Assembly (NCBI GenBank): GCA_020720045.1 | Contig: DYPH01000042.1 | Location: 1 to 41,375 of the forward strand | DNA: 41,375 nucleotides | Origin: Sorangium cellulosum | Lineage (GTDB): Bacteria; Myxococcota_A; Polyangia; Polyangiales; Polyangiaceae | Direction of reading: 5' to 3' | Part shown: positions 1 to 41,375 of the stretch, piece after piece | How positions within the stretch are numbered: the stretch's first letter is position 1 | Layout of the letters: every line of letters begins with the position of its first letter | Translations under genes and position numbers: made by a program | The notes under the pieces: model-generated | Database searches by the model: none | Told to the model about the DNA's origin: nothing | What the model saw: the letters and a program-made list of their open reading frames with translations, nothing else

Positions 1-157
1 TGCTTTGATCACATCCCGTGTAAATTGCAATTCCGAGCAGCTACCTAGGACCGCCGCCACGAAGCGCGCGGAAGAGGTGGGAATCGTGGAGGAAAGATCG
101 GCGCGCAAGAATCGTTGGGGGCTGGTCGGCGACAACCTTTGATCTACAACGGCGCGC

Positions 158-913
158 ATGCGCTTCGACCGCCTCGCCGAAACCCTCCGCCCCGCCCACG
201 AGGCGCTCGTCGCCCATCCGCTTTACCGCTCCCTCGACGATCGCGGCCGCCTCCAGCGCTTCATGGCGGTTCATGTTTTCGCCGTGTGGGACTTCATGAG
301 CCTCCTCAAAGTCCTCCAGCAGCGCCTCACGACGGTGACGACGCCATGGATGCCGCCCCGCCACCGGAAGGCAGCCCGACTCGTCAACGAGATCGTCCTT
401 GGCGAAGAGACCGATGAGGTCAAACCAGGCGTCTTCATGAGTCATTTCGAGCTGTATCTTGCAGCGATGAAAGAGGTCGGTGCCGACGGATCGGCCATCG
501 AAGGGTTCCTCGGGACGCTCCAGGCGGGGACGTCGATCGACGAGGCGCTGCGGGGCGTCGAGCGCGCGGGGACGGTGCCAGGCGTCGCCCCATTTGTCGC
601 AACGACGTTCGCGCTCGCCGGGGGGACGACGGAAGCGGTGGCGGCCGCCTTCCTCGTCGGTCGCGAAAAGCTTGTGCCCGAGATGTTCGAAGAACTATTG
701 CGTGGAACCGCCGGCATCGACGCGCCGAATTTTCGTTTGTATTTGGAGCGACATGTCCATTTGGATGGTGAACAGCACGGACCGATGGCGGTCGAGCTAC
801 TGACGCTGCTCTGCGGCGACGACGACGTCCGCTGGGGGCACGCCGAGCGGGCCGCCCGGGAAGCGCTCGCCGCACGAAAAGCCTTGTGGGACGCCGTCCT
901 GGCCGCCGGCTAA
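158..913 (+). CDS. DUF3050 protein, haem-oxygenase-like fold
   Basis: 251 residues, recognised as a complete DUF3050 member. Visible family motifs are HVFAVWDFMSLLK (residues 39-51), EIVLGEETDE (78-87), SHFELYL (95-101) and LERHVHLDGEQHGPMA (196-211). The family is predicted to adopt the all-helical haem-oxygenase-like fold. The conserved Glu/His residues in these motifs could bind a metal, as in haem-oxygenase-like diiron oxidases, but that is inference and no reaction can be assigned. No signal peptide is seen, so it is probably cytoplasmic. The ATG at 158 starts the conserved N-terminus (HEALVAHPLYRSL), although the upstream ribosome site is weak. It is convergent with the lipoprotein gene on the other strand and shares no obvious pathway with the riboflavin operon. 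Confidence 0.9.
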   Translation: MRFDRLAETLRPAHEALVAHPLYRSLDDRGRLQRFMAVHVFAVWDFMSLLKVLQQRLTTVTTPWMPPRHRKAARLVNEIVLGEETDEVKPGVFMSHFELYLAAMKEVGADGSAIEGFLGTLQAGTSIDEALRGVERAGTVPGVAPFVATTFALAGGTTEAVAAAFLVGREKLVPEMFEELLRGTAGIDAPNFRLYLERHVHLDGEQHGPMAVELLTLLCGDDDVRWGHAERAAREALAARKALWDAVLAAG

Positions 914-958
914 CAAACGCCGAAGTTGGGCAGAAAGGATCCTACGGGCGTTCCGTAC

Positions 959-1570
959 CTATTTCTTGAAGCACGCCTGCATGCAGCGCGCGTAGGGGCC
1001 GCCACAATCGGCGCGTCCACCGCCGTGGGTGTCGACGAGGCGGGCCGTCTGGCAGACGTGGAAGCCGCCGGCGCACGCTTCCATGCAGGCCGATTTCGGG
1101 AGGGGCGGCGCGGCCTCGGAGGCGGCGACGGAGACCACCGGGGCGACCGGCGCGAGTCGCGCGGGGGGCGGCGCATCGGCGCTCGTCGGGGCGGGCGTGG
1201 CAACCCCAACGCCGAGCGCCTGGCCAGGGACCGCGAGCATGAGCGCTTCGTCGGTCGGCGCCACGGCGACGTCGTGAAGGCGCTTCTCGCGGGTCTCCGC
1301 GTAGGCAATTCGGTCGCGATTTTGGCCGGTTGCGTAGCGGGCACGCCATTCTCCCCAGCAGCGCTCCTTCGCGTCGCGGGCGACGTCGGCGTGCTCATCG
1401 AGGGCGTAACAGTGCTCGAAGCGCGCTTCGCCTTCGTAGGTTGACTGGAAGCTCGCCCCGCAGCCGCTGAGGGCCGCCACGACCCCGAGCGCCCCGATAC
1501 CTCCGAGCGCACGCGCGCGCGAAGGCGAAGAGGCTGGGATCGAGCTCGGCTTGCGCATTGTGGGGCGCAT
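959..1570 (-). CDS. Secreted lipoprotein with C-terminal cysteine cluster
   Basis: About 203 residues from the ATG at 1570; a TTG at 1597 and an ATG at 1558 are alternatives. A basic N-terminus precedes a hydrophobic stretch ending in the lipobox LSGC, with the lipidated Cys near residue 37, so it is exported and lipid-anchored. A first globular part carries two Cys (EHCYAL, ERCWGEW). An Ala/Pro-rich linker follows, then a C-terminal module with five Cys (CMEACAGGFHVC and later CGGPYARCMQAC) that probably forms disulfides in the periplasm or at the cell surface. I recognise no named family. It is divergent from ribE, with about 90 bases between the start codons. Confidence 0.75.
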   Translation of the reverse strand: MRPTMRKPSSIPASSPSRARALGGIGALGVVAALSGCGASFQSTYEGEARFEHCYALDEHADVARDAKERCWGEWRARYATGQNRDRIAYAETREKRLHDVAVAPTDEALMLAVPGQALGVGVATPAPTSADAPPPARLAPVAPVVSVAASEAAPPLPKSACMEACAGGFHVCQTARLVDTHGGGRADCGGPYARCMQACFKK

Positions 1571-1664
1571 CGTTCCAACTACGGAAGGTTTCCGCAAGAG
1601 GAAGGGGGTGTTCCACGCACTTTCCCTTTACCTACGCGGGTGAGTTTCCTATGCCCCGCCCGCG

Positions 1665-2336
1665 ATGTTTACCGGGCTCGTCGATGCGCAGGGAGTTCTC
1701 CGCGCCCGTAAAATTGCGGGCCGTGGCGGCGCACGTCTCACGATCCATGCACCCTACACGGATATCGTCCTTGGAGAGTCGATCGCGGTCGACGGCGTCT
1801 GTCTGACCGTCGACCGTATTTTGGCAACCGGCTTCGAGGCCGACGCATCTTCAGAAACGCTGGAGAAATCGACGCTCGGCGGGGAGGCCATCGCGGCGAC
1901 GATGAACCTCGAGCGGGCGATGCGCGCCGATGGGCGCTTCGGCGGACACATCGTCTCCGGACACGTCGACGGCGTGGGCCACCTGATGCGCCGCGAACCG
2001 CTTGGGAACGCAGAGAAATTCGTCTTTTCCATGCCGAAGGAATTGGCGCGCTTCATCGCCGAAAAGGGGAGCATCACGATCGCCGGGACGAGCCTCACGG
2101 TGAACGAAGCCGGCACCGAGCACTTCGCCGTCGCGGTCATCCCGCACACCGGCGCGCGGACGAAGCTCGATGGGCTCGCCGCCGGCGCCGCGGTCAACCT
2201 CGAAGTCGACGTTGTGGCTCGCTACCTCGCACGTTTGCTCGCGTTTGGTGCGCCGTCCGCCGCTGCGGGCGGGGCCGCTGGGGAATCTTCCGACGACGCG
2301 TGGCGCTCCCGCCTCGCCGCACTTGGCTATCTGTGA
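1665..2336 (+). CDS. ribE: Riboflavin synthase, alpha chain
   Basis: 223 residues. It carries out the last step of riboflavin synthesis, dismutating two 6,7-dimethyl-8-ribityllumazine molecules to riboflavin plus the pyrimidinedione that RibH reuses. The protein starts with the diagnostic MFTGLV and has two tandem lumazine-binding barrels: GVCLTV near residue 45 in the first, GGHIVSGHVDG near 92 starting the second, and TSLTVN near 142 as the second copy of the pocket loop. Length is normal for a homotrimeric RibE. The leader between this gene and the divergent lipoprotein gene is too short for an FMN riboswitch. It is the first gene of the rib-nusB operon; ribD is not in the window. Confidence 0.96.
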   Translation: MFTGLVDAQGVLRARKIAGRGGARLTIHAPYTDIVLGESIAVDGVCLTVDRILATGFEADASSETLEKSTLGGEAIAATMNLERAMRADGRFGGHIVSGHVDGVGHLMRREPLGNAEKFVFSMPKELARFIAEKGSITIAGTSLTVNEAGTEHFAVAVIPHTGARTKLDGLAAGAAVNLEVDVVARYLARLLAFGAPSAAAGGAAGESSDDAWRSRLAALGYL

Positions 2337-2344
2337 GGTCCGCG

Positions 2345-3571
2345 ATGTCTCAGGAAAACGATACCGAACTCCACGCCCGCGTAACCGCCGCCATCGCCGA
2401 CATCCGTGCCGGCAAGATGGTGATCGTCGTCGACGACGAAGATCGCGAAAACGAAGGGGATCTCACGATGGCCGCCCAGTTCATCACCAAAGAGGCGGTG
2501 AACTTTATGGCGACCTGGGGGCGCGGGCTCATCTGCCTCACGCTCACCGAAGAGGCGGTCGAGCGCCTCGGTCTCCCGCTCATGGCCGTCCCCGGCCACG
2601 GGCAGCCCCAGCTCGGCACCGCGTTCACGGTCAGCATCGAGGCGCGCCACGGCGTCACCTCCGGCATCAGCGCCGCCGATCGCGCCCACACCATCCGCGT
2701 CGCCATCGACCCGAACAGCCGCCCCGCCGACCTCGTGACGCCGGGCCACGTCTTCCCGCTCCGCGCCCGCCGCGGCGGCGTGCTCGTCCGCACCGGGCAC
2801 ACGGAAGGTTCCGTCGACCTCGCACGCCTCGCCGGCCTCGATCCCTCGGGAGTGATCTGCGAGATCATGAACGACGATGGCAGCATGGCGCGCATGCCGG
2901 ACCTTGAGAAATTCTCAAAGAAACACGATCTGAGAATCGTCTCGATTGCCGATTTGATCCAGTACCGCGCCCTCTCGGAACGCCTGGTCCGGCGCGTTCA
3001 AGAGGGGAAGATTCAATGGGAGGAGAACGGCTCCACCTGGCGCGCAGTTCTCTACGAAACCATGACCGGCGGGGTCGGCATGGAGAACCGCGACAACGAC
3101 GGCCGCTCCGACGGGCGTGAGCGCCAATTCGTCGCGCTCGTCAAAGGGGAAATCGACGGTAGCAAGCCGACGCTTTGCCGGGTTCACACCGGCGCGCTGA
3201 TGCCCGACCTCTTCACCTCGCTGCGGACCGACGCCGCGACGCCCGATCCCCGCAGCGGAGCGCGGCTTCGTCAGGCGCTCGCGCAAATTGAGCGAGAGGG
3301 TTCGGGCATTTGCGTCTATCTGCCGCCGCGCGGCTCCCTTGCCGACGACTTCGCGCGCCTCGTCGGGCGCTCCGAGGAGACGCCGGCGCCGCGCACGGGG
3401 GAGGACGGCCCGCTCCGCGAGTTCGGTCTTGGCGCGCAAGTCCTTGCCGATCTTGGAGTAAAGCGCCTCCACCTGTTGACGAACAATCCCCGCAAGATCA
3501 AGGGGCTCGGTGGCTTTGGTCTCGTCGTCGAGGGGGCAGTCCCCCTTGAGCCGCTCCCCACGAAGTCCTGA
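2345..3571 (+). CDS. ribBA: RibBA with degenerate GTP cyclohydrolase II domain
   Basis: 408 residues from the ATG at 2345, eight bases after the ribE stop and preceded by GAGG. The N-terminal half is 3,4-dihydroxy-2-butanone-4-phosphate synthase (RibB), with the acidic metal-binding motif DDEDRENEGD from about residue 28, RTGHTEGSVDLARLAGL near 149 and CEIMNDDGSMARMPDL near 176. It makes the four-carbon RibH substrate from ribulose 5-phosphate. The C-terminal half aligns with GTP cyclohydrolase II without gaps at R-V-H-(x)-SLR, but the three zinc-ligand cysteines are Ala284, Thr295 and Ala297. The RibA half is therefore probably inactive, as in the RibBX proteins known from other bacteria. 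A separate GTP cyclohydrolase II should exist elsewhere in the genome. Confidence 0.93.
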   Translation: MSQENDTELHARVTAAIADIRAGKMVIVVDDEDRENEGDLTMAAQFITKEAVNFMATWGRGLICLTLTEEAVERLGLPLMAVPGHGQPQLGTAFTVSIEARHGVTSGISAADRAHTIRVAIDPNSRPADLVTPGHVFPLRARRGGVLVRTGHTEGSVDLARLAGLDPSGVICEIMNDDGSMARMPDLEKFSKKHDLRIVSIADLIQYRALSERLVRRVQEGKIQWEENGSTWRAVLYETMTGGVGMENRDNDGRSDGRERQFVALVKGEIDGSKPTLCRVHTGALMPDLFTSLRTDAATPDPRSGARLRQALAQIEREGSGICVYLPPRGSLADDFARLVGRSEETPAPRTGEDGPLREFGLGAQVLADLGVKRLHLLTNNPRKIKGLGGFGLVVEGAVPLEPLPTKS

Positions 3572-3604
3572 TTTCAAACGCCGAATCCATCCAAGGAACT
3601 GACG

Positions 3605-4087
3605 ATGACCACCCTCCTCGAAGGCAAGCTTCAAGTCCCGCAAGGGGCGCGTATCGCGATCGTTTCTGGTCGCTTCAATCACTTCATCGTCGATCGTCTC
3701 GAAGACGGAGCGAAGGACGCGATTCACCGCCACGGCGGCGATCTCAACCTCGTGACCGTCGCAAAGGTGCCGGGCGCGTGGGAAATTCCGTTGGCGGTGA
3801 AACGCTTTGCCGCCTCCGGCAAGTTCGATGCGGTTATCGCTCTCGGTGCGGTGATCCGTGGGTCGACCCCCCACTTCGACTACGTCGCCTCCGAAGTCTC
3901 GAAGGGGATCGCGCACGTTTCTCTGGAGCATGGGATTCCGGTCGCCTTCGGTGTGCTCACGGTCGATTCGATTGAGCAGGCGATTGAGCGTGCGGGAACG
4001 AAGGCCGGGAACAAGGGCTGGGAAGCGGCAACTGCCGTCATTGAGATGGTCTCGCTGCTCGCCGGCATGAAAGAGGCGGGGCTCTGA
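3605..4087 (+). CDS. ribH: 6,7-dimethyl-8-ribityllumazine synthase
   Basis: 160 residues, standard length. It condenses the RibB product with 5-amino-6-ribitylamino-uracil to give the RibE substrate, and normally assembles into pentamers or 60-mer capsids. Family motifs include SGRFNHFI near residue 21, [10 protein letters not shown] near 55, and [17 protein letters not shown], with the catalytic His at residue 90. A strong ribosome site (AAGGAA) lies just before the ATG, 34 bases after ribBA. The stop overlaps the nusB start by one base (TGATG), so the two are probably translationally coupled. Confidence 0.97.
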
Positions 4088-4560
4088 TGACCCGTCCTGG
4101 CGTAACCGGTGCCCGTCGTCGCGGTCGCGAGGCGGCCCTCCAGATTCTCTTCGGCGTCGAGCTCGCAGGGACGACGGCCACGCGCGCAACCGACCACTAT
4201 TACAAGGCTTTCGATGGAGAGCCCGAAGGTCGCGATTACGCGCGCGTCCTTGTTGAGGGGGTCGAGTCGTCGCTCGCAAGCCTCGATGAGGCGGTCCAAA
4301 AGGCGTCGGTCCATTGGCGCCTGGAGCGCATGGCCCGCGTCGATCGGAACTTGCTCCGCATTGGCGCCTACGAAATCCTCCACCAGCCCGACGTCCCGGT
4401 CGCCGTCCTCCTCGACGAAGCGATCGAACTCGCAAAGCTCTACGGAACCGAGGATTCGCCGGCATTTATCAATGGGGTTCTGAACCGCCTCGCTGAAGAT
4501 GCGGGTCGCAAGGAAGCGAGCACGCGGGACTCTTCGCCCCCCTCGCGCAAGAAGCGCTGA
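4087..4560 (+). CDS. nusB: Transcription antitermination factor NusB
   Basis: 157 residues, all-helical NusB family. The N-terminal part has the typical RRRGREAALQILFGVEL, and the central part W-R-L-E-R-M-A-R-V-D-R-N-L-L-R-I-G-A-Y-E-I-L is nearly family consensus. It is followed by P-V-A-V-L-L-D-E-A-I-E-L-A-K-L-Y and F-I-N-G-V-L-N-R-L-A. With NusE (ribosomal protein S10) NusB binds boxA RNA and protects rRNA transcription from Rho. ribH-nusB pairing is common in bacteria and supports the call. The short charged C-terminal tail after about residue 140 is lineage-specific. Confidence 0.96.
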   Translation: MTRPGVTGARRRGREAALQILFGVELAGTTATRATDHYYKAFDGEPEGRDYARVLVEGVESSLASLDEAVQKASVHWRLERMARVDRNLLRIGAYEILHQPDVPVAVLLDEAIELAKLYGTEDSPAFINGVLNRLAEDAGRKEASTRDSSPPSRKKR

Positions 4561-5151
4561 ATGGTCGATTCGCGGCACCGGGCCAGCCTGGAATTCGCGA
4601 ACGCGGGGCGGACGCTCGCGACGCTCCCGCGGGATCTCCGTGCCCTGGAGGGGGCGGGCCCTGTTGGGCTCGCTGCCGCGATTTTTTCCGATGAACGACC
4701 GCTCCTTGGCGTGCCATCGCTCGTCGATTTTCGACTTGCGGGGCGCCTTGGCCAGGCGCTTCGGACCGGCGCATTGACAGGCGCCTTCGGGGAGAGATTC
4801 CTCATGCCCCTCGGGCGACGTGTCGCCGTCCCCTGGCTGCTCCTTGTCGGGCTTGGTCCCCGAGCAAGCTTCCATGAAGACCGGGCAGAAGCTGCCTTTG
4901 AGTCGCTGTTTGATGCCATCGACGGTCTCCAATGGGCGACCGCCGCGATCGAACCGCCGGGGCTCGCTGCCGGCCTCACGACCGACGACCAGGCGCTGTC
5001 CCTGTTCGGTCGCTTCGGCGCGCGGACCGACGGAATTTTCCTCGTTTTGCCGCCGCGAGCCGCCACCCAGGAGCGCACGAGCACGCGGGCTCCTGGTAAA
5101 GTGGCTGCGACGAACGATGGCGGGAAACCGGGGCGACGGTTCCGTCCGTGA
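4561..5151 (+). CDS. Stand-alone M17 aminopeptidase N-terminal-like protein
   Basis: 196 residues, starting directly after the nusB stop. Residues from about 30 to 115 (L-E-G-A-G-P-V-G-L-A, S-D-E-R-P-L-L-G, F-L-M-P-L-G-R, P-W-L-L-L-V-G-L-G) resemble the N-terminal macro-like domain of leucyl aminopeptidases (Peptidase_M17_N). The zinc-binding catalytic domain of M17 enzymes is entirely missing, so this is not a peptidase. The related domain in PepA contributes to DNA binding and oligomerisation, so a regulatory or ligand-binding role is possible but unproven. The last 30 residues are basic and look disordered. Its stop overlaps the next gene's GTG by three bases, so they probably share a transcript and perhaps a function. 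Confidence 0.75.
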   Translation: MVDSRHRASLEFANAGRTLATLPRDLRALEGAGPVGLAAAIFSDERPLLGVPSLVDFRLAGRLGQALRTGALTGAFGERFLMPLGRRVAVPWLLLVGLGPRASFHEDRAEAAFESLFDAIDGLQWATAAIEPPGLAAGLTTDDQALSLFGRFGARTDGIFLVLPPRAATQERTSTRAPGKVAATNDGGKPGRRFRP

Positions 5152-5714
5152 CTCGGGAATCTTCCGCAAAATCGGTACGTTTCACCGGTGCGGAGGTCGC
5201 GGGGTTCTTTGCCGTCGATCCGAAGACGATCCACAATTGGGTCGCGCGAGGGGCGCTTGCCGGCGAATACACGGAGGGGGGCCACCTTCGGGTGCGGCGG
5301 AGCGCGGTCCTCGCGACGGCGAAGCGCTTTGGCCTGCCGGTCCCGCGGGCCGTCCTTGCGCCGGCGGTCCGCGTCGCGCTCGCCGTCATCGATCCGACCG
5401 CCGCCCGCCTCGCCGAGCGCGCGCTGACGCCCCCCTCGGCCTTTTCGGTCACCCGTTACGCGCACCCCTTCGACGCGCTCGTCGATTTCGTGCGCGGCGA
5501 ACCGGAAGTGCTCGTCGTCGACCCAGCGGAAGCCGCGTTTTTGCTCGCGTTAGCGGCGGAGCGCATGCACCACCTCCCCTTCCCTACCCCGCCGCTCCTT
5601 GTGGCGTTTGGCCGCGACGGCGCCCTCCTCGAAGGGTACGCCGGGGTCGCCACTCACGCGGAACCGGGGAAGTTGCGCGGGGCCGTACTCGCCGTCCTTG
5701 GTCTTGGCGAGTAG
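5148..5714 (+). CDS. HTH (excisionase/MerR-like) protein with receiver-like domain
   Basis: 188 residues from a GTG overlapping the upstream stop (GTGA). Residues 11-60 form a winged helix-turn-helix of the excisionase/MerR type: FTGAEVAGFFAVDPKTIHNW, then ARGALAGEYTEGGHLRVRRS. Residues from about 73 to 185 have the alternating beta/alpha pattern of a response-regulator receiver (V-A-L-A-V-I-D-P, V-L-V-V-D-P, P-P-L-L-V-A-F-G). The acidic pocket looks incomplete, so it may be a pseudo-receiver that is not phosphorylated. A DNA-binding regulator is likely; its targets are unknown. It is the last gene of the rib-nusB operon and convergent with the amidase gene. Confidence 0.8.
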   Translation: MTRESSAKSVRFTGAEVAGFFAVDPKTIHNWVARGALAGEYTEGGHLRVRRSAVLATAKRFGLPVPRAVLAPAVRVALAVIDPTAARLAERALTPPSAFSVTRYAHPFDALVDFVRGEPEVLVVDPAEAAFLLALAAERMHHLPFPTPPLLVAFGRDGALLEGYAGVATHAEPGKLRGAVLAVLGLGE

Positions 5715-5783
5715 CGCCCCTGCGCGTCCGCCCGGAGTCGCCGAAGGCGATGAGGAAACGGCGCGCAGATCTCCAAAGCCGCG

Positions 5784-7466
5784 CTACTTGCCCTGCCGGT
5801 AGGCGAGGACGGCGTTGACCATCGCGTCGGCGAGGCGATCTTTGTAGGCGTCCGAGCTGAGACGACGCTCTTCCGTTTCGTTGGAAATGTAGCTCGTTTC
5901 GAAGAGGACGCCCGGCATTCGCGCGCCGACGAGCACATAGAAACCGGCATTCTTCACGCCACCATCGACGACATCTGCGTAGCTTCCGCTGAGCGAGGCG
6001 AGCGCGCTCGTCTGGAGAAGTTGGCCAAAGCGGTGGGAGCGTGTCGCGCCATCGGACATGCGCATATCGGCGAGAATCTCGGAGAGCTCGCGCGTCGCCT
6101 TTTCGGTGGTCGCGTTCTCCCGGGCGGCGAGGCGGCTCGCCATGTCGCTGGATGCCGTGTCGAGGACGTAGCTTTCAATGCCGTGGCGCGATCGGTTCTC
6201 GGCAGCGTTGCAGTGAATGGAAAGGAAGAGGTCGGCGCTGACCGCGTTGGCGCGCGCAGTGCGCTCCTCGAGGGCGACGTAGCTGTCGTCTTCTCGGGTG
6301 AAAAAGACACGAATTCCTCGTGCTACGAGGCCGGTCGCCACCCGCTTGGAGAGGTCGAGGGTGACGTCCTTCTCGTGGAGGCCGGTCGGCCCGATCGCGC
6401 CCGGATCGCTCCCGCCATGGCCCGCATCAATGACAACTTTTTCGACGGCACGACGCGCAGCATTCGATGGAGCGGTGCGGGCAAGATCAAGAACGACGCG
6501 GTAGGGTTCCGTCAGATGAAAGACTTTTCGATAGGCCTTGCCCGAAAGACCAATCGCAATTCGGGCGCCACTCTTGGTCTCTTCAAGGCGGAGTCCGGTC
6601 GCAATCCCGGTAAGCTTCTTTTGCTCAGCGTGCCCGGTGGAGAGCTCCGTCGCCTCAAACTCTAATGTCGTTTCGAGCACATTCCCGAGCGCAAAATCGG
6701 CTGCTTTGTAGGCGACCGGCTTGTCGAGATAAACGACGATACGCGCCGTTTCTTCACCAACGGTATGCTCGACGCGCGTGATATGCGCCTGCCCCTTCGT
6801 CGAGAGATCAATGGCGATCCCTTCGAGGGCCAGCGCGGCGCGGGCGGCATCGAGCTCGGCGTCGCTCGGTCGGAGGGCTCGAAAGGCGGCGAGATCTTCG
6901 GTGAGTGCACCGACGCAGACGGAAGGTTCCGAATTAGCTTGTTTTTTGGACGAAGCCCGCGCCTTTGCGCGCTCCAAGAGGCGGAAGAGCGCCACGTAGG
7001 TCTTGCGTCCGTCGGAGGCGAGTTCCCCTTCGAGGCGTGCGCCGTCGCGGGCTGCCTCGCACGTGCCTTCGAAGGGGCGGTCGTTGGCGGCCTCCGTGTA
7101 GGCGGCAAGGGCTCGTTGACCGTCGGATTCTTTGTGGGTTTCCCGGTAGAGGCGCTCGGCGAGGTGGGCTGCGCGGAGGAGCGCTTCGGGGCGTACGTCG
7201 CTTGTGCGGGCGCTGGCGAGGCGCCGCTCGACGAGCGTCGCGAGCGGGCCGCGGGCAAGCGTCGTGTGACGGTCGAGGACAGCCGCTTCGAGGGGGCCGT
7301 CGTCGGCGGTAGCGGTGACCGACGCGTCGACGAGATTTCCTAAGGGAGTCGGGCCTTTGGAGCATGCCGCCAGGAGGGCCACAACGGCCCATATCCCGAC
7401 GCGACGCGCTCCAAACGGACGGGCACGGAGCGGGAGAGTTCGGTGGCGCGCCGTCGACGGATTCAT
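5784..7466 (-). CDS. Lipoprotein N-acetylmuramoyl-L-alanine amidase, AMIN/amidase_3
   Basis: 560 residues from the ATG at 7466; the reading frame stays open upstream but runs under the divergent gene. The N-terminus has a basic stretch, a hydrophobic segment and the lipobox LAAC (Cys35), so it is a lipid-anchored envelope protein, unlike the soluble AmiA/B/C of E. coli. Residues from about 45 to 230 are Ala-rich and helical, possibly TPR-like. Residues from about 240 to 340 match an AMIN domain that localises amidases to peptidoglycan. Residues 344-555 are Amidase_3, with zinc ligands His350 (DAGHGGSDPGA), Glu365 (LHEKD) and His418 (LSIHCNA), and catalytic Glu523 (LFETSYISN). All catalytic residues are present. 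It would cleave the amide between MurNAc and the stem peptide, for cell separation or envelope remodelling. Confidence 0.93.
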   Translation of the reverse strand: MNPSTARHRTLPLRARPFGARRVGIWAVVALLAACSKGPTPLGNLVDASVTATADDGPLEAAVLDRHTTLARGPLATLVERRLASARTSDVRPEALLRAAHLAERLYRETHKESDGQRALAAYTEAANDRPFEGTCEAARDGARLEGELASDGRKTYVALFRLLERAKARASSKKQANSEPSVCVGALTEDLAAFRALRPSDAELDAARAALALEGIAIDLSTKGQAHITRVEHTVGEETARIVVYLDKPVAYKAADFALGNVLETTLEFEATELSTGHAEQKKLTGIATGLRLEETKSGARIAIGLSGKAYRKVFHLTEPYRVVLDLARTAPSNAARRAVEKVVIDAGHGGSDPGAIGPTGLHEKDVTLDLSKRVATGLVARGIRVFFTREDDSYVALEERTARANAVSADLFLSIHCNAAENRSRHGIESYVLDTASSDMASRLAARENATTEKATRELSEILADMRMSDGATRSHRFGQLLQTSALASLSGSYADVVDGGVKNAGFYVLVGARMPGVLFETSYISNETEERRLSSDAYKDRLADAMVNAVLAYRQGK

Positions 7467-7594
7467 CGGTGGGGCCTCGGAACGTAGTCGAAAAAAGTCG
7501 TCGCGCGCACCGGGAAGGTTCACGAAGCGGTGCAAGAGCCGGGTAGGCTGCGACGCCCAGGAGTGTGGATGCGACGACGCATCGCAGGCAAACG

Positions 7595-8044
7595 ATGGCA
7601 AACGCGCGCTACGAAGACCGAGAGCTAGGCACCGTTTTTCCGAATGCTTCCGCGATGGTACAGAGCTACCTTGACCGCTTTGCCAAGCGGGTCGGCCGGC
7701 AGACGCCGGTGCTCGATGCGCAGGGGGAAGCGTCGATGCCGCGGGGCTCGGCGCGGGTGCAGATCCAGGTCCTTGAGGACCATGGAGTCCTCCTGCTGAC
7801 CGCGGCCGTGCTACCAATTCCGAAAGCAAATCGGGAAGTTCTCTATCGACGCTTGCTGGAACTCTCCTTCCTCGCGACCGCCGATGCCGCCTTTGCGATC
7901 GACGCAAAGACCGACGAGGTCTTCGTACGTGCCCTTCGGCGCCTTTCGAGCCTCGACTACGAGGAATTCGCCGATCTCCTGGCGACGGTGGCGAAGGTCG
8001 CCGACGAATGGGACGACAAACTTCGCGCCGAATTCCCCGCCTGA
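7595..8044 (+). CDS. CesT/YbjN-like chaperone-fold protein
   Basis: 149 residues from the ATG at 7595; an upstream GTG at 7565 would add ten unlikely residues. It has the alpha/beta layout of CesT-type secretion chaperones and YbjN: an N-terminal helix (A-M-V-Q-S-Y-L-D-R-F), a central beta region (A-R-V-Q-I-Q-V-L and G-V-L-L-L-T-A-A-V-L-P-I-P), a helix with LYRRLLELSFLATADAAFA, a strand pair A-I-D-A-K-T-D-E-V-F-V, and a C-terminal helix L-A-T-V-A-K-V-A-D-E-W-D-D-K-L. It is small and acidic with no export signal. No type III secretion genes are nearby, so it more likely binds another peptide or protein partner. It is divergent from the amidase gene. Confidence 0.75.
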   Translation: MANARYEDRELGTVFPNASAMVQSYLDRFAKRVGRQTPVLDAQGEASMPRGSARVQIQVLEDHGVLLLTAAVLPIPKANREVLYRRLLELSFLATADAAFAIDAKTDEVFVRALRRLSSLDYEEFADLLATVAKVADEWDDKLRAEFPA

Positions 8045-8113
8045 CGCCCGTCACCACAATTTCACGGCGACGGGGAGGATCGATTTCGAACGCTGTGTTA
8101 CCGATCGCGGGAC

Positions 8114-8515
8114 ATGGTTGACGCACGTCGTCGTCGCGCCGCTCGTGCTGCGCAGGAGTCGCCGGGAGAGTTCCCGGAGTCGAACATTCGCGCAATTTCG
8201 GCCGCGGAGCGCTCAGGAACGCGCCCCGCTGCCGGCGAACCGTTGAACTTGCAAGCACCGAAAATTCCTCGTCCTCCGCGGCTCCCCCTGCTGCCGGAAG
8301 AGCGGAACGCGGCGACGCCGATCGACGCGCCGCAACCGCGGGGGCAGGAGCTCTCGTTTTCGCCGTTGGCGGTGCTCGCTGTGGCGGTCTTTGTCGCTGG
8401 TGCCGTCGGCTTTGGAACCTGGCGCCTCCTCCACCGGGAACCTCTCGCTATTTCCGCTGTAGGAGCTTCCGGAACGTCGAACGGGGGACCCCCGCCGTCC
8501 GAGCTGCGGCACTGA
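8114..8515 (+). CDS. Small hypothetical protein with one membrane helix
   Basis: 133 residues. A basic, Pro-rich N-terminal part of about 85 residues is followed by one hydrophobic helix (P-L-A-V-L-A-V-A-V-F-V-A-G-A-V-G-F) at roughly residues 90-108 and a short Ser/Gly/Pro tail. I recognise no family. It follows the chaperone-like gene by 69 bases on the same strand. Its 3' end overlaps the convergent sigma-54 regulator gene by 68 bases, which counts against it. The membrane-helix composition is unlike a typical antisense shadow. The ATG at 8114 has only a weak ribosome site. Confidence 0.5.
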   Translation: MVDARRRRAARAAQESPGEFPESNIRAISAAERSGTRPAAGEPLNLQAPKIPRPPRLPLLPEERNAATPIDAPQPRGQELSFSPLAVLAVAVFVAGAVGFGTWRLLHREPLAISAVGASGTSNGGPPPSELRH

Positions 8516-9806
8516 TGCTCCCGTCGGAGCGGTCGAGAATGGCGCGGGCAAGTGCCGGCGTCAGGCCGGAACGCGCCTCTTCGCGGGCGCGGCGGATCGC
8601 GCGGTCGATATGGGGCGCTTCAATACGAATAGGCGCGTCGCGGCGCCGCAGCGGCTCGCGGAGTTCGTGAATCCCGGTTGCTTGGGCGCGTTCCGCGTTT
8701 GCGGCGCGACGATCGTCCTCCGCCAAGTGGGCGGCACGAATCAGGGTATTTCGGAGATCACGGACATTTCCGGGCCAATCGTGGGCGGCGAGCTGACCGA
8801 CGGCAGCTGGCGCGAGAACGCGACGGCCGATTTCCGGTTCCATCCGTCCAAGAAGGTCACGGGCGATGGCGGGGATGTCGCCGCGACGATCGCGTAAGGG
8901 CGGGAGTTCAATCACAAATACTTCGAGGCGATGGAAGAGATCTCGGCGAAACTTCCCTTCTTCCACGCACTCGTCAAGCGGGACGTGGGTCGCGGCGACG
9001 ACACGAGCGTCGCTCTCTTCCCCACCACCGGCAGCGCCGATGCGTCGGACCTGGTAGCCGTCGAGGGCTCGAAGCAATTTCGGCTGCGATTCGAGGGGCA
9101 GCTCGCCGATTTCATCGAGAAAGAGCGTGCCGCCACGCGCGTCGATAAATGCGCCATTTCGCTGTTTGACAGCGCCCGTAAATGCGCCGCGCTCGAAGCC
9201 AAATAGCTCTGAGTCGACCAGATGTTGGGGGAGTGTTGCGACATTGATCGGAACCCACGGCCCCTCGCAGCGCGCCCCTTCGGTGTGGAGCGCCCTGGCG
9301 ACGAGTTCTTTGCCCGTTCCGGTTTCGCCGAGGATGAGCACCGGCGCAATTCCGCGAGCGAGTCTGCGGACTTGGCTGGCGACGCGTCGCATGGCCGTTG
9401 AACCGCCGATAAGGCCGGGGAGCGGCGCGGCCGGCTCCGGCTCGCTGTCGAGGGTGCTCGCGTCGAAGACGGTCAGCGTGGTCGCGCCAAGCGTGACGAC
9501 GGTGCCAGGCCCCGCCCAGGCCTCAAGTACGCGCGCGCCGCCGGCGTAGGTGCCGTTCTTTGAGCCGAGATCGCGAATAAATAGGGAACCTTGGCGCTCG
9601 ACGACCTCGCAATGACGGCCGGAGACGGTCTCGTCGACCACGCGCACGTCGGCGGTCCGCGATTGGCCGAAGACGATCGGCGTGCTGCCGATTGGAATCC
9701 GCCGCGAACCGGTGTCGTCTTGGACCTCGATGCAGTGGGAAACTTTTCGCTCGTAGCGGGGGATTTCGAGCGTCGGATTGGAGCGCGTACCGGTTTGATC
9801 TTCCAT
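8448..9806 (-). CDS. FHA-domain sigma-54-dependent transcriptional activator
   Basis: 452 residues from the ATG at 9806; the frame stays open upstream. Residues from about 30 to 110 form an FHA domain with canonical phosphothreonine-binding features (SGRHCEVV and LGSKNGTYAGG). The AAA+ domain has Walker A GETGTGKE (about 158-165), the sigma-54 contact loop GAFTGA (207-212), Walker B GGTLFLDEIGE (about 225-235), and a C-terminal Fis-type helix-turn-helix (SISAAARTAGVPRSTFRKLL). It is a complete, active-looking NtrC-type activator. FHA-bearing activators are typical of Myxococcota and are thought to be controlled by Ser/Thr kinases rather than by a receiver domain. It lies on the same strand just after gltI, separated by an intrinsic terminator, so it is probably transcribed on its own. 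Confidence 0.95.
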   Translation of the reverse strand: MEDQTGTRSNPTLEIPRYERKVSHCIEVQDDTGSRRIPIGSTPIVFGQSRTADVRVVDETVSGRHCEVVERQGSLFIRDLGSKNGTYAGGARVLEAWAGPGTVVTLGATTLTVFDASTLDSEPEPAAPLPGLIGGSTAMRRVASQVRRLARGIAPVLILGETGTGKELVARALHTEGARCEGPWVPINVATLPQHLVDSELFGFERGAFTGAVKQRNGAFIDARGGTLFLDEIGELPLESQPKLLRALDGYQVRRIGAAGGGEESDARVVAATHVPLDECVEEGKFRRDLFHRLEVFVIELPPLRDRRGDIPAIARDLLGRMEPEIGRRVLAPAAVGQLAAHDWPGNVRDLRNTLIRAAHLAEDDRRAANAERAQATGIHELREPLRRRDAPIRIEAPHIDRAIRRAREEARSGLTPALARAILDRSDGSISAAARTAGVPRSTFRKLLQRK

Positions 9807-9901
9807 CGGGTTCCTGGGTGCTTCCCGGTGGCGAAAGTCAGGACTGTCCCGATCGCTCCAAGGTGCCAGCGCCTTTCGGCCGGAGAGCGCGATCTGTTGC
9901 G

Positions 9902-9931
9902 AAAAAAAAAGGGCCCGAAGGCCCTTTTTTT
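9902..9931 (-). terminator. Intrinsic terminator after gltI (probably bidirectional)
   Basis: On the minus strand the stem GGGCC / GGCCC closes a TTCG tetraloop and is followed by a run of nine T. On the plus strand the same stem (GGGCC, 9911-9915; GGCCC, 9920-9924) is followed by seven T. It sits 30 bases past the gltI stop and ends the giant gltI transcript before the sigma-54 regulator gene. Confidence 0.9.
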
Positions 9932-9960
9932 CAGTTTGGGAAGCGTTTCCGCCTCTCCAC

Positions 9961-12900
9961 TCACTCCTGCCCGATGGCGATTCCAAGGTTCTTGCGGAGC
10001 GCAAGGTAGGGGTCGCTGACCGAGAAGACGATAAGTTCCTTGAGCTTCTCCGACGGCGAGAGGTCGCCGGGGAGTTGGGGCTCGGCGGCAATGATCTTCT
10101 TCGCGATGTCGAGGTCGCCGCAGAGGACGAGACCGGCGCGCGCCGCAGTGACTTCGACCGCCTGGATCCAGCGCTTGAGGTCGGCCTTGGCGCCGTCCTG
10201 GACGAACTTCTGAACGACGACCTTAAGGCCTTCGCGCTGAAGCGGCTGCATGAGCTGGGCGAGCTGCTGGGCGGTTGCAGTGACCGCCTGGGCCATGTCC
10301 GGCGGGACGGCGAAGTCGGGGAGGATCACCTTGATCGCCGAGAAGAGCATCAACTTCAGCTCGGCGAGCGTCGGGAAGAGGTTCTTCATGTAGTGCTCGC
10401 CGCGGTAGGTGGCGAGGTGCTTGCCGACGATGAACGTGAGCTCCTGGGGCGTGAAGCCGGTGAGCACCGTCTGACCAGCGACGGAGGCGGGCGGCGCCGT
10501 CGGGACGGCCACGAGGGCCCCCTGAACGTCGTTGCGGAGGTAGAGGTCGGGCGCCTGGACACCGAGGACCGTCGAAGCCCAGAAGAAGGTCTTCGAGAAG
10601 GTGACGGTGCTCTGGGCCGGGTCCTGCTTCTGGGCCGGATTGAGCGCCGGGAGCTTCCGCTCGGCCTGGAGGCGACGGGTGTTGGCGACAATGACCGCCG
10701 GCGTGATCATTTCGAAGATCTTGCCGATGTAGAGGTTCTCGTCCTTGTGGAAGAGGTTGCGAACCCACTGCTCGTTGTCGAGGCGGTTCTTCACCTGGAC
10801 CATGCCGCGCTGGCGGTACTGCTCAAAGAAGCCACGTTCTTCGTCGTCGGCCTTGCCGAGGAAGGAGAGAGCGGCGCACAGCGTCCAGGCGCGGTCGTAG
10901 TCGTGGATGCGGAGAGCGAGCCGGTAAAGGCTGCGGTACGCATCTTCCTTCATCGGATCCTTTTCGAGGAGCGTGAAGTATTCCGCGCGGGAATTCTCGA
11001 CCTGATCGGTCACTTCATAGAGCTCGGCGAGGATCTGACGCTCGGTCGCATCTTCCGGCTTTTCGCGGGTCGCCATCTTGAACGCTTCAATGGCGCTGTT
11101 CGCGTCCTGAAGGCGGTCGCGGTAGATGAGACCGAGGCCGTGCCAGAGGCTGTACGAGAGGTCGGCGTTCTGGACGTTCGCCGTCGCGAGACGACGGAGC
11201 ATCTTGCGGTACGCGCGTTCGAGCTGCTTCCAATCCTTCGTATCGGTAAGGATTTTGTTGATGCGCTCGAAGGCTTCGAGACGGTTCGGGTTCGCGTCGA
11301 GGGACTCGTTAAAGAGCTCGATGGCGCGGTCGGTGTCGTTGAGCTTGTCGGCGTCGCGGTAGAGCTGCGCCATTGTGAAGAGGAAGATCGCCTTGCGGGC
11401 CGGCTCCTTCTCGATCTCGCTCATTGCCTGAAGAACATCGGCCATAGAGCCCCAGTTCTTGACCTGCGGATAGAGCATCAACAGGCGATTGAGGAGGGGG
11501 AGGTCGCTCGGTTTGAGATCCTTCGCCTCTTCGAGCGCTTCGATCGCCTTGGCGATGTTCTTCTCCGACTTCTCCCAGACATCGGCGATGTCCGAAAGCA
11601 TGTCGAAGCGCTGGTCGCCGTCCATGACGTCGTCGAGGATCATCCGCTTGAAGGCGACGACTTGCTTGAAGTCCTTCGCGTCCGAGTAGATGGCGACGAG
11701 CGCATCGAGGGTCGGGCGGTGGCCCTGGAGGATTTCGAGGGCCTTGTCGAAGTTGGCAATCGCCTGCTTCGGCTGCCCCTGCTCGCGCTTGATCGAACCG
11801 AGCTTGAAGTAGACTTCGGCGCGGGCGTCGGTCTCTTCTTCCCCGAGGGAGGTGAGTACCTTCTGGAAGTTCGTGAGCGCGCTGGCCCAGTCCTTCAGGC
11901 GGAAACTGACCTCGGCAAGACCGCGAATCGTTTCCTGATTCGTGAGATCGAGCTGCTGGGCCGTCTGGTAGGCCTTGAGCGCCCTTTCGTCCTTGCCGAG
12001 GGCTGCGGCGACCTTTCCGAGCTTCGACCAGAGGTCGTGCTGCTCGGCGCGATCGCGCTTGCCGGCCTTGCGGGTGAGGGCGTCGAGGAGCGGCTCGGCC
12101 TTCGCCCACTGTTCCGTCGCGACGTAGTCGGCGACGAGCGGGACGGCGGCGTCTTCATTCTCCACGTCGGCTTCGAGGGCCGATTCCCAAGCAAGAACAG
12201 CACCTTCGTGCTCACCGAGCATCTCCTCGCGGAGACGCCCAAGTTCAACGAGGAGGCGGGCACGCTGGCGGGGGGCCTGCGTGTAGCTCTGCTCCTGGTC
12301 GATGTAGCGGGCCGCCTTGTCGTAGTCGGCGTTGTCCATCGCGATCTGGCGGAGCGCGCCGAGCGTGAGGAGGTGGGCCGGGTCGAGGTCGAGGGCGAGC
12401 TCGTAGCGGTCTTGGGCAGCGACGCGATCGCCGAGCTTCTCGTCGAGGACCTTGCCGATGCGATAGAAGGACTCGACGCGCTGGGCCGGGTCGGGCGTGA
12501 GGTCGGCGACACGCGTCATGAAGTCGACGGCGGAGCTGGCGTCCCCCTGCTTGTCGTAGAGCTTCGAGAGGGCGTCGAGCGCCGGGACGTTCTGGTCGTC
12601 GAGGTCGACGATGTTCCGGTAGGCGTCGATCGCGCGGTCAACGTCGTCGAGCTCGCCGGCGTAAACCTGCGCAATTGAACCGTAAAGCTCAACCTTCGTC
12701 TGGCGCTCAAGCGTCGCCGTGATGTGGCGCTCGTAGGCGTTAATGAGGTCGTGCCACTGGCGGAGGCGACGGTAGTTGCGGGCGAGGGCGACGTAGGCCG
12801 CCTCGTGGTTCGGATCAATGTCGACGACCTGCTCCAAGCGGGCGGCAGCGACATCGGCCTTCACGAAGTGGGTCTCGTGGATCGTCGCGAGCTGCATCAA

Positions 12901-15900
12901 GAGCTCGATGCGTTCGCGTTCGGTCTCGACGACCTCTAGCTCCGCTTCGAGAATCTTAACAAGTTCGCTCCACTGGCCGAGCCCCTCGTAAACGCGGGCG
13001 AGGCCGCGCATGGCGGAGATGCTCGCCGGGTCGATCTCGAGGACCTCCCGGTAGGTCTCGGCGGCGCGGGGGAGCGCCTGCGGGAGTTGCTCGTAGAGCC
13101 CACCGATGCGGAGCTTCGTCTGGGCGATGACCTCGGGCTCGGTGAGCGCGGGGACCTTCGCGACGAGGACTTCGGAGAGCTCGCGGTTCGCGCCGCGCGC
13201 TTCGTAGATCCGCTCGAGATTGGAGAGCGCGGCGAGGAAGTGGGCGTCAATCTTGAGCGCCCGCTGGAAGTAGTCGATCGCCTGATCGGTCTGCCCCATC
13301 CGCCCGTCAAGAAGTTCGCCGAGCTCGGTGAGGACCTCTTTGCGGTCCCCTTCGCTGACGGCGACGTCGAGGGCGCGCTGGAGCGTCGAGCCGTACTGTT
13401 GCCAGTTCGCCCCCTTGCGATAGAGCTGGGCGAGCTGGCGGAAGGCGCCGACATTGTTCGGATCGAGGGTGACGATCTGCGTGTAGTAGGGCTGCGCGTG
13501 CTCGGGGTGACCGAGGTCGTCGCCGTACCACTTGGCGAGGTGGAGGCAGAGGCGGACCTTCCGGGCCGGCTCCTGAGTGGCCTTCAACCAGGCCTGCACC
13601 ATCGTGATGAGCTCGCCCCAGCGACCGGTCGCCTGGGCCATCTTCTCGAGGTATTTCGTCGTCTTCGTGTCGAAGATGTCGATCTCGAGCGCCTGGGAGA
13701 GCGCATCGAAAGCCTGCCCCTTGTCGTCGAGCTTCTCTTCGAAGACGCCGGCGATCTTACGGAGGAGCTCGGTGCGCTCCTTGTCCTCGTCGCGGGTGTC
13801 GAGGCGACCGAGGTAGAGCTCGATGAGCGGCTCCCAGCGGTTGGCTGCGATGTGCAGCTTCTCGAGCTCAGCGAAGGCTTCATCGTGGGCCGCGTCGGCC
13901 TCGATGATCTTCTGCCAGGCATCCGTCGCCTTGTCCGGCTCCTCGAGGGTCTCCGTCCAAAGCATGGCAACGCTTCGGAATTCGGCGATCTTCGCGGCGA
14001 CGTCTTCGAGCGCTTCCGCGCGTTGCATCTTGACGTCGATGACGTCGACGATGCGCTCGTCGGCCCGGTAGATCGCTTCGAGGGCGTCGTAGGCTTCGAA
14101 GTCGGCGCCGGTCTCGAGGAGGTGGCGCCAGGCTTCGGCGGCGTCGAAGGGCTGCTCAAGGGAGCCGCCGTAGGTCTTGCCGAGTTCGCGATAGAGTTCG
14201 CGGAGTTCGCCGCTGTCGATCGTGCCTGCGGCGCGGTCGATGAACTGATGAATCGCGGTGACGAGCTCCTGGGCGTCGGCCTGCCGGCGGCGAATCGCGC
14301 AGATCGCGCGGAGCGCCTCGAGGTTCGCGTAGTCGACGTCGAGGACGCGGGTCCAATCCTCGTAGGCGAGGTCGTCCTGGGTGAGCTTCTCCGTGAACGT
14401 CCGGGCGCGGCGCGCGAGGATTTCGACGCGATCGTCGTCGCTTTCGGCAATGGATGCCTGGCGTTCGAGGATCTCGACGAGGTCGCGGTGACGCTGCTCG
14501 CGTTCGTAGAGGTTCGAAAGGGCGTAGAGCGCTTCCGGATCTTCGCCGCGGAGGTCGAGGACCTGCTTCCAGGTCTCGATGGCGCGGTCGATTTCGCCAA
14601 GGTGGGTCGCGGCGAGGTTGGCGATCCGGGCACGAATTTCCGACTCTTGCGTGTCGCCCGAGGCGTTCTCGAGCTCGCGCAGGTAGACGGTGTCGAGCTC
14701 GCGCCAAGCGCTCTGGCTCTCGTAGATCCGCGCGAGGGCGGCGATCGCCCCTTCGTGGGTCTTGTCGAGTTCGTCGAAGATGCGGCGGTAGGCGCGGATG
14801 GCGTTCGGGATGTCGCCGATTTTGGTCTCGTAGACCTCGCCGAGGCGGGCGAACAACTCAATGAGTTCGTAAGCTTCCGCGGGCGCCTTCGTGCGCATGT
14901 CGAGGATGCCGGCGAGCTCGGGCCACGCTTCCATCGCGAGATAGATGCGATCGAGGTTCGAGAGCGCTTCCTGATCCTGACCGTCGACCGAAAGGACGTA
15001 ACGGTAGGTTTCTTCAGCCTTTTCGACGTCGCCGAGGTCTTCTTCGAAGGTCTTCGCGAGGCGGCGGCCGATCTCCCCTTGGACCTTCACATCGGTGTGG
15101 AGACCGAGGATGTCGGCGTAGGCGTTCGCGAGCGTCTCGAAGCCGGCGTCGATGATGGCGGCGAGGCGCGGGGCCTCTTCGCCGGAGCGCTCGTCGACCG
15201 GGAATTCCTTGAGGGCGCGGACGTAGGTGTCGAGGGTCGTCGGCGCGTCGAGGAGCTTCTCTTCGTGGAGCGCGGCAATGCGGTAGAAGCCGGCGAGGCG
15301 CTCTTCTTGCCCTTCCGTGTGGGCGAGCTGGGCTTCGTGGACGGCGATGAGCTTCGTCCACTGCTCGGCGTCCCGATAGAGGGGCTCGAGGAGGTCGGCG
15401 ACGACCACCGTCTCGATTTTGCGGGCGAAAAGGCTCTCGACCGCTTCGAGGGCGTCGGCGTGGTCGGCCTCGGCTTCGAGGACTTCGCGGTAGGCGGCGA
15501 TTGCGCTGTTCACGTCCTGGAGGCGATGCTCGCGGACCTGACCGAGCCGGTACTTGAAGGTGAGGACGTCGGCCGGATCTTGGCCAATTTCCGCCTCTTT
15601 CGCGAGGATCGTCGCGAGGTCCGACCAGCGTTCCGTCTGCGTGAACAGGCGGTCGAGGCTGCGGACGGCCGACTGGTTCTCGGGCTCCACTTCGAGGACG
15701 CGGCGGTAGCGCGCAATGGCGCTCTCGACGTCTTCGAGCTGGGTTTCGTAGAGCTGAGCAACGCGGAGGCCGAGTTCGACCAGGCGATCCGGGTTCTCGG
15801 CGAGCTTGTCGAGTTCGGCGTCGTAGAGGGCGGTGACCTCCGACCAGCGGCCAAGCGCCATCGCGAGCCGCTCGAGGTTCGAGAGGGTCTGCTCGTTGGC

Positions 15901-18900
15901 GTTGTCGAAGACGATCGCGCGGGCGAAGGTCGCGAAGGCCGACGCGTGGTCAGAGAGCGCGTCCTCGTGGAGGCGGGCGATGCGGTGGAGGAGGTCGACC
16001 TTGGCGAACGGGTCGTCGGCGTGGGCGACCTGCACCTCGTGGACCGAGATGAGTTCGCGCCAAGCGCCCGCCGATTCGTACACCGGCTCGAGCACCGCGG
16101 CGGCGCCGAGCGGGTCCTTCTCGCCCGCCTTGAGCCCCTCAAGGGCGACGAGCGTCGGACCATGATCGGGCTGCTGGCCGAGGATGTCGCGGTAGAGCTC
16201 GACGGAGCGTGCGACGTCTTCGAGGCGCTTCTCGTAGAGTTCGGCGATCCGATACTGGAAGCTGATGCCTTCCTGGGGATCGGCGGTCATCTCGCTCTCG
16301 CGGGTCAAAACGACAAGGAGTTCCTGCCAGTTCTGGGCCTGCTCGTAGAGCACATCGAGCCGCGAAAGCGCCTGGAGGTCGTCCGGGTCGAGCTCGAGGA
16401 TCTTGTTGTAGGTATCGATCGACTGGGGGACGTCGCCGAGCTCGCGCTCGTAGACCGCGCCCACCTGGTAGTAGATCAGCTTCTTCTCTTCCGGATCGGC
16501 GACGAGATCGACCTTCCGCGCGTAAACTTCGAGGAGTTCCGCCCACTTCTTGAGGCCGAGGTAGCGACGGACGAGCGCGTCGAGCGCCTGAACGTCGTCG
16601 GCGTCGATGTCGAGGACCTTCTTGTAGACGGCGATTGCCGCTTCCGGCTGGCCGAGGACGTCTTCCTCGATGGAGGCGGCCTGGAAGAGGGCGTCCTTCT
16701 GCTGGAGCGGCTCGTCGAGCATGCCGCTCTTCCGCTGGAGGACCAGGGAGAGGTCGGCCCAACGCTGGAGGCCCCGGTAGAGGCGCTCGAGGGACTCGGC
16801 GGCGCCGAGGTGGATCGGCGCGATCTCGAGGACCGTGCGGTAAAGGGCGATCGCGGTCTCGGTTTCGCCGAGATCCTGCTCCTGGACGAACGCAGCGCGC
16901 ATGTAGAGCGACGCAGCGAGGTCCGGGTCGGCCCCTTCGACGCCCTGGGTGACGTCTTCGGCGATTTTCGCGCCCCGCGACTGGTAAACCGCAGCGAGGT
17001 CGGCGAAGCGGGCCGTGGTCCGTGCGACGCGGTCGAGCTGGGCAACCGTCTCTTCGCTCGACGGGTCCTCGCGGAGGGCACGGGCGAGCGTCTCGAAGGC
17101 GGCGTCGAAGTCCTGGGCGGCGTCCTCGTGGAGCTGGGCGATGCGGTGAAGGAGTTCCACGCGGCGCGACGGGTCGTCGCTGCGCTTCACCTGAACTTCG
17201 AGGGCGCCGATCAGCTTCTGGTGGTCACCGAGCTGGGTGTAGAAGGGCTCGAGAAGGTCAGCAATAACCAGCTCATAGGCCTCCTGGGTGCCCAAACGCT
17301 CGAGGGCCGAGAAGGCCTGGGCGTTCGAAGCGTCGCGCTCGAGGACGGCGCGGTAGCCTTCGATGGCGACATCAACCTGCGCCATCTCGGTCTCGCGGAG
17401 GGCCGCGAGGCGGAGCATGAGCGCGAGCTGCTCTTCGTCGGTCGCGGCGAGCGAGAGCTGCTTCTCGAGGTTCTCGGCGAGGTCGTTCCAGAGCTTCTGG
17501 CGCGTGAACAGGTCGTCGAGGGACTGGAGCGCGAGGAGGCTCGACGGGTCGATCTCCAGGACTTTGTTGTAAGAAGCGACGGCCGCTTCGAGGCTGCCGA
17601 GCTTCTGGTCGTAGATCGCTGCGATCTGCGCGTAGAGGGTCTCCCCTTCCCCGGCGTCCTGGGACTGCTCGACGCGGCGCTCCTTGACCTTGATGAGGTC
17701 GGTCCAGCGCTCGGTGCGGGTGAAAAGCTGCTCGAGGGCGAAGAGCGCTTCCTGATCGGCGGCGTCGAGGGCGAGGACCTTGTCGTAGGCTGCCGCCGCT
17801 TCGTCAACGAGGCCAAGGCGCTCGTCGTTGATGCGGGCGACGCGCATCCAGAAGAAGCGCGAAAGGTCGGCGTCGGTGCTTTCGGTGGCGATCGCCGCGT
17901 AGAGGGCGACGAGCTCGCTCCACTTGTTCGCGCTCTCGGCGACGACTTCGATTTCGCCACGCGTCTCGGCGAGGGTCGGGTCGAAGCGGAGTGCCGCAGA
18001 AAGTGCAACAAACGCGCGTTCTTTATTGTTGAGCGCATCGCCGGCGACGCGGGCGATCTTGCGCTCGAGGTCGACGCGACGGCCGAGTTCATCGGCGGTT
18101 GCGCTCAGGATTTCGAGGGCCTGAACGAGCTTCGTCCAGTCGCCGCGCTCTTCGTAGATGCTCTCGAGGATCGCGGCCGCTTCGCCGGCGAGCGTCTCGT
18201 GGGCGAGGAGCGCTTCGAGCGCCTCACGGGCGGCGTCGTGACCGCCGTCAACCACCAGGATTTCCCGGTAATTTTCGAGAGCGGCCGGCGCGTCGCCGAG
18301 GTGGAGTTCGAGGGTGCGGCCGAGGCGATACTTGAGGTCGACGAGGACCGTGTCGTTCGCTTCGAGCTCAATCCGCCGACGGAGGGTGTCGGCGTAGGGC
18401 TGCCAGCGTTCGAGGCGCCCATAGAGGACGTCGAGCGCCTGCAAGGAGACGGCATCCTGGGCGTCGTCTTCGAGGACGGCGTTGTAGGTGTCGATCGCCT
18501 TGTCGACGTCTTTGACTTCGTTTTCGAAGAGCTTCGCGATCTCGTACTGGATCCGCTTCTTCTCGTCGGGATCGACGGCAAGATCCCGTTTCCGCTCGTA
18601 AATCTCGAGAAGGTCCCCGAAGCGAGCGACCTGACGGTAAAGGCGCTCAAGGGCCGAGAGGGCGGTGTCGTTCTCGCCATCGACTTCGTAGACGGCGCGG
18701 TACGCGGCGAGAGCGTCGTCGATGCGAGCGACCTCCTCGACGAGCACGCGCCCGAGGCGCAGACGGAGGGCGATCTGGCCGTCCGGGTTCGTCGAGCCGT
18801 CGTCGATCGCCTTGTTGTAGGCGGCGATGACCTGCTCCCAGGAGCCGGTCACCTTGGAGGCGCGCTCAAGATCGGCGGAGGCCTGGTCTTCGAAGGGGCG

Positions 18901-21351
18901 GAGCTCGAAGGCGGCGAGGTAGCGCTCGAAGGCCTTCTGGGGTTCCTTGACTTTGCCTTCGTAAAGGCCCGCAACTTCACGAAGAAGTTCGATGCGGACG
19001 TCTTCGTCGGTTTCGTGGAGGAGCTTGACTTCGATGGCGCCAGCGAGGGCCTTCCCGTTGCCGGCCGCTTGATAAATCGGGATCAGCGCTTCGGCGGCAC
19101 GCAGGTTGTCGGCTTCGAGTTCGAGGACCTTTTCGTAGGCCTTCGACGCGCGATCGTTCTTCTGCTTTTTGTCGGCCCAGAGCTCGGCAATTTTGAAAAG
19201 AAGGCCGATTTTCGCGTCGTCGCGGGTCTCTTTTGCTTCCTGCTGCTCGAGGACGCGAATGAACTCGTCCCACTTGCCGCTCTCCGCGTAGAAGACCTCA
19301 AGTTCATCCCAAAGCCCGAGGGCAAGGTACTTTTTCTTGAGTGCTTCCTGTGCCTTACGGTCCGAGGGGTCGAGGGTGAGGAGCTCGCGCCAGGCCTGGA
19401 CGGCCCCTTCGTCGTTGTTGAGGCGATCGCCGTAGATGGTCCCGAGCTTCGTCAAGATCTGAATCTTGGCGGCGGTGTCGTAGGTGATCTGCGCCTGCTT
19501 CTCGAGGACTTCCGCAAGCTTATCGAATTCCTTCGAACGCTCAAAGAGGCCAGAAAGCGACGAGAGCGCTTCCTGGTTCTGGTCGTCGTTGGCGAGGACT
19601 TCGTTCCAAAGCTCGATGCAGACTTCCGGCTTCTTGATCTTGTCGGTCGCGAGCTTCGCGATTTCAAAGAACTTTTCTGCCCGGGCAATGCCCGGGTCGA
19701 GCGCTTCCGCGGCGCGACGCTCAAGCGCGACGAGCTTCTCCCAATCGCGGCGCTTCTCGTACATTTGACGGAGGTAGGTCGCCGCCGTCTCGTTCGATTC
19801 ATCGATTGCAAGAACCTGCTCGTAGGCCTTCACGGCCTCGGCCTGGTTTGCGAACTTCGAGACGTAAAGGTCGGCCGCCTTCATGTAGAGGTCGACCCGC
19901 TCGGCCGCATCCGGAACGGCAGCGGCGAGTTGAAGGAGCGTCTTGACGTACTCGTTATAACGCTTGGCAGCTTCTTGCTTTTCTGCCTGGGCGCGGAGCG
20001 CTGCGATGGCGGCATCGTCGGAAGCAGCGGCCGGCGGAGCGACCGACGTGGCCGGCGCGGAAACCGGCTGCGCGGAAACCGGCTGCGCGGAAACGGGAGC
20101 CGCTTCCTCCACAACCGGAGCCACTTCAATCGTCGGAACCGGCTGCGGCGCGAGGGCCGTCAACGGAAGTTCTTGGACGGCCGTTTCCGCGGGGGCTTCT
20201 GCCTCCACTTCGACCTGGGCTTCCGGCTCGGCAGCGCCGCCGGTGAGTTGCTCACCGGTCTGCTCCTCGAAGGCCTTGAGCTGGGGATGCGCGGGATCGA
20301 TCGCGGCGAGACGCTCGAAATTGCTGCGCGCGCGCATCAAATTCCCGAGGTTTCGCCAAGCGATGACCGCCGCCTGCGCCACGATAAACGACTTGTCGCC
20401 GTAGGCAGCCGCCCCGGCCTCTTCGGCGAGGACGAGAACACGGTTCCAGTCTCCGCCCTTTTTACCAAAGGTATCACGAAGATAGGTAAATGCACCATCG
20501 GCGCCATCGGCACGGACGGCGTCTTCGAGGAAGCGCACGCCTACGTCTGGCTGTTGGTGGCGCCCAACCCAGCGTGCCCCAAAGGCGACGGCGGTGGCGC
20601 CGCGAAGCGCCGGGGAAGCGCCGGAAACAAGTGCTTTTTGGACCGCTTCGAGCGCTTCGAACGAGCCCGCTTCCGCGTGAGCCCCTTCGAAGAGCGCTGC
20701 GACCTGGCGATTCAGCGGATCGGCCGCGTAAGCCTTCTCCAGGAGCCCGAGGAGCTCGGAGGGGGCGAAACGCTTGGCCAAGCGCGCCGCGCGCAGGAAG
20801 AGCGCGCTACGGGCCTTAGCGTCGTCGCTCTGGCCGGCGGTGCGCAACAGCTCGGCGACGCGATCCTGCCATGTCGCTTCATCGACCTGGATGTCTTCGA
20901 GGGCGGCACGCGCCGCGTCGCTCGATCCACCGCTTGCGCCGAGGGCACGGGCGTAGGTCGCCGTCGCTTTTTCGTAATCGGCGGCGTCACTTGCGACGTC
21001 GCCAAGCTCGAGGAGCAGGGCGGTCGTCGTGACGGCGTCGCGCTCGGTCTTCAGCTCCAGTTCGAGGAGCTTCTGGACCATATTGACCTTGCCAAGGTCC
21101 CAATACACGCCACGGGCGGCCTCCAGGGCCTCCAGGAGCTGCGGATTGAGCTTGTAGGCGTCTTGGAAGTGCTTCAGCGCCTTTACGCCCGAGAGAAACT
21201 TGTCCCGCCACACCTTCCCCAAATGGAGATGATGCGCGGCCTTCACGGCGTTCGATGCTTCGCCGTTGGCGAGCCCCTTCTCGAGCTCCTCGACGAGCCC
21301 CTGCCAATCGCGAACGTTCTCGAGCTGCGTGAGTCGATCCTGCAAGTCCAT
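9961..21351 (-). CDS. gltI: Giant cytoplasmic TPR gliding protein GltI (AgmK)
   Basis: 3,796 residues from the ATG at 21351, preceded by a good ribosome site (GAGGAACC). No signal peptide or membrane helix is seen, so it is cytoplasmic. Almost the whole chain is degenerate TPR helical hairpins (recurring W-x-x-L, A-Y, and A-I-x-x-Y-x-x-V-L-x-x-D-P patterns). A disordered Ala/Pro/Glu-rich linker lies at about 368-450. Higher-order repeats are marked by an L-E-P/S-x-Y segment near residues 1056, 1361, 1749 and 1982. About 3,530-3,796 is a distinct non-TPR domain containing GFTPQELTFIVGKHLATYRG. Giant size, TPR content and position beside gltG match M. xanthus AgmK/GltI, part of the cytoplasmic face of the focal-adhesion complex. 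GltI is absent from the paralogous Nfs spore-coat machine, which favours a Glt assignment. It is transcribed alone, between two terminators. Confidence 0.9.
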   Translation of the reverse strand: MDLQDRLTQLENVRDWQGLVEELEKGLANGEASNAVKAAHHLHLGKVWRDKFLSGVKALKHFQDAYKLNPQLLEALEAARGVYWDLGKVNMVQKLLELELKTERDAVTTTALLLELGDVASDAADYEKATATYARALGASGGSSDAARAALEDIQVDEATWQDRVAELLRTAGQSDDAKARSALFLRAARLAKRFAPSELLGLLEKAYAADPLNRQVAALFEGAHAEAGSFEALEAVQKALVSGASPALRGATAVAFGARWVGRHQQPDVGVRFLEDAVRADGADGAFTYLRDTFGKKGGDWNRVLVLAEEAGAAAYGDKSFIVAQAAVIAWRNLGNLMRARSNFERLAAIDPAHPQLKAFEEQTGEQLTGGAAEPEAQVEVEAEAPAETAVQELPLTALAPQPVPTIEVAPVVEEAAPVSAQPVSAQPVSAPATSVAPPAAASDDAAIAALRAQAEKQEAAKRYNEYVKTLLQLAAAVPDAAERVDLYMKAADLYVSKFANQAEAVKAYEQVLAIDESNETAATYLRQMYEKRRDWEKLVALERRAAEALDPGIARAEKFFEIAKLATDKIKKPEVCIELWNEVLANDDQNQEALSSLSGLFERSKEFDKLAEVLEKQAQITYDTAAKIQILTKLGTIYGDRLNNDEGAVQAWRELLTLDPSDRKAQEALKKKYLALGLWDELEVFYAESGKWDEFIRVLEQQEAKETRDDAKIGLLFKIAELWADKKQKNDRASKAYEKVLELEADNLRAAEALIPIYQAAGNGKALAGAIEVKLLHETDEDVRIELLREVAGLYEGKVKEPQKAFERYLAAFELRPFEDQASADLERASKVTGSWEQVIAAYNKAIDDGSTNPDGQIALRLRLGRVLVEEVARIDDALAAYRAVYEVDGENDTALSALERLYRQVARFGDLLEIYERKRDLAVDPDEKKRIQYEIAKLFENEVKDVDKAIDTYNAVLEDDAQDAVSLQALDVLYGRLERWQPYADTLRRRIELEANDTVLVDLKYRLGRTLELHLGDAPAALENYREILVVDGGHDAAREALEALLAHETLAGEAAAILESIYEERGDWTKLVQALEILSATADELGRRVDLERKIARVAGDALNNKERAFVALSAALRFDPTLAETRGEIEVVAESANKWSELVALYAAIATESTDADLSRFFWMRVARINDERLGLVDEAAAAYDKVLALDAADQEALFALEQLFTRTERWTDLIKVKERRVEQSQDAGEGETLYAQIAAIYDQKLGSLEAAVASYNKVLEIDPSSLLALQSLDDLFTRQKLWNDLAENLEKQLSLAATDEEQLALMLRLAALRETEMAQVDVAIEGYRAVLERDASNAQAFSALERLGTQEAYELVIADLLEPFYTQLGDHQKLIGALEVQVKRSDDPSRRVELLHRIAQLHEDAAQDFDAAFETLARALREDPSSEETVAQLDRVARTTARFADLAAVYQSRGAKIAEDVTQGVEGADPDLAASLYMRAAFVQEQDLGETETAIALYRTVLEIAPIHLGAAESLERLYRGLQRWADLSLVLQRKSGMLDEPLQQKDALFQAASIEEDVLGQPEAAIAVYKKVLDIDADDVQALDALVRRYLGLKKWAELLEVYARKVDLVADPEEKKLIYYQVGAVYERELGDVPQSIDTYNKILELDPDDLQALSRLDVLYEQAQNWQELLVVLTRESEMTADPQEGISFQYRIAELYEKRLEDVARSVELYRDILGQQPDHGPTLVALEGLKAGEKDPLGAAAVLEPVYESAGAWRELISVHEVQVAHADDPFAKVDLLHRIARLHEDALSDHASAFATFARAIVFDNANEQTLSNLERLAMALGRWSEVTALYDAELDKLAENPDRLVELGLRVAQLYETQLEDVESAIARYRRVLEVEPENQSAVRSLDRLFTQTERWSDLATILAKEAEIGQDPADVLTFKYRLGQVREHRLQDVNSAIAAYREVLEAEADHADALEAVESLFARKIETVVVADLLEPLYRDAEQWTKLIAVHEAQLAHTEGQEERLAGFYRIAALHEEKLLDAPTTLDTYVRALKEFPVDERSGEEAPRLAAIIDAGFETLANAYADILGLHTDVKVQGEIGRRLAKTFEEDLGDVEKAEETYRYVLSVDGQDQEALSNLDRIYLAMEAWPELAGILDMRTKAPAEAYELIELFARLGEVYETKIGDIPNAIRAYRRIFDELDKTHEGAIAALARIYESQSAWRELDTVYLRELENASGDTQESEIRARIANLAATHLGEIDRAIETWKQVLDLRGEDPEALYALSNLYEREQRHRDLVEILERQASIAESDDDRVEILARRARTFTEKLTQDDLAYEDWTRVLDVDYANLEALRAICAIRRRQADAQELVTAIHQFIDRAAGTIDSGELRELYRELGKTYGGSLEQPFDAAEAWRHLLETGADFEAYDALEAIYRADERIVDVIDVKMQRAEALEDVAAKIAEFRSVAMLWTETLEEPDKATDAWQKIIEADAAHDEAFAELEKLHIAANRWEPLIELYLGRLDTRDEDKERTELLRKIAGVFEEKLDDKGQAFDALSQALEIDIFDTKTTKYLEKMAQATGRWGELITMVQAWLKATQEPARKVRLCLHLAKWYGDDLGHPEHAQPYYTQIVTLDPNNVGAFRQLAQLYRKGANWQQYGSTLQRALDVAVSEGDRKEVLTELGELLDGRMGQTDQAIDYFQRALKIDAHFLAALSNLERIYEARGANRELSEVLVAKVPALTEPEVIAQTKLRIGGLYEQLPQALPRAAETYREVLEIDPASISAMRGLARVYEGLGQWSELVKILEAELEVVETERERIELLMQLATIHETHFVKADVAAARLEQVVDIDPNHEAAYVALARNYRRLRQWHDLINAYERHITATLERQTKVELYGSIAQVYAGELDDVDRAIDAYRNIVDLDDQNVPALDALSKLYDKQGDASSAVDFMTRVADLTPDPAQRVESFYRIGKVLDEKLGDRVAAQDRYELALDLDPAHLLTLGALRQIAMDNADYDKAARYIDQEQSYTQAPRQRARLLVELGRLREEMLGEHEGAVLAWESALEADVENEDAAVPLVADYVATEQWAKAEPLLDALTRKAGKRDRAEQHDLWSKLGKVAAALGKDERALKAYQTAQQLDLTNQETIRGLAEVSFRLKDWASALTNFQKVLTSLGEEETDARAEVYFKLGSIKREQGQPKQAIANFDKALEILQGHRPTLDALVAIYSDAKDFKQVVAFKRMILDDVMDGDQRFDMLSDIADVWEKSEKNIAKAIEALEEAKDLKPSDLPLLNRLLMLYPQVKNWGSMADVLQAMSEIEKEPARKAIFLFTMAQLYRDADKLNDTDRAIELFNESLDANPNRLEAFERINKILTDTKDWKQLERAYRKMLRRLATANVQNADLSYSLWHGLGLIYRDRLQDANSAIEAFKMATREKPEDATERQILAELYEVTDQVENSRAEYFTLLEKDPMKEDAYRSLYRLALRIHDYDRAWTLCAALSFLGKADDEERGFFEQYRQRGMVQVKNRLDNEQWVRNLFHKDENLYIGKIFEMITPAVIVANTRRLQAERKLPALNPAQKQDPAQSTVTFSKTFFWASTVLGVQAPDLYLRNDVQGALVAVPTAPPASVAGQTVLTGFTPQELTFIVGKHLATYRGEHYMKNLFPTLAELKLMLFSAIKVILPDFAVPPDMAQAVTATAQQLAQLMQPLQREGLKVVVQKFVQDGAKADLKRWIQAVEVTAARAGLVLCGDLDIAKKIIAAEPQLPGDLSPSEKLKELIVFSVSDPYLALRKNLGIAIGQE
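20057..20094 (-). repeat. 15-base tandem repeat in the gltI linker
   Basis: Two exact copies of the 15-mer GCGGAAACCGGCTGC (20057-20071, 20072-20086) plus a partial third copy. On the coding strand they encode repeated S-A-Q-P-V inside the disordered Ala/Pro linker of GltI (about residues 420-432). The array could vary in copy number by slippage without breaking the frame. Confidence 0.85.
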
Positions 21352-21737
21352 GGTTCCTCGGCTGTGGCCTTTCCGCGTCGCGGCCAATCCTCGCGTTCAG
21401 CGCCGCTTCCGCACTCGCTTCGACCGCATTTCGCCTGGGAAAAGAGGCGCTTTGGACGTTAGAGACGGCACCGACCGCGTTGGTGGGGCGCCAAAGTACC
21501 AGAGGCCGTCGGCCAAGTGGGGGGCGATTGCGCAGCCCGATGCGCAAAAACTTGCCCGGCGCAAAATCTCTGCATGCCCCGCCGCGCAAAAGTCTTTTTT
21601 TACAGTAAATTCATCCCACGAGAACCGACGCGCCCCAGCGGACCGCTCTCCGCAACACAAACGAACAAAGGCTGGGCCTGTTCGACCCAACCTTTGACAT
21701 GCGATGCCGGCGCTACGCCGTCACGAAGCGACGACGT
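21352..21737. other. Intergenic region upstream of gltI (386 bases)
   Basis: No credible gene is seen here. It contains a weak terminator-like hairpin near 21667-21695 for the TPR lipoprotein gene, an A/T-rich stretch near 21590-21612 (run of seven T on the plus strand, then TACAGTAAATT) that stands out from the GC-rich background, and the gltI ribosome site. The gltI promoter should lie here, but no convincing -35/-10 pair could be chosen by eye. Confidence 0.6.
21667..21695 (-). terminator. Weak hairpin terminator after TPR lipoprotein gene
   Basis: An imperfect stem AAAGG-C-TGGG / CCCA-A-CCTTT with one mismatch and a nine-base loop, 43 bases past the stop at 21738. Downstream on the minus strand the sequence is only moderately T-rich (GTTCGTTTGT), so efficiency is uncertain. 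Confidence 0.4.
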
Positions 21738-22652
21738 TCAGGGCGTACCGCCCGCCTTCGCCGTCATCTGCTGGGCCTGCTCACACTGGGCCCGGTATCG
21801 CGCCGCCGCACTACCCTTGCAAACGACCTTCTGGAAGGCATTGAGCTGCTGGGTCGCTTCGCTCATCTTGTTCGCTTGGTAGTAGGTCGACCCGAGCGCG
21901 AAGAGCGTGATCGCTTCGCCGCCCTGGTTGCACTGGCCACAGGCCTTCTTCGCCGCTTCGAAGGACGAAATGGAGGCATTGATGTCCCCCTTGCGCTTAA
22001 GCGCGTCGCCGATGACATTGTGCAGCTTGTACATCGACTTGTCGCCCTCCTTGGCCAAGCCGACCCCCTCTTTCGCGACGTTCAAGGCTTCTTCCTTGAA
22101 GCCGAGCTGCGAATAGAGACTCGCAAGTTCAAAGTACCCTTCCGCCGACTCCGGGTGCGCCTTAACGCCCTTGGTGAAGTTGTCGAGGGCCCCCTTTTCA
22201 TCGTCGAGGTGAAGGAGAACGTTCGCAAGTTCAAAGTAGGAATCGGCCAGGTTCGGGTCCTTGGCGATCGCCTCTTCAAGCGGCCCCTTGGCTTCCGACC
22301 AGCTCGTCGGCCCCTTCTCTGCCGCCTTTGCGAGGCAATAGCCCTGGCGGAAGAAGTATTTCCCGTAGGTCGGCGCGAGCTTTGCCGCCTTGCTCATCGA
22401 CGCGGCGCAGTCGGCCCAGCGCTCCTTCTGCTTGTAGATGTCGCTCTCGCGCCAGAGAATCTTGTGGTTCTTCGGGTCGATCTGAGCGGCCTGCTCGTAC
22501 TTGGAGAGCGCCTCGTCGGGCGCGGTGGCCTTCGACTTGTCCCCCTCGTTGGCAAGGTTGATCGCATCGATGGCGTTTCGGCTGCAGCCCGTGGAAACGG
22601 CAACCAATCCGCAGAGAGCGACGAGAAGAGTGCGCGAAGCGACGGTGTTCAT
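21738..22652 (-). CDS. TPR lipoprotein between gltG and gltI
   Basis: 304 residues. The N-terminus has a signal peptide ending in the lipobox STGC (lipidated Cys23), so the protein is exported and membrane-anchored. The rest is a regular array of about six TPR hairpins (A-L-S-K-Y-E-Q-A-A-Q-I-D-P, A-K-G-P-L-E-E-A-I-A-K-D-P, A-L-D-N-F-T-K-G-V-K-A-H-P). Two cysteines sit close together (A-C-G-Q-C) near residue 240, and one further on. It occupies the slot where I recall gltH, an outer-membrane protein gene, in M. xanthus, yet it is clearly a TPR lipoprotein. It may be a lineage-specific scaffold of the machine, comparable in style to Tgl or AglT. A terminator upstream suggests its own promoter. 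Confidence 0.88.
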   Translation of the reverse strand: MNTVASRTLLVALCGLVAVSTGCSRNAIDAINLANEGDKSKATAPDEALSKYEQAAQIDPKNHKILWRESDIYKQKERWADCAASMSKAAKLAPTYGKYFFRQGYCLAKAAEKGPTSWSEAKGPLEEAIAKDPNLADSYFELANVLLHLDDEKGALDNFTKGVKAHPESAEGYFELASLYSQLGFKEEALNVAKEGVGLAKEGDKSMYKLHNVIGDALKRKGDINASISSFEAAKKACGQCNQGGEAITLFALGSTYYQANKMSEATQQLNAFQKVVCKGSAAARYRAQCEQAQQMTAKAGGTP

Positions 22653-22766
22653 GCTGGACGCGCACCCTACAAATACACCCTTCGGCGACCAAGGAAAAAA
22701 AACGCTCTGAGGACGGTTCTAGCAACCACCTGCGCGTCAGCGAGGCCTCCGCGAACAAACGGCAAA

Positions 22767-22790
22767 AGCCCCACTCCGAAGAGTGAGGCT
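22767..22790 (-). terminator. Intrinsic terminator after gltG
   Basis: On the minus strand AGCC-T-CACTC, loop TTCG, GAGTG-G-GGCT, followed by TTT and further T-containing sequence. It lies 32 bases past the gltG stop and separates gltG from the TPR lipoprotein gene. The stem has one internal mismatch and the T tract is short, so it is less certain than the gltI terminator. Confidence 0.65.
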
Positions 22791-22821
22791 CTGGTCCCTT
22801 CGCGGCGAGGCCGCAGTGGGC

Positions 22822-24894
22822 TCAATCGCCGGGGTTGAAGATGATCGGGTAGGTAACGGTAACGATCCCGCCTTCCGGCTGCGGGAAGGAGAGACCGCTG
22901 AAGCCGCGGACGACGCAGCTGACGACCGACTGATCGGCGAGGTCCGAACCACCGTCCGAGGCCGCCGAAACAGCGCCCGAACGGTCGATGATGAACTTCA
23001 CGCCAACGCGCCCCTGAAGGTTCGGGTTCGAACGGAGACCGTTTTCGTAGCAGAGACGGAAACGACCGAAGTTCTGGCGAACGATACGCTGGATGACTTC
23101 CGGCGGGAGACGACCGTTGACGGTCGTGACGCCCTGGCGGACCGTCGGGGCCTTAGCGGTGTGGGCGCCGCCGACCTTGCCGTGTCCGGAGCCGAAACCC
23201 TGGCCGGTACCGGTGCCGGCACCGTGACCGAGCGCGCCCTGGTTGCCGAGGCCGACGCCTTCGCCGCGACCGCCGCCACCTTCGCCGGTGCCGAAGAGGC
23301 CGAGGCCGCCGGCGCCGAAGGAGTCGCCGATGCTGTCGCCGAACATGTTGCCCTGAGCACTGCTCGGGTCGTTTCCGAGGGAATCCTCGCGGCCCCAGGG
23401 TGCGGTCGGCGCATTCGGATCGCCGCCCGCGCCGGTGTTGAGGAGCCCGATCATCCCGAACTCAGCCGCCTCGCGCATCGCTGCCTGGCGCGCAAGGTGG
23501 GGATCCTGGTTGTCCTGCGGACCTTGAACGCCGTAGCGCTTGCCGGTGTCGTTCGAGTTCTGCTTCCCCATCGACCCTTCTTCGCCCTTGGCGCGGGTCC
23601 CGGTGCCGCCTTCTTTGTTGTCGGCTGCGTTGTCGGCTTGCTCTTCCGTCTTCTTCTCTTCCTGCTCGCGTTCCGCTTGCGCGTTGAGCATCTTCTGGAG
23701 ATTCTGAAGCTGGTCGCGGTCGATTTCTTCCGCCGAGTCGCCGCCCATCGGGGGGACGAAGAACGCCATCGCACCAATCACGCCAAAGTGGAGTGCGAAG
23801 GAGAGACCCATGAAGCCGAAAACGGCTGCCGAAACCCCGGCGAGAAAACCGGCAACGGGCGCCTTGCCCGCGTTGCCAGCCGTCAGTTCGAACGCGAGAC
23901 CGCTCTCAAGTTCCTGGCGAACCTTCGCGCCGGGCGGAAGGTCGATCTCGTACGCACCCGGAAGTTCGCTCGAGGAGCGGGCCTTCCCCGACGCAACATA
24001 CTCCTGGAGCGACTGCTTCGGCTGCCCGGGAATTTCCACCGTGCCGCGGGTACGCGGGAGGATGATTGCCGCCGCACCGCCGCCGCGACCGGCAACGATC
24101 GGAACCTGAGCGGCGCCAATGACTTCCTGGGGTACGTAGTACCCAGATGCGGGGGTCTCACCAACGAAGTAGGTCCGCGGCGGCGAGAGGTGCCGCACGT
24201 GGAGGACGTTTGTGTCCCAGAGAACTAGGACCTCGACCGACGCGAGGTCGGCGCGCTCGACTTCCATCGAGTTCAGTTCGGGCCCGCTGCGGACCAGCGA
24301 GTAGGTGAAGGGGAGGTCGGGGTTGAAGTCGCTTCCGCCGGGGGCGTTGACTTCGTGACCGGCCGCCTGCGCCTGCGCAACGAACGGATTTGCTGCGAAC
24401 GGGTTCGAAGCGGCGAACGGGTTCGAAGCGGCAAACGGATTCGAAGCGGCCGCCGGCGCCGCAAACGGGTTCGCAGAAGCGGGGGCACTCGCGGCGAACG
24501 GATTGCTCGCAACTTCCCCCAATCCCTGCTGGGTCGGCGCGGCCGACGGAACCGCGGCGACGACACCGTCGGCGGGGCCGATCGCTTCGAGGATCACAAC
24601 CGTTCCGCCGATCTGAATCTGATCGCCGGCAACGATCTTCGCCTTGGTGATCCGCTTCCCGTTCACGAGCGTCCCCGGCTCAAAGCCGAGGTCGATCAGG
24701 GTGACGTCATCCTCCGCGGCGACCTCGATCATCGCGTGCCGAAGCGCGGCCTGCTCGTCGTCGATGCGGAGGTGCCCGCGCGGGTCCTTCCCGATTTTCA
24801 CCATGTCCTGCGCGAGCGTCTCGCGACGCAGGAGTTGGTCCCCCTGATAGAGGGCGAACGTGAGTGCAGCCTTAGCTTTGCCTTGCGCTTCCAT
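22822..24894 (-). CDS. gltG: GltG (PglI): FHA, transmembrane and TonB-like envelope protein
   Basis: 690 residues. Residues from about 12 to 102 form an N-terminal cytoplasmic FHA fold. A linker at 131-171 carries six NPF motifs. Residues from about 190 to 345 form a further cytoplasmic domain (YYVPQEVIGA, A-G-R-G-G-G-A-A-A-I-I-L-P). One or two hydrophobic segments at about 346-382 cross the inner membrane. An acidic/Lys-rich then very Gly-rich periplasmic linker follows, and residues 590-690 are the AgmX/PglI C-terminal (TonB-like) domain with a conserved Cys pair (FRLCYENG and VVSCVVRG) and the ending YPIIFNPGD. In M. xanthus GltG links the cytoplasmic platform to the outer-membrane module through its TonB-like arm. 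It is the only TonB-like protein here; the zinc-finger/GYF relative GltJ is not in the window. Confidence 0.93.
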   Translation of the reverse strand: MEAQGKAKAALTFALYQGDQLLRRETLAQDMVKIGKDPRGHLRIDDEQAALRHAMIEVAAEDDVTLIDLGFEPGTLVNGKRITKAKIVAGDQIQIGGTVVILEAIGPADGVVAAVPSAAPTQQGLGEVASNPFAASAPASANPFAAPAAASNPFAASNPFAASNPFAANPFVAQAQAAGHEVNAPGGSDFNPDLPFTYSLVRSGPELNSMEVERADLASVEVLVLWDTNVLHVRHLSPPRTYFVGETPASGYYVPQEVIGAAQVPIVAGRGGGAAAIILPRTRGTVEIPGQPKQSLQEYVASGKARSSSELPGAYEIDLPPGAKVRQELESGLAFELTAGNAGKAPVAGFLAGVSAAVFGFMGLSFALHFGVIGAMAFFVPPMGGDSAEEIDRDQLQNLQKMLNAQAEREQEEKKTEEQADNAADNKEGGTGTRAKGEEGSMGKQNSNDTGKRYGVQGPQDNQDPHLARQAAMREAAEFGMIGLLNTGAGGDPNAPTAPWGREDSLGNDPSSAQGNMFGDSIGDSFGAGGLGLFGTGEGGGGRGEGVGLGNQGALGHGAGTGTGQGFGSGHGKVGGAHTAKAPTVRQGVTTVNGRLPPEVIQRIVRQNFGRFRLCYENGLRSNPNLQGRVGVKFIIDRSGAVSAASDGGSDLADQSVVSCVVRGFSGLSFPQPEGGIVTVTYPIIFNPGD
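24382..24504 (-). repeat. NPF-motif repeat in GltG
   Basis: Codes for GltG residues 131-171, with six Asn-Pro-Phe motifs in the pattern [SA]NPFAA. The tightest part is a near-exact 18-base repeat (SNPFAA units) at about 24397-24450. It lies between the FHA domain and the second cytoplasmic domain and is predicted to be disordered. Confidence 0.85.
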
Positions 24895-24968
24895 GGTCTA
24901 CTCCACCGCGGGTCGCGGTTTGCCGCTGCTTGCGGCGTAAACGGAACGGGTCGTGTCCGTCCGAACTC

Positions 24969-25229
24969 TCAGAGGTTTTCGACGGACTTGAGCATTTCCG
25001 GCACGAAGCTCGTGCGCGGACGAATCAGCGTGGTGCGAACCGGACCGGGACGAACGCGAATCGTCGCGTCGTTCGGACCGAAACCACCGGCGGACAACGG
25101 GTCGTCCTTGAACTCGTAGCCGTAATCGCCGCCCTTTTCGTCCTTGCCTCCCGCCTGCGCAAACGCGGAGACGGAGAGCGAGAGCACGGCAAATGCGGCG
25201 AGCGTGGAAACAATCTTCTTCGCGTTCAT
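24969..25229 (-). CDS. Small secreted protein in the gltF position
   Basis: 86 residues from the ATG at 25229, with a strong ribosome site (GGAGG) seven bases upstream. A clear Sec signal peptide (K-K-I-V-S-T-L-A-A-F-A-V-L-S-L-S-V-S-A-F-A, cleavage near residue 24) is followed by about 60 mature residues rich in Gly/Asp and then basic ones (DDPLSAGGFGPNDATIRVRP), ending LKSVENL. No domain is recognised. It sits between gltE and gltG, the place of gltF in M. xanthus, which is the only reason for suggesting GltF. It is first in a transcript with gltG (74-base gap), after a terminator that closes the gltCDE transcript. Confidence 0.75.
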   Translation of the reverse strand: MNAKKIVSTLAAFAVLSLSVSAFAQAGGKDEKGGDYGYEFKDDPLSAGGFGPNDATIRVRPGPVRTTLIRPRTSFVPEMLKSVENL

Positions 25230-25402
25230 GGGGGCCTCCGAGAGGTGGGGCTGCGCAGGGTCGCTGCGGCGGGCGCAGTCTACGAGAAGCGGCGCCCGGT
25301 AGACAGAAAAAAAGTGCGCTTCGAGACGCGTCGGTGACACCCAGGAACGTGGGGGGCTTGGAACGCGCAGCGAAGAAAAAGTTCCCAGGAAAATAGAAAA
25401 AG

Positions 25403-25425
25403 CGCGGCGGGGGTGAACCGCCGCG
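25403..25425 (-). terminator. Strong intrinsic terminator after gltE
   Basis: A perfect eight-base-pair stem CGCGGCGG (25403-25410) / CCGCCGCG (25418-25425) with a seven-base loop. On the minus strand it is followed by CTTTTTCTATTTTCC. It begins 24 bases past the gltE stop and splits the Glt cluster between gltE and the gltF-position gene. Confidence 0.88.
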
Positions 25426-25449
25426 ACTTTCTTTACGGTTTCCCTAGGT

Positions 25450-26901
25450 TCAGCGTGCCGCGAGCGGCATCGGCTGCGAATTCGCGACGGCAAAAAGGCC
25501 CGGGGCGATTTCATCGAGGTTCGGCGAACGGGCCGGGAGCGGCTCGTTGCTCGCAAGGAGGAACGCGATCGTCCCGTCGATGTCTTCCATACGCTCCTTC
25601 GAGCGCTTGACGGCACCGTCGTACTCGGTCTTTCCGGCGGCCTTCTGGATGAAGGTCTCGAAAATCGCCTTGGCTTCCTTGAGCTTGGCAACGGTGGCGT
25701 TCTTGTCGCCGCCCGACTTTGCCTTGTACTCTTGGGTCAGAATGCCCTCGTTGTAAAAGGCGTCCGGTCGGTTCGCGTCGATCTTCTTCGCGGCGTCGAG
25801 TTCCGCTTGAACGGCGGCGACCTGCGTCTCGTAGTTGACGTCAGTGATCTGCCCGCGGAGTGCAAGAGCAAGTCCGAGGTGGGCGTCGTAGTCGCCACTA
25901 CGCATCTTGAGCGCGCGTTCGTAGGCGCCTTGTGCCTGGTCAAACCCTCGGAAAGAAAGGTTAACCGCGGCGTAGTTCATCTGCGCTTCGAAGAGGCGTG
26001 GATCGAGGGTGGCCGCCTGCTTGAACTCGGCGACAGCACCGTTCACAAGACCGAGCTCATTCTGGATGAGTCCTGCGGTGTTGTGAATCGGCGCGTAGCT
26101 CGGGTTCTTTCGGATGGCCTGCGAAGCGACGAGACCGGCGAGTTCGAGCTGCTGGACGTCGGCGCGCTTTCCGAGTGCCGCGTTTGTCGCAATCGAGCGA
26201 CCGCGGCCACCCTTGCTCTTGGTCGCGCCGGCGTTCTTCTTTGCGCGCTGGAAGTAGTAGAGCGCGAGCTGGTTCGAGGCCGGCATGAAGCCGTCGTCGA
26301 TGGCGAGAGCGCGCTGAAGGTTCAACTTCGCGCATTCCTCATCGGTCTTGCAGTTGAATTCTTTGTCTTCCTGGTCGGCGTCGCGCTGCATTTCGAAGGC
26401 GGCGAGAGCAACGAGCGCCGGGACGTTCTGGAACTTCGCGTCGAGCACCGTCTTGCGGAGCGTGTCGATCACGGCGTTTTCGTTCTGGTCGGCCTTGTAT
26501 TGATAAAGGGCGATCTGAACGCGAGCGGGGTGAAACTTCGCGTCGGCGCCGAGCGCCTTTTCGAAGTGAGACTTCGCCTCTTTGTCGTTCCCGCAGCGCT
26601 GCCACGCGAGGCCCGCATCGAAGAGCGCTTCGGGGATCTTGCCCCCTTCCGACCCGGCGTTGAACTTGTCGGCGACATCCTTACAGATGGCGTCGTTCCA
26701 GTCGGCAGCCTTCTCGTGGACGGCGAAGGCGTCGATGGCGACCTGGAAACGATTGACCGTCTCCTGGCTAACCGGCGTTCCGTTCGAAGAGACGGGACCG
26801 TCCGGCTTTTTTGGGACGTTGGCCCCACCGGAATTCGCTCCGCCGCCACAGGCGACGAGTGCCGCGAAAGATCCTGCGATCCAAAGATTGTTGAGCTTCA
26901 T
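25450..26901 (-). CDS. gltE: GltE (AglT): TPR lipoprotein
   Basis: 483 residues from the ATG at 26901, which overlaps the gltD stop by one base (TGATG) and has AAAGGGGG upstream; a GTG at 26904 is possible. The short signal peptide ends in the lipobox LVAC (Cys18) and is followed by a Gly/Asn/Ser-rich stretch, so it is a lipoprotein. The mature part is a TPR array (A-K-S-H-F-E-K-A-L-G-A-D-A, AVAEFKQAATLDPRLFEAQM, A-Q-G-A-Y-E-R-A-L-K-M-R). One internal segment (F-N-C-K-T-D-E-E-C) has two close cysteines that may form a disulfide loop. In M. xanthus AglT/GltE is a TPR component needed for gliding; lipid anchoring plus TPRs fits a scaffold between GltD and the outer-membrane module. Coupling to gltD supports joint assembly. 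Confidence 0.88.
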   Translation of the reverse strand: MKLNNLWIAGSFAALVACGGGANSGGANVPKKPDGPVSSNGTPVSQETVNRFQVAIDAFAVHEKAADWNDAICKDVADKFNAGSEGGKIPEALFDAGLAWQRCGNDKEAKSHFEKALGADAKFHPARVQIALYQYKADQNENAVIDTLRKTVLDAKFQNVPALVALAAFEMQRDADQEDKEFNCKTDEECAKLNLQRALAIDDGFMPASNQLALYYFQRAKKNAGATKSKGGRGRSIATNAALGKRADVQQLELAGLVASQAIRKNPSYAPIHNTAGLIQNELGLVNGAVAEFKQAATLDPRLFEAQMNYAAVNLSFRGFDQAQGAYERALKMRSGDYDAHLGLALALRGQITDVNYETQVAAVQAELDAAKKIDANRPDAFYNEGILTQEYKAKSGGDKNATVAKLKEAKAIFETFIQKAAGKTEYDGAVKRSKERMEDIDGTIAFLLASNEPLPARSPNLDEIAPGLFAVANSQPMPLAAR

Positions 26902-29900
26902 CACCTGCCCCCTTTCTTGGGATCGGCTTTCTTGTCGGTTTTCGAGTCCTTGGGAGCGTCTTTCGGCTCCTCAGCCTTCTCCGGTGCTGCGCTCGGCGGA
27001 TGCCAGAACTGGCCTCCGATAAGGAGCGGGGGATTCTGCTCGTCCAAGGTGCTGTTCACGAGGGTCGGCGCGCCGCGGAGCTCGTCGACGACGTGGTATT
27101 CGCCCTTGTAGTTCTTCGCGAGCCACACTTCGCAGGAGCGCGAATAGTCATCGAAGTACTGGAACTTCACCGAATAGGTGAGGCAGGTCTGGAGGGCCGG
27201 CTTCGCGCGACCGCTCTTGATCGGCTCGCTGGCGCCGTCAAGACCGTCGTAGTAGGCGCCGCGGAGTTCGGCGTCGCTCTTGATATTGCTCGGGATCGGG
27301 GCGGCGCGGAACTCGTCCACGAAGTTACCCCACATGAGACCGACGCGGGAACCAGCAGCGATAACCCACTTCGGGGGCGGCGCCGGCTGGAGGTCGACGA
27401 TCTTCTTGTATTCCGCTTCAGCCTTCTCGATGGCCGGCTTCTTCTTCTCGAGCCAGCCCTTCACCTTCGTGTCGATGTGGGCCTTGACCGACTTCATGTC
27501 GCCGTTGCCGACGTAGATCGGGAACTTGATCTGGTCGACGGTCGCAACCTTCATTTCGTCGGCATTGTAGAAGATCGCTTCGCCGACGGCGTTGAGCGCC
27601 TTGCCGATTGCTTTGTCGGCGTCGCCCGGGTGGGCGGCGCGGATCGCTTCGACAGCCTTCGAACCGTCGCCCCAGATGTTGCGAACCTTGGCGTACTCGT
27701 TCTTCGCGAGCTTATCGCCTTGTGGGATCTTCGCGTAGACGCGGCCGAGGGTCGCGTGCGCCTGCACCTGGATGTCCGGGGAGGCCTTGTCGATCACCGA
27801 CATGTTTCCGGAGAGGTTTTTACGCGCGTTGTCCCAGTCGCCCTTTTCCGCGTAGTGGGCGCCGACCGCGAACGCGATCGAGGCGGTCTGCGACTGCTTG
27901 GAAGCACCGTAGTTCTTGCGGAATTTCTCCGCGTCACGGAGCGCTTCCGCTTCCTGGCCGAGGCCGAGGCGGAGAAGAACGGCGTCGGAGAGGGCGAGGT
28001 CGGCCTTCTCCCCCTTCACGTCGGCTTCGGCGTACTGCTCGTAGTAGTCGGCGGCCTTGTCGTAGACAGCGATCGCCTGGTAGTTACCGCCGATTTCGTA
28101 GATCGCCTTCTTCGCGTAGGGGCTATTCCCCTTCGTGTTGCGGTCGTACTCAATCAGGGCCTTACGCGCACCAATCGACTTCGCAACGAGGCGGGCGGCC
28201 TGATAGGCCTTTGCTGCGTTGTACGCGATTTCATCGCAACGATCCGCGCTTGCCGGCTGGCCGTTCGCGGCCGGATCCTGGCAATTCTTCTTGAACATGT
28301 CCATGTAGGACACGCCGGCCTCTTCGTAGAGCGAAAGCGCCTTGGTGCTGGAAAGCGTCGCCGCTTCCTTCACTTTGGCTTCCGCGCCGAGACGCTGGAG
28401 GTTGACTTGAACCTTCGCGAGTTCGGTGCAGCTCTCGGCGTTCTTCGTCGCCTTGTCGCCCTTGCAGTAGAGGTCGATGAACTTGGGGACGTCCTGCGCC
28501 ATGTCGGCAAAACAGGAAGAACGTGTCGGATTCCCGTGGGTTCCGAGGACGTTGATGCTTTCCATGTAGAGCATCGCCGCGTAAATGCCGGACTCCTGAT
28601 CGGCGTTGTTAAGCGCGATGTCGCGGAAACCGACGGCCGCTTCTTCCCAATGCTGCGCCTCGAAGTACGTACGCGAACGGGCATACTTCACTTCGACAAG
28701 TTTGCTCATGCCATCGGCGTCGCCGTTCGAAGGCTTGATGTAGCAGGTGAAGCGGTTGAAGGCCTGGACCATCCCCTTTTGGGATTCGGTCATGTCCTTC
28801 GGCTTCAACTTGCTGTCGATGTCTTCGTCGTCCTTCTTCTTGTCGTCCTTCTTGGCGCCGGGCCCGTTGCCGGAACCTTTGCGAGCGAGCTCCTTGGGGT
28901 GCGTCTTCTCGTAAATGTTCTGGTAGCAAAGGACGGCCGCGTAGGCCGCTTCCGGGGCTTCAGGGCCGGTCGGGTTCTCGGCGACGACCGAATCAAAGGC
29001 AGGACCGCACTTCTCCCAATCGTTCTGGAAGTAGAGCAAGTCGGCCATCGCATACTTGATCTTGTAGATCGACGGCCAGTCCTCACGCGTGATGCGCGGG
29101 AACTCGAAGTTCTTGAATTCGTCCTGGGTCCACGTGTCGACGATCTTCTTATAGACCGCCGCCGCGAGCGCCATCGCCTTCGGATCGTTCGTGCCGCGCT
29201 TGCCGCCGCTACCGACCGCCTCGAGGTGCCACGACATCGCCGTTTCGGTTTCGAGCGCCGCCGTCTTGGAGGCACACTCACTCTTCGAAGCCGGCGAATG
29301 ATTTCCTGCCTTGAACTCGCTGTACGCCTTCAGCTGAGCATCGAGCTCATTCTTGATGACGTCCTTCTTGTTCGCATTGAGCGCCATGACCGCTTCGGTG
29401 ATGTGCGCCTGGTAGCTGCAGGACTGATCGCTCCCTTTGTTGCGGACCAAGAGGTCCTTGTACAGGGCAATCGCGTCGTTGTAGTGACCGGTGTCCAGGT
29501 AATTCTGGCCAAGGTCATCCATCATCTTGTACGTCTTCTCGGTCTGACCGGGCGCGTCGCCAGAGATGTTCTTGAAGAACGTAAATGCGGCGTTCGGCTG
29601 CCCCTGGAGGGCGTAGACCGGGATGATGTCGCGGCGGGCCGCGTCGGCCAGCTTGGCCGCATTCGGCTGCTGTGCGAACTTCACGCCGTGATCAATCGTC
29701 TTCTTGAAGGCATCGAGGGACTTCTCAAACGCCCCCGTATTCCAATGAACGTAAGCAAGCTTGTACCAGGCGTAGCCCCAAACCTTCGTCGAGTCTTCCG
29801 GATACGTCGTGACCTTTTCGTAGGCCTGGCGTGCAGTATCCCACTTCGACGGATCGCCCTGCGCTTCATTAAAGAAGAGCTCGCCGAACGCAAGATAGGC

Positions 29901-30617
29901 GTTCGGAATGTACTTAGAGTCGGGGCGCTTGTTGATCAGCTCGTAGTAGGCGGTACGGGCATTCCCGTAGTCGTTCGCCTGCTCGTACTCGTAGGCGAGA
30001 TAGTAGAGAATCTCGTCAAGCTGCGCGTAGTTCGGATAGTCGTTCTTCAGGCTTGAATAGTAATTGATTGCGTTCTGGCGGGCCGTCTTGAGGACCTTCC
30101 CGGACGCATCGACCAATGCCTGCTTCTTGCCCGCTTCCGCCGGATTCGACTTCTTCAGCGCGTCGCGATCGATTTCCGCCTGGGTCTTGTTGCGGAAAGC
30201 AACGTTCTCGAGCTCGACGTAGTCTTCCGCGAGGCGACGCATAATCTGCGCGCGGTCGGAAGCGCCCTTGCCAGTCGCCTTGTAGAGCGCTTCGAGGCGG
30301 CCAATTTCATCGACAAGGAGCGCCTGCGCACGGTTGGCGAGGCGGCTCTTGCGGTCGTCGCGCTCGGCGGCCCCCTGCTCGAAGCCCGGGTTCGTCGGCT
30401 TTCCGTCCTTCTTCTTCGCCTCGACGGGGGCAACGCCCCCCATCTTCATTTCCGGCGCCTTTCCGTTGGAGCTCTTGAACTCCTTCGGGCCGTCGTTCGG
30501 GCAGGCGGTAAGCGTCTTTTGGGCCGCGTCGCTGATGCAAGCGAGCCCTTCTGCAGCCGCGGGGGCGGCGGCGCCGAGCACGAGCACGGCGCTCATGTAC
30601 TTCAATAGCGGTTTCAT
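26901..30617 (-). CDS. gltD: GltD (AgmU): large periplasmic TPR protein
   Basis: 1,238 residues from the ATG at 30617, six bases after the upstream stop with GAAGGTG ahead; a GTG at 30626 is possible. A Sec signal peptide (M-K-P-L-L-K-Y-M-S-A-V-L-V-L-G-A-A-A-P-A-A-A, cleavage near residue 22) makes it periplasmic. The chain is mostly degenerate TPR helices (Y-E-L-I-N-K-R-P, A-Y-L-A-F-G-E-L-F-F-N, A-L-Y-K-D-L-L-V-R-N). A Lys/Asp-rich insert occurs near residues 575-600, and the C-terminus is a Lys/Glu/Asp-rich tail of about 35 residues. Length and architecture match AgmU/GltD of M. xanthus, a periplasmic component that co-localises with moving adhesion sites. It lies between a gltC-like gene and gltE, all closely spaced or overlapping, so these three form one transcript. 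Confidence 0.9.
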   Translation of the reverse strand: MKPLLKYMSAVLVLGAAAPAAAEGLACISDAAQKTLTACPNDGPKEFKSSNGKAPEMKMGGVAPVEAKKKDGKPTNPGFEQGAAERDDRKSRLANRAQALLVDEIGRLEALYKATGKGASDRAQIMRRLAEDYVELENVAFRNKTQAEIDRDALKKSNPAEAGKKQALVDASGKVLKTARQNAINYYSSLKNDYPNYAQLDEILYYLAYEYEQANDYGNARTAYYELINKRPDSKYIPNAYLAFGELFFNEAQGDPSKWDTARQAYEKVTTYPEDSTKVWGYAWYKLAYVHWNTGAFEKSLDAFKKTIDHGVKFAQQPNAAKLADAARRDIIPVYALQGQPNAAFTFFKNISGDAPGQTEKTYKMMDDLGQNYLDTGHYNDAIALYKDLLVRNKGSDQSCSYQAHITEAVMALNANKKDVIKNELDAQLKAYSEFKAGNHSPASKSECASKTAALETETAMSWHLEAVGSGGKRGTNDPKAMALAAAVYKKIVDTWTQDEFKNFEFPRITREDWPSIYKIKYAMADLLYFQNDWEKCGPAFDSVVAENPTGPEAPEAAYAAVLCYQNIYEKTHPKELARKGSGNGPGAKKDDKKKDDEDIDSKLKPKDMTESQKGMVQAFNRFTCYIKPSNGDADGMSKLVEVKYARSRTYFEAQHWEEAAVGFRDIALNNADQESGIYAAMLYMESINVLGTHGNPTRSSCFADMAQDVPKFIDLYCKGDKATKNAESCTELAKVQVNLQRLGAEAKVKEAATLSSTKALSLYEEAGVSYMDMFKKNCQDPAANGQPASADRCDEIAYNAAKAYQAARLVAKSIGARKALIEYDRNTKGNSPYAKKAIYEIGGNYQAIAVYDKAADYYEQYAEADVKGEKADLALSDAVLLRLGLGQEAEALRDAEKFRKNYGASKQSQTASIAFAVGAHYAEKGDWDNARKNLSGNMSVIDKASPDIQVQAHATLGRVYAKIPQGDKLAKNEYAKVRNIWGDGSKAVEAIRAAHPGDADKAIGKALNAVGEAIFYNADEMKVATVDQIKFPIYVGNGDMKSVKAHIDTKVKGWLEKKKPAIEKAEAEYKKIVDLQPAPPPKWVIAAGSRVGLMWGNFVDEFRAAPIPSNIKSDAELRGAYYDGLDGASEPIKSGRAKPALQTCLTYSVKFQYFDDYSRSCEVWLAKNYKGEYHVVDELRGAPTLVNSTLDEQNPPLLIGGQFWHPPSAAPEKAEEPKDAPKDSKTDKKADPKKGGR

Positions 30618-30622
30618 GCTGT

Positions 30623-32395
30623 TCACCTTCCGCAGCGGCTCGTGATCGTCTGCCGATAGAAGCCGAGCTCATCGCGCCAGTACTCGCCCTTGAAGGGCCA
30701 GATGACGTGTTCTTCGTCCGCTTTGACGATGTTGCGCTCCGATTCCTTGGCCGTAACTTGCGCGCCTGCGATCGCAGCGTCGAGCTGGTTACGCTGGGCG
30801 GCAGTGATGTCGATCAGGATCTTCGCGCTGTTGCGAAGGTGCTCGGAAAGTTCATCGATATTGCGCTGATAACGCTCTTTCGCCAGGGCGCCCGCGTTCT
30901 TCACCGCGATGTCGCGGGCGAGGGAAAGCGCGTCCTTCGTGTCGAGACCAAGGGCCGACCCCTTGAACTCGGCGGTCGCCTTGTCGAAACGCTTCTGCTC
31001 TTCGTCGAGCAATTCGACGTACTTAATGTGACGGAGGAGCTGACGATCGCTGAGCGCGTTCTTGACGACCGTCTTGGTCAGGTCGCCCTTCTTGTCGAGC
31101 TGCTTCGCCTTGCTGTCGCGGACGTCCTTGAGGAAGCCGTAGAAGGCCTCTTCCTGGTTATCGCCTTTGAAGCCGTTCAGAATGCCGTTCAATTCGTCGG
31201 AAAGCGGCTGGTATTTCTGCTGGAACTTCGAGACGATCGTCGTCGAATCGTCGTACTGGCAGTTCGAGAAGTAGATGACCGCTTTGAGAACTTCCGCTTC
31301 CGGGTAATAGGAGTTCGGGAAGTAGGGTGATTGAATCGTGTGAATATTCCCGAGGGCGTGGGAGTAGTCACCGGCCATGAAGTAGGCCCAAGATTCCTCA
31401 AAGAGTGCGTCGAGCCAGTACTCGCTTCCGACATCGACGGTGTTCCAGTACTTCACCGCGGCGCTGAGGCGATCCTCAAGGATCTTCGGGGTGTTGTTCT
31501 CGTCGAGCGTAACGGAGGCCGAATAATAGGTACGCGCCATCGAGAGGAAGGCGAGGTCGCGCATACGCGTCTCGTCTTCGACGTCTGCACCGTCGTCAAT
31601 CGACGAAACGATCGACTGGAAGGCCTTCACCGCGGGGACCGAACGCCGAAGCTGAACGTGAGAAATGCCGGTAAAGAACTGGCTTTTCACGAACCATTTC
31701 GACTGCTTGGCAACCTTGCCAAACAGCTTGATTGCGTCGTCGTACTGGCGATTCCGGTACTTGTAGCGGCCGAGCAGGTAGTTGAGCTGCCAGTACAAGT
31801 CGCGCTGGTTTGCGTTGTTGAACTTGGCAATCTGGCCTTCGTCGTACTTACCGACGCGCTCAACGATGTCCGCCGGCTCCGGGAGCTCCGTCGCGAGACG
31901 CGCAAGCCAGAGGAGGGTTTCGTTGAACTTCAGGTGGTTCGGCTTGTCGGCAATTTCCGAGAAGATCCCGTAGGCCGCCTGGTAAAACTTGAGGTGATAC
32001 AGGGAGATCGCCAGATGGTACTGGGCGAGCTGCTTGTTCCCTTCGTCGTCGTTCGTCTCCCCTTTTTGAACTTTGGAGAGACCGAGCGCCGCCTTTTCCC
32101 ACTTTTCCTGGTCGAAATCGCGCTTCGCCTTCGCCGCTTCCGGCGTCATTTGGCCTGCGGTCGGAGGGGGACCGAGATCGGGCTTCGCCGCCGGTTGCCC
32201 GTTAGGGGCGGCGTCAATGTCGATCGGTTTCGCCGCACCGCCGGTTCCGGCTGCGGCGCCGGTCCCCGGCTGCGTGGTCGGCGGCTTTTTTCCGCCCGCC
32301 TTTTTCCCTTGGGCGTGGGCCTCATGGGTCGAAAGCGACAGCGTGAGGAGGGCCGGGGTTGCGGCCAGCAGGAACGATCGCACGATTTTTCGCAT
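30623..32395 (-). CDS. gltC: GltC-like periplasmic TPR protein
   Basis: 590 residues from the ATG at 32395; the longer frame to 32452 would bury the signal peptide. The signal peptide ends A-H-A (cleavage near residue 28). Residues 30-80 are disordered, Gly/Pro/Ala/Lys-rich and contain PIDIDAAP (57-64). The rest is TPR-like (F-D-Q-E-K-W-E-K-A-A-L-G-L, FYQAAYGIFSEIA, Y-D-D-A-I-K-L-F-G-K-V-A). GltC of M. xanthus is a periplasmic TPR protein paired with the GltA/GltB barrels. In M. xanthus I recall it in a separate cluster, whereas here it starts the gltD-gltE transcript. The gltC name rests on architecture and context and is less certain than gltD/E/G/I. Confidence 0.8.
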   Translation of the reverse strand: MRKIVRSFLLAATPALLTLSLSTHEAHAQGKKAGGKKPPTTQPGTGAAAGTGGAAKPIDIDAAPNGQPAAKPDLGPPPTAGQMTPEAAKAKRDFDQEKWEKAALGLSKVQKGETNDDEGNKQLAQYHLAISLYHLKFYQAAYGIFSEIADKPNHLKFNETLLWLARLATELPEPADIVERVGKYDEGQIAKFNNANQRDLYWQLNYLLGRYKYRNRQYDDAIKLFGKVAKQSKWFVKSQFFTGISHVQLRRSVPAVKAFQSIVSSIDDGADVEDETRMRDLAFLSMARTYYSASVTLDENNTPKILEDRLSAAVKYWNTVDVGSEYWLDALFEESWAYFMAGDYSHALGNIHTIQSPYFPNSYYPEAEVLKAVIYFSNCQYDDSTTIVSKFQQKYQPLSDELNGILNGFKGDNQEEAFYGFLKDVRDSKAKQLDKKGDLTKTVVKNALSDRQLLRHIKYVELLDEEQKRFDKATAEFKGSALGLDTKDALSLARDIAVKNAGALAKERYQRNIDELSEHLRNSAKILIDITAAQRNQLDAAIAGAQVTAKESERNIVKADEEHVIWPFKGEYWRDELGFYRQTITSRCGR

Positions 32396-32458
32396 CGTCT
32401 GGGCTCCGTCGGGGAAGCGTGAAGGGAGACTTGGGAGGCGAGACGGCGGCAATGTGCC

Positions 32459-32467
32459 GACATCCGG
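32459..32467 (+). promoter_or_regulatory. GACATCCGG copy near gltC (possible operator)
   Basis: The nonamer GACATCCGG, centred about 68 bases upstream of the gltC start. The same nonamer recurs at 32753-32761 upstream of the divergent lipoprotein gene. Two copies of a nine-mer within 419 bases are unlikely by chance but not impossible; a shared regulator is inference. Confidence 0.3.
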
Positions 32468-32734
32468 TTGGGGTCGGGCGTCGCGAGACCCCGAAAATTA
32501 CAGCGTTTCGGCCAAAGAGCCCGCTTGCGAGCGGCGCGATGCTACGGAGACGCGTACTCGATTGTCAAGGGGTCGTTCGTGGCGTCGCTCGGCGAGAACC
32601 TGAATAACGGCTCGAATTGCAGCGCAGCGATGGAAGAATCGAGACCGTTCGGGGACACGTAGATTTAGGGCCTTGACGTTCACCTTCGAACGCAAGTAGC
32701 TTCCGGGCCGGAACGGTGGCGGCCTCGATTCATT

Positions 32735-32763
32735 GGCCGGATGCGATTTCGTGACATCCGGCC
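32735..32763 (+). promoter_or_regulatory. Perfect inverted repeat upstream of Cys-rich lipoprotein gene
   Basis: GGCCGGATG (32735-32743) and CATCCGGCC (32755-32763) are perfect inverted nine-mers separated by 11 bases, ending 51 bases before the ATG. No T tract follows, so it is not an intrinsic terminator. It could be an operator for a dimeric regulator or a hairpin in the mRNA leader. Confidence 0.45.
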
Positions 32764-32814
32764 CGCGGCAATCGTGGGACGATTGTGCGGCCACCAACGG
32801 AGACGCGAGCACCC

Positions 32815-33423
32815 ATGAACCGACTCATGATGGCCTTCGCTGCGGTCGGCGCGGCGGGCTTCCTCATCGCGACGCCCGGCTGCAATTCAACCGGCGTTGG
32901 CGACCCGTGCACGCCCGAAGCAGAACTCGACCCGACTTTCCAGGGCTTCGTCCAGGGATCGACCTACGTCGAGTCGAAGAGCTTCCAGTGCCAGACCCGC
33001 GTCTGTCTCGTGAACCACTTCCGTGGTCGCGTTTCCTGCCCGAATGGCCAGGAAGCAACGGACAAGCCCTACGCCAGCGACGCCAGCGGGAAGGGCTGCG
33101 TCGTCAACGGCGACGACGAGAAGAAGGTCGTTGGCAAAGAGGGGAACTCCTGTGTCCCGTCCCAATGCAAGGACCGTCAGGCGGAGGCAGCCGTTTACTG
33201 CTCCTGCCGCTGCGCAAACGCCGACGGAAAGACCGATGACGGCGCGAACTACTGCGCCTGTCCGGACGGCTTCGCGTGTGAGCAGCTCGTTCCGCCCACC
33301 GGCCTCGGCAACGAAGGCCTTACCGGCGGCTACTGCATCAAGGCGAAGACGAAATACGACCCGGCAAACAACTGCCAGGAGAAGCTTCAGTCCTCGGACG
33401 CCTGCAAGCTCGCTGGCGACTGA
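32815..33423 (+). CDS. Cysteine-rich lipoprotein divergent from gltC
   Basis: 202 residues from the ATG at 32815; a GTG at 32785 would add ten residues ahead of the signal peptide. A hydrophobic signal segment ends in T-P-G-C, with the lipidated Cys at residue 23. The mature domain contains 16 further cysteines, an even number that would allow eight disulfides (QCQTRVCLVNHF, YCSCRCANADG, YCACPDGFACEQL), so it is a compact, knotted, EGF-like exported protein. I recognise the style as common in Myxococcota surface lipoproteins but cannot name a family. Lying back to back with gltC, it could be the lipoprotein partner of the outer-membrane Glt module (the GltK or CglB role), but this is only a positional idea. 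Its stop overlaps the yraN start by one base. Confidence 0.88.
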   Translation: MNRLMMAFAAVGAAGFLIATPGCNSTGVGDPCTPEAELDPTFQGFVQGSTYVESKSFQCQTRVCLVNHFRGRVSCPNGQEATDKPYASDASGKGCVVNGDDEKKVVGKEGNSCVPSQCKDRQAEAAVYCSCRCANADGKTDDGANYCACPDGFACEQLVPPTGLGNEGLTGGYCIKAKTKYDPANNCQEKLQSSDACKLAGD

Positions 33424-33815
33424 TGGTCGGCGGGCGCTCGGTGGTCCGCCCATCAACAACGATTCAAGGTCGCACTGCCGAAGAGGCAGCTGCGGCTTTT
33501 CTCGTTTCGGACGGCTTTCAGGTCCTTGCCCGAAACCTCCGCCTTGGGCCGCTGGAGATCGATATCGTAGCCCGTCGCGGCGACCTTGTCGTCCTCGTGG
33601 AAGTGCGCCACCGCAGCGCGGACGGTCGTGTCGGCCCGTTTGAGAGCGTCGGCTTCAAGAAGCGCAAAACGCTTTTGGCAGCCGCTGAGCGCTACGCGCG
33701 TCAAGAGCTGCCAAAGTTGGAGGGTGTTGCGCGTTTGCGCATCGACGTGGCCGCTGTAGAGTTCACCGCGGCTGGGCCGATTGTGAGAGTGGCGCCAGGG
33801 GCGCTGACCGGGTAA
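33423..33815 (+). CDS. yraN: YraN/UPF0102 nuclease-fold protein
   Basis: 130 residues, ATG overlapping the upstream stop (TGATG). The PD-(D/E)XK-fold motifs of UPF0102 are in order: an early Glu (R-T-A-E-E-A-A-A-A-F-L), ARNLRLGPLEIDIVARRGD with the acidic pair, and LVVLVEVRHRS supplying the E-x-K/R element. A C-terminal helical region K-K-R-K-T-L-L-A-A-A-E-R-Y follows. The family is predicted to be a structure-selective endonuclease of the Holliday-junction-resolvase fold and often lies near rnhB or rsmI; here it is coupled to an unrelated lipoprotein gene. It ends only a few bases from the convergent HAMP-protein gene. Confidence 0.93.
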   Translation: MVGGRSVVRPSTTIQGRTAEEAAAAFLVSDGFQVLARNLRLGPLEIDIVARRGDLVVLVEVRHRSADGRVGPFESVGFKKRKTLLAAAERYARQELPKLEGVARLRIDVAAVEFTAAGPIVRVAPGALTG

Positions 33816-33818
33816 CCG

Positions 33819-34619
33819 TCAGGTCTCGTTCGCCTTTTGTATGCCGTCGCGAAGCTCCTCGAGCGCGGCAATCGTTCCCTCCGAGGCCGCCTGCTCCTTT
33901 GCGACGGCGATCGCGGCATCGAGCTTTTCGATCTCCGCCGTCTGCCGCGCCTTGATTCGTTCGACCATCACGGTGAACGTCTCAAAGAACTCTTGGAGCT
34001 CATCCCCTTTGCGGAGCTTCCGATGGAACGTGAGCTTCCCCTCGCCCACTTGGCGGAGGAGTCCGCGCATCATGAAAATGGGCCCGGCCACCTTGTGTGT
34101 GAAGTAGATGCCGAGGATGCCAATCAGCACGAGGAACACGGCAAGTGCTCCAACAATCGCGTAGAGGGTCTTGCGCTGTTGGTCGAGAAGAGCCGTTTGT
34201 TGCGCCTTCGTTGCGTCGAGCTGCTTTTTGATTTTCTCTTGCTGCTCGGAGACTTTTTTGTTGTTCACTTCCGCTTCTTTGTCGAAGCCAGAAGCGGTCG
34301 CTTCCTGAAGGTCTTTGTCGTCGGGATACTGGAGCTTCACGAGCTCCGCCGCGTTCATCTTCGCGATTTCCGAGACTTTCTTGTTCTGGTTGACGACCTC
34401 CTCCCCCTGTTCGGAGACGAGTTTCGACTGCTCAAGGACCGATTGGGACTGCTTGACGACGTCTTGACTTGTCTTCCAGAGGACGCCGCCCAAACCGCCG
34501 GCCACGCCGAGCGCCATGAGTAGAATCATCGCCGTGTACTTGAGCTGAAACTTCGAATCGATGATGTAATTCTTGAAGCTTCGCGTGTACGGCGGGCGCG
34601 GCGCGTTGACGGCGGTCAT
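33819..34619 (-). CDS. Two-TM HAMP protein with long periplasmic coiled coil
   Basis: 266 residues, with AAGGAACC ahead of the ATG. Layout: a short cytoplasmic N-terminus; TM1 at about 28-48 (Y-T-A-M-I-L-L-M-A-L-G-V-A-G-G); a periplasmic stretch of about 100 residues with heptad-like Gln/Lys/Glu composition (S-E-Q-G-E-E-V-V-N-Q-N-K-K-V); TM2 at about 152-174 (L-Y-A-I-V-G-A-L-A-V-F-L-V-L-I-G-I-L); a HAMP-like linker starting H-K-V-A-G-P-I-F-M-M; and a C-terminal helix of about 40 residues. No methyl-accepting, kinase or GGDEF output domain follows, so it may pass a signal to a partner by helix movement, or act structurally. It shares a transcript with the HEAT-repeat protein upstream. Confidence 0.85.
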   Translation of the reverse strand: MTAVNAPRPPYTRSFKNYIIDSKFQLKYTAMILLMALGVAGGLGGVLWKTSQDVVKQSQSVLEQSKLVSEQGEEVVNQNKKVSEIAKMNAAELVKLQYPDDKDLQEATASGFDKEAEVNNKKVSEQQEKIKKQLDATKAQQTALLDQQRKTLYAIVGALAVFLVLIGILGIYFTHKVAGPIFMMRGLLRQVGEGKLTFHRKLRKGDELQEFFETFTVMVERIKARQTAEIEKLDAAIAVAKEQAASEGTIAALEELRDGIQKANET

Positions 34620-34680
34620 GAATAGCGGTTCCTTATTAGAGCCAAGAGTCTCGTCGCGACGAACCGGCCGCGGGACGAGA

Positions 34681-35469
34681 TCAAAATTGATCCACGTGCT
34701 TATTGAAGGAATCGAGGGCCGCTTCGATCGCTGCCTTCAGAACAGCATCCTCAGAAGACTTATCGCCTTTGGCCGCGGAGCTTCGCGCACGTCCGGGCGC
34801 TTCGCCACGGAGATCCTTGTTCGGGTAGGTAAAAATCGCGACCTTCACCGCCGCCTTCGTCCCGTTGGAATAATCGAACGGGTCGACGGAGACCGTCAGG
34901 TAGAACCCCTTCAAGTTCCGTTTCGCGAGGACGGCCTTTGCGGAAGCAGCATTTTCCTTGGCGGGAGCGAGCTGGTAAGCGCCTAGACTTCCAAGTTTTT
35001 CCCGAATGGCTTCGCTCACAACGGCGTCGACGTCTCCGCGACCGCTCTTGTCGGAAATCGGCGCGACGGCGACGTAGTACTTCGCCGAGGGATTGACCGC
35101 CCCGCCCTTCAAGACGGTGAGCGCCGCGTCAATCTGCGTCTTCACCGCCGCCGACGATTCGACCGACTTTCGCGCCGTGAGGCACTCCGTAGCGCTTGGC
35201 CGGCCAAGCTTCTTGAGGGCCGCCACCGAGGAATTTCGAACGAGTTCACTCTCATCGCTGAGCGCGCTGCAAAGGCTCTTCACCGCGCGATCGTCGTTGG
35301 AGGCGCCAAGGGCGAGGGCGGCGTTGGCGCGAACGCGCGCGTCGTCCGACTTCAACTTTTCCGCGAGAAACTCGACCGAAGTTCCGTCGGCCCAGGCCAG
35401 CGAAGGGACTGCGGCGAGCAGGAGGACGGTCCCCGCAAGCGCGCGACGGAATTGGGCAGTCGTCGACAT
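34681..35469 (-). CDS. Periplasmic HEAT-repeat protein
   Basis: 262 residues from the ATG at 35469; the longer frame to 35553 adds residues ahead of the signal peptide. The signal peptide ends L-A-W-A (cleavage near residue 27). Residues from about 30 to 110 hold two to three HEAT repeats (DDARVRANAALALGASNDDR, ESELVRNSSVAALKKLG). The C-terminal part (about 125-262) is alpha/beta (Y-Y-V-A-V-A-P-I-S-D-K-S-G, L-K-G-F-Y-L-T-V-S-V-D-P-F-D-Y) and weakly recalls the CsgG/LpoB/TolB-N type of periplasmic domain, which is tentative. No enzyme motif is seen. It lies 61 bases upstream of the HAMP-protein gene, probably the same operon. Confidence 0.85.
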   Translation of the reverse strand: MSTTAQFRRALAGTVLLLAAVPSLAWADGTSVEFLAEKLKSDDARVRANAALALGASNDDRAVKSLCSALSDESELVRNSSVAALKKLGRPSATECLTARKSVESSAAVKTQIDAALTVLKGGAVNPSAKYYVAVAPISDKSGRGDVDAVVSEAIREKLGSLGAYQLAPAKENAASAKAVLAKRNLKGFYLTVSVDPFDYSNGTKAAVKVAIFTYPNKDLRGEAPGRARSSAAKGDKSSEDAVLKAAIEAALDSFNKHVDQF

Positions 35470-35752
35470 CAACCGGCTCAAGGTATCACAACGCTTTCGC
35501 GTTCCTACCGTCGAGACGCACGGAAGCGGGCGGGCAGAGAAAATCGGTGGCACGTTCGGCTACCTCGGCGGCAAAGGTCTGCGGAGGTCCACGGCGCGGC
35601 GCCGCGGCTAACCCGCGCAAATCACGTAACATTGCGAGCTCTCCCGCGATGGAGCGCCGCCCCCAAACCCAACGAAGTCGCTGACGCACGTCCCAGCGCG
35701 CCCTCGTCGTGCTCGCTTCGACGAAGCGGCGGGCCTATGCTTCACCGCCTCT

Positions 35753-37531
35753 TTGAGACTTTCTTCGCCGTTCTCCGTTTTGCCGAAGTGCTCGCCGTCC
35801 CGCACATTTTCCGCGGTGGCGGCGCTGGCGCTGCTGCTTACCAGCGACCTCGCTGAGGCGGTGCCACTGCGTGTGCGGGGACGGCTGCAGATTGCACCGA
35901 AAGCGGCACGAACACGCGGCGCCCTCGAAATTCGAGGGACGGTGACGCGAGATGACGGCTCACCCGCTTCGGTCCCGATTTTGGTCGGACGGGCCGGCGA
36001 CGGTGGACTGCCATCGCTTACGGGGTGCCGAAGCGACGGCGCCTCACGGGTACCCGTCGCAAAAGGCCCAGGATTTCTTGTCAAATCTGACGATTCAGGC
36101 CGTTTCTGTGTGCGTTTTCCCGAGGGCGCTAGTGCCGAAGCGCTCGCGCTGACGCTCGCCATCGCCGATTCGGAGACCGACGTCGGCACAAAGGTGACCC
36201 TCGACGCCGACGCAGGGAAGCGTAATCCTTCGATTTCGTTTCATCCCGTCCCACATACACTCCCCATCGATGGCGCTCCGATACTCGTCACGGCAACAGC
36301 GACCTCGGAGGAGGACGGCGTTGTCCACGCGGAAGCGCAGCTCCCGCTTTCGCTTCGCCGGGAAGACGGCTCTGCGCCCAACGCCGAGCTTGCCCACGGT
36401 ACGACCAACGAAGCTGGCGAAGTGACCTTTTCCATTGCGAAAAATGCCCTCGGCACGCCGGGGCCACTGCGGATCATGGTCGTCCACGAGGGGGGGCCGG
36501 AGTCTGCGCCGGCCAAGACCGAAATTCAGGCGACGCGCGTGGCGACGGTGCAGCTCGAGGTCGGTTTCCCCACGGAGCCGGTCTCGTCAGAAGACGGCTT
36601 TTTCCTTTCGGTCCGGGCACTTGCCGCGGGACACCCCGTCGAGACGGGCAGCGTTGAGGTCGCGGTTGGCGAAACGGTGGTGGGGGCAGGGCGCCTTGCT
36701 CCCGGCGGCAACGGACAGGTTCCGGTGGCGTTCGCGAGGAATGCGAGCGGGACGGCGACGCTCCAAGTTCGCTATATTTCAACAGAACCTTGGCTACGTC
36801 CTGCGCCTGCGAGCGTCGCTACCGTAGCCACGAAGGGGCCAAGTCCCTTCCGACGCCTAGGGCCGCTCCTCGGCACGGTTCTGCTCGCGTTTGCGGCTTT
36901 CGCCCTTCGTCGCCGCACCGAGCGGAAGCCACCACAGAAGAAAAGCGAAGAATCTTCGCCCTATGAGGCACAAGTCACCCTTCCGTTGCCAACACCTCAG
37001 GAGGTCGGCGAGTTGGTTGGGCGCGTCGTCGATCGCCACGACGGAACTCCCATCAGCGGCGCGGTATTGACGCTCGTGGGGCGCGATTTCTCGGGCGGAA
37101 TCCTTGCGGAGTCGCTGGCAGAAGCGGACGGAACCTTCCGTTTTTCCGCGAAACACACCGCCGGCGCCGCGACGCTCACCGTCCAAGCGCCCTTCCATCG
37201 GGAGAGCCAAATTTCCGTTGGCCCCGCCAGCGGAGCCATTCGCGTGACCCTCCTCTCGCGGCGCCGAGGCGTCCTCGACGACCTTGTGACCTGGGCACGT
37301 AACCGCAACGAAAGCGCAAACCGACGCGAACCGACGCCGGCGGAAATCGCACTAAAGGGCACAAATTCAGCCATTTCCGCATGGGCCAGCGCCGTCGAAG
37401 CGGCCGGATTTTCCGAGGCTCCGCTAGACGCCGAGCGTGAAGCGGCGGTTGGAGCGCTTCGTCCCGCAGCCGAACCACCGCGGGAATCGGCGGTTGTGCC
37501 TGTCGACGCTGCCTCTAAGCGAGCTCCGTAG
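35753..37531 (+). CDS. Envelope protein with Ig-like region, one TM and CarboxypepD_reg-like domain
   Basis: 592 residues from a TTG at 35753, chosen because it starts a good signal peptide (S-A-V-A-A-L-A-L-L-L-T, cleavage near A-E-A, about residue 36). Residues 36-360 are beta-rich, with repeats resembling Ig-like/carboxypeptidase-regulatory modules (I-R-G-T-V-T-R-D-D-G-S-P-A-S-V-P, L-P-L-S-L-R-R-E-D-G, T-N-E-A-G-E-V-T-F). A hydrophobic helix lies at about 370-388, followed by R-R-R-T-E-R-K, which predicts that the C-terminus is cytoplasmic. Residues from about 418 to 495 form a clear CarboxypepD_reg-like domain (GRVVDRHDGTPISGAVLTLV, E-A-D-G-T-F-R-F-S). The remaining tail of about 95 residues is Ala/Glu-rich. 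No peptidase domain is present. The function is unknown. Confidence 0.82.
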   Translation: MRLSSPFSVLPKCSPSRTFSAVAALALLLTSDLAEAVPLRVRGRLQIAPKAARTRGALEIRGTVTRDDGSPASVPILVGRAGDGGLPSLTGCRSDGASRVPVAKGPGFLVKSDDSGRFCVRFPEGASAEALALTLAIADSETDVGTKVTLDADAGKRNPSISFHPVPHTLPIDGAPILVTATATSEEDGVVHAEAQLPLSLRREDGSAPNAELAHGTTNEAGEVTFSIAKNALGTPGPLRIMVVHEGGPESAPAKTEIQATRVATVQLEVGFPTEPVSSEDGFFLSVRALAAGHPVETGSVEVAVGETVVGAGRLAPGGNGQVPVAFARNASGTATLQVRYISTEPWLRPAPASVATVATKGPSPFRRLGPLLGTVLLAFAAFALRRRTERKPPQKKSEESSPYEAQVTLPLPTPQEVGELVGRVVDRHDGTPISGAVLTLVGRDFSGGILAESLAEADGTFRFSAKHTAGAATLTVQAPFHRESQISVGPASGAIRVTLLSRRRGVLDDLVTWARNRNESANRREPTPAEIALKGTNSAISAWASAVEAAGFSEAPLDAEREAAVGALRPAAEPPRESAVVPVDAASKRAP

Positions 37532-37759
37532 GTCGCCGCCGCTTCCGGCCGCGACGATTCTTTGGCTCCGATCGTCTCGCAAACCGCGGGAAACGAATGC
37601 GGCGCCACCGCACGCCGTTTCGTTGTTGACGGGCGCAATGGCGGCTCTTTAGAACCGACAGGCCCATCGGTGCCGTAGAGCGCCGAATCTGGTCCGGCGG
37701 GTGACGCCGGGCATGCCGCGAAGCCCTCGCAGCGAACCAAGCCCAAGATCTCGCAGGAC

Positions 37760-39025
37760 ATGGATACCAAAACGCTCCTCGCCCTCGTCGCCGTCGCCCT
37801 CGTGGTGATCGCCCTGGTGTTCGCGTTCCGCAAGAAGCCGGAACTGCCGAGCGCGGAAGAGCCGGAACCCAAACTCCCGGAAAAGACTTCGGATACGCCG
37901 AAAGAGGCGAAGCCGGCACCGCGCGTCGAGCACGAAGAGCGCGCAAACAAGCCGCCCGCAGCTAAGGCGCCTAGCGTTCCCGCGCCTGCTTCCGAGCCGG
38001 CAGCGCCGGTGAAGGCCCCCTCGGTCGCTCCGGCGCCGGTGGAAGTCGCAAAGCCGGCAAAGCCGACGCGGAAGGCTGCCGATGCAGCGGAAGTAAAAAT
38101 CCTCGAGCGTGGTCTCAAGCAGACCCGCGGCGGTTTTTTCGCGCGGCTGAAAGAACTGTTCGTCGGGAAAAAGGAAATCGACCCGGCGCTCCTTGATCAA
38201 ATCGAGGAGGTCCTTCTCACCAGCGACGTCGGCGTGAAGACGACGCAGAAGCTACTGGATAACTTGAAGGAACGCCTGTCACGGGCCGAACTCAAGGATG
38301 AGGACGCTGTTTTCGCTGCACTCCGCGAGGATGCGCTGGAGATGATGTTCCTCCCCGGTGGGCCGATCGTCACCCGAAGCGGCGAACCGACCGTGATCCT
38401 CATGGTCGGCGTGAACGGCGTCGGCAAGACGACCACCATCGGGAAGCTCGCGACACGCGCGACCCACGACGGCAAGAAGGTCATGCTCGGCGCCGGAGAC
38501 ACCTTCCGCGCCGCCGCCGTGCAGCAGCTCGAAGTGTGGGGGAAGCGGGTTGGCGCTGACGTCGTGCGCGGAAAGGAAGGCGGGGACCCAGGTGCGGTCG
38601 CCTTCGAAGCCACCACCAAAGCCAAAGAGGCTGGCGTTGACCTCCTCTTCGTCGACACCGCCGGGCGCCTTCAAAGCAAGGCCCCTTTGATGGACGAGCT
38701 TCGCAAAGTACGTAAAACGATTGCGAAAGCGATGGACGGAGCCCCGCACGAGACGCTCCTCGTCCTCGACGCTACGACCGGACAGAACGGCCTTACTCAG
38801 GCTGCGCTGTTCCGTGATGCGGTTCCGCTCACCGGAATCGTTCTCACCAAACTTGATGGAACCGCCAAAGGGGGAATCGTTCTCGCTATTTGCGACGAAC
38901 TTCAGCTCCCAGTGCGCTACATCGGCCTCGGCGAACGCGCGGAAGACCTTCGGGAATTCGCTGCGGACGCATTTGTCGAGGCGCTCTTCGCCCGTGAGTC
39001 CGCAGGAGGCGGCGAGAATGCCTGA
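37760..39025 (+). CDS. ftsY: Signal recognition particle receptor FtsY
   Basis: 421 residues, with GCAGGAC ahead of the ATG. A membrane-spanning N-terminal helix (L-L-A-L-V-A-V-A-L-V-V-I-A-L-V-F) is followed by an acidic, Pro/Lys/Glu-rich linker to about residue 110, a helical N domain (E-I-D-P-A-L-L-D-Q-I-E-E-V-L-L-T-S-D-V-G), and the NG GTPase. The GTPase shows G1 GVNGVGKTTT near 216, GDTFRAAAVQQL near 247, G3 D-T-A-G-R near 300 and G4 T-K-L-D-G near 363. It receives ribosome-SRP complexes at the inner membrane and is essential. The obvious N-terminal TM helix differs from E. coli FtsY but is common in actinobacteria and myxobacteria. The following 200 bases have no terminator that I can see. 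Confidence 0.97.
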   Translation: MDTKTLLALVAVALVVIALVFAFRKKPELPSAEEPEPKLPEKTSDTPKEAKPAPRVEHEERANKPPAAKAPSVPAPASEPAAPVKAPSVAPAPVEVAKPAKPTRKAADAAEVKILERGLKQTRGGFFARLKELFVGKKEIDPALLDQIEEVLLTSDVGVKTTQKLLDNLKERLSRAELKDEDAVFAALREDALEMMFLPGGPIVTRSGEPTVILMVGVNGVGKTTTIGKLATRATHDGKKVMLGAGDTFRAAAVQQLEVWGKRVGADVVRGKEGGDPGAVAFEATTKAKEAGVDLLFVDTAGRLQSKAPLMDELRKVRKTIAKAMDGAPHETLLVLDATTGQNGLTQAALFRDAVPLTGIVLTKLDGTAKGGIVLAICDELQLPVRYIGLGERAEDLREFAADAFVEALFARESAGGGENA

Positions 39026-39061
39026 AGTTTCGCGCGTCACGAGAAAGTCTCAACGACGTGG

Positions 39062-39091
39062 TTGTGTTCGCGAAAAACCGCGTGATATAGT
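39062..39091 (+). promoter_or_regulatory. Candidate sigma-70-type promoter for the barrel genes
   Basis: TTGTGT (39062-39067), an 18-base spacer, then TATAGT (39086-39091), which matches five of six bases of the -10 consensus and stands out in GC-rich sequence. It lies 135 bases upstream of the first barrel gene. The -35 match is poor, so this is only a candidate. Confidence 0.35.
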
Positions 39092-39226
39092 CGCCGCCGC
39101 TTTCCCCAGGCACGGCGATTCTACAAAGAATTTCGCCGTTTGGACCGCCGACCCGATGGGTGGCCGAGTGAATGTCAGGGGCCGAATCTCACGTGAGCGA
39201 GTTCGGCCGGATCTCAAGGGGTTACG

Positions 39227-40300
39227 ATGAAGCAGGCGCGATGGTGGCTCCTCTTGGCCGCGGCGACACTCGCGGTACCGACGGAAGCCTTTGCACAGAA
39301 CAAAAAGGCGCCTGCGGCGCCGGCCGGTAAACCCGAGCCGGCAGCCGGTGCGCCCGCGGCCGGAGCGGCTGCGGGAGGGGTCGTCGATCTTGACGCCCCA
39401 GGTCCGGCAACGGGTGCGCCCGCCGGGACGAATGGAGCAGCCGCAGGCGGCGCCATCGATCTCGACGGCCCCCAGCCCAACAACGGCGCAGGCGCAGGGA
39501 CTGGCGGTACCGACACCGGGACCGGCAGCATCTGCGATATCGACCCGAACGCACCCGCGTGCGGGAAGTCGACCGACCCGGCGAAGAGCCCCGCTTTGCG
39601 CGTGCTGAAGCCGGACGTTTACGCCGTGCAGCAGATCTACGCGCTTCGCAAGAACCGCCTTGAGCTGAATCCCTACTGGGGCTTTTCGCTCAACGACCAG
39701 TTCGTTAGCCACCCGGGACCGGGCTTGGCTGTGAACTATTACATCACGAACGTCCTCGCGGTCGGCGTGAACGGCAACTACTACGGGTCGTTCAACAGCG
39801 ACTCCGAGTTCAACTTCCAGAATCGCCGCGCGACCCGTCTCGCGGTGCCGCTTACCGAGTACCTCGCCGGCGGCAACTTGAACTTCACGTACGTACCTGT
39901 GTACGGGAAGTTCTCCGGTTTCTCGAACTTTATCTTCCACTTCGACACGTACGTCGTCGGCGGAATCGGTGCCATCTGGACGAAACCGATCGCGGTTATC
40001 GATCCGGACAACCGGAAGTTCGACCAGAAGATGAAGCTCGACTTCAACGCGGGCCTCGGCCTGCGCGTCTTCTTCAACCGCTGGTTCGCCGTTAACCTCG
40101 AGATTCGCGACTACATTTACAACGAGCAACTCGAGGCGACGACCATCTCGAAGAGTTCGTCGGATCCGAAGTATGCCTCGGCGCCGGAACGCGATCCGTC
40201 TACGTGGTATGGGCAGAACAGCCTCACGAACAACGTGCAGGCCCAGATCGGGGTCAGCCTCTTCCTCCCGCCCTCGTGGGAGTATCGGTTGCCGAAATGA
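39227..40300 (+). CDS. Outer-membrane beta-barrel protein with D-L-D-x-P-motif N-terminus
   Basis: 357 residues, with AAGGGG ahead of the ATG. The signal peptide is cleaved after A-F-A (about residue 23). Residues 24-120 are Ala/Gly/Pro-rich and disordered, with VVDLDAPGP (52-60), AIDLDGPQP (77-85) and ICDIDPNAP (102-110). From about 125 the chain alternates as expected for amphipathic strands (L-E-L-N-P-Y-W-G-F-S-L-N-D-Q-F, G-L-A-V-N-Y-Y-I-T-N-V-L-A-V-G-V-N-G-N-Y). This fits the myxobacterial outer-membrane beta-barrel family that includes GltA/GltB-type proteins. Pairing with a second barrel gene and proximity to the Glt genes make it a candidate GltA/GltB partner, but the names cannot be assigned from sequence alone. 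The stop overlaps the next start (ATGA). Confidence 0.85.
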   Translation: MKQARWWLLLAAATLAVPTEAFAQNKKAPAAPAGKPEPAAGAPAAGAAAGGVVDLDAPGPATGAPAGTNGAAAGGAIDLDGPQPNNGAGAGTGGTDTGTGSICDIDPNAPACGKSTDPAKSPALRVLKPDVYAVQQIYALRKNRLELNPYWGFSLNDQFVSHPGPGLAVNYYITNVLAVGVNGNYYGSFNSDSEFNFQNRRATRLAVPLTEYLAGGNLNFTYVPVYGKFSGFSNFIFHFDTYVVGGIGAIWTKPIAVIDPDNRKFDQKMKLDFNAGLGLRVFFNRWFAVNLEIRDYIYNEQLEATTISKSSSDPKYASAPERDPSTWYGQNSLTNNVQAQIGVSLFLPPSWEYRLPK

Positions 40301-41193
40301 GCGAGACGAACATGAAGCGTTGGTTCAAAGCTCTCTCCGCCGGTCTCCTCGCGCTCGCCGCGTTGGCATCGGCCCCCAAATCCGCTCAGGCGCAAGAGAT
40401 TCAGCTCACCGGTCCCCTCGCGGGCGCGCCGGCCGTGCGGAAGCTCCGCCTGTACCGAGAAGGCCGCTTCGAAATCGCACCGACGGTTTCGTTCACCCTG
40501 CTCGATGAGTACCGCCGCACGATTTTTGCGGGCGCGCGTCTCAACTACAACCTGACCGAATGGGCAGCTATCGGCGTTTACGGCGCCTATGGCGCCGCAA
40601 GCCTCGCCACCGACCTGACGACCCAAGTCGATGCGAAGTCGCCTCGGTACCTCGGACCGGGGAGTCCTTCCGACCCCAAGGCCGATCCCCCCGCGGGAAG
40701 CACGGCGATTCGCAACCCGAACGTCGCAAAATCGTTCGACGAGCAGACGGCGCGCCTTCAGTGGATCGCCGCGCCGCAGCTGACCCTCGTCCCGTTCCGC
40801 GGGAAGCTCGCGCTCTTCGAGAAGGCGTTCGTCGATACGGACGCGTACATTCACCTCGGTGTCGCAGCCGTCGGTGTCAAGGATCGTAAGGACTGTGGCG
40901 CCGCTGGGCAGTCGAAGTGCTCGGCCGACTACGAGACGGCCTCGCGCGTGGCTGTTGCTCCGACCTTCGGTCTTGGCCTGACCTTCTACCCGAGCGATCT
41001 CGTGAGCTTCGGCTTCGAGTATCGCGCCCTCCCCTTCTCATGGAACCGTGCTGGTTTCGATACCCGCGGAAGCGGGACCGACGGCAAGTTCCCCGACGGG
41101 AAGATCAACTCGGACGATCGGACCTTCAAGTTCAATCAGATGGTCAGCATCTTCGTCGGCTTCTCCCTCGGGGATCGCAAGACGAGCGAGTAG
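40297..41193 (+). CDS. Second outer-membrane beta-barrel protein
   Basis: 298 residues from the ATG at 40297, overlapping the previous stop by four bases; an ATG at 40312 would remove five residues and give a more usual signal peptide. Cleavage is predicted after A-Q-A (about residue 32). The mature part starts without a long linker and shows barrel-type alternation (R-F-E-I-A-P-T-V-S-F-T-L-L-D-E-Y, F-A-G-A-R-L-N-Y-N-L-T-E-W-A-A-I-G-V-Y-G-A-Y-G, F-G-L-G-L-T-F-Y-P). Two cysteines bracket a loop (D-C-G-A-A-G-Q-S-K-C) that could be disulfide-closed on the surface. It belongs to the same barrel family as its neighbour and was probably derived by tandem duplication. Adjacent barrel pairs are typical of gltA/gltB and nfsA/nfsB. 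Confidence 0.87.
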   Translation: MSETNMKRWFKALSAGLLALAALASAPKSAQAQEIQLTGPLAGAPAVRKLRLYREGRFEIAPTVSFTLLDEYRRTIFAGARLNYNLTEWAAIGVYGAYGAASLATDLTTQVDAKSPRYLGPGSPSDPKADPPAGSTAIRNPNVAKSFDEQTARLQWIAAPQLTLVPFRGKLALFEKAFVDTDAYIHLGVAAVGVKDRKDCGAAGQSKCSADYETASRVAVAPTFGLGLTFYPSDLVSFGFEYRALPFSWNRAGFDTRGSGTDGKFPDGKINSDDRTFKFNQMVSIFVGFSLGDRKTSE

Positions 41194-41210
41194 ACTTCCG
41201 CGTTGGCGGG

Positions 41211-41249
41211 GGAAACGGAGTCCAGGGTTCTCCCCGGGCTCCGTTTTCC
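41211..41249 (+). terminator. Intrinsic terminator after the barrel genes
   Basis: AAACGGAG (41213-41220) pairs with CTCCGTTT (41239-41246) around a GC-rich loop, followed by TTTTCCGTTTGTC. It starts about 20 bases past the second barrel stop and closes that transcript. From 41250 to the window end nothing recognisable is seen. Confidence 0.75.
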
Positions 41250-41375
41250 GTTTGTCGAAGGCGCCCGACGCCCGCGCCCGGACGCCCGCCCCGCCCCCGA
41301 CGACGAAGCGCCTTCGAAGGGGCGTCTAGACCGCCCGTGGGTTGCATCGATCCGCCGCGTTGACGGCGGATCCAA

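Follow-up and report, generated by a model that had tools for sequence, protein, structure and literature searches.

The window analyzed here, a stretch of 41,375 bp from Sorangium cellulosum (assembly GCA_020720045.1, contig DYPH01000042.1, positions 1-41,375, forward strand), probably carries the principal structural locus of a proton-driven trans-envelope machine of the Agl-Glt type from class Polyangia, with its genes arranged as is usual in the phylum. This assignment draws on profile matches, phylogenetic trees and the comparison of gene order among relatives.

Gene content of the locus and its partners

The earlier note on this DNA described a same-strand run of seven genes, and this run is real: gltC-gltD-gltE-gltF-gltG-(TPR lipoprotein)-gltI lie on the minus strand from 9961 to 32395, each where the note had placed it (Table 1). 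The gltC/gltD and gltD/gltE pairs overlap by 4 bp, and promoter and terminator scans of the locus gave signals near chance. Matches to GltD were found in 150 of the 191 genomes of the phylum. The CglF model covered the small secreted protein over nearly its full length, and the homologues of this protein hold the same place in relatives. A plus-strand ORF of 2,791 aa opposite gltI is probably a by-product of the high GC content.

Table 1. Features of the window, with the evidence for each assignment
Feature	Coordinates	Strand	Evidence
AMIN-domain N-acetylmuramoyl-L-alanine amidase (conserved neighbour)	5784..8258	-	Pfam; position shared with two relatives
FHA + sigma-54 activator following gltI (conserved neighbour outside the machine)	8448..10091	-	Pfam; position shared with two other genomes of the family
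gltI (agmK) orthologue, 3,796-aa cytoplasmic TPR protein	9961..21351	-	position after gltG; shared C-terminal domain
TPR lipoprotein, 304 aa, gltG/gltI interval	21738..22652	-	TPR matches, lipobox; same place in Polyangia and Bradymonadia
gltG, 690 aa: FHA - transmembrane - AgmX/PglI (TonB-like) C-terminal domain	22822..24894	-	NF033760 1.4e-90, NF033768 2e-24; FHA; tree
gltF/cglF-like small secreted protein, 88 aa	24969..25235	-	NCBIfam CglF E 0.0033; place conserved
gltE-like TPR lipoprotein	25450..26904	-	NCBIfam GltE NF033758 3.3e-15; position
gltD (agmU) orthologue, periplasmic TPR protein, 1,238-1,241 aa	26901..30626	-	phylum matches; tree; AU tests
gltC (agnA) orthologue, periplasmic TPR protein, 590 aa	30623..32395	-	NCBIfam GltC NF033756 5e-89; tree
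Cys-rich lipoprotein, gltK/cglC (agmO)-like, transcribed away from gltC	32815..33423	+	jackhmmer with bridging sequences; place
Outer-membrane beta-barrel, GltB-like	39227..40300	+	TIGR04565 7.8e-32; family profile
Outer-membrane beta-barrel, GltA-like (true start probably about 40297-40312)	40204..41193	+	TIGR04565 3.7e-13; family profile

The barrels next to ftsY, about 7 kb from the glt run, are GltB/GltA-like as the note had proposed, according to TIGR04565 and the family profiles. The GltA-like family profile prefers GltA (44-70 bits) over GltB (19-29 bits), whereas the GltB-like family profile gives 75-87 bits for GltB, yet 77 bits for Archangium GltA. The window is exactly contig C36 of the genome (41,375 bp), and the barrel pair sits at the contig end.

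The note had passed over the gltK-like gene, which is divergent from gltC and directly adjoins it. A jackhmmer search started from its product recruited CglC of Anaeromyxobacter (4.7e-7; 1e-12 in another search) and of Archangium (5.6e-8), and a Polyangia member of the same lipoprotein family (L079) matched the CglC model NF033754 at 7e-4. The bridging sequences were needed for this link, since the direct comparison of the lipoprotein profile with two CglC sequences by hhalign was marginal (E = 0.003; shuffled sequences as good in 2/100 cases locally and 0/100 globally). A direct search of the genome itself with NF033754 was empty, and it carries little weight, the controls also being without signal. 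In M. xanthus, cglC holds the same divergent place (PMC4488436). Judged from these profile searches, the lipoprotein is a remote GltK/CglC homologue; the family now spans three classes, which would date GltK further back than in the 2011 scenario.

For gltJ and the AglRQS motor, the note had given 'elsewhere or absent', and absence is not upheld, as the genome encodes both on other contigs. GltJ is encoded on contig C191 (NF033761, 3.8e-35, 122 bits against a cut-off of 450) and has the GYF domain, the zinc ribbon and the AgmX C-terminal domain. Contig C31 encodes two complete Agl-type motors, each consisting of one ExbB-like and two ExbD-like proteins. In the motor tree, both sets fell into their own clade with Myxococcia partners (support 100), apart from the TolQ/ExbB types, and each of the two pairs with a different Myxococcia set. 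The lengths of the proteins and the position of the membrane Asp point tentatively to C31b, rather than C31a, as AglRQS proper.

Gene order in the phylum

The identical gene run, in identical order, recurs in tens of genomes and is therefore not due to chance. In relatives, gltD was directly preceded upstream by gltC in 93 of 100 testable loci, with Archangium and Myxococcus among the exceptions, and the order gltG-TPR lipoprotein-gltI was found in 53 of 72 loci. Beyond gltC, ftsY and the barrels were present in 13 of the 14 Polyangia relatives checked, and the placing of the barrels beside ftsY is conserved across the order (Polyangiales). These comparisons show that the one-block glt order is the ordinary state of the phylum, and probably the ancestral one. 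The M. xanthus layout, which keeps gltC, gltA, gltB and gltK in a cluster of their own, is probably derived, Myxococcaceae having moved gltC away, and it turns from reference into exception. The earlier interpretation had taken the window as an unusual gene partition, with gltC fused into the gltDE operon, that newly revealed an old linkage. The partition is the common one in the phylum, and the direction of the fusion was wrong, since Myxococcaceae are the lineage that relocated gltC. Nor is the linkage of the two modules new: it had been inferred in publications of 2011 and 2013, which also depicted nfsA-H as one cluster (Luciano 2011, Wartel 2013; PMC3169522, PMC3858216).

The Glt genes of M. 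xanthus are divided between G1 (gltD-J) and G2 (gltK-B-A-C), together with AglRQS. The window locus likewise holds C, D, E, F, G, I and a K-like gene, with gltK divergent, A/B-like barrels nearby, and J and the Agl-type motors in trans. Unlike in M. xanthus, gltC and gltK sit with gltD-I, the barrels adjoin ftsY, gltJ is away from gltI, and an extra TPR lipoprotein is encoded where Myxococcia carry gltH/cglE. A counterpart of this lipoprotein was not found in Myxococcus, and the GltH/CglE model (NF033755) had no match in the genome of the window; GltH was reported to be missing in the glider Bdellovibrio, too (PMC3169522). In Anaeromyxobacter (L261, A. oryzisoli), K, the barrels, C, D, E, F, G and I are on one contig as in the window, a grouping of G1 and G2 reported in 2011 (PMC3169522), whereas GltH (CglE) stands in place of the TPR lipoprotein and the barrels directly precede gltC. 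In Geobacter and gammaproteobacteria, the core complex (gltD-E-G-C with aglRQS) also links gltC with gltD, gltE and gltG, but there the cluster includes the motor genes and lacks the Myxococcota-specific parts (PMC3169522). The chances seem about even that later lineages exchanged single parts (the TPR lipoprotein for GltH) and that Myxococcaceae broke up the locus.

Relationship to the Glt and Nfs machines

If the machine model for M. xanthus (PMC3169522, PMC3858216, PMC4488436, PMC13104615) is applied, an AglRQS-type proton-driven motor in the inner membrane would pull on GltG (and GltJ), GltI would be the giant cytoplasmic scaffold, and the TPR proteins GltC, GltD and GltE, with GltF, would relay the force across the periplasm. 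The GltK/CglC lipoprotein may help the outer-membrane insertion of the GltA/GltB barrels, which would carry force or surface polymer outside, resulting in gliding or surface transport. By analogy, we infer that this bacterium may glide.

Alternatively, the locus may encode a machine from before the Glt-Nfs split that serves general surface transport (of polysaccharide or proteins), gliding having been specialized later in Myxococcia. We consider this rather unlikely, and the fact that Polyangiales include known gliders counts against it. The trees of GltD, GltG and GltC placed the window inside its own family in a Polyangia clade, outside both the Glt clade and the Nfs clade, and an exclusive Polyangia+Glt clade was rejected by the AU test (GltD; P = 2e-4, GltC; P = 3e-4), so that by tree alone the window proteins are related both to Glt and to Nfs and are not one-to-one Glt orthologues. 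This position would suit general transport, as would the failure to find GltH and the occurrence of the core complex in bacteria for which gliding is not known (PMC3169522). However, the genome has GltI, GltJ, GltK and GltA/B, all of them parts that the 2011 scenario adds on the path toward gliding.

An Nfs-type machine, for spore-coat or surface-polymer transport instead of a gliding transducer, is much less probable. The nfsA-H genes of the M. xanthus sporulation machine do form one cluster with the C-D-E-F-G order of the window (PMC3858216), the barrels precede nfsC in Archangium, and GltC does not reject a Polyangia+Nfs clade (AU; P = 0.098). GltD, however, does reject it (AU; P = 1.2e-8) and does not group inside the Nfs clade. 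Three parts that Nfs is without, namely GltI, GltJ and a GltK-like protein, are also encoded in the genome, and no gene of the GltK-like kind was found at three Nfs-type loci. The gliding-type GltC model gave 299-300 bits for window GltC versus 226-230 bits for the Nfs-type proteins of Archangium and Myxococcus. The NCBIfam equivalog cut-offs were not reached (bits/cut-off: GltC 300/450, GltE 56/225, GltG 305/650, and GltJ as above), but these cut-offs fit Myxococcus-type proteins, and Myxococcia proteins pass them for GltG and GltC. Searches of the phylum and one other class gave no genome with GltG above its cut-off, while the named Myxococcia records pass. On sequence grounds, we conclude that the locus is Glt-type, not Nfs; this part of the earlier interpretation and its C-D-E-F-G-I assignment stand, while its unusual partition and fusion direction do not.

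The C-terminal domain of GltI

GltI has a conserved non-TPR C-terminal domain of about the last 280 aa, which it has in common with proteins of 24 other loci. TPR arrays match one another non-specifically, which could favour an unrelated giant TPR protein unconnected with AgmK, but this is hardly credible, since the non-TPR last 90 aa match the collinear C-terminus of Myxococcus sp. MY1 GltI (blastp 2e-10), and the domain is kept in 26 of 26 proteins compared, all next to gltG. Neither this tail, in its peptidase-like aspect, nor the TPR lipoprotein between gltG and gltI has a description in the Glt accounts PMC3169522, PMC3858216, PMC4488436 and PMC13104615.

Foldseek with the 420-aa end of GltI matched TPR repeats only, and the domain was then folded alone (pLDDT 93.6). 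Foldseek with the domain alone gave nothing at E <= 0.001 (best 0.17). In VIA, the top Z was 8.3 (rmsd 7.9, 186 aligned), and the leading rows were metallopeptidases; the HExxH zinc motif is missing in all 26 domain sequences. The predicted fold of the GltI tail may resemble that of M48/Ste24 metallopeptidases, though without HExxH.

Components of the glt run

The minus-strand run of seven genes described in the earlier note was confirmed in the window in full, although the interpretation placed on that observation held only in part. The window is one entire contig of a 6.34-Mb genome in 357 contigs, taken to be of class Polyangia. The gltC/gltD and gltD/gltE junctions are 4-bp overlaps. As for other parts of the machine, GltJ is encoded on another contig (C191), contig C31 has two divergent ExbB-ExbD-ExbD sets, each pairing with a different set of Myxococcus, Archangium and Anaeromyxobacter, and the remaining two ExbB-like genes of the genome group with TolQ/ExbB types. 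No homologue of GltH was found in the source genome. By analogy with M. xanthus, a proton motor would act on GltG, GltI may be the link to the cytoplasm, and force would be carried outward by the periplasmic TPR proteins and the barrels.

Features of the window and of other loci of the source genome (G000)
Feature	Position	Strand	Observation
gltC	30623-32395	-	NCBIfam match, 5e-89
gltD	26901-30626	-	1,238-1,241 aa; NCBIfam has no dedicated model
gltE	25450-26904	-	NCBIfam match, 3e-15
gltF (CglF)	24969-25235	-	NCBIfam match, 0.0033
gltG	22822-24894	-	NCBIfam match, 1.4e-90
TPR lipoprotein	21738-22652	-	304 aa, TPR by domain search; kept in Polyangia and Bradymonadia, in the gltH place of Myxococcia
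gltI	9961-21351	-	3,796 aa, TPR by domain search
GltI C-terminal domain	9961-10806	-	Conserved in 26 proteins
Open frame antisense to gltI	13087-21462	+	2,791 aa; most likely an artefact of GC-rich third codon positions
GltK-like lipoprotein	32815-33423	+	Cys-rich
Genes between gltK and ftsY	33819-37531		Predicted membrane protein (weak sensor-kinase/chemoreceptor matches), HEAT-repeat protein, large exported protein; conserved in the order
First barrel	39227-40300	+	Top scores with GltB-type proteins
Second barrel	40204-41193	+	Top scores with GltA-type proteins
L054 (G000:C31:22000-41710)	7564-12147		Back-to-back pair of complete Agl-type motor sets
L344 (G000:C182:50000-69900)	4421-14987		Divergent second set of Glt-like core genes: GltC-like (814 aa frame), GltD-like (1,441 aa frame), GltE-like, AgmX-tail protein
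L052 (G000:C2)	8175-9920		Solitary GltG-like protein, match starting past the FHA part of the model; no further glt genes recognised alongside

Gene order and linkage of the modules

GltD was detected in 150 of 191 phylum genomes, and the order gltC-D-E-F-G-TPR lipoprotein-gltI was seen again around it in the majority of Polyangia families as well as in Bradymonadia. In a set of 111 non-identical loci, the gene immediately preceding gltD is gltC in 93 of the 100 with room for it, counts that are not population frequencies because the sample was partly chosen by GltD patterns. The joining of gltC to gltD-E-(F)-G-I, claimed to be an unusual partition, is thus the ordinary gene order. The seven exceptions are from Archangium (L256, L258), from Myxococcus (L262), and from other relatives or second copies (L065, L099, L212, L253). 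Beyond gltC, ftsY and then two barrels follow in 13 of the 14 Polyangia genomes examined, and two genomes from the same family as the window have the FHA/sigma-54 activator and the amidase after gltI.

Nor does the locus newly reveal an old linkage of the two M. xanthus modules, since Luciano 2011 (PMC3169522) had already proposed an ancestral cluster, reporting that homologues of both modules (G1 and G2) occur together in Anaeromyxobacter and that the core genes form a cluster in Geobacter and gammaproteobacteria; Wartel 2013 (PMC3858216) described nfsA-H as a single cluster with the same synteny. Among the loci compared here, that of Anaeromyxobacter oryzisoli (L261) shows the joined state. 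The window locus is a known kind of system arranged in the usual gene order, and two or three leads from it merit follow-up.

Position relative to Glt and Nfs

Myxococcia clusters were sorted by NCBIfam models, those with GltG and GltC above the cut-off being true Glt, and L298, L300 and L347 (order barrels-C-D-E-F-G) were taken as Nfs. The trees placed the window within a Polyangia clade, outside Glt and Nfs alike. An exclusive clade of Polyangia and Glt was rejected with both GltD (P = 1.9e-4) and GltC (P = 2.6e-4); a clade of Polyangia and Nfs was rejected with GltD (P = 1.2e-8) and not with GltC (P = 0.098). The simplest reading of these sequences is that the window lineage probably diverged before the Glt/Nfs duplication or close to it, the certainty of the trees being lowered by long Nfs branches. 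By gene content, the locus is Glt-like, as the earlier note had proposed, because the genome has GltI, GltJ and a GltK-like protein, all absent from Nfs (PMC3858216).

GltI and the GltK-like lipoprotein

Because TPR matches alone say little, the non-TPR end of GltI was compared. Its final 88 aligned residues match the C-terminus of GltI from Myxococcus sp. MY1 (E 2e-10), a 4,104-aa open frame adjoining GltG, GltH and GltJ (L297). The AlphaFold model of the C-terminal domain is confident (pLDDT 93.6); Foldseek with this model gave no match at E <= 0.001, the best rows (Ste24, BepA, BlaR1 and selecase) being weak, and metallopeptidases lead the VIA-align list (top Z 8.3). The HExxH motif is missing from the domain in 26 of 26 proteins. 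As a lead and not a result, the domain may be a dead M48-like domain, resembling M48/Ste24 metallopeptidases by predicted fold.

The CglC (GltK) model gave no direct match to the window lipoprotein, and aligning the lipoprotein directly to two CglC sequences gave a marginal result. An iterated search from the lipoprotein reached gltC-adjacent homologues in Polyangia, Bradymonadia and Anaeromyxobacter, the last recruited at 4.7e-7 and itself CglC by NCBIfam (2.5e-36); a looser search also recruits Archangium CglC (5.6e-8), and, in the reverse direction, a Polyangia member (L079) matches the CglC model at 7e-4. The window gene is divergent from gltC, as M. xanthus cglC is from gltBAC (PMC4488436); the Bradymonadia gene is co-directional with gltC. 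The GltK-like family occurs next to gltC in Polyangia, Bradymonadia and Myxococcia, and GltK is therefore older than in the 2011 scenario.
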